From Rhodobacter sp. 24-YEA-8 (GTDB lineage Bacteria; Pseudomonadota; Alphaproteobacteria; Rhodobacterales; Rhodobacteraceae): DNA of 64,000 bases. The position numbers and the translations under genes were made by a program. The notes under the pieces were generated by a model that saw only the letters and a list, made by a program, of their open reading frames with translations, was not told the DNA's origin and did no database searches. Shown here in pieces: positions 1 to 64,000 of this stretch (position 1 is its first letter; the number at the start of each line of letters is the position of its first letter). The stretch spans positions 124,001-188,000 of the forward strand of contig NZ_FNSK01000006.1 in the NCBI RefSeq assembly GCF_900105075.1. The letters run 5' to 3'.

Positions 1-169
1 CCGCAGCAGCGGTCTCATGCGCGAGACCGCCCTGTGCGGCGAAATCCGCCCGCGCCTCGGGGCGGATATCAAAGGCATGGGTTTCCAGCCCGGCGCGCAA
101 GAGCGACAAAGCCGCGCCACGCCCCATCGAGCCAAGACCGATCACGGCCACAGCACCCGTCCGGGTCAT
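1..169 (-). CDS. NAD-binding 3-hydroxyisobutyrate/threonate dehydrogenase-family protein, N-terminal part
   Basis: Only the first ~56 residues lie in the window. They begin a Rossmann fold with the motif VIGLGSMGRG near residue 8 and an acidic residue after the second strand (HAFDIRP), typical of the 6-phosphogluconate/3-hydroxyisobutyrate dehydrogenase superfamily and preferring NAD. I chose the ATG at 169 because a GGAG lies six bases upstream; ATGs at 172 and 181 are in frame. It starts 26 bases after the SDR gene stop and is the last visible gene of the operon that begins at 10742. Members of this family oxidise beta-hydroxy acids such as L-threonate or 3-hydroxyisobutyrate. The substrate cannot be told from this fragment. 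Confidence 0.8.
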   Translation of the reverse strand, partial: MTRTGAVAVIGLGSMGRGAALSLLRAGLETHAFDIRPEARADFAAQGGLAHETAAA

Positions 170-195
170 CATCTTCTCCATTAAAAGGCCCGGCC

Positions 196-960
196 TCAGC
201 CGAGCGGTCTGCCGCCATCCACGGCGATCACCGTGCCGGTCGAATAGGTCAGAAGCCCCGCCGCCGCGACCACGGCATCGGCGATATGCTCCGGCTGCGC
301 CAGATCGCCCAGCGGCGTGCGCGCGGCCTGTTCGTCGCGCCAGTCCTGGCTCAGTGATTTGACGAAATCGGTATCGACCAGCCCCGGCGCCACCGAAAGC
401 ACCCGGATCTTGGGCGCCAGCGCCCGCGCGAGCGACAGCGTCATATTGTCGACCGCTGCCTTTGACGCGCAATAGACGATATTCGACCCCATCCCCGTCC
501 GGGCCGCGATGGAGGAGATGTTGACGATCACTGCCTTGCCGCCCGCGCCCCGGTCGGACGCATCCAGCATCGGCCGCATGGCGCGGGTCGTGGCGATCAG
601 ACCGCGCACATTCACCGCGAGGATATCGTCGATGATCTGATCCTCCAGCGCGTCAAGATCGCCATGCGGCACGAAACGCGTGATGCCGGCGCAGTTCACC
701 AGAATATCCAGCCCGCCAAACGCCGCCCGGATCTCTGCCGCCGCCTCTGCCAGCGCGGCGCTGTCGGTGACCGGCGCGCGCAAAGGCAGATGCCCCTCGC
801 CCGGCATCGAAGCCGCCAGCGCCTCGGCCCCTGCGGCGGCGCTGTTATAGCCCAGTGCCACCCGCGCGCCCGAGGCCGCGAGACCGATGGCGATGGCGCG
901 CCCGAGGCCGCCGGTCGCGCCAGTAACAAAGGCGCGTTTGCCTGTAAGGTCGATCTTCAT
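196..960 (-). CDS. SDR-family NAD(P)-dependent oxidoreductase
   Basis: This 254-residue protein has the full classical SDR layout: the cofactor motif TGATGGLG near residue 14, the NCAG strand motif near 89, a catalytic Ser in the VNISSIA segment, and the YCASK active-site Tyr/Lys near 164. It also has the C-terminal TGTVIAVDGG typical of FabG-like SDRs. It oxidises or reduces a hydroxyl/keto group on a small soluble substrate. Its ATG overlaps the stop of the upstream dehydrogenase by 4 bases, so the two are translationally coupled. Substrate is unknown; neighbours suggest successive oxidations of a polyol or hydroxy acid. Confidence 0.9.
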   Translation of the reverse strand: MKIDLTGKRAFVTGATGGLGRAIAIGLAASGARVALGYNSAAAGAEALAASMPGEGHLPLRAPVTDSAALAEAAAEIRAAFGGLDILVNCAGITRFVPHGDLDALEDQIIDDILAVNVRGLIATTRAMRPMLDASDRGAGGKAVIVNISSIAARTGMGSNIVYCASKAAVDNMTLSLARALAPKIRVLSVAPGLVDTDFVKSLSQDWRDEQAARTPLGDLAQPEHIADAVVAAAGLLTYSTGTVIAVDGGRPLG

Positions 961-1898
961 TTCGCACCTTCCCGCGCCCTGAAAGCGGCGAGCCGCGTCA
1001 GGCGCCCGTCACGCCAGGCCCTGCGAGCCGCAAGCTCACCCTCCGGCAGCGCCGCACGGCGCTCGGCGGAAATGCGGGCGATAAGGTCGGCAGACCAGGG
1101 CTGCGGGTCGCGGCGCGATTCCGCTATGGAATGATAAAGCGGGCCAAGCCGCGCCGCATAATCCGCCACGCCCCCGGGCGCGTTGAGGTCGATGGTCTCG
1201 AACGGCCCCATGAAGGACCAGCGCAGGCCGAGCCCATGTGCCACGGTCGCATCAATATCCGCCGCCGTCGCATAGCCCGCGTCATAAAGCGCCCAGGCCT
1301 CGTTCAGCAGCGCACCTTGCAGACGGTTCAGCACAAAGCCCTCGATCTCGCGCGTCAGCGAGACGGGGACCTGGCCCACCGCCTCCATCAGCGCGCGGGT
1401 CGAGGTGACGGCATCCGCGTCGGTCCAGGGCGCCGGCACCAGTTCCACCACCGGCACCAGATGTGGCGGGTTAACCGGATGCGAGATCAGGAAGCGATTG
1501 CGGTTCGCACAGTCTTCGGTGAAAGCCGAGGCCGGAATTCCGGAAGACGACGATCCGACCACCGCACCCGGTTTCAGCAGCGGGCCGATCTGACGGCAGA
1601 CCCCTGTCTTCACATCCACCCGCTCAAAGACCGATTCCTGGATATAATCGGCGGGGCTGACGGCTTGCGACAGACTTTCCACCACGCTGATCTTCGCCAG
1701 CGCGGCGCCTGCATCATCGGCCAGCCCAACCTCAGCCAGCTCGCTCAGCGCGGTCTGCGCCCAGGGGATCACCTTCGCACGCACTTCGGGCGACGGATCA
1801 AACACCAGCACCTGATGCCCGGCGCGGGCGAAGACCACCGCCCAGCCGGAGCCGACCAGCCCGGCCCCGACAATCCCAATTACAGCTTTTCCTGACAT
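957..1898 (-). CDS. 3-hydroxyacyl-CoA dehydrogenase-family protein (L-carnitine/L-gulonate dehydrogenase-like)
   Basis: The 313-residue protein opens with the NAD motif GIVGAGLVGSGW (residues 8-19) followed by an acidic residue in VLVFDPS. It has a conserved ISHPVNPP segment near residue 139, as in lambda-crystallin, L-gulonate 3-dehydrogenase and L-carnitine dehydrogenase. It is single-domain length and not fused to a hydratase, so it probably acts on a free hydroxy acid rather than in fatty-acid oxidation. The start overlaps the previous stop by one base, and its own stop overlaps the SDR start. The exact substrate is not readable from sequence. Confidence 0.85.
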   Translation of the reverse strand: MSGKAVIGIVGAGLVGSGWAVVFARAGHQVLVFDPSPEVRAKVIPWAQTALSELAEVGLADDAGAALAKISVVESLSQAVSPADYIQESVFERVDVKTGVCRQIGPLLKPGAVVGSSSSGIPASAFTEDCANRNRFLISHPVNPPHLVPVVELVPAPWTDADAVTSTRALMEAVGQVPVSLTREIEGFVLNRLQGALLNEAWALYDAGYATAADIDATVAHGLGLRWSFMGPFETIDLNAPGGVADYAARLGPLYHSIAESRRDPQPWSADLIARISAERRAALPEGELAARRAWRDGRLTRLAAFRAREGAK

Positions 1899-2785
1899 TA
1901 TGCGACTTTCGAGGCCTCACCATCGGCGAGGCAGATTTCCGAGATGCGCAGCCCGTCTTTGGTGATGCGCGAGGGGAAAGTATCGCGCAGCCGCTCCTCA
2001 TGGACCGGGATCACACGATGAGCGTCATAGCCGGCCTGCTTCATCATCTCTTCCGTCGCCAGCACCAGATTGGTCTGACTGCCGACGGCGAGACCAACCG
2101 GCACATAGATCTCGCCTGCATCGACGGCAGCACCCGGGCCTTTCACGTTTTCAAAGACATAGACCAGATCGCCGGCCAGCACCCAGGGGTCTGCCGACTG
2201 TGTCTGACCGTCATTCCGGACCGTGACCCACATCGAGCCATAGGTGTGGCTGTCTTCGGCCAGATGCAGATCGATCCCCGGCAGAACATTCTCGACGGCG
2301 CCATTGACGGTGATCAGCCGGCGGTCGCGTGCCAGCTCCACCCCACGTACGATATCGCCGGGATCGACCGCGACCATCATCCAGCGCATCCGCTCGGGCA
2401 GCGACATCGCCCAGACCCATTTCGCGATCTCGCGCTCCTGGATGTAGAATTTGGCGTTGGGAAAGTCTTCGACATTGCCGAAATGGTCGAAATGCGCATG
2501 GGTGATGAAGACGGTATCGACGTCTTCCGGCGTCAGCCCGATCCCGGCAAGAACCTCACGCGGGCTGCGCCAGTTCTCGACCTTGAAGCGGTCGCCCAGC
2601 GTCTTGCCGTAAGCCTTGTCATTATAGCCGACATCGACCATGGCGACGTGATCCTTGCCCTTGATCACGACATAGCAATAGGGAAGCTTCACATAGCCCT
2701 GGTTATGGGCGCCATAGAGCACGCCGCTCTTGTGATAGTCTTTCACGAACGAATATTCGCAAACCCAGATCGAATAATCGGACAT
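1898..2785 (-). CDS. Metallo-beta-lactamase-fold hydrolase of the AHL-lactonase-like group
   Basis: About 295 residues. The zinc motif THAHFDHFG (HxHxDH) is clear in the middle of the protein, with further ligands in EDSHTYGS, VLAGDLVYV and VIPVHEE. Relatives open lactone rings or hydrolyse esters. I chose MSDYSIWV at 2785 because AGGGAGGAA stands just upstream. A longer in-frame start at 2851 would run back into the neighbouring coding region and lacks such a site. In this sugar-type operon a lactonase that opens a lactone made by a dehydrogenase is more plausible than quorum quenching, but that is inference. Confidence 0.85.
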   Translation of the reverse strand: MSDYSIWVCEYSFVKDYHKSGVLYGAHNQGYVKLPYCYVVIKGKDHVAMVDVGYNDKAYGKTLGDRFKVENWRSPREVLAGIGLTPEDVDTVFITHAHFDHFGNVEDFPNAKFYIQEREIAKWVWAMSLPERMRWMMVAVDPGDIVRGVELARDRRLITVNGAVENVLPGIDLHLAEDSHTYGSMWVTVRNDGQTQSADPWVLAGDLVYVFENVKGPGAAVDAGEIYVPVGLAVGSQTNLVLATEEMMKQAGYDAHRVIPVHEERLRDTFPSRITKDGLRISEICLADGEASKVA

Positions 2786-2810
2786 CATTTCCTCCCTGAA
2801 CTGTCCCGGA

Positions 2811-3389
2811 TCAATGCCCGCCGCAGGCGCAGCAGGCATGGCTGAAATCAATCATCTGCAGTCCGGCGCGCGTCTCGGCGCAGGTTTCCAACACGGCATA
2901 TGCGCGGCGGATCTGCGCATTGAGCGCGTCGAAAGTGGCGTCCGCCCCCGGCGCATCCGCCCGCCAGGCAACCAGTCCGTCAAGGATTGCGCGGCAGAGT
3001 CCGGCGCTGGCAGAAAGCCGGTCGCGATGAGGGGCAAGCGGGCCGGGGGCGGCAAGCGCGGCAATCTGCGCGGCAATCTCCGCTTCGCGCTCGCGGCAGG
3101 CTTTCACCTCGGGCAGACCGGCGTGATCGGGGCGCGAAGTGAGCCGCGCGAGGATCAGAAGTCCGGCCAGCTGCCCGACCAGCCGACGCAGATCGTTGAA
3201 AACGGCGCGGGCCGCGACGCCGTAGCGCCCGGCAGCGTCGGAGGCGAGCGCCCGCGCTATTTCGCCCTCGTCAGGCAGGATCTCAGTGGGCGGCGGCTGC
3301 ATCGGGGCGGTGCAATCGGGGCGGTGCAGCACCGCGAGCCGCTCAAACAGCGCGGCACCCTGCGGGCGGGGGATAGGATGGCCGCTCAT
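2811..3389 (-). CDS. Uncharacterised protein with a Cys-rich C-terminal tail
   Basis: I do not recognise this 192-residue protein. It is mostly Ala/Arg/Leu-rich and predicted helical, without signal peptide or obvious membrane segment. It ends in the motif HACCACGGH, whose three Cys and two His could bind a metal or redox centre. Its ATG overlaps the LacI-family stop by 4 bases, and the metallo-hydrolase starts 25 bases after its own stop, so it is firmly inside the operon. It might be an accessory or metal-handling protein for a neighbour. No function is assigned. Confidence 0.7.
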   Translation of the reverse strand: MSGHPIPRPQGAALFERLAVLHRPDCTAPMQPPPTEILPDEGEIARALASDAAGRYGVAARAVFNDLRRLVGQLAGLLILARLTSRPDHAGLPEVKACREREAEIAAQIAALAAPGPLAPHRDRLSASAGLCRAILDGLVAWRADAPGADATFDALNAQIRRAYAVLETCAETRAGLQMIDFSHACCACGGH

Positions 3390-4426
3390 TCTTGTCTCCC
3401 CGCGGTGGTGCCACGTTCGATCAGCGGTTTCGGGGCGATGCGGTGCAATTCGACCGGCGTCGCCGGATCAGCCGCCAGCCGCGCCGCCAGATCGACGGTG
3501 ACCGCCAGCATCTGGTCAATCGGCTGCGGGATCGTTGTCAGCGAATGCGATGGCCAGGAGGCCATGGCGATATCATCGAAACCGACCACCGAAATATCAA
3601 GCGGGGCCCCGATCCCCAGCCGCGCCCGCACGCCTTCGACAAAGCCGATGGCGACGATATCATTGGCGCAGAATACGCCATCCGGGCGCTCCGACAGCGC
3701 GGCGAAGGCCTCAGCGCCCGAGAACCCGGCCTCATAGCTGAAATTCCCGACCTCGACCTTTTGCGGCTCGGCCAGGCCGCGCTCCAGCGCGCGGTCTCGA
3801 AAACCCTGCCAGCGTTCGATATTGGTCGAGGCATCGGGGAAGGCCGCGACATAGCACAGCCGCTGGTGCCCCTTGTCGATCAGGTGATCGGCGGCCATGC
3901 GGGCGCCGGTGATATTGTCACAGGTGACACCATGTCCGGCCGGGTCCGAGGACAAACGGTTAAAAAAGATACAGGCGGTGCCGGCGGCGGTGCATTCCTG
4001 CACCGCGCGCGACGACATGGTGGCCGCGAGGATGATGATCAGATCAGGCTGATAGGTCAGCGCCTGTTCCACTGCCTCGTCGATCCGCTCGGGCGCCTCG
4101 GCGGAGACCAGCATGACATTCATGCCGATCTCCTGCAGCGCTGTGGTCAGCCGGGTCATCACCTCCGGATAGAAGGGGTTGGTGATGCCCGCGACCACAA
4201 GGCCGACGATCCGCGTCCGCCTTGTGATCATGGACCGTGCGAAAGGGTTGGGCCGGTAGCCCATCTCTTCCGCGGCTTCCAGAACCTGGCGGCGGGTTTC
4301 CGGGGCAACGATGGCATCGGGATAGAAGGCGCGTGAGACGGTCGAAACCGACATCCCGAGTGAACGGGCAAGATCCTTGACCGTCACCCGCTTGCGCGAA
4401 CCACCCTTAATGCTGTCGTCACTCAT
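3386..4426 (-). CDS. LacI-family transcriptional regulator of the sugar-type operon
   Basis: This 346-residue protein has the LacI N-terminal helix-turn-helix (VTVKDLARSLGMSVSTVSRA, from about residue 14) with the hinge helix NPFARSMITRR. A periplasmic-binding-protein-like effector domain follows, including FCANDIVAIGF and VVGFDDIAMA. A strong GGAGGAAGG precedes the ATG. It lies inside the operon it probably controls, 17 bases after the histidinol-dehydrogenase-like gene. The likely operator is the perfect inverted repeat at 10783-10811. The effector is probably the transported compound or its catabolite. Confidence 0.93.
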   Translation of the reverse strand: MSDDSIKGGSRKRVTVKDLARSLGMSVSTVSRAFYPDAIVAPETRRQVLEAAEEMGYRPNPFARSMITRRTRIVGLVVAGITNPFYPEVMTRLTTALQEIGMNVMLVSAEAPERIDEAVEQALTYQPDLIIILAATMSSRAVQECTAAGTACIFFNRLSSDPAGHGVTCDNITGARMAADHLIDKGHQRLCYVAAFPDASTNIERWQGFRDRALERGLAEPQKVEVGNFSYEAGFSGAEAFAALSERPDGVFCANDIVAIGFVEGVRARLGIGAPLDISVVGFDDIAMASWPSHSLTTIPQPIDQMLAVTVDLAARLAADPATPVELHRIAPKPLIERGTTAGRQE

Positions 4427-4443
4427 AACCCTTCCTCCGGTCT

Positions 4444-5730
4444 TCAGGCTGCGTTTGAACCGCCATAGCGGCGAACGCGGATATTCGCCTGTTCTGCATG
4501 GCCCGCAAAGCCCTCAAGCATGCAAAGCCGCGAGGCATATTCACCGACCATCGCCGAAGCGGCGTCGGTGGTGACGCGCTGATAGGTGCAGGTCTTGATG
4601 AACTTGCCGACCCACAGCCCGCCGGTATAGCGCGCAGCCTTTTTGGTTGGCAGCGTGTGATTGGTGCCGATCACCTTGTCACCATAAGCAACATTGGTGC
4701 GCGGGCCAAGGAAGAGTGCGCCAAAATTCTGCATGTTTTTCAGGAAGTAATCCGGATCGCGGGTCATGACCTGGACATGCTCATAGGCCAGATCATCGGC
4801 GACTTTCAGCATCTCTTCTTCACTGTCGCACAGGATCACCTGGCCGTAAGCCTCCCAGGCCTTGCGGGCGATATCGGCGGTCGGGAGCACGCCAAGCTGG
4901 CGCTCGATCTCGGCCAGGGTGTCATTGGCAAGCTTTTCCGAGGTGGTGATCAGCGCCGCCGGGCTGGTCGGGCCATGTTCGGCCTGGCCCAGAAGGTCGG
5001 TCGCACAGATCTCGCCATCAACGGTGTCATCGGCGATCACCAGCGTCTCAGTCGGGCCGGCGAAGAGGTCGATGCCGACGCGGCCGAAAAGCTGACGCTT
5101 TGCTTCGGCGACAAAGGCATTTCCGGGGCCGACCAGCATATCGACTGGCGCGATGCTCTCGGTGCCAATCGCCATGGCGCCAATGGCCTGAACGCCGCCG
5201 AGGCAATAGATCTCATCGGCGCCGGCGAAATGCATCGCCGCGACGATGGCCGGATGCGGTTTGCCATGGAAGGGCGGCGCGCAGGCGATCACCCGCTTCA
5301 CGCCGGCAACCTTGGCCGTCAGAACCGACATATGTGCCGAGGCGACCATCGGGTATTTACCACCCGGCACATAGCAGCCCACGGCTTCGACCGGCACATT
5401 GCGATGGCCAAGGAAGACGCCCGGCAGAGTTTCGACCTCCAGATCCTTCAGGCAATCGCGCTGCGCCTTTGCGAAGTTGCGGACTTGGGTCTGCGCGAAA
5501 TGGATATCCTCCAGATCGCGGGGCGAAACTTCCGAAATCGCCTGCTGGATTTCAGCGTCTGAGAGGCGGAAGCTTGCCGGCGCATAGCCGTCAAATTTGC
5601 CTGCCAGCTCGCGCACGGCGGCATCACCGCGCGCCTCGATATCGGCAAGGATCGTCTCGACGGTTTCCTTAACGACGGCATCATTCGCCGAGATCGCTTC
5701 GGCCGTCTGTCCCTGCTTGAGGTATCTCAT
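4444..5730 (-). CDS. Histidinol dehydrogenase-family NAD-dependent dehydrogenase (catabolic paralogue)
   Basis: At 428 residues this is full length for the HisD family. It has the signature [12 protein letters not shown], the [12 protein letters not shown] stretch, [14 protein letters not shown], the AEHGPTSPA metal/substrate region and the late YEHVQVM and GTNHTLPT motifs. It carries TGGLWVGKF in place of biosynthetic HisD sequence, as in paralogues acting on other alcohols, for example the sulfopropanediol dehydrogenase HpsN. No other histidine gene is nearby and the flanks are a sugar ABC importer and a LacI gene. I therefore infer double oxidation of an alcohol to an acid in catabolism. 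Which alcohol is unknown. Confidence 0.85.
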
Positions 5731-5773
5731 GATGGTGGTCCGGTTCCTGTGTGGTGGCCAGTCGGGAAAGGCA

Positions 5774-5802
5774 CGCGCGGGGACGGGAGCGGTCCCCGCG
5801 CG
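5774..5802 (-). terminator. GC-rich intercistronic hairpin after the solute-binding protein gene
   Basis: CGCGCGGGGAC pairs perfectly with its complement at 5792-5802 across a 7-base loop, an 11-bp stem. It lies between the binding-protein stop and the dehydrogenase start and has no U-run. It is more likely an mRNA-stabilising or attenuating hairpin than a full terminator. Such hairpins commonly let the binding protein be made in excess. Confidence 0.6.
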
Positions 5803-5840
5803 CAGGGGTTGCGGGCCGGGTTCAGCCGGCCCGACAAGGA

Positions 5841-7055
5841 TCAGGGCTGAACGGTCGGCTCGACTTTGGTCAGCTTGTAGAGATCAGCGGGCGGCTCGCA
5901 GTCCTGGCAGTTGATGCCCGGCTCGTTGGCGCCTGCCGGCACATCTGCGGGCAGTGCCTGGATGGTTGCGCCCTCAACCGGGGTGCCGTTCAGCGCCGAG
6001 TCGATGGAAAGCTCGGGCAGCAGCACCGGGTCCAGCACCTGGGTGACGAAGGAAGACGGCACGCGGTCGGCCGGGAAAGCATTGCAGCCATTCTCGAATT
6101 TCTCGCCTTCACAGATCTTCACATCGGCAGCCGGCACCCAGGGCAGCGGGAATTCGATATTCATCGGCTCCAGCTCGCGCTTGCCTTCAAGGATCTCCAT
6201 CATCAGTTTGAACGCATAGCCCGATTGCGCCGGTGGCGAGCCAGCCGAGACACCTTTGAGGCCCTTGGCCTGCATGTCGGGATCTGCCAGCGCGAGGCGG
6301 AAGCCATTCGAGTTTTCACCGGTCATCGCGACAAGACGGTCGCCTGCATCAAGCAGCGCCTGGATGGCACCGAATTCACCGGCCTGGGCCCAGATGCCGT
6401 CGACATCCGGATGCGCGGCCAGCGCTTTGGCCGTTTCCTGCTGCGTGGTGCGGTCGTCCCAGTAGGAATAGTATTCCGCCACAACTTCGATGCCGGGATA
6501 CTGGTTGAAGACATGCATTGCGCCATCGGTATGGCGCTTGTCGACCGAATTGCCAGGCACGCCGCGCGACAGGAAGATCTTGCCCTTGCCGCCCAGTTCG
6601 TTGACCAGCGCCTGAGCCGAGTTCTCACCAAAGCCCGAGGTGATATAGCTGACATTGTAAGCGCAGGGCTCGGTGACGGTGGCGTCATAGGTGAAGAACA
6701 GGACCCCCTCATCGCAACCGCGTTTGATGGTGCGGTTCAGCGCGGTCGAGGAGATCGGGAATGTGATGATCCCATCGGCACCATCCTCGATCATGCTCTC
6801 ATAGGCCGAGATCTGCGCCTGGGGATCGGTGCCCGAGATCACTTCGATCAGCTCGACCGTCTCGTTATAGGGCGCTGTTGCTGCAAGGGCCTTAACGATA
6901 TTCGCCGCCTCCGACTGCCAGGAGTTGCCGGAATAGGAGAGTGAAAGATAGATCTTGTATTTCTTGCCCTCTGCCGCAGCCGGATCAGCGGCAAGTACAC
7001 CTGCAGTGGCCAGAGCCAGCGCCGAAAGCGAGAGTTTCGCGAATGTGGTGGTCAT
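5841..7055 (-). CDS. Periplasmic sugar-type substrate-binding protein of a CUT2 ABC transporter
   Basis: A 404-residue protein with a Sec signal peptide ([20 protein letters not shown], cleavage near AAA-EG at about residue 29). The mature part is a type-I periplasmic-binding fold of the ribose/rhizopine family: [19 protein letters not shown] at the start, DGIITFPIS, and a long C-terminal extension with four Cys. GGAGGAG lies upstream of the ATG. It follows the two permease genes and is separated from the next gene by a stable hairpin. Its ligand defines the pathway but cannot be read from sequence. Confidence 0.92.
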
Positions 7056-7133
7056 GGTTTCGTTTCTCCTCCTGAAAATCTGTTGGTCTCTGCATCCGGC
7101 GCCCGCTCAGGCAGGCGCCGCCCTCCCCTGACC

Positions 7134-8171
7134 TCAGCCCTTGCGGACCAGGGCACGGATCTTCTCGAACACCTCGTCGCGCAGCAGCAGCAATGCGACG
7201 AGGATGATGGCGCCTTCGATGATCGTGCGAAGGCCGAATTGCAGCCCGATCGCCGAGATGATGGTGCCGAGCGTCGTCAGCAGGATCGCGCCGCCGACGG
7301 TGCCGAGGAATGAGCCCGAGCCGCCAAGGATCGACGAGCCGCCGATCACCACCGCCGCAATCGAGGGCAGCATGTAATTGTCACCCATCCGCAGCGTGGC
7401 GCCGTTCGAATAGCCGGCCAACATCATGCCGGTGAAACCGGCGCAGGCGGCGCTGATCACATAGGGCGCTACCTGTGCGGTCAGCATCGGGATGCCGGCG
7501 ATACGCGCAGCCTCGGGATTGGTGCCAAGCGCGTAGAGATAGCGGCCGAGCGTGGAACGCGACTGCACCAGCCAGCCGAACGCCACGAAGAGGATCAGGA
7601 ACACCACCGGCAGCGGCACGCCGGCAAGCTGCGATTTCATCAGCCAGGTCAGCGCTTCGGGCGAGGCCCCGCGCGGCGTCCCTTTGGTCATGCCAAGTGC
7701 GACCGATGCCACGATGATCGAGGTGGCCATGGTCATGATGAAGGGCGGCACTTTCAGCCAGACGACGCCGATGGCGGTGGCAAGCCCCACTCCGGCGCAG
7801 ATCACCACGACAAGCGGCAGAAGATACCAGGCACCGGGATTTCCCGCTCCCACGAGACTGGTCGCCAGCACCCCGCCAAGGGTGATCAGCGCCGGCAGTG
7901 ACAGGTCAAGCCCGCCGGTCAGGATCACCAGCCCCTGGCCGAACGAAAGAACCACGAGGAAGGAGGCCAGCACCATCACGGTCTGCACCTGCGCCCAGGA
8001 GCCGAGATTGGGGCTGATGAAGCGCGAGCCAAGCAGCATGAGGATGCAGATCGCAAAGACCACGAGCGTCGAGATCGTCTCGCGCGAGATCCTGGCCGCG
8101 CCACGCCGGTCGGGGGCGGCTGCGTAACTTGCGGATTTTTCGGCTGAAGTGGAAGTACTCATCTGTTTCAT
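7134..8171 (-). CDS. CUT2-type sugar ABC transporter permease (RbsC family)
   Basis: About 345 residues with roughly nine to ten hydrophobic segments and the RbsC-family signatures GLVILTGGLDLSLPALITLG and GGSSILGGSGSFLGTVGGA. A start at 8171 (MKQMSTST) or 8162 avoids a longer in-frame version that would extend into the upstream permease gene. It pairs with the permease just upstream to form the membrane pore of one importer. The next gene is the binding protein. Confidence 0.92.
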   Translation of the reverse strand: MKQMSTSTSAEKSASYAAAPDRRGAARISRETISTLVVFAICILMLLGSRFISPNLGSWAQVQTVMVLASFLVVLSFGQGLVILTGGLDLSLPALITLGGVLATSLVGAGNPGAWYLLPLVVVICAGVGLATAIGVVWLKVPPFIMTMATSIIVASVALGMTKGTPRGASPEALTWLMKSQLAGVPLPVVFLILFVAFGWLVQSRSTLGRYLYALGTNPEAARIAGIPMLTAQVAPYVISAACAGFTGMMLAGYSNGATLRMGDNYMLPSIAAVVIGGSSILGGSGSFLGTVGGAILLTTLGTIISAIGLQFGLRTIIEGAIILVALLLLRDEVFEKIRALVRKG

Positions 8172-8172
8172 C

Positions 8173-9170
8173 TCAGCGCTTCCCAATGCCTGTGCCGCGC
8201 CCGATCCCCGCCAGCACACCGCTGAAGACCACCGCGAGGATCAGCACCGCGCCCTGGAAAATCCCGGTATAGAAAGAGGCGACGCCGCTGGAGAACAGCA
8301 CCTTTTGCAACAGCATCAGGGTGCCCGCCCCCATGACCGAGGCGAAAAGCCCGCCCTTGCCGCCCGTGAAAGCGGTGCCGCCAAGCGCCACGGCGGCAAA
8401 AGCCAGCATCAGCAATGGCGTCCCGGCATTGGGGTTGCCGGTCGCGGTCTGCGCCGAGAGCATATAGCCCGCCAGCCCGTAAAGCATTCCGGCGCCGACA
8501 AAGGTCAGGAAGCGCACCCGCGCCACCGGCACGCCGGAAAGCCGCGCTGCCTGCTCATCCTCGCCAATGGCGTAAAGCGCGACACCCCAGTCGGTGCGGC
8601 GGGCGAGGCTCCATACGAGGATCACCGCCAGCACGACCAGCCCCGAAACCGGCACCACACCCCAGAGCCGGTCGGTCAGCTCATAGCTCACCCAGTCGGC
8701 CACCTGGCCGCCGGGCGCATCAAGGATCACCAGTGCAATGCCCTGGCAGATGATCATCGTCGCCAAAGTCGCCGCGATGGCCTGGAGCCGCAGCCCCGCC
8801 ACCAGCCAGCCATTGACCGCGCCAACCACCGCACCGATGCCGAGACAGATCCCCAGCGAGGCCAGTGCCCCTCCTGGACCCTGCAGGGGATAGACCGCCA
8901 TCACCACATTGGTGAGCGAGACCACCCCGGCGAGCGAAAGGTCAAAGCCCCGCGACAATACCACCAGGGTCTGGCCTGCGGCGGCAAGCGCCAGCGGCAC
9001 CGAATTGTTCACCAGATTGCCAAAGGCTCCCAGAGACCAGGCACGCGGCTGCTGCCAGACATTGATCGCGTAAAGGATCACATAGATCAGCACGATCAGC
9101 ACCGCGCCCTCGGTCAGAAGGCTTTTGAGCACCGGCTTTCGTTTCATTTGTCTCTGTTCAGTCGCGGAAC

Positions 9171-9174
<4 letters not shown>
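8173..9174 (-). CDS. CUT2-type sugar ABC transporter permease (RbsC family), second subunit
   Basis: The 333-residue integral membrane protein carries the same family signatures, LVVLSRGFDLSLAGVVSLTN and GGTAFTGGKGGLFASVMGAG, with about nine membrane segments. Its ATG overlaps the ATPase stop by 4 bases. Two different permease genes rather than one point to a heterodimeric pore, as in several CUT2 systems. Confidence 0.92.
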
Positions 9175-10742
<1,568 letters not shown>

Positions 10743-10782
10743 AGATCTCCTCCCTCGCCCCGGAAAAGTTTGCGTCAAACTA

Positions 10783-10811
10783 ATGCAAACGTTCTCTGGG
10801 AACGTTTGCAT
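10783..10811. promoter_or_regulatory. Probable LacI-family operator, perfect 12-bp inverted repeat
   Basis: ATGCAAACGTTC (10783-10794) is repeated in inverted form as GAACGTTTGCAT (10800-10811) around a 5-base centre. Each arm contains TGCAAACG, the half-site of the LacI-family consensus, so this may be two interlocked imperfect operators or one long one. A smaller dyad GTTTG-CGT-CAAAC lies at 10768-10780. It covers the region just downstream of the -10 box, ideal for blocking transcription. Confidence 0.8.
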
Positions 10812-10839
10812 ATAAGAATGATTCCTTTCTTCGGGTCAA
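10810..10839 (-). promoter_or_regulatory. Sigma-70-type promoter of the CUT2 sugar operon
   Basis: Read on the minus strand, TTGACC (10834-10839) and TTATAT (10810-10815) are separated by 18 bases. The inverted repeat begins within the -10 box and extends over the expected transcription start, consistent with repression by the operon's LacI protein. Confidence 0.7.
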
Positions 10840-11461
10840 GCAGTTAAATTTTCGACCAGATCAGACTACGGCTCAGGGCCAGATCAGCGCCTCAGCCAGG
10901 ATCTGACATGCCAGGGCGACGAGAAATATTATCACATGATTTCTGTATGTTACCGAATACAGGATCGCGGACTAACCAGACCCGCACCGGGTGAGTCGCA
11001 GCCTGCCACTCGCCCGTCCGGAGAAATGCCAGCTCCGCACCGTCGTTCCGCAGCGCAACCCGCCCGACCCGGGATCAGAGCAGCGAAACTCCGGATCGCG
11101 GCGGTCCAGACGCGGGGGCAAAGCACGAGGTCGGAAAACTCTGCCCGCGAGCGATCCAACCCTGGGGAGTGGATCAAATCAGCTACCGGCTCCGGTTGCT
11201 GCGGAATGAAACTTCAGCAGGTCAATCGCAGGTCTGCATTACGTCGTCTCATGGCTCGCTCTGAAACCGGCCTTGGCTCTCATCCGGGTAAAGCTGCCCG
11301 AAGTCCCGGCCGTGTTGCCCTGCGCTTGCTGGAAGCTCGGGTAACTGCCAGATAATCTGAGCAGTGGTGTTCCCCTGACACAGCCGGCCCAGCCGATGGC
11401 ACCTACCAGAACTACCGGGTCTCATCGGTGACCTCGATGCCGCGCTTATGCTGCTGAAGCT
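10840..11461. other. Intergenic region without a recognisable gene
   Basis: About 620 bases between the CUT2 promoter and the end of the GntR gene. Short open frames exist on both strands, but none has a recognisable motif, a good ribosome site or family resemblance. It may be decayed sequence separating two catabolic modules. I see no RNA gene, repeat or insertion-sequence end. Confidence 0.5.
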
Positions 11462-12163
11462 TTACTCCCGGTCATGCGCCGGGGTGTAATGCTCCCTCAG
11501 AAGGACATCGATATCCTCTAATTCGCCATTGGCGATGAAATCTGCGAAGTGACGGTGGAGCGCAACTTCGCTGGTACGGTCTGCGACACGCGCCCAATCG
11601 CGCAGAAAGACAATCAGACAATGCTGGGCCAGACCTTCCCAGATCTTTGCCGCGAGCTCGTTGCCTGAATGTCTCAGAATGGCACGGTGGAAGGCAAGGT
11701 CTGTCTTCCCAAGCAGCAAAGTATCGTCAGACCCCGCCAGGTCACGCATCTGGGAAATATGCTCTTCCAGCTCCTCCAAAAGTTCAGAGCGGTCGAAATT
11801 CTCAGACATGACGCGCCGCAATACCACCCGTTCGATCGAATGGCGGACCTCATAAAGATTATCAATGAACGCATCCGAGTAATCGGCAACCTTAAGGCCC
11901 CGCTGATCGCTCTCGACCAATACGCCCCGCAGGTGAAGTTTCTGCAAGGCTTCACGCGCGGGCATCCGGCTGACATTCAGCGTCGCTGCCAGCTCGGCTT
12001 CGGTGATCCGGTCGCCCGGGCTTTTCTCTCCAAGCGCAATGGCCAGGACGATGCGTTCCTCGACCTCGTCTGCGGTGGTTCGGGGCCGGGGAATGGCCGA
12101 AAGCGCGCTTGGTCGCGCTGAGGCTGTCACCTGGGCATCTCGCGGCCGAATTCTGGTCTCCAA
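11462..12163 (-). CDS. GntR-family regulator, FCD (FadR) subfamily
   Basis: A 233-residue protein with a winged helix-turn-helix near residues 30-95 (ITEAELAATLNVSRMPAREA) and an all-helical FCD effector domain. FCD metal-ligand positions are suggested by DLAFHRAILRHSGN and the C-terminal ALHRHFADFI. It is the last gene in the direction of the sugar-acid operon that starts at 19568. It probably represses that operon through the palindrome at 19704-19715, released by a sugar acid or keto-acid intermediate. Confidence 0.9.
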   Translation of the reverse strand: METRIRPRDAQVTASARPSALSAIPRPRTTADEVEERIVLAIALGEKSPGDRITEAELAATLNVSRMPAREALQKLHLRGVLVESDQRGLKVADYSDAFIDNLYEVRHSIERVVLRRVMSENFDRSELLEELEEHISQMRDLAGSDDTLLLGKTDLAFHRAILRHSGNELAAKIWEGLAQHCLIVFLRDWARVADRTSEVALHRHFADFIANGELEDIDVLLREHYTPAHDRE

Positions 12164-12278
12164 ACCGGGAACCCCTCATTGAGTATTTCTAGATTACACG
12201 TACTGAACTCTTGGGCCATTTATGCGGCGGCAGCACCAAAATGAAAAGCGCAGCCTGAAAAACCGCGAAACCCAGCTT

Positions 12279-13037
12279 CTATTCGCGTTGTGTCACACGC
12301 AGGAAAGCCCTGGTCCGCTCCATTTTTGGGGTGTCAAAAAATTCCTGAGGTGGGGCGTCTTCAACGATTACCCCCTGGTCCATGAAGATCACCCGATCGG
12401 CGACCTGGCGGGCAAAACCCATTTCATGGGTGACCACCAGCATCGTCATGCCCTCGGCCGCAAGCGCCTTCATAACCTCCAGCACTTCGCCCACCAGTTC
12501 GGGGTCAAGTGCGGAGGTCGGCTCATCAAAGAGCATCGCCTTTGGCTCCATCGCCAGGGCCCTCGCAATGGCAACCCTTTGTTTCTGGCCACCTGACAGT
12601 TCCTCGGGCCATGCATCGATCTTGGCACCAAGGCCCACCCGCTCCAGCAGATCTCGCGCCTTCGCCTCCGCCTGCGCCCGCGGCAGCTTTCGGACCCGCA
12701 TGGGAGCTTCGGTGACATTCGCCAGCGCATCCATATGCGGGAACAGGTTGAAATCCTGAAACACCATGCCGAATTCGCGCCTTGTTTCATCAATCTCGGC
12801 TCTTGAGCGCGAGATCATCCGACCATTCCTGAAATCACGGTAGGCCAGTTTTCCATCAAGGGTGATCTGGCCTGCCTCCGGCTGCTCCAGATAGTTCACG
12901 CAGCGCAGCAGCGTGGACTTGCCCGATCCTGACGGACCGATGATGCAAACCACATCCCCCTTCGCGACATTCAGAGAGACCCCGTTCAAAACCTTGAGCG
13001 GGCCGTAAGACTTCTCAATCCCTTCAAGCCTGATCAT
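12279..13037 (-). CDS. Polar amino acid-type ABC transporter ATP-binding protein
   Basis: The 252-residue ATPase has Walker [10 protein letters not shown] near residue 36, the signature [15 protein letters not shown] and Walker [12 protein letters not shown]. The H-loop (VVTHEMGFA) and overall pattern place it in the GlnQ/HisP (PAAT) family. It overlaps the permease stop by 4 bases. With the permease and binding protein it makes a complete importer inside a sugar-acid catabolic operon, an unusual pairing. Confidence 0.93.
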
Positions 13038-13732
13038 ATCCGGCCTCCCTTTGCGCGGCGCTTTTTCGTGCCTGCATAACCCCTGGAAATGCGGGCCTCG
13101 AGTTTTCGGACAAAGATTGCAGCCGGATAGCCGACGCTGAAATACATAATCATGCAGACCGTATAGATGGTGAAATACTGGTAGCTACGCGCCGCGATGA
13201 TCTGGCCCGAGAATAACAACTCCTGAACCGTCACCACCGAGGCCAGGGCGGTATCTTTAAACAGCGAGATGAAATAGTTGCCCAGGGCCGGTGTTACCGT
13301 GCGGATGGCCTGCGGCAGAATGATCCGGATGAACCCCTGCTGCCGTGACATGCCAAGGGCGGCATAGGCCTGAAACTGACCCTTTGGCACCGACAGGATG
13401 CCTGCACGATAGACCTCGCTGAGATAGGCCGTGTAGTGCAGCGTGAGCGCAAGCATGGCGGCCGTAAGCCCATTAAGCCGTATGCCCACACCGGGCAGCA
13501 CGAAATAGAGATAGACCAGTTGCAGCACCAGCGGCGTGCCACGCAACACTTCGACATAGACCCCTGAAATGAAGCGGATCAGGAAGTTCTCGGACATCCG
13601 GCCGAGTGCGACAGGTATGGCAAGCGTCAAGCTCAGGGTAATCACAACCAGCGTCATGCCAATCGTGACGGCGAAGCCTTTCAGCAGGGTGGGATAATAT
13701 TCCGCCACCACTGAAAAATTCAGAAGATCCAT
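13034..13732 (-). CDS. Polar amino acid-type ABC transporter permease (HisM/GlnP family)
   Basis: About 232 residues with around five membrane segments and the typical [19 protein letters not shown] and [20 protein letters not shown] (EAA-loop) motifs of His/Glu/Gln permeases. I start at MDLLNFSV (13732), behind GAGGTGG; a longer in-frame start at 13765 lacks a site. A single permease gene implies a homodimeric pore. Confidence 0.92.
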
Positions 13733-13798
13733 CGGGCCACCTCGGTGAACCGGGGCGCGACACACGCAAACGCGTCTGCGCGCCCCGTAATTTAGGGG

Positions 13799-14677
13799 TT
13801 AGTTGGAAACCGGGAAGTAGAAGAGATTACGGTCAGTCAGACCATAATTCCTCAGCACGCCCGATACTTGCCCATTGCCGCGCACTTCGGCCAGCGCCAT
13901 CGACATAGCGCTGCGCAGCATGCAATCTTCCATGCGGATACCGTAACGCGCATAGCCATAGCCGTATTGGAAGATCAGCTCATCCGGGATTTCCACCCCT
14001 GCGACCATCTCAATCGACTCGTCTTTGTTTTCGGCGATATAGGTCGCCACCTTGATGTCGTCTTCCAGGATCACGTCGACGCGGCCTTGCGACAGGCTTA
14101 TGAATTGGTCAGCGTCGGTCTGGAACGGGACCACGTCAACGCCCAGCGAACGCAGGTACTCATCAGCCGCCGAACCCGCGATGGCACCCACGCTATGGTC
14201 CTTCAGATCCTCAAAAGAGTGGATCGCTTTGGGATTGCCCTTGCCGACGGTGATTGCCGGACCATACCACCAGCCGGGGCCGGTGAAGCTGACAACCTTA
14301 AGACGATCGGGAGTGACGTGGATGTTGGCCGCAACCATGTCGATCCGCTCGGAAATCAGCGACGGCGTCAGAGAAGGGAACGGCGCGACTTCGTACGTGA
14401 TCTTGTCAATGCCAAGCCAGCCGAGCGCTGCCTCGACGATTTCGACATCGATGCCCGACGCCTTGCCCGTCGCAGGATCAAGCGAGGTATAGGGCGGGCT
14501 GGGGCTGATCCCAAGGGTGATACCATTGGTCTGCGCATCCGACAGCGAGGTGTCACCGGCGCAGGCCTCGAAACCCGGGGTGAATTCAAAGCGGGCGGCT
14601 GCATCCTGCGCCAGCACGGGGGCCGCGAAGGTCAGCGTCGCGGCAAGGGAGAACCCTAGTTTGATTGCCGTGGTCAT
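13799..14677 (-). CDS. Periplasmic substrate-binding protein, family 3 (SBP_bac_3)
   Basis: A 292-residue protein with a signal peptide ending near VLAQ-DA (about residue 24). It has the family-3 ligand fold: GITLGISPSPPYTSLDPATG near the start, then GIDVEIVEA, and the domain-crossing strands near VGAIAGSAADEYLRS. Family-3 proteins usually bind amino acids or opines, but some bind carboxylates or betaines. Given the sugar-acid enzymes upstream, the ligand may be an acidic or amino-sugar-like compound. It begins about 150 bases after the SDR stop, past a stable hairpin. Confidence 0.9.
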   Translation of the reverse strand: MTTAIKLGFSLAATLTFAAPVLAQDAAARFEFTPGFEACAGDTSLSDAQTNGITLGISPSPPYTSLDPATGKASGIDVEIVEAALGWLGIDKITYEVAPFPSLTPSLISERIDMVAANIHVTPDRLKVVSFTGPGWWYGPAITVGKGNPKAIHSFEDLKDHSVGAIAGSAADEYLRSLGVDVVPFQTDADQFISLSQGRVDVILEDDIKVATYIAENKDESIEMVAGVEIPDELIFQYGYGYARYGIRMEDCMLRSAMSMALAEVRGNGQVSGVLRNYGLTDRNLFYFPVSN

Positions 14678-14805
14678 GGGGTCATACTTTCCTGTTGGTT
14701 TCGGTTATTTTTAACTGGACAGAAATTACGGTCAGGCCGTAGCCGGGCTTATCGCGGCGTCACGCCTCCTTTCTTCTTCAAGGGGATGGTGAAATCATCG
14801 TAATC

Positions 14806-14827
14806 GTCCCGGGTCCGGGCCCGGGAC
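14806..14827 (-). terminator. Hairpin directly after the SDR stop codon, before the transporter genes
   Basis: GTCCCGGG (14806-14813) pairs perfectly with CCCGGGAC (14820-14827) over a 6-base loop. It abuts the stop codon and has no U-run. It probably attenuates or protects mRNA between the enzyme genes and the binding-protein gene. Confidence 0.5.
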
Positions 14828-15592
14828 TCAGATGGTTATGCCTCCGTCGACATTGATGGCCTGACCGGTGATAAAGGCCCCCTCATCCGAGGCCAGGAAG
14901 GCGCAGATCCCCGCGATCTCTTCTGGCGTGCCAAGACGGCCCAGGGGCTGACGATCGACAAAGGATTTCAGCGCGGCCTCTCGAGAGTTCATCTGTTGAC
15001 CCAACGCGGTGATCCGCTCTTCCAAAGATGGCGAATGAACCGTTCCGGGGCAGACAGAATTGGCGCGGATCCGGTGCCCGACATAATCCGCAGCGATGGA
15101 TTTGGTCAGGGCGATGACGCCGCCTTTGGCGGCACCGTAAGCCGCCCGACGCGGGAAGCCCTTGATCGAAGAGACCACCGAGCCGATGGTGATGATCGAT
15201 CCCCCGGCCTGTTTCATCCTGGGGACTGCCGCGCCAAGGACGTGAAAGGCACTGTTCAGGGTTATCGCGATGGACCGATGCCATTCCTCAGCTTCGCATT
15301 CTTCGATGCTGCCCTGATGCACATAGCCAACCGCGTGAACCAGAATGTCGACCTGTTCAAAGCCCGCGAAATAGTCAGCGACAGCATTCGCGTCGGTTGC
15401 ATCCAGTTTGGTGCGTTCGCCAGCCGAGAAACTCGCCAATGCCGCCTCGTTCAGATCCGAGGCAAAAACCCGCGCGCCTTCGGCTGCCAGCCGCTCGGCG
15501 ACCGCGCGGCCGATGCCCTGCCCCGCCGCCGTTACAACCGCCACTTTGCCGGCCAGACGCTCCGTCGGGACAAGGTTCAACGCGCCGGTCAT
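14828..15592 (-). CDS. SDR-family dehydrogenase, likely 2-keto-3-deoxy-sugar-acid dehydrogenase
   Basis: From MTGALNLV (15592, behind AAGGGG) the protein has 254 residues. A longer open frame upstream overlaps the FAH gene and is not real. SDR motifs are TAAGQGIG near residue 22, a VHAVG segment in place of NNAG, Ser in TIGSVVSS, and YGAAK for the catalytic Tyr/Lys. The sequence style is that of 2-keto-3-deoxy-L-fuconate dehydrogenase/DHRS6-like enzymes. Next to an FAH hydrolase and enolase-superfamily dehydratases this fits oxidation of a 2-keto-3-deoxy acid to a 2,4-diketo acid. Assignment is by context. Confidence 0.82.
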   Translation of the reverse strand: MTGALNLVPTERLAGKVAVVTAAGQGIGRAVAERLAAEGARVFASDLNEAALASFSAGERTKLDATDANAVADYFAGFEQVDILVHAVGYVHQGSIEECEAEEWHRSIAITLNSAFHVLGAAVPRMKQAGGSIITIGSVVSSIKGFPRRAAYGAAKGGVIALTKSIAADYVGHRIRANSVCPGTVHSPSLEERITALGQQMNSREAALKSFVDRQPLGRLGTPEEIAGICAFLASDEGAFITGQAINVDGGITI

Positions 15593-16449
15593 TTCACGCC
15601 CCTTTGTGAGATCGGGGTCACAATCTGCCGCTGCACACCCAGTCCCTTGATGCCCACTTCCATCACATCGCCGGGTTTCAGCCAGCGTGGCTCTTTCATG
15701 CCAAGGGCCACGCCAGGAGGGGTGCCGGTGCAGATCAGATCGCCGGGCCTCAGCTCGCAGAAAGCGCTCATGTAAGAGATGATCGTGGCCGGATCGAAGA
15801 TCATCTTCGCGGTCGTGCCGGTCTGCATCCGTTGACCATTCACGCTGAGCCAAAGATCCAGTGCCGCGATGTCGCCCAGTTCATCAGCCGAGGCGATAAA
15901 TGGACCGGTCGGGCAGAAGTGCGGATAGCTTTTGCCCTTGATCCACTGCCCGCCGCGTTCGATCTGCCAGGCCCGCTCGGACACGTCATTGACAATCGTA
16001 TAGCCCAGCACATGCGAGAGCGCGTCTTCGCGGGCGATGTTCAGGCCCCCCTTGCCGATGACGATGCCAAGCTCCACCTCCCAGTCGAGTTTGGTCATGG
16101 ATTCGGACCAATAGACCGGATCATCCGCGCCGCAATAGGTAGTCGAACCTTTGCTGAACAGGATCGGTTCACTCGGGACCGGCATGCCAGATTCAGCGGC
16201 GTGATCAGAATAGTTTAACCCGATGCACCAGATGTTCGGCGGCTGTGCGATGGGCGGCAAAAGCCGCACAGTGGCGCTGTCAATGACAGGCAGGCTATCC
16301 ACTGCGACTGCAGCAAGAACCGATGCCAGCTCAGCCGCATTCTCCGCGGTAAAATCCGTTACTATGCCCGAGACATCGCGCGCTGCCCCCGCATCGTCCA
16401 GCAAACAGGGGATGATGCGACCGGATTGTTCTAAGCGTTGCAGTTTCAT
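15589..16449 (-). CDS. Fumarylacetoacetate hydrolase-family protein, likely 2,4-diketo-3-deoxy-acid hydrolase
   Basis: The 286-residue protein has an N-terminal beta domain and an FAH catalytic domain. Visible motifs are CIGLNYSDHAAESG (catalytic His), the metal ligands in KLDWEVELGIVIG, and the late ICTGTPPGVALGM. In oxidative sugar-acid pathways such enzymes split a 2,4-diketo-3-deoxy acid into pyruvate and a hydroxy acid. Its stop overlaps the SDR start by 4 bases, as expected for consecutive steps. Ureidoglycolate lyase-like activity is an alternative. Confidence 0.88.
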   Translation of the reverse strand: MKLQRLEQSGRIIPCLLDDAGAARDVSGIVTDFTAENAAELASVLAAVAVDSLPVIDSATVRLLPPIAQPPNIWCIGLNYSDHAAESGMPVPSEPILFSKGSTTYCGADDPVYWSESMTKLDWEVELGIVIGKGGLNIAREDALSHVLGYTIVNDVSERAWQIERGGQWIKGKSYPHFCPTGPFIASADELGDIAALDLWLSVNGQRMQTGTTAKMIFDPATIISYMSAFCELRPGDLICTGTPPGVALGMKEPRWLKPGDVMEVGIKGLGVQRQIVTPISQRGVK

Positions 16450-16502
16450 AGGCGGTATTCCTCAGAAGCTTTTGCGGCGCGCCTTAGGGCGCGAGGTCAG
16501 GA

Positions 16503-17231
16503 TCAATAGGTAGCGCGACCGCCGGACAGGTCGAAAACCGCGCCGGTGGTAAAGGAGTTCTCCTCCGAGACCAGCCAGGCCACCATCCCGGCCACTTCAT
16601 CGACTTCGAGGAAGCGCGCTCGCGGGATTTTCGAGAGCATGTAGTCAATGTGCTCCTGGCTCATCTGATCGAAGATCGGTGTGCGGGCTGCGGCCGGGGT
16701 GATGCAGTTCACCGCAATATTCTTGCCGGCCAGTTCTTTGCCCAGCGATTTGGTCAAAGCGATAACCCCGGCTTTCGACGCAGAATAGGCCGAGGCATTG
16801 GGATTGCCCTCTTTGCCCGCAATAGAGGCGATGTTCACGATCCGCCCGTAATTCCGCGCTTCCATTCCGGGCACGATGGCCTTGTTCACATTGAAGGTGC
16901 CGATCAGGTTGATCTCAACCACACGACGCCAGTCAGCGTCGGGATAGTCGGTCAAACGGTGGTTCGGACCCGCTATTCCGGCAGAATTGACCAGAATATC
17001 GACATGGCCCAACGCGGCTTCGGTCTGTGCCATTGCAGCAGCGACTGAAGCCGCATCTGCCACATCGGCCCTGATCGCTACGGCCCCTCCGACGGCAGCC
17101 GTATCTGCATTCAGATCCCAGACCGCAACCCTCGCACCCGAGGCGGCAAGCCGCTTTGCGACCGCCAGGCCAATCCCCTGCGAGCCACCGGTGACGACTG
17201 CCGTTTTTCCATTCAGATCAATATTGTTCAT
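16503..17231 (-). CDS. SDR-family dehydrogenase (FabG-like), second SDR of the sugar-acid operon
   Basis: With the start at MNNIDLNG (17231) the protein has 242 residues. A longer in-frame start runs into the upstream dehydratase gene. It has TGGSQGIG near residue 13, the NSAG motif, Ser in NIASIAGK and YSASK. It could oxidise the free sugar or lactol at the head of the pathway (as L-fucose dehydrogenase does) or act on a later intermediate. The previous gene ends 16 bases upstream. Confidence 0.88.
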   Translation of the reverse strand: MNNIDLNGKTAVVTGGSQGIGLAVAKRLAASGARVAVWDLNADTAAVGGAVAIRADVADAASVAAAMAQTEAALGHVDILVNSAGIAGPNHRLTDYPDADWRRVVEINLIGTFNVNKAIVPGMEARNYGRIVNIASIAGKEGNPNASAYSASKAGVIALTKSLGKELAGKNIAVNCITPAAARTPIFDQMSQEHIDYMLSKIPRARFLEVDEVAGMVAWLVSEENSFTTGAVFDLSGGRATY

Positions 17232-17247
17232 TCCGCGCAGTCCTCTC

Positions 17248-18417
17248 TCAGGCCGAAAAGATCGTCTTGCCACCCACCCGGATCTCAACCGGAACGCGGT
17301 AGCGCTCGAGTGCCGAAACGTTGATTTCAACCCCAAGGCCTGGCCCCTCGGGCAAATGGATCAATCCCTCAGCATCCGGTGTGATTTTGGTCAGGGTCAG
17401 GTCGCGTGCCACGTCGCGCAGCTCGGTGGGGAATTCGCAGATCCGGTGCTCTTCCAGCCCTGCGAAAGGTTGCAACGAGGCTGAAAGCGCCAGGTTCGAT
17501 GTGAAGGTGTGGTTCACATAGGTCACGCCCCGGGCAGCGGCGTAATCCGCCACTGCCTTGGCCGGGCCTAGGCCGCCAATCCGACCGCAGTCGATCTGGA
17601 TGAAGTTCACCCCGCCGAATTCGATGAGATGTTCAGCCATTTCACGGTTATGCGCGGCTTCGCCCCCCGCTATCCCCACCCCGGTGCCCCGGGCCTTTTC
17701 AACCAGACCCCGATAGGCGACCAGTGAGGCACCGCCAAAAGGCTCTTCGAAGAAGGTCACTCTGTTGCGGGACAGGGCCTCAAGCCGGGCCGCTGCTCTT
17801 TCAACGTCATCGCCAAAGATCTGGCCGGCGTCGATCAGCAGAACACCTTCCTCTCCCAGTCCCGCGCGGGCCGCGTCGGCCTGGGCAAGATCCCCCGCGA
17901 GTGAATCGCCAAACGGAGCCCAACCGAACTTAGCAGCCCGGAACCCCCTGGCCCTGATTGCACGGGCGCGTTCAAAGGTTTCCTCCGGGGTCGTGCCGAA
18001 CAGTGTCGAAGCATAGGGAAGCTTGGGATAGGCCCTTTCATAGCCCAGCAATTTCCAGGCCGGCTCCCCGCGCGCCTTCCCCAAAAGGTCCCAGAGCGCC
18101 ATTTCGATACCGGACCAGGTATGCGCCGCCTGAAGCAAATCCATTGATCTGTAAGCCACCTGCGCCGCTATCTCTGCGATATCGGAAGGCTTTTCCAAGA
18201 TCTGCCCAAGCACCGAAGCCGATACCGGCTGGCAGGCGCCGTGGGACATCGGGGTCACAAAGGCCGCAATCGACACCAGGGGCGAGGCTTCGCATTCCCC
18301 CCAGCCTGTCAATCCACCGGCTTGCACCCGAACGACCAGGGCGTCCTGGCTGCCATCCGCCGCGATGGTGACCTCTGGCATGGCAATATAGAAGAAATCT
18401 ACCGCTTCGATCTTCAT
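17248..18417 (-). CDS. Enolase-superfamily (mandelate racemase/muconate lactonizing) sugar-acid dehydratase-like protein
   Basis: A 389-residue, full-length member. The capping domain is followed by the barrel: a KFGW motif near residue 158 where the catalytic Lys lies, then the metal ligands Asp in LLIDAGQ, Glu in FFEEPFGG and Glu in IAGGEAAH. The IDCGRIGG strand and the YVNHTF His near the end complete the set. This pattern suits dehydration of an acid sugar to a 2-keto-3-deoxy acid. Its start overlaps the paralogue's stop by 4 bases. Confidence 0.88.
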   Translation of the reverse strand: MKIEAVDFFYIAMPEVTIAADGSQDALVVRVQAGGLTGWGECEASPLVSIAAFVTPMSHGACQPVSASVLGQILEKPSDIAEIAAQVAYRSMDLLQAAHTWSGIEMALWDLLGKARGEPAWKLLGYERAYPKLPYASTLFGTTPEETFERARAIRARGFRAAKFGWAPFGDSLAGDLAQADAARAGLGEEGVLLIDAGQIFGDDVERAAARLEALSRNRVTFFEEPFGGASLVAYRGLVEKARGTGVGIAGGEAAHNREMAEHLIEFGGVNFIQIDCGRIGGLGPAKAVADYAAARGVTYVNHTFTSNLALSASLQPFAGLEEHRICEFPTELRDVARDLTLTKITPDAEGLIHLPEGPGLGVEINVSALERYRVPVEIRVGGKTIFSA

Positions 18418-19568
18418 GCTGCACCTGCCAGAAGTTTTGCCGCCTCGGCATCAGCCGAAAGCTCGGCCACCGCATCCGGCAGCAGGCGCAGACCCAGGCC
18501 GGGCGTGTCCGGGATCTCAAGCAGGCCCTCGTCATCCAGCGCCCAGGGTTTCTCTACAATATCATCGATATAGGGAGATCCGCCGATGAACTCGACCATA
18601 TCGGTATCGGGGAAGGCAGCCGCCAGTTGCAGGTCTGCGGCAAGGCCCACCGCCGTGTTCCAGCCATGGCCGATATATTGAATGCCGAAATCATTCGCCA
18701 TCCGCGCAATGCGCAGCTGTTCGGTGATACCGCCGACTTTGGTCACATCCGGTTGCACGATATCCAGCGCCCGCGCCTCGAACCACGGCAGATAGGACTG
18801 CCGCCGGGTGAGACATTCGCCGCCGGCAATCGGGACCGGGCTTTGCAGGCGCAGCTGACGAAAATCATCCAGAGCATCAGGATGCAGCGCCTCTTCGAAC
18901 CAGGTCACGTCGTAATCTCTGAGCATTTGTGCTGTGTTCAGCGCCCATTTCAGACCGTTCGGCCAATAGGCATCGCTGGCCCCTGCATCCACCATCAGCC
19001 GGCAGTCATCCCCGGCCCCTTCGCGGGCGGCGCGTATGATGGCCTCATCCAGCTTGCGGTCATTCCGACGCCCGAACGGCCCCCAACCGATCTTGATCGC
19101 CCGGAAACCCTGCGCGCGGTAATAAGCGGTCCGCTCGCGCATCAGATCCGGCTCTTCCATCAGGATCGAAGCATAGGCCATCACCCGGTTGCGATAGCTG
19201 CCGCCGAAAAGCCGGGCCAGCGGTTGGCCACAGCTCTTGCCGAACAGATCCCAAAGCGCGATGTCGATGCCCGAGATCACATGCGTCAGCGTGCCGCCGC
19301 GGCCCATCCAGAACGTGTTCTGATGCAGCTTCTCGCTGACGCGCATCGGCTCCAGGGCCGACTCGCCGATCAGCAATGCGCGCAGCACATCCAGTCCGGC
19401 CCTGACCAGCCGCGCGTCAGTAAAGACCGAGCCGATCCCTACCTGTCCGTCATCGGTCTGCACAAGGATCAGCGCATGGATCGAGTCTTCCGGCCTGATT
19501 TCATTCGACCAGCCGCCTTTCGGGGATTTTCCAAAGAGGCCGATGGCCTCCACTCGCGAAATTCTCAT
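18414..19568 (-). CDS. Enolase-superfamily sugar-acid dehydratase-like protein, paralogue
   Basis: 384 residues and first in the operon. It has the same order of motifs: KIGWGPFG near residue 155, MVDAGASDAYW, WFEEALHPD, IAGGECLTRR, IVQPDVTKVGG and YIGHGWN. The acid/base and metal-binding residues all appear present, so both paralogues look catalytically competent. They may handle two sugar acids or one may be an epimerase. The promoter and palindrome at 19694-19722 lie upstream. Confidence 0.88.
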   Translation of the reverse strand: MRISRVEAIGLFGKSPKGGWSNEIRPEDSIHALILVQTDDGQVGIGSVFTDARLVRAGLDVLRALLIGESALEPMRVSEKLHQNTFWMGRGGTLTHVISGIDIALWDLFGKSCGQPLARLFGGSYRNRVMAYASILMEEPDLMRERTAYYRAQGFRAIKIGWGPFGRRNDRKLDEAIIRAAREGAGDDCRLMVDAGASDAYWPNGLKWALNTAQMLRDYDVTWFEEALHPDALDDFRQLRLQSPVPIAGGECLTRRQSYLPWFEARALDIVQPDVTKVGGITEQLRIARMANDFGIQYIGHGWNTAVGLAADLQLAAAFPDTDMVEFIGGSPYIDDIVEKPWALDDEGLLEIPDTPGLGLRLLPDAVAELSADAEAAKLLAGAA

Positions 19569-19693
19569 ATGCGCCTCGGCATGAATAAGGGGGTTTCAGA
19601 CCCGCAGATCTGAGCCCGCTGTCAGTACGGGCCGTGGTGAACGAGCCAGTCGGGAATCTCCCGAAGGCCGGTCGTCACGGGGACCGCGCTTTA

Positions 19694-19722
19694 CATACAA
19701 GACACGGTATACCGTATGTCAA
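19694..19722 (-). promoter_or_regulatory. Promoter with GntR-type palindrome in its spacer
   Basis: On the minus strand a perfect -35 TTGACA (19717-19722) is followed 17 bases later by a weak -10 (TGTATG, 19694-19699). The perfect 12-bp palindrome ACGGTATACCGT (19704-19715) fills the spacer. Palindromes with a TATA-like centre are typical of FCD-type GntR regulators, so the operon's own GntR protein is the likely ligand. Confidence 0.72.
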
Positions 19723-20189
19723 GTTAATTTCTGCGCCTGAGGCTGGCTGAAGTCGGCGTAAATGGCGTTGCGATCTTGATTGAGGCCGGAACGAGCATCA
19801 TTCCCCACAGCATGGATCTTGCACAGCAGGTGACCCGCGGCGGCAGCAGCCCGTATTGCCGGGCGCCTCACACGTCTCGACTTCGACATGCCCGACGAAT
19901 TGGCTATCTGCCCTTCGCGCAATCCGATCATCGCCAGTCAAATGCGGAACAGCCCCGAAAATCCCGCCTGACGAGTTCAGGATTTCGCCTCAGGAGGTTT
20001 GGTCGCCTGGACGTCATGGCGACAACGCGAGGAACGCCCCTCCGCCCGGCCCATGCGGCGGCAGGCGCCTGGCGGCAGAGCCATGCAGACTGGCAGCTGA
20101 CATAAGCAGATCCCGCCGGGTTGATACACAGAACCGGAAGATCTGGTGCAAATCTCATCAGGAGCAAGCGTGGCCGACGCCAGCACAGA
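19723..20189. other. Intergenic region without a recognisable gene
   Basis: About 470 bases between the sugar-acid promoter and the end of the molybdoenzyme gene. Short frames on both strands show no family motif. One plus-strand stretch near 19748-19840 is free of stops and might be a gene remnant, but I cannot name it. Confidence 0.4.
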
Positions 20190-22487
20190 TCATGAGAGCT
20201 GGTCGGTGCCACTGATTTCGGGCGGAGAAAACGCCTCAAGATGAGGCAATTCGCCCAGCCAGGGCTCTGCCCAGACCAGCGTTGTATGGGCCGTCGGCCC
20301 CTGGGCGAGACTGGAAGTCGGCAGATCACGCGTCAGCACATTGACATTGCCATGCCGGTCCAGCCCCTCGTGCGAGAGGTCAAGCCAGGCGCCGGTCGAC
20401 ATCTGGATCACACCATCCGCAATCGCATCCGAGATGACCAGCCCCGCCAGGCAGGCACCGCGCTCTGACCAGACCCGCACCACCTGACCCGATACGAGGC
20501 CGCGCCGCGCCGCCTCGGCCGGATTTATCCTGGCCGGTTCACGCTGACGGATCTTGGCCTCACGCGAATAACTGCCCAGGTCAAGCTGGCTGTGCAGCTT
20601 GCGGTCAGGCTGGTTCGAGATCAGATGCAGCGCATCGCCCCACCCGTTCTGCGGCGCATTGCCAAGCCATTCCCCCGGCTCGAACCAGGTGGCATGGCCA
20701 GGGCAATCCGCATATCCAAACCCTTCCACCCGCTCGGAAAAGATCTCAATGCGGCCCGAGGGCGTTGCCAGAGGATAGGCCAGTGGGTCTTCGCGGAAAG
20801 CCTGCAGCAATGCGCGCGGCGGCGTGGTGGCGGTAAAGGCAAATTCGCCATCCTGCCAGAAACGGTGAAACTCTGGCAGCGTATAGCCATTCTGCGCCGC
20901 CACCTCGCGGCTTTCATCGTAAAGCCGGTTCAGCCAGCCCATCTCATCCAGGCCACCGGTAAAATCCTCATTCATCCCCATGGCGGCGGCAATGCCCGCC
21001 AGAATGTCAAAGTCATTGCGGGACTGGGCAAAAGGCGCCACCACCTGCTTCATCGCGACAAGATGCGGCTCGCCTTTCGTGATGCCCAGATCATTGCGCT
21101 CCAGGGGCAGGGTGCAGGGCAGGACAATGTCGCCATGTTTGGCGATCGCGTTCCAGAACGGCTCCTGCACAATGACGCAGCGGGGGTTTTTCCAGACCCG
21201 GTGCAGCCTGCCCAGATCCTGCTGATGGTGGAAGGGATTGCCACCCGCCCACCAGATCAGCTCGATTTTCGGGTAGTGATAGCGGGCGCCATTATAGTCG
21301 AAGGCCGCGCCCGGCTGTTCCAGCATATCGCCCAGCCGGGCCACCGGGATAAAACTGCGGACCGGATTTTTCAGCTGAGGAAATGCAGGCCAGGCGAAAG
21401 GCAAAGAGATGTTTCCCACCCGGTTCGCCGCCGCATAGCCAGTGCCAAAACCGCCTCCGGGCAGGCCTATCTGGCCCAGCATCGCGGCCAGCGTCACGAT
21501 CATCCAGACCGGCTGCTCGCCGTGATCTGCGCGCTGCAAAGACCAGGCCATCGAGAGCATCGTGCGCTTCTGTGCCATCTCGCGCGCGAGACTGGTGATC
21601 ACCTCTGGCGCAAGACCAGTTATCGCCGCAGCCCAGGCGGGGGTTTTCGCGATCCCGTCGCTCTGACCCATCAGATAGGCCCGGAAGCGGTCATAGCCGG
21701 TGGTATAGCGGTCCAGAAAGGCATGGTCGGCGCGACCTTCGGCTTCCAGCACATGCGCCAGCGCCAGCATCAGCGCCACATCGGTATTCGGCCGCAGCGC
21801 CAGCCATTCCGGATCAAGCTCCGCAGGCGTGTCATCGCGCAGGGGGCTGACATTGACGAAACGGGTGCCAGCAGCGCGCGCGCGCTGCAGCTGATCGGGC
21901 ACCCTGTGCTGACTGACGCCCCCGGCGCTGACCTGGGCGTTCTTGACCGCGAGCCCGCCAAAGGCCACGAAAAGCTCGGTATGGCCGACGATCAGCTCCC
22001 ATGGCGTCTGGTTGTCGGCCATACCATCCTGATTGCCGATCAGATGCGGCAATACCACCTCGGCGGCGGCATGACTGTGTGTGTTGACAGAGCGGACATA
22101 GCCGCCGAGCAGGTTCAGGAAACGGTGAATCTGACTTTGCGCATGATGAAAGCGCCCTGCGCTGGCCCAACCATAAGACCCCCCAAAGATTGCCTCATTT
22201 CCATGTTCGGCAATGATCTCGCGCAGCTCTTTCGCGACGCGGGCATTGGCCTCATCCCAGCTGACCGCGACGAAACTGTCCTCACCGCGCTTTGCGCCGC
22301 CATCGCCCTCGAGAAACCCCTTGCGGATCATGGGTTGCGTGATCCGCATCGGACCGCTGACCGACCCCACGAAATTCTCGCTGATGCGCGAAGGTGAGGG
22401 ATCACCTTCTGCCGGCCTCATACCGGTGAGGCGGCCCTCTTCAACTATCGGACGGTCAATTCCCCAATGGTTCAGGGTGACAGACAT
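20190..22487 (-). CDS. Molybdopterin oxidoreductase of the DMSO reductase/biotin sulfoxide reductase group
   Basis: 765 residues, close to BisC/TorA-type length. There is no signal peptide and no N-terminal Cys cluster for an iron-sulfur centre, so it is cytoplasmic and bis-MGD only, as in biotin sulfoxide reductase BisC. GGSYGWASAGRFHHAQ places the probable Mo-ligand Ser at residue 109. Further cofactor motifs include IVGHTELFVAFGG, WWAGGNPFHHQQDLGRL and the C-terminal HLISNQPDRKLHSQLD. It probably reduces an S-oxide or N-oxide of the pathway substrate. It is divergent from a rhodanese gene, and the shared intergenic region has a tandem operator. Confidence 0.9.
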   Translation of the reverse strand: MSVTLNHWGIDRPIVEEGRLTGMRPAEGDPSPSRISENFVGSVSGPMRITQPMIRKGFLEGDGGAKRGEDSFVAVSWDEANARVAKELREIIAEHGNEAIFGGSYGWASAGRFHHAQSQIHRFLNLLGGYVRSVNTHSHAAAEVVLPHLIGNQDGMADNQTPWELIVGHTELFVAFGGLAVKNAQVSAGGVSQHRVPDQLQRARAAGTRFVNVSPLRDDTPAELDPEWLALRPNTDVALMLALAHVLEAEGRADHAFLDRYTTGYDRFRAYLMGQSDGIAKTPAWAAAITGLAPEVITSLAREMAQKRTMLSMAWSLQRADHGEQPVWMIVTLAAMLGQIGLPGGGFGTGYAAANRVGNISLPFAWPAFPQLKNPVRSFIPVARLGDMLEQPGAAFDYNGARYHYPKIELIWWAGGNPFHHQQDLGRLHRVWKNPRCVIVQEPFWNAIAKHGDIVLPCTLPLERNDLGITKGEPHLVAMKQVVAPFAQSRNDFDILAGIAAAMGMNEDFTGGLDEMGWLNRLYDESREVAAQNGYTLPEFHRFWQDGEFAFTATTPPRALLQAFREDPLAYPLATPSGRIEIFSERVEGFGYADCPGHATWFEPGEWLGNAPQNGWGDALHLISNQPDRKLHSQLDLGSYSREAKIRQREPARINPAEAARRGLVSGQVVRVWSERGACLAGLVISDAIADGVIQMSTGAWLDLSHEGLDRHGNVNVLTRDLPTSSLAQGPTAHTTLVWAEPWLGELPHLEAFSPPEISGTDQLS

Positions 22488-22597
22488 CGGTGCCGCTCCG
22501 CTTTTCTTTCACCTGGGCCTGCTGCCTGTCGAAACACCTTTCTGCCCGGCTGCGCAAGCGCGGACCTGAGGCCAGACGACAACGCACCGGCGACGGT

Positions 22598-22635
22598 GGT
22601 TCATTATTCAAAACGTCGTTCTATTTTTATTGCGG
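22598..22635. promoter_or_regulatory. IclR-type operator, site 1 (two tandem boxes)
   Basis: Box A is GGTTCATTATTCAAAAC (22598-22614). Box B, weaker, starts 19-20 bases later with CGTTCTATTTTTATTGCGG (22617-22635). Box A matches boxes at four other promoters in this window. The site is placed to control both the molybdoenzyme (leftward) and the rhodanese and IclR genes (rightward). Confidence 0.65.
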
Positions 22636-22734
22636 AATAATGCGGCCCAGGCTAGGCTTTTTTCAATCCGGCCGGCAACCGGCCACGAGATCCCGGCTTC
22701 GGCCTCTCCCCGTCTTTTACAGCAGGAATGCAGC

Positions 22735-23148
22735 ATGCCATCGACGATCACCCGGCATATCAAAGACATGGTCGCCGAGGCCAATCAGCAGGTCAAAACC
22801 CTGACAACCGAAGCGGCGCTGGCGCTTTACGGCCGCGATGATGTGGTTTTTGTCGACCTGCGTGATCCGCGCGAACTGACCCGCGAGGGCAAGATCCCCG
22901 AGGCTTTCTCCTGCCCGCGCGGCATGCTCGAATTCTGGATTGATCCCGAAAGCCCCTATGCCAAGCCGGTCTTTCAGGAAGACAAGACCTTTGTGTTTTA
23001 CTGCGCCTCAGGCTGGCGCTCTGCGCTGGCTGCGAAAACGGCGCAGGATATGGGCCTTGCCCCGGTCGCCCATATCCTTGGCGGATTCGGCGACTGGAAA
23101 CGGGCCGGCAACCCTGTTGAGGCGGTTGAGCCAAAGGCCAAACCGTAA
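22735..23148 (+). CDS. Rhodanese-like sulfurtransferase
   Basis: I start at MPSTITRH (22735), where AGCAGGA lies just upstream; an earlier in-frame ATG at 22630 has no such site. The 137-residue protein is a single rhodanese domain with VFVDLRDPREL near residue 38 and active-site Cys at about residue 90 in YCASGWRSA. It also has the closing GGFGDWKRAG. It would accept sulfane sulfur or detoxify sulfide/cyanide. Its position across from an S-oxide reductase-like gene suggests handling of sulfur released by the pathway. Confidence 0.92.
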   Translation: MPSTITRHIKDMVAEANQQVKTLTTEAALALYGRDDVVFVDLRDPRELTREGKIPEAFSCPRGMLEFWIDPESPYAKPVFQEDKTFVFYCASGWRSALAAKTAQDMGLAPVAHILGGFGDWKRAGNPVEAVEPKAKP

Positions 23149-23228
23149 AAGCTGCTTGTCGGCATCCGGACCTTGTGGCTAATCATCCCCAGGAGTGAAT
23201 TCCCTCAGTCGGATTTGAGCGCGTATAG

Positions 23229-23981
23229 ATGTCTGGTACCGTCGGCAAAGCCCTAACTCTGCTTGAACATCTGTCGCGCTACGATGCGCCGGTGCGGCTG
23301 GCGGAATTGTCCCGCTCTATCGAGATGAACAAAAGCACCACCTACCGGTTGCTCGAAACTCTCTCGCAGATGGGCTATGTCACCCAGGATGAGCCCAATG
23401 GCCGCTATCTGATGACGGTGAAGATGTGGGAAGTCGGTGTGCGGGCTTTTCAGCGCAGCGATATCCGCATCATGGCACGGCCGCATCTGCAGACGATCAC
23501 CGCAGCCGTGGATGAAACCGCATTGCTTGCACGCGCCGATGTCCAGGAAGTGATCATCATCGAAAAGGTGGATTGCGCGCAGCCTCTTCAGGCCATTGCG
23601 CCACTGGGAAGCCGGTCGCCGCTGCACGCCTCTTCCTTCGGCAAGGCGTTTCTGATGCAAGAGGAACCGCCGAAAGTCATGGAACTCGGTCCCGTGATGC
23701 AGCGCTTTACCGATCACACCATCACCGACCCGAAAGTGCTGCTGACGCAACTGGCCGAGATGCGGGCGGCTGGCTGTGCGATAGGCCGTGACGAATATCG
23801 CGACGGAATCTCAGGGGTCGCCGCACCGGTGATCGGCACCGATGGCAAAGCCTATGCGACCATCGGCGTCTCGATGCCCAGCTACAGGCTCAGCACAGAG
23901 AAACTGGCGGCGATTTCAGACGTGGTGCGCCGGGCTGCGATCAGCTTCTCGGCGCAGCTTGGTCATCAGCCACTGTCGTAA
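23229..23981 (+). CDS. IclR-family transcriptional regulator, probable master of the 20-45 kb regulon
   Basis: A 250-residue protein with an N-terminal winged helix-turn-helix (VRLAELSRSIEMNKSTTYRL, residues ~18-37) and a C-terminal IclR effector domain (SPLHASSFGKAFL; later GISGVAAPVIG). It lies 80 bases after the rhodanese and converges on the FadB-type gene, in the centre of the operons that share the tandem boxes. No strong ribosome site is visible at 23229. The effector is probably the substrate or a CoA ester intermediate. Confidence 0.92.
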   Translation: MSGTVGKALTLLEHLSRYDAPVRLAELSRSIEMNKSTTYRLLETLSQMGYVTQDEPNGRYLMTVKMWEVGVRAFQRSDIRIMARPHLQTITAAVDETALLARADVQEVIIIEKVDCAQPLQAIAPLGSRSPLHASSFGKAFLMQEEPPKVMELGPVMQRFTDHTITDPKVLLTQLAEMRAAGCAIGRDEYRDGISGVAAPVIGTDGKAYATIGVSMPSYRLSTEKLAAISDVVRRAAISFSAQLGHQPLS

Positions 23982-23995
23982 GCCGCGCCGCGACC

Positions 23996-25927
23996 TCAGC
24001 GATAGCCGCGATGCCAGGCCGGGCCGCCCTTCCAGCGGGGCCAGCCAAAACCATGCACCCAGACCACATCAATGTCTGAGGGCCGCAGCGCAATCCCTTC
24101 GCCGATGATGGCGTCTACCTGTTCCAGCATCGGTTCCAGCAGGTGATCCAGCAGCGCCTCAGGCGCGGCATCGCGCAGTTTCTCAGGGTGGCGCGCCCGG
24201 AAAGCGTCAATCAGCGCCATGGCATCCGTCGAGGGCCTGCCCTGCCCTTTTTCATCATAGTCATAATAGCCAAGGCCGTTCTTCATGCCAAAGCGGCCCG
24301 CTTCGCAGAACACCTCCTCCATCGACCGCCCGGCGCTGCCGTCGCGATCCCAGCCGACATCAAGACCCGCGAGATCCGCCATCTGAAACGGCCCCATCGG
24401 CAGACCAAAGCCGGTCATTGCCCTGTCGATATCATAGGGAGAGGCACCCGCCAGCAAGAGTTCCATCGCGGCCGTCTGCCGTGCAAGCAGGATGCGGTTG
24501 CCGATGAAGCCGTGGCAGTTTCCGACGCACACGGTGATTTTCTGCATGCGCTGCCCCATATCGACCGCAGTCCTGATCACTTCGGGACTGGTCTTTGCGC
24601 CGCGCACCACTTCGAGCAGCCGCATCACATGGGCGGGACTGAAAAAATGCATCCCCAGCACCCGATCCGGGCGTCCGGTGGCAGCGGCCATCACGTCGAT
24701 ATCCAGAAATGAGGTATTGCTGGCCAGAATCGTCTGTGGCTTGCAGATCGCGTCAAGGCGGGCAAAGAGCGCGGTCTTGACGTCAAGGCGTTCAAAAACC
24801 GCCTCGATCACCAGATCAGCACCGGCCAGCGCCTCCGGCTCCGCATGCCCCGAAAGCCGCGACAGCGCCGCCGCACGCGCCGCTTCATCCATCTTGCCAC
24901 GCCGGACTGCGCCCGCAAGATTATCGGCCACCGCCTGCAGACCGCGCTGAAGCCCGGTGGCCAGGGAATCGCAGAGCAGCACATTAAATCCGGCAGTTGC
25001 CAGCACCGTGGCAATGCCGCTGCCCATCGTCCCGGCCCCCACCACACCCACCGTCGCGACCGGCATGCTTTGCGTTTCAGCCGGCAGGAAGGGCAGGTCT
25101 TTCAGGCGACGCTCGGCGGCAAAGACATGACGCAGCGCGCGTGACTGCTCACCCTGTTCTAGCCGGAAAAACGCCTCGCGCGCCTCTGGCCCCTGGTCGC
25201 GATCCGGCTCCTGCGCCGCCATCTCAACCAGCCGGAGGATCTCTTCGGGCGCGTCGCGCCCGGCAAGTTTCGCGGCATTCCTGCGCCGGTATTCCGCAAT
25301 TTTTCTCGCGGCATCCGGATCGGCCTTGGGTCCGGCCCGCACGGGAAGCGCCGCGGCCAGCGCCGTCGCCGCCTCGCGCAGATCTGATTCTGCGATCTGG
25401 TCGATCAGACCTGACTGCCGGGCCTCTTCTGCCCCGATGCGGCGCCCCGAAAGCACCAGATCCAGCGCGACTTCTACGCCCGCCAGCCGCGTCACCTGCG
25501 CGATACCGCCACCCGCGGGCAAAAGACCCAGCGTCACCTCGGGCAAGCCCATGCCGGCTGTGGGCACCGCCACCCGCGCACTTGCCGCCAGCGCCAGTTC
25601 AAACCCGCCGCCAAGCGCCGTGCCATGCATTGCAGCCACCACCGGCCGCGACAGCTGCGACAGGCGGGTGATCAGCGCGGGCAGATCCGGCATCGCGATC
25701 TCACCACTGAATTCCGTCATATCTGCGCCGGCGAAAAAGCTTTTCCCCTCGCAAAGCAGCACAGCGGCCCGCAGATCCTCGCGGCTTTCCAGGAGGTCAA
25801 ACCCCGCCATCAGCCCGCGCCGCACATCGGCAGAAAGCACGTTCACCGGCGGATTATCCGTGATGATCAGCAGGATGCCATCCCGGATCTCGGCATGGAC
25901 GCTGGCGGAAAGCGGGATCTTTTGCAT
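23996..25927 (-). CDS. Fused enoyl-CoA hydratase/3-hydroxyacyl-CoA dehydrogenase (FadB/FadJ-like)
   Basis: 643 residues. The N-terminal crotonase domain shows the oxyanion-hole segments FFAGADMTEF and AMHGTALGGGFELALA and a catalytic Glu region GLPEVTLGLLPAGGG. From about residue 290 a 3-hydroxyacyl-CoA dehydrogenase follows with VGVVGAGTMGSGIATVL, IEAVFERLDVK, ASNTSF and GMHFFSPAHVM. It is shorter than E. coli FadB but complete for both activities. It is followed upstream by the thiolase (16-base gap), making one beta-oxidation operon behind operator site 2. Confidence 0.93.
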   Translation of the reverse strand: MQKIPLSASVHAEIRDGILLIITDNPPVNVLSADVRRGLMAGFDLLESREDLRAAVLLCEGKSFFAGADMTEFSGEIAMPDLPALITRLSQLSRPVVAAMHGTALGGGFELALAASARVAVPTAGMGLPEVTLGLLPAGGGIAQVTRLAGVEVALDLVLSGRRIGAEEARQSGLIDQIAESDLREAATALAAALPVRAGPKADPDAARKIAEYRRRNAAKLAGRDAPEEILRLVEMAAQEPDRDQGPEAREAFFRLEQGEQSRALRHVFAAERRLKDLPFLPAETQSMPVATVGVVGAGTMGSGIATVLATAGFNVLLCDSLATGLQRGLQAVADNLAGAVRRGKMDEAARAAALSRLSGHAEPEALAGADLVIEAVFERLDVKTALFARLDAICKPQTILASNTSFLDIDVMAAATGRPDRVLGMHFFSPAHVMRLLEVVRGAKTSPEVIRTAVDMGQRMQKITVCVGNCHGFIGNRILLARQTAAMELLLAGASPYDIDRAMTGFGLPMGPFQMADLAGLDVGWDRDGSAGRSMEEVFCEAGRFGMKNGLGYYDYDEKGQGRPSTDAMALIDAFRARHPEKLRDAAPEALLDHLLEPMLEQVDAIIGEGIALRPSDIDVVWVHGFGWPRWKGGPAWHRGYR

Positions 25928-25942
25928 GATGGCTCGCCCTGA

Positions 25943-27166
25943 TCAGAAGATTTCAAAAAGCCCGGCCGCGCCCATGCCGCCACCGATGCACATGCTGACC
26001 ACGCCCCATTTTGCGCCGCGCCGCCGGCCCTCCAGCAGGATATGCCCGCTCATCCTTGCGCCCGACATGCCATAGGGATGGCCCATGGCGATAGCGCCGC
26101 CATTGACGTTCAGCCGGTCAAAAGGCAGCCCCAGCCGGTCGCCACAATAAACCGCCTGGGCGGCGAAGGCCTCATTGATCTCCCACAGATCAATATCCGC
26201 GACCGTAAGGCCAAAGCGTTTCAGCAGCGGCGGGATCGCAAAGACCGGGCCGATTCCCATCTCATCGGGTGCGCAGCCTGCGATTTCGATGCCGCGCAGC
26301 GTGCCAAGGGGTGTCAGCCCGCGCGCCGCCGCCTCGCTGCCCGACATCACTACAAGCGCGCTTGCGCCATCGGATACCTGGCTTGAATTGCCGGCTGTGA
26401 CAGAAACTCCCACCGCGATATGCTGCCCCGCCTTCAGGACCGGCGGCAGCGCGGAAAGGTCTTCGGCGCGGGTTTGCGGGCGATTGCATTCATCCTGCGA
26501 GAAGTGGACCTCGGCTAGCGTCTCCGCGCCACTCTCCCGGTCGGTCCGCTTTTGCAGGACGGTGAGCGGAGCGATTTCGGCGGTGAAATGGCCCGCTGCC
26601 TGGGCCGCCGCCATCTTCTGCTGCGAGGCCAGCGCAAAGACATCCTGCGCCTCGCGTGAAATCCCGTAACGCTGCGCGACGATCTCGGCCGTCTCGATCA
26701 TGCTCATGTAAAGCGCGGGGATGCGGGCGTTGAGGTCCGGGTCACGGGCGCGATGCAGGTTCATCTGCGGCGTCTGCACCAGCGAGCAGCTTTCGACCCC
26801 GCCGGCCACGACGATCCGCCGCCCCTCCAGCCGGATCTGCTGGCAGGCCAGCGACAAGGCCACCAGCCCGGACGAGCATTGCCGGTCAACCGCCATGCCC
26901 GGCACCGTCACCGGCAATCCGGCGGCCAGCGCGGCCTGGCGCCCGATATTGAAAGAGGTCGCGCCCTGTTGCAGCGCGCAGCCAAGGATCACATCCGCGA
27001 CCTCAGGCCCGATTGCCCCGGCCCCGCCTGCCCGCTCCAGTGCGGCCGTTATCGCATGGCCGGCCAGCCTTTGTGGCGAGGTATCGTTCAGGGCGCCGCG
27101 ATAAGCTTTGCCCACAGGAGTGCGGGCTGTGCTGACGATGACGGCTTCGGGCAAGGGCGCAGGCAT
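25943..27166 (-). CDS. Acetyl-CoA acyltransferase (thiolase)
   Basis: 407 residues with the complete thiolase triad: the acyl-enzyme Cys in [11 protein letters not shown] near residue 90, the His in [17 protein letters not shown], and the C-terminal Cys/Gly loop [13 protein letters not shown]. It splits a 3-ketoacyl-CoA to acetyl-CoA and a chain shortened by two carbons. It is first in the operon with the FadB-type fusion and divergent from a MaoC hydratase. Confidence 0.93.
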
Positions 27167-27231
27167 TTCGACATCCTTCAGCGGCTGAGCTCAGATCCTC
27201 GACCGGCACTGATGCAGCGGTCGGTTAAAAC

Positions 27232-27270
27232 GTTCCACTATTTGAACCCCTGTTGCAATTTTTTTCGAAC
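27232..27270. promoter_or_regulatory. IclR-type operator, site 2 (two tandem boxes)
   Basis: Box A GTTCCACTATTTGAAC (27232-27247) is itself a dyad GTTC-N8-GAAC. Box B GTTGCAATTTTTTTCGAAC (27252-27270) starts exactly 20 bases later. The site lies between the divergent thiolase and MaoC genes and can serve both. Confidence 0.7.
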
Positions 27271-27307
27271 AATGCAAGGCTCCGCCGGCAACAGCCCGGA
27301 ATCCCCA

Positions 27308-28165
27308 ATGCCTCTGGATCCTTCCCGCATCTTTGGAACCCCGATTGCGGATCGCAGCCTGTCCTATGAGGATCGCGACGCCATGCTTTACGCGCTGTGC
27401 TGCGGCGCAGACCGGGCGGTGGCCGAAGGCGATTTCCGCTATATCCGCGAGGACGGGCTGCAGGTTGTCCCGAGCTTTGGCCAGAATCTGTGTTTCTTTG
27501 ACGACTGGATGCAACCTGCCGGGGTCGATATCGCAAAAGTGGTGCATGGCGGGCTCGATCTGCGGATGGAAGCCCCCTTTGCTGCCTCGGGCGAGGTTAC
27601 GGTCAGGACCCGGATCGGCGGCCTGACCGACAAGGGCGAGGGCAAGGCGGCGCTTGCCTTGCAGATCAGCGAGGTCTGGCAGGGCGGCAAGCGTATCTTT
27701 ACCTCTTATTCCAATTTCTTCGTGATGGGCGCGGGCGGCTTTGGCGGCTCGCAGGGCGAGGCTTTCGCCAGCGAGGCAATGCCTGCGGGGGAGCCTGACC
27801 AGACCCACGACCTGCCCACCCGCAGCGACAGTCCGCTGCTGTTTCGCCTGCTTGGTGATCGCAATCCATTGCATATCGATCCGGAGACAGCGCGCAAGAT
27901 TGGGTTCGAGCGGCCCATCATGCATGGCGCAAATACATTCGGCATCGCCTGTCTTGAAGTGCTCCGCCGCTTCGCAGGCGGGGATGCCGCCCGGATGCGC
28001 CGCTTTACCGCCCGCTTCACCGGCCCGCTTTTCCCCGGCGAGACGCTGCGCCTGTCCTGCTGGACGACGGAGCCTGGCCGCATCCGCTTTACGGCGCGGG
28101 CCGCCGAACGCGATGCGCCGGTGCTTGATGGCGGGCTTGCCGCGATCGACCCCGTCGCGGGTTAA
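27308..28165 (+). CDS. MaoC-family enoyl-CoA hydratase (double hot-dog)
   Basis: I start at MPLDPSRIFG (27308), just past the operator; longer frames cross it. The 285-residue protein is a double hot-dog of the peroxisomal hydratase-2 type. The C-terminal half holds the catalytic motif GDRNPLHIDPETARKIGFERPIMHG (Asp/His at about residues 176-181). It would hydrate a trans-2-enoyl-CoA to the (R)-3-hydroxy form. Together with the crotonase it gives both stereochemical routes in one regulon. Confidence 0.87.
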   Translation: MPLDPSRIFGTPIADRSLSYEDRDAMLYALCCGADRAVAEGDFRYIREDGLQVVPSFGQNLCFFDDWMQPAGVDIAKVVHGGLDLRMEAPFAASGEVTVRTRIGGLTDKGEGKAALALQISEVWQGGKRIFTSYSNFFVMGAGGFGGSQGEAFASEAMPAGEPDQTHDLPTRSDSPLLFRLLGDRNPLHIDPETARKIGFERPIMHGANTFGIACLEVLRRFAGGDAARMRRFTARFTGPLFPGETLRLSCWTTEPGRIRFTARAAERDAPVLDGGLAAIDPVAG

Positions 28166-28234
28166 ACGCGATCACATTCAGGACGGCAGACTGGCATATC
28201 ACCCGCTGCTCCGGACCGACGATAAGGAGACGAC

Positions 28235-29017
28235 ATGACGGCAACAACTTACTGGTCTGCGCAAAGGGTGATCATCACCGCCGGCGCCAGCGGGATCGGT
28301 CTTGCCATCGCCAGAGCCTATCATGCCCTGGGCGCCGCGGTCTGGATCTGCGACATCAGCGAAGAGGTGCTGGCCGCCGCTGCTGCTGAGCTGCCCGGCA
28401 TCGGCACCATGATCTGCGATGTCGCTGACCAGGCGCAATGTGATGCTTTTGTTGCCCGTGCAACCGGGGCGATGGGCGGGCTTGATATCCTGATCAACAA
28501 TGCCGGCATCGCCGGCCCTGCTGCTTCGGTGGAAGACATGGATGCCGCAGCCTGGCGGCGTTGCTTTGACGTGAATGTCCATGGCCAGTTCTACATGGCC
28601 CATGCCGCGATCCCGCATCTGAAGAAGAATGCCTCCGGCTCGATCGTCTGCATGGCTTCGGTTGCGGGAAAATATGCATTCGGGCTTCGCTCGCCCTATG
28701 CCGCTTCCAAGGCTGCGGTGATCTCGCTGATGCGCGCCCTCTCGGTCGAGCTTGGCCCGCATCAGATCCGCGTGAATGCCATCGCGCCGGGCGTCGTGGC
28801 GGGCGACCGCATCAAACGCGTGTTCACCGACCGGGCCGCGACCCGTGGCATCAGCTATGAGGAAATGGAGGCCATCGCTTTGCGCGCGGTTTCCATGAAA
28901 ACCATGGTTGATCCTGCCGAAATCGCCGAAATGGTGCTGTATCTGACCGGCCCGGCCGGTCGCCCGGTCACAGGCCAGGTGATGCAGATCTGCGGCGGCC
29001 TGGAATATACGGAGTGA
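28235..29017 (+). CDS. SDR-family dehydrogenase
   Basis: 260 residues with ITAGASGIG near residue 13, NNAGIAG, Ser in CMASVAGK and YAASK. This is the FabG/3-hydroxyacyl dehydrogenase-like SDR class. It follows the MaoC hydratase by 70 bases and precedes BKACE by a few bases. It may oxidise the (R)-3-hydroxy product of MaoC to the 3-keto compound that BKACE cleaves. Confidence 0.9.
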   Translation: MTATTYWSAQRVIITAGASGIGLAIARAYHALGAAVWICDISEEVLAAAAAELPGIGTMICDVADQAQCDAFVARATGAMGGLDILINNAGIAGPAASVEDMDAAAWRRCFDVNVHGQFYMAHAAIPHLKKNASGSIVCMASVAGKYAFGLRSPYAASKAAVISLMRALSVELGPHQIRVNAIAPGVVAGDRIKRVFTDRAATRGISYEEMEAIALRAVSMKTMVDPAEIAEMVLYLTGPAGRPVTGQVMQICGGLEYTE

Positions 29018-29024
29018 TGTGCAA

Positions 29025-29972
29025 ATGATCCCGAAAGAAGACCGCAACAAGGTCATCATCACCTGCGCCATTACCGGCGCAACCCATACGCCAACCATGT
29101 CGCCATATCTGCCGGTGACGCCGGATCAGATCATCGAACAGGCAATCGGGGCGGCAAAGGCCGGGGCGGCGGTGATCCACCTGCATGCCCGGGATCCTGA
29201 GACCCATCGCCCGACCCCGGACCTGAATATCTGGCTGCATATTCTGCGCTCGATCCGGGCCGAGACCGATGCCATCCTGAATATGACCACCGGCGGCTCG
29301 ACTTTCATGTCGATCTCGGACCGGCTGCTCGCGCCTTCGACCGCCTCGCCCGAACTGTGTTCGTGCAACATGGGCTCGATGAATTTCGGCACCTATACGA
29401 TGGCCGAAAAGTATCGCGGCAAATTCATCGAGGACTGGGAAGAGGGCTATCTTGAGGCCTCGCGCGATGCCATCTTCCGCAATACCTTCAAGGATATCGA
29501 GACAATCCTTGAGGTGATGGGAAAAGGCGGCACCCGGTTCGAATTTGAATGCTATGATGTCGGCCATCTCTACAACCTCGCCCATATGCTGGATCGCGGG
29601 CTGGTTCAGGTGCCGATGTTCCTGCAGCTGATCGTCGGAACCTTGGGCGGGATCGGCCCCGGCCCCGAGAACCTCATGTTCATGAAGGAAACCGCCGACC
29701 GCCTGTTCGGCGCAGGCACCTATCAGTGGTCGGTGCTGGCCGGCGGTCGCCATCAGCTGAACATGGCCACCATGGCCGCAACCATGGGCGGCAATGTCAG
29801 GGTCGGGCTGGAAGACAGTCTCTATGCCGGTCCCGGCAAGCTGGCGGAATCGAATGCCGAACAGGTCAGCATGATCCGCACGGTGATCGAAGGGCTGAAA
29901 AAGACCGTCGCGACCCCGGCTGATGCGCGGCGTATGCTGGCGACAAAGGGCGCTGATAAGGTCAGTTTCTGA
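29025..29972 (+). CDS. Beta-keto acid cleavage enzyme (BKACE, DUF849 family)
   Basis: 315 residues from MIPKEDRN (29025), with CGGAG about ten bases upstream; an ATG at 29019 is too close to it. The family motif VIITCAITGATHTPTMSPYL and the zinc ligands in VIHLHARDPETH are clear, with LNMTTGGST and SCNMGSMNFG lining the substrate pocket. The family condenses a beta-keto acid with acetyl-CoA, giving acetoacetate and a new CoA ester. Here it could finish a side chain that thiolase cannot shorten. A GC hairpin follows directly. Confidence 0.92.
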   Translation: MIPKEDRNKVIITCAITGATHTPTMSPYLPVTPDQIIEQAIGAAKAGAAVIHLHARDPETHRPTPDLNIWLHILRSIRAETDAILNMTTGGSTFMSISDRLLAPSTASPELCSCNMGSMNFGTYTMAEKYRGKFIEDWEEGYLEASRDAIFRNTFKDIETILEVMGKGGTRFEFECYDVGHLYNLAHMLDRGLVQVPMFLQLIVGTLGGIGPGPENLMFMKETADRLFGAGTYQWSVLAGGRHQLNMATMAATMGGNVRVGLEDSLYAGPGKLAESNAEQVSMIRTVIEGLKKTVATPADARRMLATKGADKVSF

Positions 29973-29974
29973 GC

Positions 29975-29991
29975 CCGGCGGATTCCGCCGG
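29975..29991 (+). terminator. Hairpin after the BKACE stop codon
   Basis: CCGGCGG (29975-29981) pairs with CCGCCGG (29985-29991) over a 3-base loop, just after the stop. No clear U-run follows, so termination strength is uncertain. Confidence 0.45.
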
Positions 29992-30018
29992 AAAGCCGAT
30001 CTGAGAATGGGCAATGAT

Positions 30019-30057
30019 GGTAGAAAATTTTACCAACATTGCCTCAATAAATAGAAC
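30019..30057. promoter_or_regulatory. IclR-type operator, site 3 (two tandem boxes)
   Basis: On the minus strand box A is GTTCTATTTATTGAGGC (30041-30057). Box B, GTTGGTAAAATTTTCTACC (30019-30037), starts exactly 20 bases further. Box A nearly repeats the second box of site 1. It stands upstream of the peptide-type binding-protein gene. Confidence 0.65.
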
Positions 30058-30151
30058 AAACCAACCAAGTTTTGCGTGAACTGCTATATCTGGTGGAATA
30101 ATTTCCCCAGAACGTCGATAGACTGGCAATCACATTCCATCGGGAGCAATC

Positions 30152-31747
30152 ATGAATCGTCGTGCTTTTCTGGCCAGCTCGGCCCTGTTCGGTGCAACCG
30201 CGGTTCTGCCGGCGAAATGGGCATATGCCCAGGACAGGGCAGAGGCGCTGCGGGTTCTCAGCGAGGGGGCCGCGAACTCATTCGACAGCTTCTCTGTCGG
30301 GGTGAACCGCAACTCGCTGCAGATCACCTGGAACATCTATGACCGGCTGCTGAAATTCGCCTATAAGCCGCGTGAGGATGGCACCTTCTATTACGACTAT
30401 TTCGACATTCAGCCCGAACTGGCCGAAAGCTTTGAAGTGTCGGAAGATCAGAAGCAGATCACCTTCCATCTGCGCAAGGATGCCACCTTCCATGACGGCG
30501 CGCCGGTCACCGCAGAGGATGTGAAATGGTCCTTCGACCGTCTCGTCGCCTCGCCGATCGGTCTGGCCCAGTTCTCGACCGGTTCGATGACCACGTCCGA
30601 GCAATTCGTGGTCGTCGACGCGCATACATTCCGCGTGGACCTGCCGCAGCCCGACCGTTTCGCGCTGCCCAACATCGCCCTGACCTATCCGATCATCGTC
30701 AACTCCAAACTCGCGACGCAGCATGCAACCGCTGAGGATCCCTTTGCCTCCGAATGGCTGAAGACCAATCCCGCAGGCGGCGGCGCGTTCAAAATCGAGC
30801 GCGCGCAAATCGGCGACCGGATCCTCTTCAGCCGGTTCGATGACTGGAAATCAGGGCCGAAGCCGGGCTTTGCGCAGGTGCTGTGGCAAACCGTGCCGAC
30901 CGCCGAAAGCCGTGTCGCCTCGCTGATCAAGGGCGATGCCGATGTGGTACAGGATCTGCCGCCGAAAGACGTGATCGCGCTGTCGGACAATCCTGATATC
31001 AAGGTCGTCGGAGTGCCGACCTCGAACTTCCAGTTCATCGGCATGAACAATGCCGTGGCGCCGTTCGATGATGTGCGGGTGCGCCAGGCGATTGCCTATG
31101 CGCTGCCCTATCAAGACATGTTGCAATCGGCCCTGTTCGGCCGCGCCCAGCCGCTGTTTGGCGGCACACCCGGCAAGCCGGAAACCACCACATTCCCGCA
31201 ACCGCTGGGCTATTCCACCGATCTCGACAAGGCCAAGGCCCTGCTGGCCGAGGCGGGTCTGGCAGATGGTTTCGAGACCAGCTTTGCCTATGAGCTCTCT
31301 GTCGCCACCGTCGCCGAACCGGTTGCGCTTTTGCTGCAGGAAAGCCTTGGCAAGATCGGCATCAAAGTGAACCTTGAAAAAGTGCCTGCCGGTCAGCTTG
31401 GCACGCTTTTGCAGGAGAAGAAGGTTCCCTTCTACTTCGAGGGCTCGACCTCTTATCTCGCGGATCCCGACTACTTCTTCCGCATCTTCTATTTTGGCGA
31501 TACCCGCTGGAATTTCGGCAATTACCAGAACCCTGAATTCAGGGCGCTGGTCGATAAGACCCGCTACGAAACCGACAAGGCGGTTTATGATGCAGATATC
31601 CTGCGGATGATTGAGCTGGTGAAGGAAGAGGTTCCAATCATCCTGCTCTGGCATCCGACCCTGGATGTGGGTCTGGCGAAATCGGTCGATAATTATTCCT
31701 ATACCTTCCACCGTCAGCTGGATCTGCGGCCACTCTCGCGCGGCTGA
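30152..31747 (+). CDS. Oligopeptide/dipeptide-type ABC transporter substrate-binding protein
   Basis: 531 residues, family 5 (DppA/OppA). The N-terminus NRRAFLASSALFGATAV with an RR pair suggests Tat or Sec export, with cleavage near AYAQ. The family segment TFHLRKDATFHDGAPVTAEDVKWSF appears near residue 110, and VRQAIAYALPYQDM later. Family-5 proteins bind peptides, nickel, heme or acylated amino compounds. It lies apart from its permeases, which converge on it, but both units carry the same operator. Confidence 0.92.
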   Translation: MNRRAFLASSALFGATAVLPAKWAYAQDRAEALRVLSEGAANSFDSFSVGVNRNSLQITWNIYDRLLKFAYKPREDGTFYYDYFDIQPELAESFEVSEDQKQITFHLRKDATFHDGAPVTAEDVKWSFDRLVASPIGLAQFSTGSMTTSEQFVVVDAHTFRVDLPQPDRFALPNIALTYPIIVNSKLATQHATAEDPFASEWLKTNPAGGGAFKIERAQIGDRILFSRFDDWKSGPKPGFAQVLWQTVPTAESRVASLIKGDADVVQDLPPKDVIALSDNPDIKVVGVPTSNFQFIGMNNAVAPFDDVRVRQAIAYALPYQDMLQSALFGRAQPLFGGTPGKPETTTFPQPLGYSTDLDKAKALLAEAGLADGFETSFAYELSVATVAEPVALLLQESLGKIGIKVNLEKVPAGQLGTLLQEKKVPFYFEGSTSYLADPDYFFRIFYFGDTRWNFGNYQNPEFRALVDKTRYETDKAVYDADILRMIELVKEEVPIILLWHPTLDVGLAKSVDNYSYTFHRQLDLRPLSRG

Positions 31748-31766
31748 TAGCCTGAGACACAAAAGG

Positions 31767-31795
31767 AAAGGCGGTCCCGGTCGGGACCGCCTTTT
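31767..31795. terminator. Bidirectional rho-independent terminator
   Basis: GGCGGTCCC and GGGACCGCC form a 9-bp stem over a 4-base loop, flanked by AAA on one side and TTTT on the other. It sits between the convergent binding-protein and ATPase genes and should stop transcription both ways. Confidence 0.9.
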
Positions 31796-31815
31796 CCATT
31801 TCCCACCAGGCAAAT

Positions 31816-32808
31816 TCAGTCTGCGGCGACCGAAACCGGATGGAAGCAGCGGACCAGCTGACTGCCGACATGGCCCAGAAGCTGCGGCGCGGCGCGGGTG
31901 CAGTCTGGTTGTTCCACCGGGCAGCGACCGGCAAAGCGGCAGCGATCCGGTGGCGGATTGAACGGGCTTTGCGGGTCGCCCTCCAGCTTGATCCGCTCAC
32001 CTTTGCGGCCCCGCAGGTTGGGGATCGCCGAAAGCAGCGCCTGGGTATAGGGATGTGCCGGGCGGTGATAGACCTCTTCCGTAGTGCCCTGTTCGACCAC
32101 CAGACCAAGATACATCACCGCGATGCGCTGACATAAAAGCCGCACGACATTCAGGTCATGGCTGACAAACAGCATCGCAATGCCACGCTCGCGCCGCAGT
32201 TTGTCCAGGAGCTGCAGCACCGTCGCCTGCACCGAGACATCCAGCGCCGAGGTCGGCTCGTCCAGCACGATCAGCCTCGGCTCGACCACAAGCGCGCGCG
32301 CGATACCAACCCGCGCTTTCTGCCCGCCAGACAGCTGATGCGGAAAGCGCTGCAACAAGGTATGCGGCAGGCTGACGGCATCAGCCGCATCCTCTACCCG
32401 GCGCCGCAGGGCCCCGGCGCTTTCCTTCGGCAAAAGCGTCCGCGCCGGGTCCGCGATCAGATCAAACACTGTAAAGCGGGGGTTGAGGCTTTCCGTCGGG
32501 TCCTGGAACACCATCTGCACCATGCGCCGCGCGGGCGAGCGGCCAAAACGCGCAGCGCTGCCGGCGGTTATATCGTCTCCCTCCAGCTCGATGCGGCCCT
32601 CGGTCGGATCAAGCAGGCGGCAGATCAGCCGCGACAGCGTGGATTTGCCGCAACCGGATTCCCCGACGAGGCCAAGCGCCTCGCCGGGTGCGATCTCAAG
32701 ATCGACGCCGTCTACGGCATGAAGATGCACCTTTGGCGCAAACAGCCTGCCGGAGCGCTGCGGGAAATGCATTTTCAGGCCATGTGCGGCGATCAGCTGG
32801 GTGGTCAT
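31816..32808 (-). CDS. Oligopeptide ABC transporter ATP-binding protein (OppF/DppF family)
   Basis: 330 residues with Walker A GESGCGKST near residue 50, the signature LSGGQKARVGIARAL, Walker [13 protein letters not shown], and the oligo_HPY C-terminal extension (AHPYTQALLSAIPN, then a four-Cys-type CRFAGRCPVEQPDC). It overlaps the OppD-type gene by 4 bases and is the last gene of its operon. Confidence 0.94.
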   Translation of the reverse strand: MTTQLIAAHGLKMHFPQRSGRLFAPKVHLHAVDGVDLEIAPGEALGLVGESGCGKSTLSRLICRLLDPTEGRIELEGDDITAGSAARFGRSPARRMVQMVFQDPTESLNPRFTVFDLIADPARTLLPKESAGALRRRVEDAADAVSLPHTLLQRFPHQLSGGQKARVGIARALVVEPRLIVLDEPTSALDVSVQATVLQLLDKLRRERGIAMLFVSHDLNVVRLLCQRIAVMYLGLVVEQGTTEEVYHRPAHPYTQALLSAIPNLRGRKGERIKLEGDPQSPFNPPPDRCRFAGRCPVEQPDCTRAAPQLLGHVGSQLVRCFHPVSVAAD

Positions 32809-33773
32809 AGCGGGTTCCTGCAGGCGACAGAATGCGCGGGGCCGCAGGCTTCCAGCCGCAGCCGCCCGGCATCACAGACTGAAAGACGGCGGTCACACCG
32901 CTCGGCCAGCCGGCAGGGCGGCAGATCCTTGCGACGCAGATCGGGCAGCGATCCCTGGATCGGATGCAGCTCGTTCAGATCCTCCACCATTGAAGGAACC
33001 GAGCGCAGCAGCCGGCTGGTATAGGGATGGCGGGGCGCGGTTATGATTTCCGGGGTCGGACCCGTCTCGACAACATGGCCCGCATGCATGATCACCAGGC
33101 GGTCGCAATATTCTGCTGCCAGCGCCAGATCATGGGTGATCAGCGCGACCGACATGCTCTGGCTCTGCGCCAGATCGCGGATCAGATCCATGATCACCGC
33201 CTGGGTGGTGACATCAAGCCCGGTGGTCGGCTCATCGGCAATCAGCAGCCGCGGCCGGCAGGCGAGGGCAATCGCAATCCCGATCCGCTGGCACAGCCCG
33301 CCCGAGAGCTCATAGGGCATCGCCTTCATCCGGCGCTCTGGGTCCGGAATGCGTACCTCGCGCAATGCCGCGACAGCGCGGCGACGGATCTCGGCGGCGC
33401 TGGCGGGGCTGTGGCGTGCGATGACATCGGCGATCTGATCGCCGGTGGCGCGAATGGGGTTCAGCGCCGTGCGCGGGTTCTGGAAGATGATCGAGGCTTC
33501 GGCACCGCGCCAGCTGTCACGCTCCGGCCCGCTCATCCCCAGCACATCGCGCCCGTCAAACGCGATCTCGCCACTGCGGATACGGGCGGCATGATCCAGA
33601 ATACCCATGATCGTATAGGCGGTCACCGACTTGCCCGAGCCGGACTCCCCGATGATGCCGATGATCTCGCCGCGGCCGATGTCGAAACTGACATCATCCA
33701 GCACATGCACATCACCATGGCGGGTGGCGAAATCGACGGTCAGGTTCCTGACGGAAAGCAGGGGTGCGCTCAT
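32805..33773 (-). CDS. Oligopeptide ABC transporter ATP-binding protein (OppD/DppD family)
   Basis: 322 residues with Walker A GESGSGKSV, LSGGLCQRIGIAIAL as signature (a slight variant of LSGGQ), Walker B LLIADEPTTGLD, and the C-terminal HPYTSRLLRSVPS and Cys-rich tail of the family. It pairs with the OppF-type ATPase. Start overlaps the permease stop by 4 bases. Confidence 0.94.
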   Translation of the reverse strand: MSAPLLSVRNLTVDFATRHGDVHVLDDVSFDIGRGEIIGIIGESGSGKSVTAYTIMGILDHAARIRSGEIAFDGRDVLGMSGPERDSWRGAEASIIFQNPRTALNPIRATGDQIADVIARHSPASAAEIRRRAVAALREVRIPDPERRMKAMPYELSGGLCQRIGIAIALACRPRLLIADEPTTGLDVTTQAVIMDLIRDLAQSQSMSVALITHDLALAAEYCDRLVIMHAGHVVETGPTPEIITAPRHPYTSRLLRSVPSMVEDLNELHPIQGSLPDLRRKDLPPCRLAERCDRRLSVCDAGRLRLEACGPAHSVACRNPL

Positions 33774-34630
33774 GTCCGCATCCTCGGGTCAAGCAGGTCG
33801 CGCAGCGCGTCGCCGGTCAGGTTGAAGGTGAAGACCGTCAGCATCAGTGCAAGCCCCGGGAACAGAGCCACCCACCATTCGCCCGACATCATGAAGCGCG
33901 CGCCCTCGGCCACCAGGATCCCCCATTCCGGTGTTGGCGGGCTGACGCCGAGGCCGAGGAAGGAAAGCCCCGCCGCGTTCAGCACCGCCCAGCCCAGATT
34001 GACCGAGGCCTGGATCACAATCGGCGCACCGATATTGGGCAGCAGAAACCGCGTCATAATGCGAATGTCAGACGAACCGCCAACCTTCGCGGCCTCGATA
34101 TAGCCAAGGTTGCGGCGCACCCGTACCTCTGTCCTGCACAGGCGGATATAGAAGGGCAGATTGATGATCGCGGTGGCGTAAATGATATTGATCACACTAT
34201 TGCCAAGCGCCGCCACCAGCCCCATCGCCAGCACGAAAAGCGGGAAGGCCATCAGTACATCGACCAGCCGCGACACAACCACATCGCCAGGCCCGCCCCA
34301 ATAACCGATCATGGCGCCGATCAGCGAGCCGACCACGCAGGAAAGGATCACCGCCCCGAAGGCGATGGTGAGGTCAAGCCTGGTGGCGACCAGCACACGG
34401 CTGAAAATATCCCGGCCAAGCTGATCGGTCCCGAACCAGTGCAGCGCCGAAGGCGGTTGCAGTGCCTGCGCCGAATTGGTGGCCAGTGGATCATGCGGCG
34501 CCAGCACCGAACCAAACAAAGCTGCCCCAAGGATCACAAGCAAAAGCACCAGCGCCAGAATGTTCAGCGGATTTTCCGCCAGCACATAGCGTGCGTCCCG
34601 CAGCCTGATTTTCAGGAGGGAGGCGTTCAT
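33770..34630 (-). CDS. Oligopeptide ABC transporter permease (DppC family)
   Basis: 286 residues, about six membrane segments, with the typical FGTDQLGRDIFSRVL after the first segment and the EAA-loop YIEAAKVGGSSDIRIMTRFLLPN. It partners the DppB-type permease and overlaps it by 4 bases. Confidence 0.94.
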   Translation of the reverse strand: MNASLLKIRLRDARYVLAENPLNILALVLLLVILGAALFGSVLAPHDPLATNSAQALQPPSALHWFGTDQLGRDIFSRVLVATRLDLTIAFGAVILSCVVGSLIGAMIGYWGGPGDVVVSRLVDVLMAFPLFVLAMGLVAALGNSVINIIYATAIINLPFYIRLCRTEVRVRRNLGYIEAAKVGGSSDIRIMTRFLLPNIGAPIVIQASVNLGWAVLNAAGLSFLGLGVSPPTPEWGILVAEGARFMMSGEWWVALFPGLALMLTVFTFNLTGDALRDLLDPRMRT

Positions 34631-35634
34631 TTGCTGGCCCTCGGATCGACGATCCCCGCAAGGATATCGGTGGCGAGATTGATCAGAATGAAGATCAGCG
34701 CCATCATCAGCATGAACCCCTGGAGCGGCGCGTAATCAAGGTTGATGATGCTGTCCATGGCAAAGCTGCCAATGCCGGGCCAGGCGAACACACGCTCCAC
34801 AAGCACATTCGCGCCCAGCATATAGGAAAGTGTCATGCCCATGGTGGTGATCAGTGGCAGCATCGCGTTGCGGAAGGCATAGGTCAGCACGATCTTGCGT
34901 TTTGACAGGCCCGAGGCCCGCGCCGTGCGAATGAACTCCGCACCAAGCGCCTCAAGCATTGCCGCCCGCGTCATCCGCGTCAGCGGTGCAAGCGCAAACA
35001 GCGCCATGGTGACCGCCGGCAATACCATCTGCTTCAGCGCGGCAAAGAAGATTTCCGGATCACCGGCAATCAGCGCGTCGATGGTCAGAAAGCCGGTGAC
35101 GCGGTCAGGCTCGAACATAAAGGGATCAAGCCGGCCAATCGGCTCCGGCGCGACGCCGAGCAAGAAATAGAACAGATAGATCAGCAAAAGCCCGGTGACA
35201 AAGGTGGGCATCGAGACGCCCAGTGTCGCAATGATCCGTGACAGGTGGTCGACCAGCGACCCCGGCCGCAGCGCGGCAGCAAGCCCCAACGGAATGGCAA
35301 CCGCAAGCGCCAGCAGAAAAGCCATCACCGTCAGCTCTGCCGAGGCAGGCAGCCGGTTGATCAGCTCGGTCAGCACCGGCTGCCCGGTTGAGAAACTCTG
35401 CCCCAGATCGCCGCGCGCGATGGCACCGAGATAGGTCAGAAACTGTTGTGGCAGCGGCTGATCCAGCCCGAGGCTCTGGCGGACCGCCTCGATATCGGCA
35501 TTGGTCATCGAGGGGTTTGAGGCAAAGAACACCGCCGGATCGCCCGGCAGAACGCGCGTCAGCAGGAAGGTGGCCAGCACAACCCCGAACAGCGTCGGGA
35601 TCGCCGAAAGGAGCCGGAGCGGGATCTGATGCAT
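34627..35634 (-). CDS. Oligopeptide ABC transporter permease (DppB family)
   Basis: 335 residues with six membrane segments, an N-terminal FLLTRVLPGDPAVFFA, and the EAA-loop FIRTARASGLSKRKIVLTYAFRNAMLP. The ATG shares a base with the MaoC stop (TGATG), so transporter and enzyme genes are translationally coupled. Confidence 0.94.
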   Translation of the reverse strand: MHQIPLRLLSAIPTLFGVVLATFLLTRVLPGDPAVFFASNPSMTNADIEAVRQSLGLDQPLPQQFLTYLGAIARGDLGQSFSTGQPVLTELINRLPASAELTVMAFLLALAVAIPLGLAAALRPGSLVDHLSRIIATLGVSMPTFVTGLLLIYLFYFLLGVAPEPIGRLDPFMFEPDRVTGFLTIDALIAGDPEIFFAALKQMVLPAVTMALFALAPLTRMTRAAMLEALGAEFIRTARASGLSKRKIVLTYAFRNAMLPLITTMGMTLSYMLGANVLVERVFAWPGIGSFAMDSIINLDYAPLQGFMLMMALIFILINLATDILAGIVDPRASK

Positions 35635-36113
35635 CAGCTGTCACCCTCTGTTCCGCTGACGCCTGCCGGCTGCATCAGCAAAAAGATGAGATGATCGCCC
35701 CGCACCACTTCGGTGCCATCCGTCTTGACGAGATAACCGCGCTCGGTCGCGAGGCCGCGTCCGGGCTTAGAAGTCTCGCGCCGGCTGATGAATTCAAGTT
35801 TCAGACAGACCTCTTCACCGGGGTAAAGCGGAGCGGAGAATTTTATATCGCTCCAGCCCAGCGATGCAGTGACAGAGCGGTCAAAACAGCCCAGCCCGGC
35901 CTTCAGCCCCTCGATCAGCGCGAGATTGAACAGGCCATGGGTGATACGGCCCGCGAACCCGGCCTCACGCGCAAAGGCGTCATTCATGTGAACCGGATGA
36001 TCCTCGCCTGTCAGCCGGGCATAATCATCAATATCCTGCACGGTGATCAGCCGCGACGCTGATTGCAGAACCGTGCCGGGGATAAAGGTCTCATACCAGA
36101 TCTGTTCGGTCAT
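35634..36113 (-). CDS. MaoC-family single hot-dog hydratase
   Basis: 159 residues from MTEQIWYE (36113), whose ATG overlaps the ligase stop (ATGA). The hydratase motif is the segment TGEDHPVHMNDAFAREAG (Asp and His near residues 37-42) followed by GRITHGLF. This is the (R)-specific enoyl-CoA hydratase fold. Coupled to the CoA ligase and importer genes, it probably acts early on the activated substrate. Confidence 0.88.
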   Translation of the reverse strand: MTEQIWYETFIPGTVLQSASRLITVQDIDDYARLTGEDHPVHMNDAFAREAGFAGRITHGLFNLALIEGLKAGLGCFDRSVTASLGWSDIKFSAPLYPGEEVCLKLEFISRRETSKPGRGLATERGYLVKTDGTEVVRGDHLIFLLMQPAGVSGTEGDS

Positions 36114-37843
36114 GTCTTTTTCCAGGCCTCGGTCCACAGGCTGCGCCAGTCGATCTTACGCGATCCCGAGCGCGGCAGAGCATCGCGGAACTCCACTTCC
36201 CTCGGCACTTTATAGGCCGCCATCAGCCCGCGCGCGAAGGTGATAATTTCATCGGCATCCACCTTGCCGCGATATTCGGGCTTCAGGGCGATCACGGCGC
36301 GAACCGTCTCGCCACTGCGGGCATGGGGGGCCGAAATCACCGAGACCTCATGCACCGCAGGATGCCGGTACAGCAGCATCTCACATTCCGCCGGCCAGAC
36401 CTTATAGCCCGAGACATTGATCATGCGCTTGATGCGGTCGACGATGAAGTAATAGCCCTCGGAATCGACATAGCCGAGATCACCGCTGCGCAACCAGGTC
36501 CTGCCGTTCAGCGCAACCAGCGTTTCAGCGCTGGCACCGGGCTGGTTCCAGTAGCCGAGCATGACCTGCGGCCCGGAGATCCACACCTCGCCCAACTCCC
36601 CCTGCGGCACTGGCAGCAGGGTTTCGGGGTCGACAATAATCGAATGGGTATTCTGTATCGGCAGCCCGAGGCACTGATCCTTTGGCGCATCCGGCGGGTT
36701 GATATGGGTGGCTGAGATGGTCTCGGTCAGGCCATAGCCCTCGCAAAAGCGCAGCCCCCATTTTCTGAACAGGCGCTCGGCCACCGCGGCCGGCATCGAG
36801 GCGCCCCCGCCAGTCAGCACCTGCAGCGAGGCGAAACAATCATCGGTGAAGTTCTCCGACCCCAGCACATCGACGATCATCGTCGGCGCTGCGGACCACC
36901 AGGTCACCTTATGGCGGCGCAGGAGGCCGGGCACCGCATCGGGGTTCCAGCGGGTCAGAAGCACAAGCGCCGCCCCGGCACAGATCGCCTCGGCCATCGA
37001 GGCGATCATGCCCGCCACATGAAACAGCGGCATGAAGCAGGTCATGACCGAGCTGTGATCGGTGCGATACCAGACCCGCTGTGCCTCGGCGACAAAACTG
37101 GCAGCGCTATGGCTGGTAAAGCAGGCCTTAGGCCGGCCGGTGGTGCCGGATGTATAGGGCAGGATCGCAAGCGTCTCGCCCCCGGGCGGCATTGGCGGCA
37201 GGCTGAGCCCCCGGCCCGCCCGGATTGCGGCCTCGAAATCGACCGAGATCGCAGGAACCTCGGCCGGTGCGGGGCGGAGCATCACGTCCGGCAGCGTATC
37301 AGATGTGTGCGGCACCCGGTCCAGATAGCGCAGGCGCAGAATCCGGTCGAGCGCACCCGCTCCGCTCAGAACGGCGAAACGCTCCAGCAATTCATCCGCC
37401 ACGATCGCCATACGGGCGCCGCTGTCGCTGACGATCCAACCCAGTTCTTCCGCTGTATTCATTGGGTTGACCGGCACAACCACACCGCCCGCCCGAAGCA
37501 CGGCATAGAATCCGATCACGAATTGCGGTGCATTTTGCAGGTCAAGAACAACACGGTCACCCGGGCGCAGCCCGTCGGCGACAAGCCAGGCTGCCAGCGC
37601 GCAGACATCCGCCTGCAATGCGTCATAGCGCAAAACGGTGCCGTAATAGTAAAGCGCCGGCCGCGCCGGCCAGGTCGTGGCGCTGCGCTCAAGCAAAGCG
37701 GCAAGATTCTCGCCGGTCACCGGAAGGTCAGCAGCAAGCCCGGCCGGCCAATGCGGCGATTGCAGCCCGGTCTGGAAGGCCAATGGCTCCGTACCCGGCG
37801 CAGCGGCAGGGGTATCGTCGCTGATTTCGGCCTTCGGCGTCAT
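36110..37843 (-). CDS. Acyl-CoA synthetase (AMP-forming), class I
   Basis: 577 residues. Adenylation motifs are in order: LPYTSGTTGRPKACFTSHS near residue 230, EGYGLTETISATHINPP, GDLGYVDSEGYYFIVDRIKR, NVSGYKVWPAECE, and the C-terminal catalytic Lys in PRSGSRKIDWR. It activates a carboxylic acid as a CoA ester. It is the first gene of an operon with a MaoC hydratase and four transporter genes, so import and activation are co-made behind operator site 4. Ribosome site AAGGACG lies upstream. Confidence 0.93.
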   Translation of the reverse strand: MTPKAEISDDTPAAAPGTEPLAFQTGLQSPHWPAGLAADLPVTGENLAALLERSATTWPARPALYYYGTVLRYDALQADVCALAAWLVADGLRPGDRVVLDLQNAPQFVIGFYAVLRAGGVVVPVNPMNTAEELGWIVSDSGARMAIVADELLERFAVLSGAGALDRILRLRYLDRVPHTSDTLPDVMLRPAPAEVPAISVDFEAAIRAGRGLSLPPMPPGGETLAILPYTSGTTGRPKACFTSHSAASFVAEAQRVWYRTDHSSVMTCFMPLFHVAGMIASMAEAICAGAALVLLTRWNPDAVPGLLRRHKVTWWSAAPTMIVDVLGSENFTDDCFASLQVLTGGGASMPAAVAERLFRKWGLRFCEGYGLTETISATHINPPDAPKDQCLGLPIQNTHSIIVDPETLLPVPQGELGEVWISGPQVMLGYWNQPGASAETLVALNGRTWLRSGDLGYVDSEGYYFIVDRIKRMINVSGYKVWPAECEMLLYRHPAVHEVSVISAPHARSGETVRAVIALKPEYRGKVDADEIITFARGLMAAYKVPREVEFRDALPRSGSRKIDWRSLWTEAWKKT

Positions 37844-37860
37844 TGCTGTTCACGTCCTTT

Positions 37861-37920
37861 GGGTCTGATATATGAAATCAGGTTCCTAATAATGAAACAA
37901 GCACCTGCTTCACGGGTCAA
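37861..37920 (-). promoter_or_regulatory. IclR-type operator, site 4 (two boxes) with -35
   Basis: On the minus strand box A GTTTCATTATTAGGAAC (37882-37898) is a clean dyad GTTTC-N7-GGAAC. Box B ATTTCATATATCAGACCC (37861-37878) starts exactly 20 bases later. A -35-like TTGACC lies at 37915-37920, so box A covers the expected -10 region, consistent with repression. Confidence 0.72.
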
Positions 37921-38000
37921 AAGGGAATAGACAGAAAATCCCCAAACATGCCCGAATTCAGAACGAACATGCTGTTCCTGAAGCCATGTCAAAAGACAGT

Positions 38001-39188
38001 TCAGACCTGTCTCAGCATCCGTAACATCACCCGGATCGCCGCTTCGATATGTGCGGGGTCGCTCTCTTCTTCAGGGCAATGGCTGCGTCCGCCGACCGAG
38101 GGCACGAACAGCATCAGCGCGGGCACGATGCGCCCGATGATCCCGGCATCATGATTGGCGCCGGACAGCAGCTCGCAGGTCGCGATGCCTTCGGCTTTCG
38201 CGGCCGCAGACATCGCTGCGGCAAGGCCCGCATCCATTGGAACCGGCTGATCCGAATAGACCCGGCGGATCCGCAGATCGAGCTTTTCGTCAGTCGCGAC
38301 CGCTTCCGCCAATTGCTCAACCGCGCCGCGCAGGGCCAGCAATTGCCCACCATCCGGGCCGCGCAATTCAAGGCCCATGCGCACCTCCCCCGGCACCACA
38401 TTTCCCTGATTGGGTGCAACGCTGAAGACGCCGATGGTGCCGCGCAGATCCGGGTCGTTGGCGGCGCGGATCATCGCCCGGAACTCTGTCGCAAAACGCG
38501 CGGCTCCGGCCAGCGCATCACGGCGCAGATCCATAGGGGCCGTCCCGGCGTGATCGGCCTGGCCGGTGAATCGCAGCGCCAGCCGCTCCTGACCGGCAAT
38601 CGCGGTGACAAGCCCCAGCGGAATGCCTGCGGCTTCCAGCACCGGGCCCTGCTCGATATGCAGTTCCAGATAGGCCGCCACATCCGAAAAATCATAGGGC
38701 GCATTGGCCGGCCTGAACCCTGCCGCCTGCATCAGCGGCGCAAGATCCGTGCCATCGGCCGCGCGGGCGCGGGCAAGGGCCGCCTCATCATGCAGCCCTG
38801 CCATGGCACGGCTGCCGGTGAAAGGGCCGAACCGCCCTTCTTCGTCGCGAAAGGCGATAACCTCGATGGCGCGGCCCTGCCAGCCTTCGGCTTTCAGTTG
38901 TTTCAGAACCGAAAAGCCTGCAAGCACCCCGATGGCGCCGTCAAACGCGCCGCCCCGCTGCACCGAATCCAGATGCGATCCGATCAGGAATTTGGGGCCC
39001 CTGCCCTCAAGGCGCAAAATGGCATTGCCGAACGCGTCATAACGCGCGCCAAGGCCCGCCGCGCGCGCTTCGGCCAGCAGCCAGTCATGCGCCTGATTAT
39101 CTGCCGCGCTGAAGGCAAGCCGGGACCAGCCACCGTCAGGATCTGCCCCAAAGCCCTTCAGCCGCGCGAAATCCGACCGGAAGTCCAT
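38001..39188 (-). CDS. M20-family Zn amidohydrolase (N-carbamoyl-L-amino acid hydrolase/allantoate amidohydrolase-like)
   Basis: 395 residues with the full metal set: His in IGSHLDSVQRGG, Asp in GAFDGAIGV, Glu in AFRDEEGRFGP, His in LELHIEQGPV and the C-terminal His in GRSHCPEEES. SGANHDAGII is also typical. These enzymes split N-carbamoyl or ureido groups to amine, CO2 and ammonia. It follows the dihydropyrimidinase-like gene by 3 bases, the classical order of hydantoin utilisation. Last gene of its operon. Confidence 0.93.
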   Translation of the reverse strand: MDFRSDFARLKGFGADPDGGWSRLAFSAADNQAHDWLLAEARAAGLGARYDAFGNAILRLEGRGPKFLIGSHLDSVQRGGAFDGAIGVLAGFSVLKQLKAEGWQGRAIEVIAFRDEEGRFGPFTGSRAMAGLHDEAALARARAADGTDLAPLMQAAGFRPANAPYDFSDVAAYLELHIEQGPVLEAAGIPLGLVTAIAGQERLALRFTGQADHAGTAPMDLRRDALAGAARFATEFRAMIRAANDPDLRGTIGVFSVAPNQGNVVPGEVRMGLELRGPDGGQLLALRGAVEQLAEAVATDEKLDLRIRRVYSDQPVPMDAGLAAAMSAAAKAEGIATCELLSGANHDAGIIGRIVPALMLFVPSVGGRSHCPEEESDPAHIEAAIRVMLRMLRQV

Positions 39189-39191
39189 CGC

Positions 39192-40580
39192 TCAACCCGG
39201 GCGGCGGGGCGAGGCCCGCATGACAAAACGTCCCTGCCCTTCGTGACCGAGGAAGACCCCATCCTCGACCACGAGCTTCCCCCGAAGGATTGTGGCGGTG
39301 GCAAATCCGGTCAGCTCCTGCCCGCTATAAGGGTTGTAGCCAATGTCGCCATAATCGCTGGCGGGCGTGATGGTGCGACGCGTCACCGGGTCGATCAGCA
39401 CCAGGTCGGCATCATAGCCCGGGGCGATAACACCCTTCTTTTCAAAGCCGAAAATCTGCGCCGGGAGGGTCGAGAACAGCTCGACAAACCGCATCAGCGA
39501 CAACCGGCCCTGATCGACGCCGCGGGTCCAGAGCACCGGCAGCCGGAACTCGATTCCGGTGGTGCCATTGGCGACGGTGGTGAAAGATGGCAGGCCTTTG
39601 CGCTTGGCCTCGGCGCTGTAGCTGACCTCATCCGAGGCCACGAGGCTGAGACCGCCCTGCGCAAGCCCCCGGAACAACGCATCCTGATTTGCCTGATCGC
39701 GCAGCGGCGGCGACAGGATGTAGTTATAGCCATCCTCGCGCTCCAGCGCCTCTTCGGTCAGCGCCAGATAATGCGTGCAGGTCTCGGCCGTGATCTTTAC
39801 CCCTTCGGCCCTGGCGCGCACGACCAGATCAATCGCCTCGGCGGCGACCAGATGCAGGATATGAACGCCGCAGCCGGTCGCGCGGGAGAAGGTGATGGCC
39901 CGCGAAACGGCTTCGATCTCGACGATCTTCGGCCGGGTCAGCGCGTGATAGCGCGGATGTTCATGGCCTGCCGCAACCGCCTCGGACCGCAGCCGTTCGA
40001 CAATATCGGCATTCTCCGCATGGAGGACGACCGAGAGGTCATTCTGCGCCGCCGCCTGCATCAGCGCATAAAGCGCGCCGTCAGTCAGCTTCAGCCCGTC
40101 TTCCTCGTAGACAGTATAGACCTTCAGCGTGGTGACCCCCGCCGCGCGCAGCGCGGGCAGTTCGGCAAGCGTCTGCGCATTCACATCGGTGACGATCACA
40201 TGCAGCCCGTAATCCACCGTCACATTGGCATCGGCCTGACCCCGGCGATGGTTCAGCCCCTTCAGGATCGAGCCGCCGCGCCGTTGCAGCGCGAAATCGA
40301 CCACCGCCGTGGTGCCGCCGCGCAAGGCCGCAATCCCGCCCGAGCCGAAATCATAGACCGAACGCACGCCCATGAATCCGACCATCAGATGCACATGCGG
40401 ATCGACCCCGCCCGGGATAACGATCCGGCCGGTCGCATCGATCACACTTGCATCCGGTGCAACAAGGCGTCCCTCCCCCTGCGGCAGCACAGCGCGAATG
40501 CTTTCGCCTTCGGTCAGCACATCGGCAAACTGCACGCCATTCGGGGTGACAACGCGGCCCCCGGTGATCAGGATCGACAT
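39192..40580 (-). CDS. Dihydropyrimidinase/hydantoinase-like cyclic amidohydrolase with altered active-site motif
   Basis: 462 residues. The metal HxH motif GGVDPHVHLMVG (near residue 58), a likely carboxylated Lys in TTLKVYTVYE, and His in VVLHAENAD and GVHILHLVAAEA are all present. The usual SDHCPF-type motif reads ASDEVSY, so the Asp is kept but the following His is gone, and relatives of known specificity may not predict the substrate. It should open a cyclic amide or urea ring. It overlaps the PLP enzyme gene by one base. Confidence 0.9.
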   Translation of the reverse strand: MSILITGGRVVTPNGVQFADVLTEGESIRAVLPQGEGRLVAPDASVIDATGRIVIPGGVDPHVHLMVGFMGVRSVYDFGSGGIAALRGGTTAVVDFALQRRGGSILKGLNHRRGQADANVTVDYGLHVIVTDVNAQTLAELPALRAAGVTTLKVYTVYEEDGLKLTDGALYALMQAAAQNDLSVVLHAENADIVERLRSEAVAAGHEHPRYHALTRPKIVEIEAVSRAITFSRATGCGVHILHLVAAEAIDLVVRARAEGVKITAETCTHYLALTEEALEREDGYNYILSPPLRDQANQDALFRGLAQGGLSLVASDEVSYSAEAKRKGLPSFTTVANGTTGIEFRLPVLWTRGVDQGRLSLMRFVELFSTLPAQIFGFEKKGVIAPGYDADLVLIDPVTRRTITPASDYGDIGYNPYSGQELTGFATATILRGKLVVEDGVFLGHEGQGRFVMRASPRRPG

Positions 40581-41761
40581 CAGCAGCCCTCCAGCGCCTG
40601 GGAAAGATCGGCGATCAGGTCTTCCGGATCCTCGATCCCGACAGAGATCCGCACCAGGCTTTCACTGATCCCCATGGCAAGGCGCTGCGCCTGCGGCACC
40701 GAGTAATGCGAGGTATTGCCAGGCTGGGAAATCAGGCTTTCCACACCGCCGAGCGAGGCCCCGATGCCAAAGAGCCGGGTGGCATCCACCACATGGCGGG
40801 CGGCATCCGGGCTCTGCGCCTCAAAGGACAATAGCGCGCCAAAGCCGTTCATCTGGCTGCGGGCGAGCGCGTGATCGGGATGGGAGGTGAGGCCAGGGTA
40901 ATGCACCTTTGCCACTTTGGGATGCGCGGCGAGAAATTCAGCCACTTTCTGGCCGCCGGCATTATGGGCTGCCATGCGCAAAGCATAGGTGGTCATGCCG
41001 CGCAGCAAAAGCCATGCGGCATGCGGGTCGACAATGGCGCCTGAAGCCTGCTGATTGCTGCGCAGCCTGCGCGTCAGATCCCGGCTGCCGCAAACCGCCC
41101 CCAGCAAGAGATCGCCATGCCCGTTGAGGTATTTCGAGGCGGAATGCACCACCAGCGCCGCCCCAAGATGCAAAGGCCGCTGGTTCATCGGCCCGCCCAG
41201 GGTGCCATCCACCACTACAGGAATGCCGCGCTGTGCCGCCAGCTCTGAGATCGCCCGCAGATCAACCACCCTGAGCAGCGGATTGGTCGGGGTCTCGACA
41301 TAGATCGCTTTCGTCCGCTCTGTCACTGCAGCCAGCACATCCGCCACCGCGCCCGAGGCCGCCCAGACCACATTGACGCCCTGGCGCGGCAGCACATCGC
41401 GGAAATAGCGGATGGTGCCGCCATAGATATCGGGCAATGCCACCAGCTCGTCGCCGGCTTCCAGCAATGGTGCCAGCGCCCCCGCAATCGCCGCCATGCC
41501 CGAGGCGTAAAGCACGCAGGACTGCGCCCCTTCCAGCGCCGCAACCCGCTGTTCCGCCGCCAGAACAGTGGGGTTGCGCACCCGGGAATAGACATAGCCG
41601 CGCTTTTCGCCGCTGTTGATCGCCATCAGCTCGGCGGTGTCTTTCGCGACAAAGGTGCCGGTCTGATAGACCGGCGGCGAAACCGCCCCCATTGCCTCCG
41701 CCGGGTCGTGACCGGCGTGAACCGCGATCGTGGCCAGGCGACGTGCGGGGGCTTTTGTCAT
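40580..41761 (-). CDS. PLP-dependent trans-sulfuration enzyme (cystathionine gamma-lyase/methionine gamma-lyase-like)
   Basis: 393 residues, full length for the Cys/Met metabolism family. Family marks are YSRVRNPTVLAAEQRVAALE near residue 57, ETPTNPLLRVVD, the PLP-binding Lys in HSASKYLNGHGDLLLG, and the late SLGGVESLISQPG. The usual VDNTF-type loop reads VDGTLGGP. It cleaves or forms C-S bonds next to an amino group. Placed between ring hydrolases and acyl-CoA enzymes it could open a thioether after an amine is exposed. Confidence 0.92.
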   Translation of the reverse strand: MTKAPARRLATIAVHAGHDPAEAMGAVSPPVYQTGTFVAKDTAELMAINSGEKRGYVYSRVRNPTVLAAEQRVAALEGAQSCVLYASGMAAIAGALAPLLEAGDELVALPDIYGGTIRYFRDVLPRQGVNVVWAASGAVADVLAAVTERTKAIYVETPTNPLLRVVDLRAISELAAQRGIPVVVDGTLGGPMNQRPLHLGAALVVHSASKYLNGHGDLLLGAVCGSRDLTRRLRSNQQASGAIVDPHAAWLLLRGMTTYALRMAAHNAGGQKVAEFLAAHPKVAKVHYPGLTSHPDHALARSQMNGFGALLSFEAQSPDAARHVVDATRLFGIGASLGGVESLISQPGNTSHYSVPQAQRLAMGISESLVRISVGIEDPEDLIADLSQALEGC

Positions 41762-42900
41762 TTCGTCAGCTCTTTCGCGATGATGATGCGCAGGATCTCG
41801 GACGTGCCGCCGCCGATTTCGGCCAGCTTCGAATCGCGGAAATGGCGCTGCATGTCGAATTCCATCAGATAGCCCCAGCCGCCCATCATCCGCATCCCGT
41901 TCAGCGCGGCGCGGACATACATCTCAGACGAGTAGAGATTGGCCATCGCGGATTCCTTGTTGTTCGGAATGCCGCGATCCACCAGGTTTGCAGAGCGATA
42001 GAGCAGCAGGCGCGCTGCCTCGATCTCCATATCCATATCGGCGAGCTTCGCCTTGGTCAGCTGGAAGCTGTTGATCTTCTGACCGAACTGCTTGCGCTCA
42101 TCGGTATATTGCAGGATTTTTTCCAGCACCGACTGCGCGGCACCGACATTGACGCCGGTCAGGCAGCAGCGCTCATAATCCAGCGTCTTCAGCGCGTTCA
42201 TCCAGCCGCCATTCACCTCGCCGATCACATTCTCTTTCGGGATGCGGCAGTCGGTCAGGAAGATCTCGTTCAGATCCATCGGCTTCAGGCCCAGCTTCTT
42301 CAGCCGCCGGATTTCCATGCCCTTGGTGCCGGTCGGCACCAGCAGCATGGTGATGCCTTTATGTTTCGGTGCCTCCGGGTCGGTCCGGGTCATCAGAAGG
42401 ATGTAATCCGCCACCTGGGCGGCAGAGCAGAACATTTTCTGCCCGTTGATCACCCATTCCTCACCGTCCAGCTCGGCCCGTGTCACCAGCGAGGCCGCGT
42501 CAGACCCCGAGCCCGGCTCGGAGAGCGAGAGCGCAAAACGGATCTCGCCGCGCGCCAGTTTCGGCAGCAGCTCTTTCTTCTGTTCTTCGGTCGCGAAATG
42601 CGTCAGCGCATCGGTCGCGATGACCACGGTTGTGTAGTAAAGATTGGCACCGGCCTCGAAATGGCGGGCGAATTCTTCCAGAAACACCACCAGATCGGTG
42701 CAGCTGCCACCCATGCCACCATATTCGACCGGGATCGGCAGCGAGAGCCAGCCCTCCGCCGCAAGCTTGTCGTAAAGCTCGGTCGGGAAGCGCTCGGCCT
42801 CGTCACATTCGCGCACATATTCAATCGGGCATTCACGCGTCAGGAAGCTGCGCAGATTGTCGCGCATCAGCCGCTGTTCTTCGCTAATCTCGAAATCCAT
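41758..42900 (-). CDS. Acyl-CoA dehydrogenase, isovaleryl-CoA-dehydrogenase-like catalytic layout
   Basis: 380 residues from MDFEISEE (42900); a longer in-frame start would overlap the hydratase gene. FAD motifs include FALSLSEPGSGSDAASLVTRA and MMGGWGYLMEF. The usual catalytic Glu of YEGTSEI is replaced (IGGGTSEI), but a Glu occurs in LDYERCCLTG, the position used by isovaleryl-CoA dehydrogenase. It should therefore be active and may prefer a branched or bulky acyl group. Start is 1-2 bases from the CaiD-like stop. Confidence 0.92.
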   Translation of the reverse strand: MDFEISEEQRLMRDNLRSFLTRECPIEYVRECDEAERFPTELYDKLAAEGWLSLPIPVEYGGMGGSCTDLVVFLEEFARHFEAGANLYYTTVVIATDALTHFATEEQKKELLPKLARGEIRFALSLSEPGSGSDAASLVTRAELDGEEWVINGQKMFCSAAQVADYILLMTRTDPEAPKHKGITMLLVPTGTKGMEIRRLKKLGLKPMDLNEIFLTDCRIPKENVIGEVNGGWMNALKTLDYERCCLTGVNVGAAQSVLEKILQYTDERKQFGQKINSFQLTKAKLADMDMEIEAARLLLYRSANLVDRGIPNNKESAMANLYSSEMYVRAALNGMRMMGGWGYLMEFDMQRHFRDSKLAEIGGGTSEILRIIIAKELTK

Positions 42901-42901
42901 C

Positions 42902-43675
42902 TTACTTCCCCGTCCAGCGTGGTGCGCGTTTCTCTGCAAAGGCCCGCGGACCTTCTTTGTAATCTTCCGAGGCCCGGACGCGGTCACGCGCCGGCAGGCC
43001 AGAGTAAAGCTTTTCAAAAGCCTCGCGGTCCGAGAGGCCCTCGACCTCCCGCGTCACCTCGAGCAGCGCGGCAACCGCCAGTGGCGCGGCCGAGACGATC
43101 TGCGCAGCCAGCGCGCGGGCCTCATCCATCAGCGCCTCAGAAGTGGTGATCCGGTTCACGAAACCGTATTTATGCCCCTCTGCCGCCGTCAGACGCCGCC
43201 CGGTCAGCAAGAGTTCAGAGGCGATATTCACCGGCAGCCGGCGATGCGCGCGCCACAGCCCGCCCGCCTCGGGGATGAAACCGCGTTGCAGTTCGGGCAG
43301 GCCAAACTCGGTCTTTTCCGTGCAAAGGACCAGTGTCGCGGAAAGCGCGAATTCAAAGCCGCCACCGACCGCAAGCCCGTCAATCGCCGCGATCACCGGC
43401 TTGACCATGTCCTGGCGGTTCAGGCTCATGAACCCGTTCGGGCCGAAATCCTCGCCATCATCGCCCGCGGCGACCGCCTTCAGATCCCAGCCCGCCGAAA
43501 AAATCTTCCCCCCTGCCGCAGAAACGATCCCCACGCGCAGATCAGGGCTTTCATTCAACAGCGTCAGCGCCGCGTCGAAATCGCGGCTGGCCTGCTGGTC
43601 AAAGGCATTGGCGGGCGGGTGATCAAAGACGATCTCCAGCACCTGACCCCGGATTTCGGTTCTGATGCGGCTCAT
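42902..43675 (-). CDS. Enoyl-CoA hydratase, crotonobetainyl-CoA hydratase (CaiD)-like
   Basis: 257 residues of the crotonase superfamily. Oxyanion-hole segments FSAGWDLKAVAAG and GLAVGGGFEFALSA and the Glu-bearing FGLPELQRGFIPEAGG closely follow E. coli CaiD, as does the ending FAEKRAPRW. No CaiB-type CoA transferase is nearby, so a carnitine role is doubtful. It more likely hydrates a bulky or charged enoyl-CoA of this pathway. Coupled to both acyl-CoA dehydrogenases. Confidence 0.92.
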   Translation of the reverse strand: MSRIRTEIRGQVLEIVFDHPPANAFDQQASRDFDAALTLLNESPDLRVGIVSAAGGKIFSAGWDLKAVAAGDDGEDFGPNGFMSLNRQDMVKPVIAAIDGLAVGGGFEFALSATLVLCTEKTEFGLPELQRGFIPEAGGLWRAHRRLPVNIASELLLTGRRLTAAEGHKYGFVNRITTSEALMDEARALAAQIVSAAPLAVAALLEVTREVEGLSDREAFEKLYSGLPARDRVRASEDYKEGPRAFAEKRAPRWTGK

Positions 43676-44835
43676 GCCGGGAACTCCCGCAGCACGTCTT
43701 TCGAGATGATGTCGCGATGGATCTCAGAAGTTCCCTCCCAGATCCGCTCGACGCGGACATCGCGCCACATCCGCTCAATCGGCCATTCTTTTGAGACGCC
43801 CATGCCGCCCAGCATCTGCAGCGCGTTATCGGTCACGCGCCCCGCCATTTCCGAGCCGTAGAGGTTGACGATCGAGGCCTCCCGCTGGGTGATCAGCCCA
43901 TCCTCCATCCTCGCGGCGCCGTTCAGCACCAGAAGGCGGGTCGCCTCGATCTCCATCGCCATATCGGCCAGCTTGAACGAGGTGCCCTGGAACTGGCCGA
44001 TGGTCTTGCCAAAAGCGCGGCGCGTATTGGCATATTGCGCGGCGATGCCCATGGCGCGCTCGGCAAGGCCCACCATATTGGCCGAGAGCATCACCCGGCC
44101 CGAAAAGATCCAGCTTTTCGCAATGGCAAATCCGCCGCCCTCTTCGCCGATGATATTGGCGGCCGGCACGCGGACATCCTCCAGCGCGATAGAGCAGGAT
44201 TTGAAACCCCGGTTGCCGACCAGCTCCAGCGGGCTGACACTCACGCCAGGCAGGCATTTGTCGACGAGGAAGCAGGTGATCCGCTTTTGCGGCCCTTTCG
44301 GAGTGTCATCGACGCCGGTAACGGCGAAAAGGATGATGAAATCGGCCACCATCGCCATGGTGATGAAAATCTTTTCACCATTGATGATGTAATCATCGCC
44401 GTCGCGCACCGCCCTGGTTGCGATCTGGCGCGCGTCAGAACCCGCGCCTGGTTCGGTCAGGCCAAAGCATTCCCAGCGTTCGCCGCGGATCACCGGTTTC
44501 AGATAGGTCTCGATCTGATCACCGGTGCAGGCTTTCAGGATCGGCGCCGGGCGGTTGCAGATGATGTTAAGCGCCCTTGTGGTCCGCCCGAACTCAATCT
44601 CCGCCACCGCGCGCAGCCGCTGCCCAAGGCCGCCACCGCCCAGCTCTTCGGGCATGTTCAGCGCGTAATATCCGGCATCTATTGCCTTCTTTTTCAGCTC
44701 GCGGAACAGATCTTCCGGGACCTTATCGGCCTTTTCGATCAGATCCTCATGGGGCATCAGCTCTTTTTCGACAAAGGCACGCACACCCTGGGCCACCATA
44801 CGCTGATCTTCGCTGTAGGCTGCATAGCTCATCAT
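43672..44835 (-). CDS. Acyl-CoA dehydrogenase (first gene of operon)
   Basis: About 387 residues from 44835 or 44832; a longer in-frame start at 44901 would overlap the operator boxes. FAD motifs are CFGLTEPGAGSDARQIATRA and MLGGMGVSKEW, and the catalytic Glu is present in RIWEGTSEIHRD near the end. It oxidises an acyl-CoA to the enoyl-CoA. Having two dehydrogenases with different catalytic-Glu layouts in one operon suggests two substrates, perhaps successive chain lengths. Confidence 0.92.
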   Translation of the reverse strand: MMSYAAYSEDQRMVAQGVRAFVEKELMPHEDLIEKADKVPEDLFRELKKKAIDAGYYALNMPEELGGGGLGQRLRAVAEIEFGRTTRALNIICNRPAPILKACTGDQIETYLKPVIRGERWECFGLTEPGAGSDARQIATRAVRDGDDYIINGEKIFITMAMVADFIILFAVTGVDDTPKGPQKRITCFLVDKCLPGVSVSPLELVGNRGFKSCSIALEDVRVPAANIIGEEGGGFAIAKSWIFSGRVMLSANMVGLAERAMGIAAQYANTRRAFGKTIGQFQGTSFKLADMAMEIEATRLLVLNGAARMEDGLITQREASIVNLYGSEMAGRVTDNALQMLGGMGVSKEWPIERMWRDVRVERIWEGTSEIHRDIISKDVLREFPA

Positions 44836-44864
44836 TGAAACCCGTGTTGCCGATCCGAATGATC

Positions 44865-44911
44865 GTTTCATTATTTGGCATGACGTTTTATTAATTCGCA
44901 AAACTTGTCAA
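44865..44911 (-). promoter_or_regulatory. IclR-type operator, site 5 (two tandem boxes) with -35
   Basis: Boxes GTTTCATTATTTGGCA (44865-44880) and GTTTTATTAATTCGCAAAAC (44885-44904) start exactly 20 bases apart on the plus strand. On the minus strand TTGACA lies at 44906-44911 with a possible -10 TAAAAC at 44885-44890, so the boxes cover the promoter core of the dehydrogenase operon. Confidence 0.72.
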
Positions 44912-45519
44912 TATAGCAACGCCTGGAATGGCGCGCGCATTGTCGCCCGGCAGGCCGAACATCTGAAGCGCTTATCCAGGCTGCTCATGGATGAGACGGC
45001 AGCCCCGGTGCCGGATCCGGAGCGCGGGACATCAAAGACCGCACCCACTGACCCGGGGCGCCCGCAGCGCCAGGCACAACGCATCTTCGGTTTCCTGCAG
45101 GAGCAGGGCGTCGGGCGCCTGATTAGGGAGATCGGAGAGGCCGGCCTATAGCCGCCACACAGCATCGCCTGGTGCTGCAATGCCCCATTTCCGAGTCGCA
45201 TATGAAGATCAGGCTCGATGCACTTCCACTCAACAGCGAGCTGGCCCTGTTCGCATCGAAACTGGGCGATAATGACAGCATGATTGCGGATTGATCACGC
45301 ATCGCAGGGCCGGTTTAAGAGCCGGCCCTCAAGCCAGGTTCAGGCCTCAGCCTGATCCTGCCCCGCCCTGATGAGCAGGTCTGCACCGGAGCCGCTGCAG
45401 GGGAGTGACCAGGCTTTGGCCTGGCTCCCCCTGCCCCGACGTCCTTTCCTTTTCCCCGATCCGCCTGATATCCCATTGCCGGGATATACAGGGGCCGCGG
45501 TGCCGCGCCAGGGCAGCGT
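44912..45519. other. Region with possible gene remnants, no intact gene
   Basis: About 600 bases. A plus-strand frame from about 44920 to a TAG at 45151 has coding-like composition (ending FLQEQGVGRLIREIGEAGL). Another overlapping frame runs to a stop at 45294 (ending LALFASKLGDNDSMIAD). Neither has a clear start or a family I recognise, so they look like decayed gene pieces. Confidence 0.35.
45306..45329. terminator. Perfect hairpin in the intergenic region
   Basis: AGGGCCGG pairs with CCGGCCCT over an 8-base loop. A second, imperfect, larger GC hairpin lies at 45398-45433. They may jointly end the long amide operon coming from the right, although no U-run is seen. Confidence 0.45.
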
Positions 45520-46686
45520 TCAATAGGCCCGACGGTAAAGGGCCAGCGCGGCCTCCTCGTCCACCGTGACCGGATTATTCTGCAGCAAACGTGTCTGCAG
45601 CATCGCGTCCCTGGCGAGCATTGGCAGGCTGTCTTCCGGCACGCCGACATCACGCAGGCGGCGTGGTGCGCCGGAGCGATCCATCATATCCTCCATAAAG
45701 TCGACAAAGGCAGCGGCACGGGCCTGCACGCCCTCCCCGGTGGGACCTGTCACCACATCTGCCAGTTCGGCATAGAGGGGTGCAGCGGCGGTCATGTTGT
45801 AGCGCAGGACCGGACCCAGCATCAGCGCATTGGTCAGGCCATGCGGAAGATGGAAATGACCGCCCAGCGGATAGGCCAGGGCATGGACCGCACCCACGGG
45901 GCTGTTGGAAAACGCCTGACCCGCGAAATTCGCGCCGATCAGCATCCCCTCGCGCGCGGCGCGGTCCTGGCCGTTCCGGCAGGCATTGACCAGATGCGCG
46001 GACAGAAGGCGCAGCGCTTCGCGCGCGAAAATGTCAGAGAGCAGGTTCTTCTTGTGACGGCTGGTATAGGCCTCGATCGCATGGACCATGGCGTCGATGC
46101 CGGTCGCGGCCGTCTGCACCGGCGGCAGGCCCGTCGTCAGCGCGGCATCCAGCAGCACCCGGTCCGCGTAAAGCTGTTGCGAGACGATGCCCATCTTGGT
46201 CGTCTCGCCCGTGGTAAGGATGGTGATATTGGTCACCTCCGACCCGGTCCCGGCGGTGGTGGGGACCTGCACCAGCGGCAGGCGCTGGCCGGTTACTTTC
46301 CCGATGCCGTAAAGCTCGGACAGGGGCTGTTCACTGACCAGCATAACCGCCACCAGCTTTGCGATATCCATCGAAGAGCCGCCGCCCAGCCCCATCACGA
46401 TATCCGCGCCGGCAGCCCGTCCCTGCGCGACACAGGCCATCAGCACCGCCTCGGGCGGGTCGGCGACCACATCGTCGAACACCGAAACCGCGAAGCCATG
46501 CGCCAAAAGCGAGTCCTTCGCCGCATCAAGCAGCCCGGCGTCATGCAGGAATTTATCCGTCACGATCAGCAGTTTGCGCGCCGGGAACCAGCCCGACAGC
46601 AATTCACCCATTCGGGCTGCACCGCCCCATTCCACCAGCGTCGAGCCGGGGGTATCAAATGAAAAGGCTTTGATCAGATCCGTCAT
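45520..46686 (-). CDS. Iron-containing (type III) alcohol dehydrogenase, possibly 4-hydroxybutyrate dehydrogenase-like
   Basis: 388 residues with the NAD motif GLGGGSSMDIAK near residue 100 and metal ligands in GIDAMVHAIEAY (Asp, His) and GAVHALAYPLGGHFHLPHG (two His). It interconverts an alcohol and an aldehyde. It follows the aldehyde dehydrogenase by 60 bases and is last in the same-strand series from the amide operon. Together the pair could oxidise an omega-hydroxy acid such as 4-hydroxybutyrate to succinate. That is inference from pairing. Confidence 0.88.
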   Translation of the reverse strand: MTDLIKAFSFDTPGSTLVEWGGAARMGELLSGWFPARKLLIVTDKFLHDAGLLDAAKDSLLAHGFAVSVFDDVVADPPEAVLMACVAQGRAAGADIVMGLGGGSSMDIAKLVAVMLVSEQPLSELYGIGKVTGQRLPLVQVPTTAGTGSEVTNITILTTGETTKMGIVSQQLYADRVLLDAALTTGLPPVQTAATGIDAMVHAIEAYTSRHKKNLLSDIFAREALRLLSAHLVNACRNGQDRAAREGMLIGANFAGQAFSNSPVGAVHALAYPLGGHFHLPHGLTNALMLGPVLRYNMTAAAPLYAELADVVTGPTGEGVQARAAAFVDFMEDMMDRSGAPRRLRDVGVPEDSLPMLARDAMLQTRLLQNNPVTVDEEAALALYRRAY

Positions 46687-46746
46687 CTTTCGTTCCTTCC
46701 CTTGAGGAAAGCGGAAGGGGGCACCTGGCCCCCGGGGGCTGGCAGC

Positions 46747-48192
46747 TCAGAACGCGCTGCAGAGATATTTCAGTTCGAGATAGTCCTCGATCCCGTATTT
46801 CGAGCCCTCGCGGCCAAGGCCGGATTGCTTGACCCCGCCAAAGGGCGCGACCTCGTTTGAGATCAGGCCGGTATTATGGCCGACCATGCCATATTCAAGA
46901 GCCTCCGAGACGCGGATCACCCGGCCATGGTCACGGGTGAAGAAATAGGCGGCAAGGCCGAAAATGGTGTCATTCGCCATGGCGATGGCCTCCTCTTCGG
47001 TGTCGAAGACAAAGACCGGTGCCATCGGGCCGAACGTCTCTTCGCGGGCGACGGCCATGTCCGGCGTCACGCCGGTCAGCAGCGCGGGTTGCAGATAAAG
47101 CCCGCCGAGGCGCTGGCCGCCGGTGACGAGTTCCGCGCCCTTTTCCACCGCGTCGCGGATATGGCTTTCGACCTTATCGATGGCCTTTGCCTCGATCATC
47201 GGGCCGACATCGGTGTCGGGCAGCATCCCATCGCCCACCTTCAGGCCCGCAATCCGTTCGGACAGACGCGCGACAAAGGCATCATGGGTGCCGCGCTGCA
47301 CCAGGAGGCGGTTCGCACAGACGCAGGTCTGACCGGCATTGCGGAACTTCGAAAGCATCGCCCCTTCCACCGCCGCGTCCAGATCGGCGTCGTCGAATAC
47401 GATGAACGGGGCATTGCCGCCCAGTTCCAGGCTCAGCTTCTTGATGGTGGGCGCGCATTGCGCCATCAAAAGCCGGCCCACCTCGGTCGAACCGGTGAAG
47501 GAAAGTTTGCGCACCACATCGCTGTCAGTCAGCACTTTGCCGATTTTCGTGGCCGAACCGGTGACGATCTGGAACACGCCCGCAGGCACCCCGGCGCGCT
47601 GCGCCAGCTCACCAAGCGCCAGCGCCGAAAGCGGCGTCAGATCGGCAGGGCGCAGGATCATCGCGCAACCCGCCGCCAGGGCGGGGGCCGCCTTGCGGGC
47701 GATCATCGCTGCCGGGAAGTTCCAGGGCGTGATGGCCGCCGTCACACCAATGGGCTGGCGCAGCACGGTGATGCGCTGATTTGCCTTCGGCGCCGGGATC
47801 GTATCGCCATAGACCCGCTTCGCCTCTTCGGCGAACCATTCGACAAAACTGGCGGCATAGGCGATCTCGCCTTTGGCTTCGGCCAGTGGCTTGCCCTGTT
47901 CGGCGGTCATGATACGGCCCAGATCGTCCTGGTGCTGCAACATAAGCTCAAACCAGCGGCGCAGGATCCTGCTGCGATCTGCGGCAGGGCGTGCCGCCCA
48001 GGCCTTTTGCGCCACCTCGGCCGCAGCGATCACAGCCGGGATCCCGGCGGGATCCATCTGCGGCACCTGACCGACCTCGCTGCCATCGGCAGGGTTGGTG
48101 ACCACAGTCATCGCGGCAGAGGCCGCACCGACCCATTCCCCATTGATCAGACAGGCGGATTTCAACAGGCCGGGGTCTTGCAGAACTGGCAT
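46747..48192 (-). CDS. NAD(P)-dependent aldehyde dehydrogenase, succinate-semialdehyde dehydrogenase-like
   Basis: 481 residues from MPVLQDPG (48192), behind AAAGGACG. ALDH motifs are complete: [34 protein letters not shown], the catalytic Glu in LELGGNAPF, the catalytic Cys in GQTCVCANR, and [14 protein letters not shown] and CVCANR are features of the GabD group. It begins 91 bases after the AmiR-like stop on the same strand. Confidence 0.92.
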
Positions 48193-48283
48193 TTTTCGTC
48201 CTTTGGGCAAACAGAGGGACAGCAACGAGCCGCCATTGGCACGTTGCGAAAGAGGTCAGGATCGGGTGGTAAACCGGCTGAAG

Positions 48284-48919
48284 TCAGTCAGGCGGATCGT
48301 GCGGCGGCCCCTGGCCGGATGTCTCTGCCATGATCCCGGCAATCACACGCTCTGCCGCAGCTTCGATTGAGATGCGGCCATCCATCGCGGCCTTTTGCAG
48401 ATAACGATGGGTCTGGCCCATTTCGATGTTGCGGACCCTGCAAAGCAGGGTCTTGGCGATATCGACAACGGAACGCGCGGCCTGGCGCTGTTCGGCGGCC
48501 GCGATCCGTTCCAGGTTCTTCCGGCGACGTTTCCAGATGTCCCGACTGATCATCAGATTGGTCAGTAGACCAAAGGGTTTCACCGGTCGTTCAATCACCG
48601 CAGCCGCACGCAATTCCAGTACCAGTTGCAGAGTCGAGGGATCCTCATAGCCGACAAGTACAATGATCGGCGGGCTCAGTTCGGTCAGGCTGGTGATCAG
48701 AACCCGGACATCGGCGCGCGCATCGGAATCGACAGTGACGATTGCCACATCGATATCCTCGGGCAGCCTCGCAGGGATCGGCCAGTCAAGACGCGGCAGG
48801 CAGCCAATACGGATCAGGTGGGTCATCAGCCCCTCAGCCTCGCGCCCGGGCGGCAGCAGCACCAGAACCCTGGTGCCTTTCAGATCGCTGATCTTTGGCT
48901 GGCCGCTGGGCTTAGGCAT
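48284..48919 (-). CDS. ANTAR-domain antitermination regulator (AmiR-like)
   Basis: 211 residues. A receiver-like N-terminal domain (VLVLLPPGREAEGLMTHLIR) lacks the usual phospho-Asp pocket. A coiled-coil (WKRRRKNLERIAAAEQRQA) and a C-terminal three-helix ANTAR domain (RYLQKAAMDGRISIEAAAER) follow. AmiR proteins bind leader RNA to prevent termination and are held inactive by AmiC. Its start overlaps the AmiC-like gene by 8 bases, the expected partner arrangement. The leader hairpins at 56264-56299 are the probable target. Confidence 0.88.
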   Translation of the reverse strand: MPKPSGQPKISDLKGTRVLVLLPPGREAEGLMTHLIRIGCLPRLDWPIPARLPEDIDVAIVTVDSDARADVRVLITSLTELSPPIIVLVGYEDPSTLQLVLELRAAAVIERPVKPFGLLTNLMISRDIWKRRRKNLERIAAAEQRQAARSVVDIAKTLLCRVRNIEMGQTHRYLQKAAMDGRISIEAAAERVIAGIMAETSGQGPPHDPPD

Positions 48920-50063
48920 GGCTGATCAGATCACCCCCAAAGCTGTGCTCGACCATATAGGGTTCGGGCTTTACCGGCGCTGCGGCGTCTTCGATCACTT
49001 CAAAGGCATTCCGGGCATTGACCCTGCCGATCCTAGGCCAGAGCCAGCAGTGATGGGTCGCAGCGTCAATGCGAACCTCGCCTTCGGGTGCAGAAAAACG
49101 CACATCTGCCAGCCGGGCCAGCACCGCATCCAGCGCAGGCAGCTCCGCCTGCCGTGCCGCCTGTGCGAAAAGATGAACCTGGAAATACGCGGCTTCTGCC
49201 CCGGAGGTCAGCGCGATATCCCCGCCAAAACGGGCCTCCATCCCGGCGCGGAAGGCCTGGCTTTCCGGGTTTTGCAAAGTGGAAAACCAGGGCGCCGCGG
49301 CAAGGAAGCCTTCGGACAGCTCTGCATCCATCTGTGCCAGATCCGCCTCGTTGGTCGCGAGGCTGGCGATCACCGCCCCCTCTGCCCGGCTGCGGGTGCC
49401 GGCAAAAGCCCGGTGAAGCCGGATCGTGTCGCTGCCGACCACGGTCGAATAGATCACATCGGGGCGCAGGGCCTCGATCTTTGCGATCACATCCGCCAGG
49501 TCGTCATCCGAGGCGCCGAAGGGCAGGTAAACCTCACCCACCACCTGACCCTCGGCCTGTTCGAACAGGTCGCGCATGATGCGGTTGGATTCATGGGCAA
49601 AGACGTAGTTATTGCCGATGAAGAAGACCCGCCTGCCATGATGGCGCAGCAGATGCCGCGCCAGCGGGACCGAGTTCTGGTTCGGCGCGGCCCCGGTATA
49701 GATGCAGTTCTGAGAGAATTCGAACCCCTCATAAAGCGTGGGGTAAAACAGCAGCGCCTCGCGGCTTTCAACGACAGGCAGCACGGCCTTGCGTGAATGC
49801 GACATATGGGTGCCGAACAGCACCCGTACGCCATGCTCATCGGCCAGCTTTTCCGCCGCGAGACGGTAATCATCCGGGTGCGGCCCGACGGGCAGCCGGC
49901 AGGGCTCCAGCGGCAGGCCGTTGATGCCGCCCGCCGCATTCACCTCGTCTATCGCCAGCAAGGTGGCGCAGGCCTGACTGTGTTCGACTGCCGAAGTCTG
50001 GCTCGTCTCTGAAAAGAGCAGTCCGACCGGCCAGCTTTCCCGCCGCGTATTGAGAAGCTGCAT
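48912..50063 (-). CDS. AmiC-like amide-sensing binding protein (cytoplasmic)
   Basis: About 383 residues, ligand-binding family of AmiC/urea-binding proteins, without signal peptide (starts MQLLNTRRESWPVGLLFSET). Conserved pieces are LAIDEVNAAGGINGLPLEP and NQNSVPLARHLL. A cytoplasmic binding protein next to an ANTAR regulator is the AmiC/AmiR pattern, where ligand binding frees AmiR. The ATG overlaps the amidase stop (TGATG); a GTG three bases earlier is possible. Confidence 0.88.
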   Translation of the reverse strand: MQLLNTRRESWPVGLLFSETSQTSAVEHSQACATLLAIDEVNAAGGINGLPLEPCRLPVGPHPDDYRLAAEKLADEHGVRVLFGTHMSHSRKAVLPVVESREALLFYPTLYEGFEFSQNCIYTGAAPNQNSVPLARHLLRHHGRRVFFIGNNYVFAHESNRIMRDLFEQAEGQVVGEVYLPFGASDDDLADVIAKIEALRPDVIYSTVVGSDTIRLHRAFAGTRSRAEGAVIASLATNEADLAQMDAELSEGFLAAAPWFSTLQNPESQAFRAGMEARFGGDIALTSGAEAAYFQVHLFAQAARQAELPALDAVLARLADVRFSAPEGEVRIDAATHHCWLWPRIGRVNARNAFEVIEDAAAPVKPEPYMVEHSFGGDLISHA

Positions 50064-51577
50064 CACAGCGTCTTCCAGTCAAAACCCGCTTCATAGGCCG
50101 CAGCCGCGCGGTAAAGCAGGGCCTCGGCATGTTCGCGCCCGACCAGCATCATCCCCACCGGCAGGCCTTCGGCCCGACCGCAGGGCAGACTGATCGCGGG
50201 CAGGCCCGTGGCATTGAAGGGCGCGGTATTTGCATTCATCTCCAGCGCGCGTCCGACCCATTCCGCCGGACCGCATCCTGGTTCGGGCAGTTTCGGGGCC
50301 TTGAGGGGAACGGTCGGCATCAGGAGCATATCGTAATCCGCAAGCACCGCCAGATAAGCCGCCTTGAGACGGCGGACCAGGTTCTGTGCCTTGCCATAGG
50401 TCTGCCCATGATACTGACCCCGGAAGTAATGCGCCGCAAGCAGAACCGATTTCACATCATCGGGAAAATCCGCCGCATGATCGCGCCAGTCGCTTTGCGC
50501 CCGCATCAGGCTGGTGACGTAAAGCCCCTTCCAGTTGGAGCCGTAATTCAGCCCTTCCATCTGGGCGACGGTGCCTTCGGTGGCAATCGGTGTCCAGATC
50601 GCATGGCCCTTGCGGTGCAGCGGAATTGAGACTTCGTCAACAGTGGCACCCAGCGTGGCAAGGCGTTCTGCCCCCGCCCGGACCGTCGCGTCGATATCGG
50701 GTTCGGAATTCGGCCAGCCAAAGCCCTCGGGGATAACTGCGATACGCAGACCTTTGGCCCCCGCCGCAATCCCTTCGCTGTAATCCGTGGCGGCTGGCAG
50801 TGCCTGCTGGCGCGGATCAAGCCCGTCCGCCCCGGCAATCGCGGTCAGAACCCGCGCATTGGTCGCGACATCTCCCGACATCACGCCCGCATGGTCCAGC
50901 GTCATCTCGACAGGCATCACCCCGGTATAGGGCACCAGCCCATGCGTCGGTTTCATGCCGACAAAACCGGCATAGGCCGCCGGGATCCGCACGGATCCAC
51001 CCTGATCGGTACCGATAGCGGCATCGACCAGACCCGCAGCCACCAGCGCCGAACAGCCCGAGGAAGACCCGCCCGCCGAGCGCGTCTCGTCATGGGGGTT
51101 GCGCACCGGGCCCTGCGCGCCGGTATGGCTGCTGCCCGAGACGCAGAAATATTCGCATTGCGCCTTGCCCTCGATCACCGCGCCGGCATCCAGCAGCCGG
51201 GTGACCAGCGTGGCATCCACGTCCGGCACATAGCCGCGCAGGCTGGACGCACCGTTCATCATCGGCACACCTGCCAGCATGACATTGTCTTTCAGCGCCA
51301 TGCGCAGCCCCGAAAGCGGGCCGCCGGGCCGCCCCTCAATCCGGGTTTTCACATACCAGGCGTTATAGGGGTTGTCTTCGGGGGCGGGGTAATGGCCGGG
51401 GGTGCGCGGATAGCGTACCTCGGGCAGTTCCGGGGTCAGCGCATCGACGATGGCGTAATCTTCGGCCACGGCCTCCATCAGGGTGGTGAAGGTCGTCAGC
51501 TCGTCTTCGCTCAGCCCGAGGCCCAGATCCTGATCTGCGGCCAGCATATCGTCGAAATTGGGTTTGCGGATGGTCAC
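50063..51577 (-). CDS. Amidase-signature family amidase
   Basis: 504 residues starting with GTG at 51577. The Ser-cisSer-Lys triad is visible: Lys in MALKDNVMLAGVP (near residue 92), cis-Ser and Ser in SAGGSSSGCSALV and GTDQGGSVRIPAAYAGFVG. It hydrolyses a carboxamide to acid and ammonia in the cytoplasm. It is the only catabolic hydrolase of the operon and sits between the importer and its sensor, so its substrate is probably the imported amide. Confidence 0.93.
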   Translation of the reverse strand: MTIRKPNFDDMLAADQDLGLGLSEDELTTFTTLMEAVAEDYAIVDALTPELPEVRYPRTPGHYPAPEDNPYNAWYVKTRIEGRPGGPLSGLRMALKDNVMLAGVPMMNGASSLRGYVPDVDATLVTRLLDAGAVIEGKAQCEYFCVSGSSHTGAQGPVRNPHDETRSAGGSSSGCSALVAAGLVDAAIGTDQGGSVRIPAAYAGFVGMKPTHGLVPYTGVMPVEMTLDHAGVMSGDVATNARVLTAIAGADGLDPRQQALPAATDYSEGIAAGAKGLRIAVIPEGFGWPNSEPDIDATVRAGAERLATLGATVDEVSIPLHRKGHAIWTPIATEGTVAQMEGLNYGSNWKGLYVTSLMRAQSDWRDHAADFPDDVKSVLLAAHYFRGQYHGQTYGKAQNLVRRLKAAYLAVLADYDMLLMPTVPLKAPKLPEPGCGPAEWVGRALEMNANTAPFNATGLPAISLPCGRAEGLPVGMMLVGREHAEALLYRAAAAYEAGFDWKTL

Positions 51578-51580
51578 GTC

Positions 51581-52285
51581 TCAGCCCTCGATCCCGATAA
51601 ATGCCTTGGCTTCCTCTTCCGATCCGGCGGCTTTCGGGTCGATGGTCTTCGACACGCTGCCCTTGTCGACCGCCAGAACGCGGTCACAGATCGACCAGAG
51701 GAAATCGATGTCCTGTTCGACCAGAATGATCGACAGGTCCTTTTCTTTGCGCAGACGGATCAGCACATCGATGATCTCGTCGCAGATATTGGGCTGGATG
51801 CCCTCGGTCGGCTCATCCAGCAGGATCAGATCCGGCTCGCCGCAAAGGCAGCGGCCAAGCGCCAGAAGCTGCTGCTCGCCGCCCGAAAGCATGCCCGCAG
51901 GGCGTTCGAGCAACGGCACGAGGCGTGGCAGGAGGTCCAACACCTCGGCGATCCTCTCGCGGGCGGCGCTGAATTTCTTCACACAGCCCATGCGCAGGTT
52001 TTCCTCGACGCTGAGCAGTTTGAAAAGCTGTTTGCCCTGCGGCACATAGCCGATCCCGGCGCGGGCGCGGGCCTGCACCGGTTTGGCCGTCAGCACCTGA
52101 CCATCCTTGCGGATCTCGCCTGACCAGTTCGGCAATTCGCCCATGATGGCGCGCAAAAGCGTCGTCTTGCCCATGCCGTTGCGACCGAGAAGCCCGATGC
52201 ACTCACCGCGACCAAGCGTCAGATCGACGCCGCGCAGCACCGGCACGCGGCCATAGCCCGATTTCAGCCCGGCTACCTCAAGCAT
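51581..52285 (-). CDS. Urea/amide-type ABC transporter ATP-binding protein (UrtE/LivF-like)
   Basis: 234 residues from MLEVAGLK (52285), since AAGGAGA lies seven bases upstream; earlier ATGs are too close to that site. Walker A GRNGMGKTT, signature LSGGEQQLLALGRCL, Walker B LILLDEPTEGIQPN. The EGIQP wording is typical of UrtE. It overlaps the UrtD-like gene and pairs with it. Confidence 0.93.
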   Translation of the reverse strand: MLEVAGLKSGYGRVPVLRGVDLTLGRGECIGLLGRNGMGKTTLLRAIMGELPNWSGEIRKDGQVLTAKPVQARARAGIGYVPQGKQLFKLLSVEENLRMGCVKKFSAARERIAEVLDLLPRLVPLLERPAGMLSGGEQQLLALGRCLCGEPDLILLDEPTEGIQPNICDEIIDVLIRLRKEKDLSIILVEQDIDFLWSICDRVLAVDKGSVSKTIDPKAAGSEEEAKAFIGIEG

Positions 52286-53009
52286 CGGCATTCTCCTTGC
52301 GGCCAAGATAGGCGGCCCGCACCTGCGGATCCTTTGAGATCTCGGTGAAACTTCCCTCGGCGATCACGGCGCCGCGCTCGAATACCGTGACGCGCTCGCC
52401 GATCAGGCGGATGAAATCCATGTCATGTTCGACCACGATCACCGCGCTGTGCTGCGTGATGTCGCGGATGATTTCGACGGTCTTCAGACTCTCGCTATGG
52501 GTCATGCCCGCCGCCGGTTCATCAAGCAGCGCGACCGCCGGCTTCATCGCCAGCATCTGGCCGAGTTCGACCCATTGGCGCTGACCATGGGCCAGTTCGG
52601 CACAGGCGCGGTGGCGCAGATCCCCAAGGCCGATATGGTCCAGCACATCGCTGACCACTGGCGCAACAGCGCGGCCGCGCAAACGCCGGCGCGCCGCCAT
52701 ATCGATGTTTTCCTGAACGCTCAGCCCCTCGAACAGGCTGGGCACCTGGGTCTTGATGCCGATCCCGAGCCGCGCGATCTGCCAGGGCTTCAGCCCCACC
52801 AGCGGCTTGCCCCGGAATGTCACCGCGCCACGCGTCGGCGCATATTGGCCCGAAAGCAGCCGGAAGAAGGTGGTCTTGCCCGCGCCATTCGGGCCGATCA
52901 GGCAGCGCAGCTCGCCCTGGCGCAATTCAAAATCAACCGCCCTGACCGCATCTACACCGCCAAAGCTGATGCCAAGGCCCCGGGCCTGAAGGATGATCTC
53001 GCCGCTCAT
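52278..53009 (-). CDS. Urea/amide-type ABC transporter ATP-binding protein (UrtD/LivG-like)
   Basis: 243 residues with Walker A GPNGAGKTT near residue 40 and Walker B VALLDEPAAGMTHSE. The signature reads LAHGQRQWVELGQML (a variant with AHGQ, common in UrtD). The second ATPase of the importer. Overlaps its permease by 4 bases. Confidence 0.93.
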   Translation of the reverse strand: MSGEIILQARGLGISFGGVDAVRAVDFELRQGELRCLIGPNGAGKTTFFRLLSGQYAPTRGAVTFRGKPLVGLKPWQIARLGIGIKTQVPSLFEGLSVQENIDMAARRRLRGRAVAPVVSDVLDHIGLGDLRHRACAELAHGQRQWVELGQMLAMKPAVALLDEPAAGMTHSESLKTVEIIRDITQHSAVIVVEHDMDFIRLIGERVTVFERGAVIAEGSFTEISKDPQVRAAYLGRKENADA

Positions 53010-53995
53010 GCACTCTGCTCCGCTTCAGCTTTGGGTTTGCGGCGCAAAAGCCCTGTGATCATCGGCACGATCCCCTGCGGCACCACGAGGACAAAGAAGG
53101 CGAGCACCAGCCCGAGCACCAGATTGACCTGCACCACCTGCTGCGTGCCCAGCTTCATCGTCGCCCATTGAAGCGCGATACAGCCCAGAATCGGCCCGAT
53201 CAGCGTGCCGCGCCCGCCCACGATCACCCAGATGATGATCTGTGCCGATTGCACAAGGCTGAAGATCGTCGGGCTGACAAAGGCGCCCCAATTGGCGAAA
53301 AGACAGCCGCCAAGCCCCGCCAGCGCCCCGCCCAGCGTAAAGGTGATCAGCTTCGATTGCGCCACATTATAGCCCAGCAGTTCGGCCCGGACCTCGTTTT
53401 CACGCACGGCGATGGCGGTCTTGCCGGGGGTCGTCTTCAGGTAAAGCGTGATGGCGACGATGGAGGCGACGATCACGATCACCGTCAGGCGGAAGATCTC
53501 TGCCGGATCAAGCGGCATCCCCCCCGGCCAGGCCAGCGTTGGAATGCCGGTCATCCCGTTGAAGCCTCCGAGCAGCGCCGATCCGATGCGGTATTGCGGC
53601 CCGGAGGTGGAGTTGATCAGGTTGAACAGGATCAGTGTCACCGCCAGTGTGATGACCCCGATATAGATGTCATTGATGCGGCCATAGAACATGAAATAGC
53701 CAAGCACCGCCGCGAAAGCTGCGGGCACCGCAACCGCGATGGCCAGCGCAGCTATGCCTGGGCCGAAATTAATCGCCCCCACAGCCCAGGCATAGGCGCC
53801 CAGGCCGAAAAAGGCGGCCTGGCCGAGGCACATGATCCCGCCTTTTCCCCAGACAAAGGCGAGGCTCAGTGCCAACACCGCCATGATGAGATAGGCGGTG
53901 AATTCGTAGATGGTGAACAGCTCGAGCCAGCCCGGGGCCAGAAGCCCCAGCACCAGAGCAGCGAAAAGCAACGCGGGTTGCAGGATGCGGGACAT
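53006..53995 (-). CDS. Urea/amide-type branched-chain-family ABC permease (UrtC/LivM-like)
   Basis: 329 residues with about eight membrane segments. Family motifs: LALSLAFVWGKGGIMCLGQAAFFGLGAY and VGGRGTLIGPILGC. Forms the pore with the UrtB-like protein. Confidence 0.93.
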   Translation of the reverse strand: MSRILQPALLFAALVLGLLAPGWLELFTIYEFTAYLIMAVLALSLAFVWGKGGIMCLGQAAFFGLGAYAWAVGAINFGPGIAALAIAVAVPAAFAAVLGYFMFYGRINDIYIGVITLAVTLILFNLINSTSGPQYRIGSALLGGFNGMTGIPTLAWPGGMPLDPAEIFRLTVIVIVASIVAITLYLKTTPGKTAIAVRENEVRAELLGYNVAQSKLITFTLGGALAGLGGCLFANWGAFVSPTIFSLVQSAQIIIWVIVGGRGTLIGPILGCIALQWATMKLGTQQVVQVNLVLGLVLAFFVLVVPQGIVPMITGLLRRKPKAEAEQSA

Positions 53996-54864
53996 CAGAT
54001 CGACCTCTTGAAGAAGCGGCCGGTGATGCCCTGCGGCAAGATGCGGATCAGCACGATCGCGGTCAGCAAAAGCGTAACCTCGCCGATCACCGGGGTATAG
54101 ATATAGGTGAAGATCTGCCCGACCGACCCAAAGAGGACCGAGGCGGAGAGGTTGCCGGCGATCACCGCCGCGCCGCCGGAAATCACCGTGATGAAGGCCT
54201 TAGCGATATAAGAAGCCCCAATCGTCGGGATCACCCCGGTCAGCGGCGCAAGGGCCGCACCGCCAAGACCTGCAAGGGCTGCGCCCAGCCCGAAGGTCAG
54301 CGCATAGATCCGGCGCGGTTTGCCGCCAAGAGCCGCAACCATATCGGCATTTTGCGTGGTTGCCCGCGCCTGCAGCCCGAAGGTGGTCAGCTTGAAGAGA
54401 CAGAACAGCCCGGCGAACACCGCCAGCGCCAGCATGATCAGAAAGATCACATAGCCGCTGACGGAGTATTCGCCGATGCTGACGCTTGGAAGCGGCGTCG
54501 GAATCCCCGTGGTCGTATTGCCAACCAGCATGGTCATGCCACCGATCAGCGCAAGGCTGATGCCCCAGGTTGCCAGCATGGTATCGATCATCCGCCCGTA
54601 AAGGTGGCGGATGACCAGCCATTCCAGCGCCAGACCGACAAGCCCCACCACCAGGGGCGCAAGGATCAGCGCGCTGATCCAGAAGTTCAGACCGGCATGG
54701 TTGGTGCCATAGATTGCCACATAGCCGCCGAGCATGAGAAACTCGCCATGGGCCATGTTGATGACTTTCATCATCCCGAAAACCACTGCCAGACCGATGC
54801 TGATCAGCACCAGAATGGCAATGGACCCCAGGATTTCGATCACGAGGACGGACGCGAAATCCAT
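53995..54864 (-). CDS. Urea/amide-type branched-chain-family ABC permease (UrtB/LivH-like)
   Basis: 289 residues with about eight membrane segments, the LivH-type GLAVVFGMMKVINMAHGEFLMLGGY near the N-terminus and the EAA-like loop region later. Its start codon shares a base with nothing upstream; the binding-protein gene ends 9 bases before. Confidence 0.93.
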   Translation of the reverse strand: MDFASVLVIEILGSIAILVLISIGLAVVFGMMKVINMAHGEFLMLGGYVAIYGTNHAGLNFWISALILAPLVVGLVGLALEWLVIRHLYGRMIDTMLATWGISLALIGGMTMLVGNTTTGIPTPLPSVSIGEYSVSGYVIFLIMLALAVFAGLFCLFKLTTFGLQARATTQNADMVAALGGKPRRIYALTFGLGAALAGLGGAALAPLTGVIPTIGASYIAKAFITVISGGAAVIAGNLSASVLFGSVGQIFTYIYTPVIGEVTLLLTAIVLIRILPQGITGRFFKRSI

Positions 54865-54873
54865 GCTTTTTCC

Positions 54874-56100
54874 TTAGAAATCGATGACGTATTGCTGGTT
54901 GTCATCCGGGTTTGCGACCAGATCGCAGACCAGCGCGGTATCAGCCGGGGGCTGCTGCTCGAAGGTCTCGACCGGAATCAGGCCGCCGTTTTCGACCCGC
55001 GCGATATGCACATCCATTGTGGTGTGATGGGTTTTCGGATCGATGGTGACGCGACCGCTGGGCGCATCCAGCGAGATGCCGGTTTCCAGCGCCTCGATCA
55101 CCGGCAGACGGTCGATGGTGCCGGCCTTTTCAACGCCCGCCGCCCAAAGACGGAAGCCCTGATAGGCGCCCATGCCCAACTCGGTGATATAAGGGTAATC
55201 CGCGCCGAATTTCGCGTGGAAATCAGCCACGAACTGCTGGTTCAGCGGATTGTCCAGCTCTTGCAGATAGTTCTGGCAGACCATGATACCATCGGATTCC
55301 TCGGGCGTCAGGATCACATGTTCATTGCCGCCCGCGAAGGTGGTCGAGGACATCGGGATCTTGCCCAGCATCCCCGCGGCCTTCCACTGACGATAGAAAG
55401 AGATATGCGCGCCGCCGACAAGCGCCGACCAGACATAGTCCGGCTTTGCCGCCTGGATCTTCGAGATCGAGGTCTTGAAATCGGTCACATCCATCGGGAA
55501 GAACTCGACGCCCAGCACCTCGCCGCCGTGGTCGGCGGTGTATTTCTTCACCCAATCGGCGATGATCTGGCCATAGTTGTAATCGGCCGCGACGATATAA
55601 ACCTTGCCGCCGTTGTTCTTGACCGAATAATCGACCAGCTTTTCAACGGTCTGGCCCGGGGTCACGCCGGTTGCGAACATATTGCGGTCGCAGACGCCGC
55701 CCTCATACTGGTTCGCGTAAAAGTAAAGCGTGTTGAACTGACGCATGATCGGGCGCACGACTTCGCGCGAGGCCGAGGTGATCCCGGCAAAGACCACCGC
55801 CGGCTTGTCCGACAGCGCCGCCTGACGGGCGAATTGCGCGTAAAGCTGCATATTCGTCTGCGGATCATAGACGTTGAGCTTCACCTCACGCCCAAGCAGC
55901 CCGCCTTTCGCGTTCTGCTCATCCACGGCAAATCGCAACGCGTCGACGATGGGCTGGCCATAGGACTCAAGCCCCCCCGACTGGTCGTAAAGGGCGGATA
56001 CTGTGATCGGCCCCTCCTGCGCAAAGGCACGGGCCGAGGTGAGGCTGAGGGCAGTTGCAGCGCCAAAGGCACCCAACGCCTGACGGCGGTTCATGGACAT
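54874..56100 (-). CDS. Urea/amide-type ABC substrate-binding protein (FmdD/UrtA-like)
   Basis: 408 residues from MSMNRRQALG (56100), with GGAG five bases upstream. The signal peptide has an RR pair (NRRQALGAFGAATALSLTSA, cleavage near AFAQ), suggesting Tat export. The ligand domain shows ALYDQSGGLESYGQP and FAVDEQNAKGGLLGREV. This family binds urea, short amides or branched-chain amino acids. First gene of the operon, behind a leader of about 200 bases. Confidence 0.92.
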   Translation of the reverse strand: MSMNRRQALGAFGAATALSLTSARAFAQEGPITVSALYDQSGGLESYGQPIVDALRFAVDEQNAKGGLLGREVKLNVYDPQTNMQLYAQFARQAALSDKPAVVFAGITSASREVVRPIMRQFNTLYFYANQYEGGVCDRNMFATGVTPGQTVEKLVDYSVKNNGGKVYIVAADYNYGQIIADWVKKYTADHGGEVLGVEFFPMDVTDFKTSISKIQAAKPDYVWSALVGGAHISFYRQWKAAGMLGKIPMSSTTFAGGNEHVILTPEESDGIMVCQNYLQELDNPLNQQFVADFHAKFGADYPYITELGMGAYQGFRLWAAGVEKAGTIDRLPVIEALETGISLDAPSGRVTIDPKTHHTTMDVHIARVENGGLIPVETFEQQPPADTALVCDLVANPDDNQQYVIDF

Positions 56101-56263
56101 GGAAGCTCCGATGTTGGGGGGAAGGGCCGGCAACGGGCCGGGTGCTGCGCAAGCAACAGACGGCAACGCAAATGGTGCCTAACGCCCTGATCAATGTGGT
56201 ACTTTTGATTTTGAAGCCAGATTTACGGACCCGTTTGTCCTGATCCTGGCTCAATTGAACGGT

Positions 56264-56299
56264 GCGACGCAGTTGTCGCGGCAGAAACAGGATTCTGCC
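56264..56299 (-). ncRNA. Candidate ANTAR-target leader RNA (two tandem 6-nt-loop hairpins)
   Basis: Read on the minus strand, a 7-bp stem GGCAGAA/TTCTGCC with a 6-base loop (56299-56280) is followed at once by a 5-bp stem GCGAC/GTCGC with loop AACTGC (56279-56264). Tandem hexaloop hairpins at the leader 5' end are the known target layout of ANTAR antiterminators. The usual A1 and G4 loop bases are not both present (only A1 in the second loop), and no clean intrinsic terminator follows. This is therefore a candidate only. Confidence 0.45.
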
Positions 56300-56312
56300 T
56301 TGTTCGCCGCGC

Positions 56313-56341
56313 ATCCTAGTTATCTTGCTGTCAGCTGTAAA
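56313..56341 (-). promoter_or_regulatory. Promoter of the amide operon
   Basis: On the minus strand TTTACA (56336-56341) and TAGGAT (56313-56318) are separated by 17 bases. Transcription would begin just before the tandem hairpins at 56299. The IS5 fragment begins about 45 bases upstream. Confidence 0.6.
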
Positions 56342-56384
56342 GATACCGACAGAAAATTTCCTCAGCCAGGCTCAGGACCCTTTG

Positions 56385-56792
56385 ATGAGCAACCTGTTCT
56401 TACTGACTGACGCGCGAATGGGGCGGCTTTCGCCGTTCTTCCCAAAAGCCATGGCAATCCGCGCGTCGATGATCGTCGTGTTCTAAGTGACATAATCTTT
56501 GTGAATCGCAATAGTTTGCGGTGGCGGGGTACCCCGGGGAAGTATGGCCCCACGAAGACCCTCTACACCGCTGGCAGCGGTGGAGTATCACGGGCAAAGC
56601 GTCACTGGTTCGAGCGCGCCTGTGATGCGCCGGGTTTTTGCCCGGATGATGTACGGGCTTGCTTCCGGGGCAGCCGTTCCGAAGACGGTGATGATCGATG
56701 TGAGCAGGCGAACGCCATGCGTTCGGGTGAGCCTGCACAAGTGTCTCAAGGCGCACCGCACGGCTTCGAATCTGCGGTCAAAAAAGGGGACC
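56385..56792 (+). pseudogene. IS5-family (IS427-like) transposase remnant with frameshifts
   Basis: ATG at 56385 opens MSNLFLLTDARMGRLSPFFP, the standard start of IS427-type transposases. A one-base shift follows in an A-run near 56445, after which KSHGNPRVDDRRVLSDIIFV and NRNSLRWRGTPGKYGPTKTL continue in another frame. A further shift occurs near 56565, then FARMMYGLASGAAVPKTVMI and LKAHRTASNLRSKKG. The coding stops at about 56792, where an IS110 fragment begins. The gene is dead and lacks the catalytic C-terminus. Confidence 0.85.
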
Positions 56793-56793
56793 C

Positions 56794-56922
56794 GAAGCCG
56801 ATCCGGACAGGCAGGCCGTAGTCCCGCAAGATCGCGATGAGCCGCATGAAGTCATCAGCGCTGTTGGCAATCGTCAGGCGCCGGCGGCGCGTCTTGCCCG
56901 GCACCTGAACACCATCTCCTCC
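56794..56922 (-). mobile_element. IS110-family transposase fragment
   Basis: On the minus strand about 43 residues read GKTRRRRLTIANSADDFMRL and IAILRDYGLPVRIGF, a segment near the N-terminus of IS110-family transposases. It is cut at both ends by fragments of other elements, so no intact catalytic domain remains. Confidence 0.75.
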
Positions 56923-57243
56923 CGGCCGATGCGCTTTGACACGATTTGCGAAGCCAACGCCATCAAGCACCATCTGACGAGGCCCAAGCATTCCTGGACC
57001 AACGGCCAGGTCGAACGGACGAACCGTACCATCAGGAACACCACCGTAAGACGCGTTCATTACGACAGCCATGACCAGATGCGAGAACATCTGACGGACG
57101 TCATGGCGGCCTGCAACTTCGCTCGACCGCTCAAGACCCTCGGAGATCTCACCCCTTACGACTACACCTGCCAGAGTTGGACATCAGAGCCAGACAGATT
57201 CATCCTGAACCCGATCCACCAGATGCCTGGGCGGAACGTCTAG
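56923..57243 (+). mobile_element. IS481-family transposase C-terminal fragment
   Basis: The frame from 56929 reads MRFDTICEANAIKHHLTRPK, SWTNGQVERTNRTIRNTTVR and YDSHDQMREHLTDVMAACNF, then IWTSEPDRF-like sequence and IHQMPG. This is the C-terminal part of the integrase core with the catalytic Glu (GQVER) of IS481 transposases. The N-terminal two thirds is missing. Its TAG stop lies on a CTAG shared with the stop codon of the opposing gene at 57240. Confidence 0.85.
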
Positions 57244-58202
57244 AAGAACAGACCGGCGGGCAGCGCCCGGCCATTGACCAGATGATCGCCGAGGATGCGG
57301 GCCTTGTAGATCGCTGGGTTGTGCACCGAGATTGCGCGCGCATTGCGCCAGTGGCTATCAAGCGCCGCCTCGGCGCGGATGCCGCGACCGCTCAGCACCT
57401 CGAAGATGCGCGCAATCACCGCCTGCGACAGCCGGTCGACGAAGACCTTGGTTTGCACTGCCTCGCGGATGCCATAGACATCGGCCGAGATCTCACCCAG
57501 CACCAGCTGGATCTCGACCTCGTCGGCAGGGCGATCGTTCAGCCCATGGTAGTAATTGCTTTTACGGGCAGACACTTGCGCTGTGGCCTCCTGCAGCGCG
57601 GACGTCGCCACCCCCGCCACCACTGTGGTCAGGTAAAGCTGGGTGAAGGAACTGGCATAGGGCGGCGGCGGCGGTGCCCCCGGCTGCCGGTCGATGATGT
57701 CTTCAGGCCTGATGGCCACATCGACAAACTCGGTCGTGCCCGAGCCAGTGCCACGCTGGCCAAAACCGTCCCAATCGTCGGGAATACTGACACCTGCGCG
57801 TGTGACCGGAACCACCAGCTGGACGACATTGTTGCCTTCGTCCGAGGCGGTGACCTGCAGATGGTCGGCATAGAGGTTTCCGGTGCTGTAATGCGTCACC
57901 CCGTCGAGGCGCAGCCCCGCCGCCGTTATCCGCAGCCGGGGGGAATCGCGCCGCCCCTCGCCGCGATGGATGGTCAGGCCAAGGGCCGGATCGCCCGCTG
58001 TCTCTCCCAGCGACCAGCCGAAGATCTCGCCCGCCGCCACCTTCGGCAGCACCTTGCGCGCGAGCGCGCTGCCCGGGCCAAGCCGCAGCACGGTTTCGAC
58101 CAGCGCGAAATGGTTGCGGCGGGCGGCACCTGCGCGCAGCTCGTCCAGCACCGGGGCAAGGCCCAGCTCGATGATGATCGCCGAAAAGGTCTGGCTCGTC
58201 AT
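57240..58202 (-). CDS. Acyl-CoA dehydrogenase-fold flavin monooxygenase-like protein (SfnC/DszC group), short N-terminus
   Basis: 320 residues from MTSQTFSA (58202), one base after the flavin reductase stop. The middle domain begins LPKVAAGEIFGWSLGETAGD at about residue 50, whereas intact SfnC/DszC relatives have a helical N-terminal domain of over 100 residues first. The C-terminus is complete (SVHNPAIYKARILGDHLVNG, ending LPAGLFF). It is probably truncated at the N-terminus or a divergent subtype. The right edge of the IS481 fragment touches its stop codon. Confidence 0.75.
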   Translation of the reverse strand: MTSQTFSAIIIELGLAPVLDELRAGAARRNHFALVETVLRLGPGSALARKVLPKVAAGEIFGWSLGETAGDPALGLTIHRGEGRRDSPRLRITAAGLRLDGVTHYSTGNLYADHLQVTASDEGNNVVQLVVPVTRAGVSIPDDWDGFGQRGTGSGTTEFVDVAIRPEDIIDRQPGAPPPPPYASSFTQLYLTTVVAGVATSALQEATAQVSARKSNYYHGLNDRPADEVEIQLVLGEISADVYGIREAVQTKVFVDRLSQAVIARIFEVLSGRGIRAEAALDSHWRNARAISVHNPAIYKARILGDHLVNGRALPAGLFF

Positions 58203-58203
58203 G

Positions 58204-58860
58204 TCAGGTAACCGTCGTTGTGTGGGGGAAAGGGGGAAGCGGCGTGGCGGGATCGCGGGCGCGCAGGTCGAACAGCCGCTCGGTCGCGATGTAATCGCCG
58301 GCATAGCCGCAGCGGGCGACGGGCCGGGTGCGTGACAGGTCATAGATGCCGTCCACGAGATGCTCCTGACGGATATGGATGCGCAGCACCTGGCCGATCA
58401 CAATGCGGCTCTCCAGCTCATGGCCGGACAGGTCCCGCAGGCGCTGCGAGTCCACCACCCTGCATTCAAGCGCGACCGGCGCATCGCGCAGGCGCGGCGC
58501 TGCCACCAGGTCGCTGGCCTGTTTGGCCAGCCCAAGCGCCTCGAATTCATCAACCTCCGGCGGATAGGGCCAGGCGCTTTGCGCCATCGCAGGTGCCAGC
58601 GCGAGCGAGGCGATGTTGCAGACGAATTCGCCGCTGGCGATCGCGTTGCGGAACGTGTCCTTCTCGCCAATGCTGCCGAAGATCAGGATCGGCGGATCAT
58701 AAGAGAAGATGTTGAAAAAGCTGTAGGGAGCAAGATTGGCCCGCCCATCCGTCCCAAGCGTCGGGATCCAGCCGACGGGCCGGGGGGCCACGATCGCGCG
58801 CAACGGGTCATGCGGCAGGCCATGGCCCTTGTCCGGGTCATAGCTGTGATAAGGCGACAT
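58204..58860 (-). CDS. Flavin reductase-like protein (FMN reductase component)
   Basis: 218 residues from MSPYHSYD (58860), behind AGGAGGACA. The split-barrel flavin-binding motif RPVGWIPTLGTDGRANLAPY and SFFNIFSYDPPILIFGS are typical of the family that makes reduced FMN for two-component monooxygenases. It overlaps the end of the LLM monooxygenase gene, its expected partner. Confidence 0.9.
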   Translation of the reverse strand: MSPYHSYDPDKGHGLPHDPLRAIVAPRPVGWIPTLGTDGRANLAPYSFFNIFSYDPPILIFGSIGEKDTFRNAIASGEFVCNIASLALAPAMAQSAWPYPPEVDEFEALGLAKQASDLVAAPRLRDAPVALECRVVDSQRLRDLSGHELESRIVIGQVLRIHIRQEHLVDGIYDLSRTRPVARCGYAGDYIATERLFDLRARDPATPLPPFPHTTTVT

Positions 58861-60205
58861 CGCTGTCCTCCTGATGGCGGTTCTCTCGCGGTCCGGGGTC
58901 GGCAGGCCCCGCACCAGGCCAGGGCGCGGCGTAGCGGTCGCGCAGGGTTTCGTCCCGGTATGCGGTGCGGAACAATCCGCGTCTCTGCAGGATCGGAATC
59001 ACACCATCCACAATTGCGGTCAGTCCCGAAGGATAGACATCGCCTGAGATGTTGAATCCGTCGACGATGCCGCGTTCGAACCAGTCGGCTATCTGATCCG
59101 CCACCTGCTCGGGCGTACCGACCAGCCGTTTATGGGCGGTATATCCTCCGGCGCTGATCTGACGCACCGTCAGCCTGTCCTTGCGGAGCAGATCCCGCAC
59201 GCCATGCTCCAGCGGGCTTGCAACGGTTTCAAGCCCATCAAGCAGATGCCCGGGCACTGGCTGGTCCAGGTGCAGCGCCGCCGGATCAAGGCCAAGCGCC
59301 CTGGCCACGCTGGCGATCCGCGCCGCGGCGAGGATCAGCTCCTCCAGCGCGTTCAGCCGGTCCCAGGCCTCCCTTTCGGTGTCGCCCAGGGTGATGTGCA
59401 GCCCCGGCAGGATCGCGACCGCCCGCTCGGCCCGCCCGGCGGCGCGGCTTCGGTTGCGGATATCGGCATGGAACAGGGTCGCTGCCTCGAGGCTGTGCTG
59501 GCCGGTGAAGATCGGATCGGCATGGGCAGAGGCGAAGGCACGCCCACCCTCGGAAGGACCGGCCTGCACGATCAGCGGCCGCACCTGGGGCGAGCGCGGC
59601 AGTTGCAGCGGCCCAGTCACCGCGAAATGAGGGCCGCGATGGTTGATGGCTCGTATCCGCGTGGTATCGGCAAAGGTGCCGCCCGCACGGTCGGCCTGCA
59701 AGGCTCCCTCGTCCCAGCTTTCCCATAGCGCACCCGCCACCGCCAGAAACTCATGCGCGCGCGCCCAGCGGGTTGCAGAATCCGGATGCCGGTCCAGTCC
59801 GAAATTCCCCGAGGTATGGGCATGCATCGAGGTCACGACGTTCCAGCCGATCCGCCCGCGCCCGGCGTGATCTAGGCTCGACAGCGCGCGGGCCAGCGCA
59901 TAGGGCTGGTGATAGGTGGTCGAGGCGGTGACGATCACCCCGATCCGCGACGTCCGTGCCAGGATCGACGCCGCGACCACCACCGGGTCAAGGGCAAGGC
60001 TGTCCTCGGTCTCCATCGCCTCGCCGATCGCCATGTAATCGGCCAGGAACACCGCATCGAACAGACCCTTTTCGGCCAGAGCCGCCGCCTGAAGGTAATG
60101 GTCAATCTCGACAAAGCCAAAGCGGTGACCGTCCGGTGCGCGCCAGGCAGCGCGATGAAAGCCGGTTGTGTTGAGGTTCAGGTTGAGATGCATCTGTCTG
60201 GACAT
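58838..60205 (-). CDS. FMN-dependent monooxygenase of the NtaA/SnaA/DszA (luciferase-like) family
   Basis: 455 residues, full length. Markers are the N-terminal HLNLNLNTTGFHRAAWR, the DAVFLADYMAI strand, LDHAGRGRIGWNVVTS near residue 120 and PLIVQAGPSEGGRAFA near 225. These enzymes use FMNH2 and oxygen to oxidise sulfones, sulfonates, EDTA/NTA-type or related compounds. With the flavin reductase and DszC/SfnC-like proteins it suggests organosulfur oxidation. It appears intact though its neighbours are damaged. Confidence 0.92.
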   Translation of the reverse strand: MSRQMHLNLNLNTTGFHRAAWRAPDGHRFGFVEIDHYLQAAALAEKGLFDAVFLADYMAIGEAMETEDSLALDPVVVAASILARTSRIGVIVTASTTYHQPYALARALSSLDHAGRGRIGWNVVTSMHAHTSGNFGLDRHPDSATRWARAHEFLAVAGALWESWDEGALQADRAGGTFADTTRIRAINHRGPHFAVTGPLQLPRSPQVRPLIVQAGPSEGGRAFASAHADPIFTGQHSLEAATLFHADIRNRSRAAGRAERAVAILPGLHITLGDTEREAWDRLNALEELILAAARIASVARALGLDPAALHLDQPVPGHLLDGLETVASPLEHGVRDLLRKDRLTVRQISAGGYTAHKRLVGTPEQVADQIADWFERGIVDGFNISGDVYPSGLTAIVDGVIPILQRRGLFRTAYRDETLRDRYAAPWPGAGPADPGPRENRHQEDSDVALSQL

Positions 60206-61197
60206 GGCTGAGCACCGTCAGATTGCGAGGGGGGCGGCACGCGCCCGTTCAGCCACCAATCACCGACAAAGGCCTGCCGCCAGCGCACCGGGTCATGCAG
60301 CGAATGGGTGCGGGCTCGCGCCAATAGCGGTCGGCGGCCAGCGCCTCGTCCCCGGACCCCAGCAGAGCGGCCAAAGTCTGACTGCGCGCCGGGCCATATT
60401 CATAGGCGATGGATTTTGCCTCATCGACGGCCAGGGCCGCGGCGGTCTCGTCGACCGGGCTGTCCGCCAGCGCCGCATCCACTGCCAGATCGAGCGCGCC
60501 ATCGCCGATGCCGGCCTGCAACGCCGCATGTGCCAGCTGGTTCTGCGCAAACAGCACCGCACCCCCGCAGTGGATCGGGGGTAAAGCTGCCGTCATCCAC
60601 CCAGGCAGCAGGCACCACCACATCGCGGAATCGGACCGAGACACTGAAGGTTGAACGTTGCCCCACCACATCCCAGTCGCCGCCAAATTCCATCCCGGTA
60701 ATTCCGGCCGGCAGGATCGCGGCGGCATAGGCCCCATCCGCATGTCGCGCCGGAACCAGCGTCCAATGCGAGGTCAGCGCGCCGGCGCAGAAATGCTTTT
60801 CGCCATTCAGCAGGTAATGTCCGCCCTCGGGCACCAGCTGAGTGGCATTGCCCCAGCGGGCACCCGCAAGCGCTTCGGCGGCAAAAAAGGCGGCCTCGGG
60901 CGCGGGCATCTCGCCGATGAACTGGCCCTTGATCAAATCGACATAGTAAAGCTGGGCAAGCGAGGGATCGGCCCCGCCCAACCGGGCAGGCAGCCGGATC
61001 GCCGCCAGACCCGAAGCCGAAAGGTATTGCAGCGCCTGCCAGGGCACCTCGCCCCCCAGGTCACGATCACGGGCACCGGGGACGAGCCAGGCGGCCACCT
61101 CATCGGCGATCCGCAGCGCTTCGACTTCATCCACAATGATGCGGGCGGGTCCGAAAGGGTTGTCAGTCAGTGCTTCGGGTCCGGTGGCGACAGTCAT
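60178..61197 (-). pseudogene. Acyl-CoA dehydrogenase-fold (DszC/SfnC-like) gene with two compensating frameshifts
   Basis: The start ATG (61197) overlaps the upstream stop (ATGA). The first frame reads PWQALQYLSASGLAAIRLPA, YLLNGEKHFCAGALTSHWTL and VPAAWVDDGSFTPDPL. At a G-run near 60566 the coding moves to the next frame (GAVLFAQNQLAHAALQAGIG through ADRYWRE). Near 60316 it returns to the original frame (ARTHSLHDPVRWRQAFVGDW WLNG) and ends at a TGA at 60178. The intended protein is about 339 residues. Either two real mutations or two sequencing errors explain this. Confidence 0.8.
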
Positions 61198-62249
61198 TCC
61201 TCGGCGCTCCATATCCAGGCGGGTTGTGCCGGGCGGGCAGCCCATCCGCGCCAATGTCGGTCAAGTTCGCGGTCACGACGCATGGCGCTCGCCCCGGTCA
61301 GCTCGAAAACCTCGTTGAAAAGCCGGCTGCCAAGGCGCGCGACATGGGTCTCGGCTAGGGTCAGAACCGGGGTTGCGGCCCGCAGGGCGGCATCGTCGGA
61401 CAGGCCTGCGACCAGGTTCGAGAACAGCTCGTCGGCCGCGCGCAAGCCGACCCACCAGCGACCGAACTCACGCAGAACCAGCGGATCCTCGCGCACCGGG
61501 CCGGGCCAGGCGTCATACCAGCGGCTGGCACGCAGCCGGATATGGCTGTGCGCTTTCCAGAGGGCCGCCTTCAGCCCGCCAAGCGCCACTGCCAGAGACA
61601 GAAGCCGCGCCAGGGCCACCTGCGCCGCGGCAAACCCCTCCAGCGTCGGCGATTCCGGCCAGAGCGCGCGCACGGCCAGCGCCGCCTGATCGGCCACTAC
61701 GATCCGGCCTGGCAGCAGGCGACGCTCGCCAAAAGCCTGCGGATCGAGCTGAAACCCCGTGTCTGGTGTGAAGCCCGCCGCCAGCCGAGGCGCAGCAAAC
61801 TGACCGGCCGGGTCCCGGCCCAGCACAATGACCCGCGCGGGCGGCTCGATCAGCGGCGCAGGGCGCAGGCTGTCGGTGACCCGCCAGACCCCGGATCTGC
61901 CGGGCTGCAAGGACACCTGCGGACCGGCGAGTACCGTCGGCCCGAGCGCGGGCTGATCAAACAGGATGGTCCAGGCCCGCGCGCCTTGCCAGCGATGCGC
62001 CGCATCACGGCCGGCGGAGAGGTCCAGCACCGCAAGCCGCAGCACCTGCTGCGCCGCCTCGGCCGGCATCAGGGTTGAAGCGAGCGGAGGCAGGGCATGG
62101 CGCGGGTTCGGATCGCGTCCAACCTCGCGATCCGCATCGCGAAAGCTGTCGAAATCATCGGCGCTCCAGCCGGCCAGCAGCAGTTCTGCGGCAGCGGTGT
62201 CGGCGGCGGCGACCCCGGCGTGGCTTTGGGATCGGTCCAGCATTGTCAT
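61194..62249 (-). CDS. Divergent acyl-CoA dehydrogenase-fold protein
   Basis: 351 residues with weak resemblance to the DszC/SfnC acyl-CoA-dehydrogenase fold. The RDRELDRHWRGWA segment near the end matches the FDRFWRNARTHSLHD region of its relatives, but the HDP ending is missing, as is a clear FAD motif set. It may be a non-catalytic or structural partner of the frameshifted paralogue. It is coupled by ATGA overlaps on both sides. Confidence 0.65.
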   Translation of the reverse strand: MTMLDRSQSHAGVAAADTAAAELLLAGWSADDFDSFRDADREVGRDPNPRHALPPLASTLMPAEAAQQVLRLAVLDLSAGRDAAHRWQGARAWTILFDQPALGPTVLAGPQVSLQPGRSGVWRVTDSLRPAPLIEPPARVIVLGRDPAGQFAAPRLAAGFTPDTGFQLDPQAFGERRLLPGRIVVADQAALAVRALWPESPTLEGFAAAQVALARLLSLAVALGGLKAALWKAHSHIRLRASRWYDAWPGPVREDPLVLREFGRWWVGLRAADELFSNLVAGLSDDAALRAATPVLTLAETHVARLGSRLFNEVFELTGASAMRRDRELDRHWRGWAARPAQPAWIWSAEE

Positions 62250-63499
62250 TCCTCAAGCTCTGGCAACAGGGGGTGGCGCGGATCTGACACTGCGGCTGAC
62301 AGGCCCTGGCCCGGGATCGCCGCCAGAAGATCACGGGTATGACCCTGCCGGGGACGGTCGAAGACGTTATGGGTCGGGCCTGCTTCAACCAGCTGGCCCG
62401 CGCGCATCACCAGCACCCGGTCCGCAATGCGGCGCACCACCGCCAGATCGTGCGATACAAACAGATAGCCGATGCCATGCCGCGCCCGCAGCTCGGCCAG
62501 CAGCCCGAGCGTGGTTTTTCCCGAACCGGATTCGCCGACCAGCGCCACCGTTTCACCGGCGTGCACCGACAGCGAAATGCCATCCACCGCGCGCAACTGC
62601 CCCGCGCCCTGGGCGAAATCCTTCACCACCGCTTCGACCTGCAGGATCGGCGCCGCGCCGGCCTGTACAGAGGACGGCACGGTGGCAGACACCGGCCCGT
62701 GTTGTGGCGCGCTGTCGATCAGCAGCCGCGTATAGGCGGCGCGGGGATGGCGCAGCACCTGCGCCACCGGCCCTTGTTCGACACGACGCCCGTCCTTCAG
62801 CACGATGACCCGGTCCGCCCGATCCGCCGCCACCGCCAGATCATGGGTGACCAGCAGCACCGAGAGTCCCTCGGCCCGGAGCAATGCGCCCAGATCATCG
62901 AGAATGCGCTTCTGCACCGTTACATCCAGTGCTGTGGTCGGCTCATCCGCCAGAAGCAGCGCAGGCCCAGAGGATAGCGCCGAGGCGATCAGTACCCGTT
63001 GGCGCATGCCGCCCGACAGCGCACCGGGATACTGGCGCACCCGCGCCTCGGGCTGGCCAATGCCGACGCGGGCCAGCAGCTCGACGGCGCGGGCAGACAA
63101 GGCACGCGGCTCGCGCAGCAGGCCATGGATGCGCAGCGGCTCGACCGTCTGGCGACCGATCCGCTGTAACGGGTTCAGCGTCATGGTCGGATCCTGCGGG
63201 ATCTGCGCCACCTTGCGGCCATGCAGGCGGCGGCGCGCCGCCTCGTCCAGATCCGTGACATCCACGCCGTCCAGCAACATGCGCCTGGCCGAGATCTCCG
63301 CCGTCTCGGACAAAAGCCCCAGCAGCGCATGGGCCAGCGTGCTTTTTCCCGACCCGCTTTCGCCGACCAGCGCCACGACCTCGCCCCGGCCCACCGAGAA
63401 GGAAATGTCATGCAGCACCGCCACCAGCCCCTGACGGGTGCGATAGCCAAGCGTCAGGCCGCGGATCTCTGCGGCGGGCGGCAACGACGTATCGGTCAT
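62246..63499 (-). CDS. Fused dipeptide-type ABC transporter ATPase, second domain internally deleted
   Basis: 417 residues where fused DppD-DppF proteins usually have about 530-560. The first domain is complete: GESGSGKST, ALSGGMRQRVLIASAL, LLLADEPTTALD. The second has Walker A GESGSGKTTLG, then jumps straight to LLAELRARHGIGYLFVSHDL, so the Q-loop, LSGGQ signature and Walker B are absent, a loss of about 120-125 residues in frame (junction near 62505-62512). The second ATP site should be dead. Confidence 0.9.
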   Translation of the reverse strand: MTDTSLPPAAEIRGLTLGYRTRQGLVAVLHDISFSVGRGEVVALVGESGSGKSTLAHALLGLLSETAEISARRMLLDGVDVTDLDEAARRRLHGRKVAQIPQDPTMTLNPLQRIGRQTVEPLRIHGLLREPRALSARAVELLARVGIGQPEARVRQYPGALSGGMRQRVLIASALSSGPALLLADEPTTALDVTVQKRILDDLGALLRAEGLSVLLVTHDLAVAADRADRVIVLKDGRRVEQGPVAQVLRHPRAAYTRLLIDSAPQHGPVSATVPSSVQAGAAPILQVEAVVKDFAQGAGQLRAVDGISLSVHAGETVALVGESGSGKTTLGLLAELRARHGIGYLFVSHDLAVVRRIADRVLVMRAGQLVEAGPTHNVFDRPRQGHTRDLLAAIPGQGLSAAVSDPRHPLLPELEE

Positions 63500-64000
63500 T
63501 CCGCCCCCCGTTCAGCGATGGAGCCGCGATGGTGTTGAGCGCGATTACGCTGATTGCCACTGCCAGCCCCAGAATGATCGCGACCCACCAGACCGTGCCG
63601 AGGTAGTCGCGCCCCGTGGCGATCAGCAGGCCCCATTCGGGTGCCGGGACGGGCGCGCCAAAACCCAGAAAGCTGAGCGCCGAAATCGAAAGGATCGACC
63701 AGCCTGCCTCGATCGTGGCCAGAACCGCGATGGGACCGAAGGCATTGGGCAGGAGCTCTATCAGCACCAGACGCCACTGCGCAGAAAGCGCTGGCCTCGA
63801 TCCAGTCGGCGGCGCGCCGCCGCAGGATTTCGCCTCGCATCACCCGCGCGAAAGAGGCGACGCTGCCGATGCCCACTGCAATCGCCAGATTAACCGTGCC
63901 GAACCCCAGTACTGCGATGATCGCCAGCGCGATCATCAGCGTCGGCACCGACAGCAGCACATCGACCAGCTGCATGATCGCATCATCGGCCAGACCGCCA
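63496..64000 (-). pseudogene. Dipeptide-type ABC permease (DppC family), partial and frameshifted
   Basis: The N-terminal half lies beyond the window. Visible sequence includes MQLVDVLLSVPTLMIALAII and the EAA loop start RRRAADWIEASAF. Near 63780 the frame shifts, and IELLPNAFGPIAVLATIEAG and LSFLGFGAPVPAPEWGLLIA continue in another frame to ALNTIA. Near 63525 a second shift would restore GSIAERGAE and a stop that overlaps the ATPase start by 4 bases. Two compensating lesions again. Confidence 0.82.

Follow-up and report, generated by a model that had tools for sequence, protein, structure and literature searches.

Breakdown of biotin in Pseudomonas was described chemically decades ago as beta-oxidation of the side chain to bisnor- and tetranorbiotin. 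The CoA activation, beta-oxidation and sulfoxide side forms of that classical process match the route proposed here, but no gene set is known for it, and the ring steps that we propose are apparently new. Literature searches found no published genes for bacterial biotin degradation; PMC2880306, which has 'catabolism of biotin' in its abstract, was rejected as a precedent, the subject of its available text being biosynthesis. Hydantoin utilisation shares with the present locus an adjacent hydantoinase and M20 carbamoylase, both above their family cut-offs; unlike that system, the same gene run here also holds a CoA ligase, two acyl-CoA dehydrogenases and a C-S lyase. Ergothioneine use, like this set, applies a hydantoinase and a carbamoylase to a sulfur-bearing compound, and needs no CoA ligase, but the enzymes of our locus fall far below the cut-offs for ErtD (240.3 against 650 and 203.6 against 600) and ErtE (340.8 against 520) of its hydantoin-5-propionate branch. 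In deoxyribonate catabolism, as set out in the available text of PMC6365646, SDR and beta-keto acid cleavage enzyme (BKACE) genes also share one operon, whereas here they accompany a CoA ligase and hydratases.

A conserved gene set in alpha- and betaproteobacteria

The window, the whole 64-kb stretch of Rhodobacter sp. 24-YEA-8 DNA analysed here, carries about 20 co-regulated genes that look like a pathway for dismantling a cyclic acid with sulfur and urea groups, for which biotin is the likeliest candidate (Table 1). Domain and family model searches recovered every enzyme type listed by the first-pass annotation, and the gene families that it named proved to be one conserved unit (20190-44911). 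Most of its members have counterparts, 37-87% identical, in Mesorhizobium zhangyense, two further genomes of the same family and a betaproteobacterial MAG; including that of the window, at least five genomes carry the set among the matches listed by a pattern scan. It occupies a single locus in each of three relatives, for which 60-kb stretches with the locus seen whole were compared, and two contigs in the MAG. Open-frame lists for the relatives' loci, and for the operator surroundings considered below, were greedy and may include wrong frames. The relatives keep both the ring-opening and the sulfur genes, whose absence elsewhere the first-pass annotation had named as grounds for refutation.

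In all four whole loci (the window and three relatives) the PLP, hydantoinase and M20 genes are adjacent, as a series from hydantoin through N-carbamoyl compound and amino acid to C-S lyase needs; the M20 gene was not seen in genome G673. Two loci contain an additional hydantoinase/oxoprolinase A and B type pair, and the greedy frame list for G673 places a CobW_C-type frame above the CoA ligase. Relatives at 60% or more were found in a plasmid collection neither for the hydantoinase (0 of 1032 matching records) nor for the PLP enzyme (0 of 1374). Literature listings for M. zhangyense and for two further carriers showed no link to biotin.

Table 1. Features of the gene set and their positions in the window
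Feature	Coordinates	Strand	Basis
Cytoplasmic molybdopterin S/N-oxide reductase, BisC/TorA superfamily	20190..22487	-	PF00384, PF01568, PF18364
Putative IclR operator, between S-oxide reductase and rhodanese genes	22598..22613	.	16.6 bits, window rank 2
Single-domain rhodanese, CASGWRS loop	22735..23148	+	PF00581
IclR-family regulator of the set	23229..23981	+	PF01614, PF09339; orthologues 37-62%
FadB-like enoyl-CoA hydratase / 3-hydroxyacyl-CoA dehydrogenase	23996..25927	-	domain/family models
3-ketoacyl-CoA thiolase	25943..27166	-	TIGR01930, 410.2 bits (cut-off 240.55)
Putative IclR operator GTTCCACTATTTGAAC, between divergent thiolase-FadB and MaoC2-SDR-BKACE operons	27232..27247	.	19.5 bits, window rank 1
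MaoC/hydratase-2 type enoyl-CoA hydratase (MaoC2)	27308..28165	+	PF01575, PF22622; relatives 40-56%
SDR dehydrogenase, candidate 3-hydroxyacyl dehydrogenase	28235..29017	+	relatives 55-78%
Beta-keto acid cleavage enzyme (BKACE)	29019..29972	+	PF05853; relatives 64-87%
Putative IclR operator, before solute-binding protein gene	30042..30057	.	12.5 bits, window rank 5
Family 5 (Opp/Dpp) solute-binding protein	30152..31747	+	PF00496; relatives 50-79%
OppF, OppD, OppC, OppB, peptide-type ABC importer	31816..35634	-	domain/family models
MaoC-type hydratase (MaoC1)	35634..36137	-	PF01575; relatives 64-73%
Acyl-CoA ligase, proposed biotinyl-CoA ligase	36110..37843	-	PF00501; relatives 52-63%
Putative IclR operator, before CoA ligase	37883..37898	.	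14.9 bits, window rank 3
M20 amidase, proposed N-carbamoyl-L-amino acid hydrolase	38001..39188	-	TIGR01879, 343.9 bits (cut-off 204)
Hydantoinase/dihydropyrimidinase	39192..40580	-	TIGR02033, 431.8 bits (cut-off 393.25)
PLP C-S lyase, Cys/Met family, group-specific pocket	40580..41761	-	PF01053
Acyl-CoA dehydrogenase 1 (ACAD1)	41758..42900	-	start probably 42900; catalytic Glu in LCAD/IVD position
Enoyl-CoA hydratase (crotonase, ECH)	42902..43675	-	PF00378
Acyl-CoA dehydrogenase 2 (ACAD2)	43672..44835	-	PF00441; catalytic Glu in usual MCAD position
Putative IclR operator, before acyl-CoA dehydrogenase 2	44865..44880	.	14.0 bits, window rank 4

A shared operator-like sequence

The five operons distinguished by the first-pass annotation gained support from an operator common to all five promoters. 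The search was seeded with a palindrome chosen by eye from promoters of the window and of other genomes, so its start was not blind; the matrix itself was counted solely on sites from the other genomes, where 7 of 11 promoter regions scored above 8. The five top matches in the 64-kb window coincide with the five promoters of the set, and it is this coincidence, not the individual scores, that carries the weight: in 50 single-base shuffles of the 64 kb the top score averaged 13.0 and reached 17.5, and by score alone only the 19.5-bit operator exceeds these controls. One predicted IclR regulon spanning the five operons is well supported on these grounds. A search of the organism's own genome gave 10 matches against 3 in a reversed control. 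Besides the best match in the window, eight lie within greedy open frames, which may be false, and one (L144) lies just beyond a frame end; no further regulon members were named from this search, although some may exist if such frames are wrong.

Acyl-CoA enzymes and import

The full beta-oxidation set that had been read from the window is present there, but FadB and thiolase were not found in the 60-kb stretches of the three whole-locus relatives and are local to this genome, outside the conserved core. BKACE exceeds an equivalog cut-off (NF053538, 506.2 bits against 430). The start of ACAD2 is probably at 44835 or 44832, not 44901. The two catalytic Glu positions of acyl-CoA dehydrogenases are distinguished in the available text of PMC10925408; ACAD1 has the LCAD/IVD-position Glu in all five genomes, and ACAD2 has its Glu in the usual place.

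Uptake of biocytin or biotinyl peptides, suggested earlier for the peptide-type transporter, found no backing, as nothing connects this importer with biocytin. A Dpp/Opp-type importer beside M20 and PLP enzymes could instead serve the breakdown of a peptide or of a beta-lactam or thiazolidine, in which a sulfur-containing, peptide-like compound would be taken up, the M20 protein would be an amidase and the CoA ligase would act on the acyl side chain. We consider this very improbable: the M20 protein is above a hydantoinase/carbamoylase cut-off and adjoins a hydantoinase with a complete metal site, and the scanned genes of the cluster include neither a recognisable beta-lactamase nor any recognisable peptidase besides M20.

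S-oxide reductase and rhodanese

The molybdopterin enzyme has the domains of an S/N-oxide reductase and, read by eye, no visible Tat leader at its N terminus. The first-pass annotation had called it BisC-type; a cytoplasmic S/N-oxide reductase stands, but naming it BisC on the strength of orthology was rejected, because identity to E. coli BisC (42%) is scarcely above that to TorZ (40%) and TorA (39%) and the TIGR00509 score (900.3 bits) is below the BisC-family cut-off of 1017.55. The gene is present in three of the four alphaproteobacterial loci (the window and three relatives), being absent from the G923 locus, and had no match in G673 at E <= 1e-80. A rhodanese orthologue occurs in all five genomes, four of which were aligned.

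Ureide enzymes and a C-S lyase

Alignment with 4kqn located the binuclear metal ligands of the hydantoinase (HxH, carboxylated Lys, His, His and Asp), which all four of the sequences compared retain; the M20 metal motifs are likewise retained in 4 of 4. All remaining models shown for the hydantoinase, and the narrower ones shown for the M20 amidase, score below their own cut-offs. Because biotin has an imidazolidin-2-one ring and not an imide, neither enzyme of this pair would be expected to attack it directly, and opening of the urea ring by the hydantoinase itself was rejected on chemical grounds. The hydantoinase and carbamoylase families proposed earlier for the cyclic urea are therefore present, but not in that role; by their families, the pair would fit a hydantoin formed after ring oxidation, and together with the PLP C-S lyase would suit a hydantoin of an amino acid.

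TIGR02033 is a dihydropyrimidinase model and beta-alanine synthases are among the relatives of the M20 protein, as would be expected if the substrate were a pyrimidine- or hydantoin-like acid with little or no sulfur and the rhodanese, PLP lyase and S-oxide reductase served general sulfur handling. That reading is improbable given that the PLP enzyme belongs to a tight orthologue group and lies in the operon between dehydrogenase and hydantoinase, that all five genomes have the rhodanese, and that no dihydropyrimidine dehydrogenase domain was detected among the cluster genes scanned.

The orthologue group of the PLP enzyme was delimited among the best 120 relatives listed from 8000 candidates scored, 92 of which have 94-100% coverage at 60-98% identity; another three are fragments (62-75%), and none of the last 25 exceeds 52%. 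Residues were counted in the 92 and in an outside set consisting of the next 25 listed relatives only, leaving out the partial proteins P0093-P0095. With the cystathionine/methionine gamma-lyase family the enzyme has in common PF01053 and the places of the catalytic Lys, Asp and Tyr and the alpha-carboxylate Arg, retained in 92 of 92. Unlike cystathionine gamma-lyase, the group has lost the Glu59 place of the human enzyme (hCGL; Val in 91 of 92, Ile in one), and the score is under the equivalog cut-offs shown (TIGR01328, 400.7 against 549.7; all 25 NCBIfam models shown of 52 listed). A Glu59-type residue helps to hold cystathionine, according to the available text of PMC6073527. The group thus does without one of two cystathionine-holding Glu residues, has gained an Arg at position 62 (92 of 92) and keeps the Arg119 place basic in at least 88 of 92, pocket features that would suit a far-end carboxylate lacking an amino group. 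Literature searches found no paper linking any three of S-carboxymethylcysteine, lyase, thioglycolate and hydantoin.

A proposed route for biotin

From these families, their conservation, the operator-like sequence and the active-site residues, we infer the substrate, the order of steps and every reaction of the following route. The Opp-type transporter would import the substrate, the molybdoenzyme would reduce any sulfoxide and the CoA ligase would activate the acid, whereupon two rounds of beta-oxidation would yield tetranorbiotinyl-CoA, with its carboxyl on the sulfur ring. ACAD1 would then desaturate the ring C-C bond adjoining the thioester, and a hydratase would add water at the nitrogen-bearing carbon, giving a carbinolamide that would collapse to a ketone and open the urea ring. 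Thiolysis of the ring C-C bond would release an N-carbamoyl-S-carboxymethyl-L-cysteinyl thioester able to close to a hydantoin, from which hydantoinase, M20 carbamoylase and PLP lyase would produce pyruvate, ammonia, CO2 and mercaptoacetate. Carbon C6a of biotin has the L-cysteine configuration and maps onto L-cysteine. We give even odds to the reading in which a single catabolic regulon under IclR control, made up of the five operons, serves the breakdown of biotin together with its sulfoxide and norbiotins; the fuller scheme, in which biotin would be dismantled completely, its bicyclic ring opened by a third, intra-ring round of beta-oxidation, the ring's carbon, nitrogen and sulfur released as an L-cysteine hydantoin and a dedicated S-carboxymethyl-L-cysteine lyase placed at the end, is more tentative.

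Several points count against biotin, among them those given above on FadB and thiolase, on the kinship and distribution of the molybdoenzyme and on the M20 gene and CobW_C-type frame in G673. BKACE would be superfluous if a thiolase works, neither it nor the rhodanese has a firm role in the route, and the route does not account for mercaptoacetate disposal. Classical reports give uracil as a product of biotin breakdown, which the route would not lead one to expect; considered as an intermediate, uracil would deprive the PLP lyase of an evident substrate. No biotin-specific genes (BioY, biotinidase) were detected among the proteins scanned in these loci, and no BioB over its cut-off was found in G672, G923 or G703, as far as their assemblies reach, so that the pathway would destroy a vitamin which these carriers may be unable to make. 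Natural levels of biotin are also low, human serum having 140-356 pmol/l. In favour, the same source, PMC9106636, names in its available text bisnorbiotin and biotin sulfoxide as urinary metabolites, so such a mixture does exist in nature.

The same final steps could be reached from elsewhere. A different sulfur-containing carboxylic acid, for instance a synthetic or plant thioether hydantoin, might be converted to an S-substituted cysteine hydantoin or N-carbamoyl cysteine; the logic of hydantoinase, carbamoylase and lyase needs no biotin, two loci have the extra hydantoinase/oxoprolinase pair, and we know of no Opp-type importer for biotin. We hold this to be unlikely, if the most serious of the alternatives. 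The two dehydrogenases, three to four hydratase domains and CoA ligase indicate an alkyl acid, the chirality agrees with biotin, and biotin is to our knowledge the sole common natural compound in which a cyclic ureide and a thioether occur together with a fatty acid chain. Biotin thus stays the best-fitting substrate, as first proposed, while direct urea opening, the BisC label in any strict sense, FadB and thiolase as core enzymes and biocytin uptake drop out of that reading.

If the biotin route is correct, the set would account for the breakdown of the ring in a vitamin that all kinds of organisms use, provide markers for following the disappearance of biotin from soil, sewage and the sea, and offer a new lyase and a ring-opening step for testing. 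Even with another thioether ureide as substrate, it would represent a conserved, regulated pathway, each enzyme of which can be assayed.

Conservation and regulation of the gene set

The genes collected in the table below form a real, conserved and co-regulated catabolic gene set. Every gene family listed in the first-pass annotation, which had proposed catabolism of biotin or biotin sulfoxide through five operons, was found in the window. The set is one unit that has been inherited together. Its PLP enzyme, a candidate C-S lyase of the Cys/Met family, defines a sharp orthologue group: among the best 120 of 8000 candidates scored, 92 relatives had 60-98% identity at 94-100% query coverage, three shorter pieces had 62-75%, and the remaining 25 had <=52%. 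In the isolate Mesorhizobium zhangyense CGMCC 1.15528, a single locus (L038) encodes proteins 56-87% identical to those of the window: the binding protein, a beta-keto acid cleavage enzyme (BKACE), SDR, S-oxide reductase, the hydratase MaoC2, IclR, rhodanese, the acyl-CoA dehydrogenase ACAD2, the crotonase ECH, the second dehydrogenase ACAD1, PLP enzyme, hydantoinase, the carbamoylase-family amidase M20, CoA ligase, MaoC1 and OppBCDF. Two further genomes of the family, G923 and G703, carry the same core at 44-80% identity, and these three were the only carriers of the PLP group among 297 genomes drawn from that family. A betaproteobacterial metagenome-assembled genome, G673, has ACAD2-ECH-ACAD1-PLP enzyme-hydantoinase on one contig and rhodanese, BKACE, SDR, IclR, MaoC2, binding protein, MaoC1 and CoA ligase on a second, at 37-64%; neither an M20 gene nor orthologous OppBCDF was seen in this assembly, whose first contig ends inside the hydantoinase gene.

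Outside the carriers, the PLP group is rare in genome samples. In the order sample it was missing from all 291 other genomes; there, the best other match scored 327.5 bits versus 851 for the query itself, and identity was <=46% among the matches listed. At E <= 1e-115, it was likewise found in 0 of 384 other genomes of the class sample and in 0 of 396 and 0 of 299 in two further samples; the samples partly overlap and the carriers found are a lower bound, so these counts give no true frequency.

Genes of the set and putative operators in the window
Feature	Position	Strand	Remarks
S/N-oxide reductase	20190-22487	-	divergent from rhodanese
Putative operator	22598		S-oxide reductase/rhodanese promoter; matrix rank 2
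Rhodanese	22735-23148	+	divergent from S/N-oxide reductase
IclR regulator	23229-23981	+	
FadB-like enzyme and thiolase	23996-27166	-	
Putative operator	27232		thiolase-FadB/MaoC2-SDR-BKACE promoter; matrix rank 1
MaoC2-SDR-BKACE operon	27308-29972	+	
Putative operator	30042		binding protein promoter; matrix rank 5
Family 5 binding protein	30152-31747	+	
Long run after binding protein		-	reading order ACAD2, ECH, ACAD1, PLP enzyme, hydantoinase, M20 amidase, CoA ligase, MaoC1, OppB, OppC, OppD, OppF
Putative operator	37883		CoA ligase promoter; matrix rank 3
Putative operator	44865		ACAD2 promoter; matrix rank 4

The operons of the set are preceded by a near-palindrome 16 bases long, exemplified by GTTCCACTATTTGAAC. 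We built a symmetric operator matrix counted solely on sites from three other alphaproteobacterial genomes, with a start word picked by eye after reading these promoters. By score, the best site alone beat every one of 50 shuffles; the regulon argument relies not on score but on all five top matches in the window falling at five promoters, which supports the five operons first proposed. The placing of these sites also suggests that FadB and thiolase belong to the regulon in the window's genome, although the loci of the other genomes lack both genes.

Other genes adjoin the set. In the window, an ordinary-looking catabolic operon (12279-19568) holds two neighbouring enolase-superfamily (MR/MLE) genes, two SDR genes, the gene of an FAH-type hydrolase and those of an ABC importer whose binding protein is of family 3. 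The stretch 45520-50066 encodes an Fe-alcohol dehydrogenase, an aldehyde dehydrogenase, a regulator of the AmiR/ANTAR type and a binding protein of the Peripla_BP_5 family. Between binding protein and MaoC2, the G923 and G703 loci (L131:5564-7801; L133:17913-19577) have a hydantoinase/oxoprolinase A-type frame (Pfam-checked in G923) and, in the same interval, a B gene (Pfam-checked in G703). Behind the G923 core operon comes a frame resembling a further IclR-type regulator (L132:1197-2105), then a crotonase-like protein of 445 residues and an aminotransferase of class III (L132:2214-4840); frames resembling this crotonase-like protein/aminotransferase stretch trail the core operon of G703. In G673, a CobW_C-domain frame at a contig end (L161:10887-11429) lies directly above the CoA ligase.

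Active-site residues

In the hydantoinase, the HxH pair, lysine, two histidines and aspartate align with 4kqn and are kept in all four aligned sequences, and the SDHCPF loop of 4kqn is SDEVSYS in all four. The M20 metal motifs align with the N-carbamoyl-L-amino acid hydrolase 3n5f. In the PLP enzyme, with residues numbered by motif, the places of the catalytic Lys, Asp and Tyr and of the alpha-carboxylate Arg are invariant (92/92). The place of human CGL Glu59 is Val in 91 of 92 members, leaving the group without a Glu59 equivalent, and the Glu339 equivalent is kept; these two residues are described as coordinating the cysteinyl moiety of cystathionine (PMC6073527). Position 62 is Arg in 92/92 and Gln in 23 of the 25 outsiders, and the Arg119 place holds Arg (59/92), Lys (27/92) or His (2/92). 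With Glu59 lost, Arg62 present and the Arg119 place basic, the predicted pocket would fit a substrate whose far end bears a carboxylate but no amino group, like S-carboxymethylcysteine.

In all five genomes, the usual C-terminal Glu is missing from ACAD1 (GGGT there), which has a Glu in LDYER at the LCAD/IVD place, and ACAD2 keeps WEGT. LDYER was placed through alignment with 5ol2 and comparison with the IVD sequence. Human LCAD and IVD have their base at that place, and the LCAD cavity is described as taking bulky or branched substrates (PMC10925408, preprint).

Proposed ring chemistry

The hydantoinase and carbamoylase had been proposed to act on the cyclic urea of biotin. Hydantoinases cut cyclic imides; since biotin has only a simple cyclic urea in its ring, this pair should not come first in the route. 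We infer a different scheme for the ring, in which two rounds of side-chain beta-oxidation would convert biotin to tetranorbiotinyl-CoA, whose alpha carbon would be the ring carbon beside sulfur and whose beta carbon would bear a urea nitrogen. A third round would then run inside the ring: desaturation of the alpha-beta bond, hydration of the ring double bond to a carbinolamide, collapse to a ketone and an opened urea, and thiolysis that would cut the ring to the thioester of N-carbamoyl-S-carboxymethyl-cysteine, which could close to a hydantoin. From there the operon would spell hydantoin to N-carbamoyl amino acid to amino acid to thiol plus keto acid. A precedent is DmdD of DMSP breakdown, a crotonase whose enoyl-CoA substrate carries a heteroatom on the beta carbon and loses it upon hydration. 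L-carbamoylases and Cys/Met-family lyases need the L-cysteine-type arrangement, which is also that of C6a of biotin, the stereocentre that would become the alpha carbon.

S-oxide reductase, rhodanese, BKACE and BioB

The window S-oxide reductase shares 42% identity with E. coli BisC, 40% with TorZ and 39% with TorA. Three loci of the set include such a gene: that of the window, that of M. zhangyense (70-71%) and that of G703, where a 43% relative adjoins OppF; M. zhangyense has a second copy (46%) away from the locus. It is absent from the G923 set locus, with a 46% copy elsewhere, and was not found in G673 at E <= 1e-80. The G923 copy adjoins a second rhodanese, 61% identical to that of the window (L162, G923:C4:1248000-1262000), among an IF-2B-type (MtnA-like) protein, an amidohydrolase, a class II aldolase, an FGGY kinase, a TPP enzyme and a family III CoA transferase; this looks like another sulfur-salvage locus using the same pair. 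Rhodanese is present in all five genomes, and we speculate that it helps to dispose of mercaptoacetate sulfur. BioB exceeded the cut-off in the window's genome and was not found over it in M. zhangyense, G923 or G703. In the reaction reported for BKACE enzymes, acetyl-CoA receives an acetyl group from a free beta-keto acid (PMC6365646), and substrates vary by group (PMC4922564); our guess is that this one might salvage free beta-keto norbiotins.

Substrate assignment

Classical work on Pseudomonas described biotin breakdown through beta-oxidation of the side chain. Among the papers listed in searches of mainly open-access literature, covered by title and abstract opening, none presented bacterial genes for the catabolism of biotin. 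Human urine is described as containing the metabolites bisnorbiotin and biotin sulfoxide (PMC9106636), known metabolites are also said to include tetranorbiotin and its sulfoxide (PMC10670868), and a review of biotin production describes a Pseudomonas producer as free of a degradation pathway (PMC11089781). We hold the detailed ring route tentatively, at somewhat longer odds than the substrate itself. The best substrate for the set is biotin or a close derivative, an assignment to which we give roughly an even chance.
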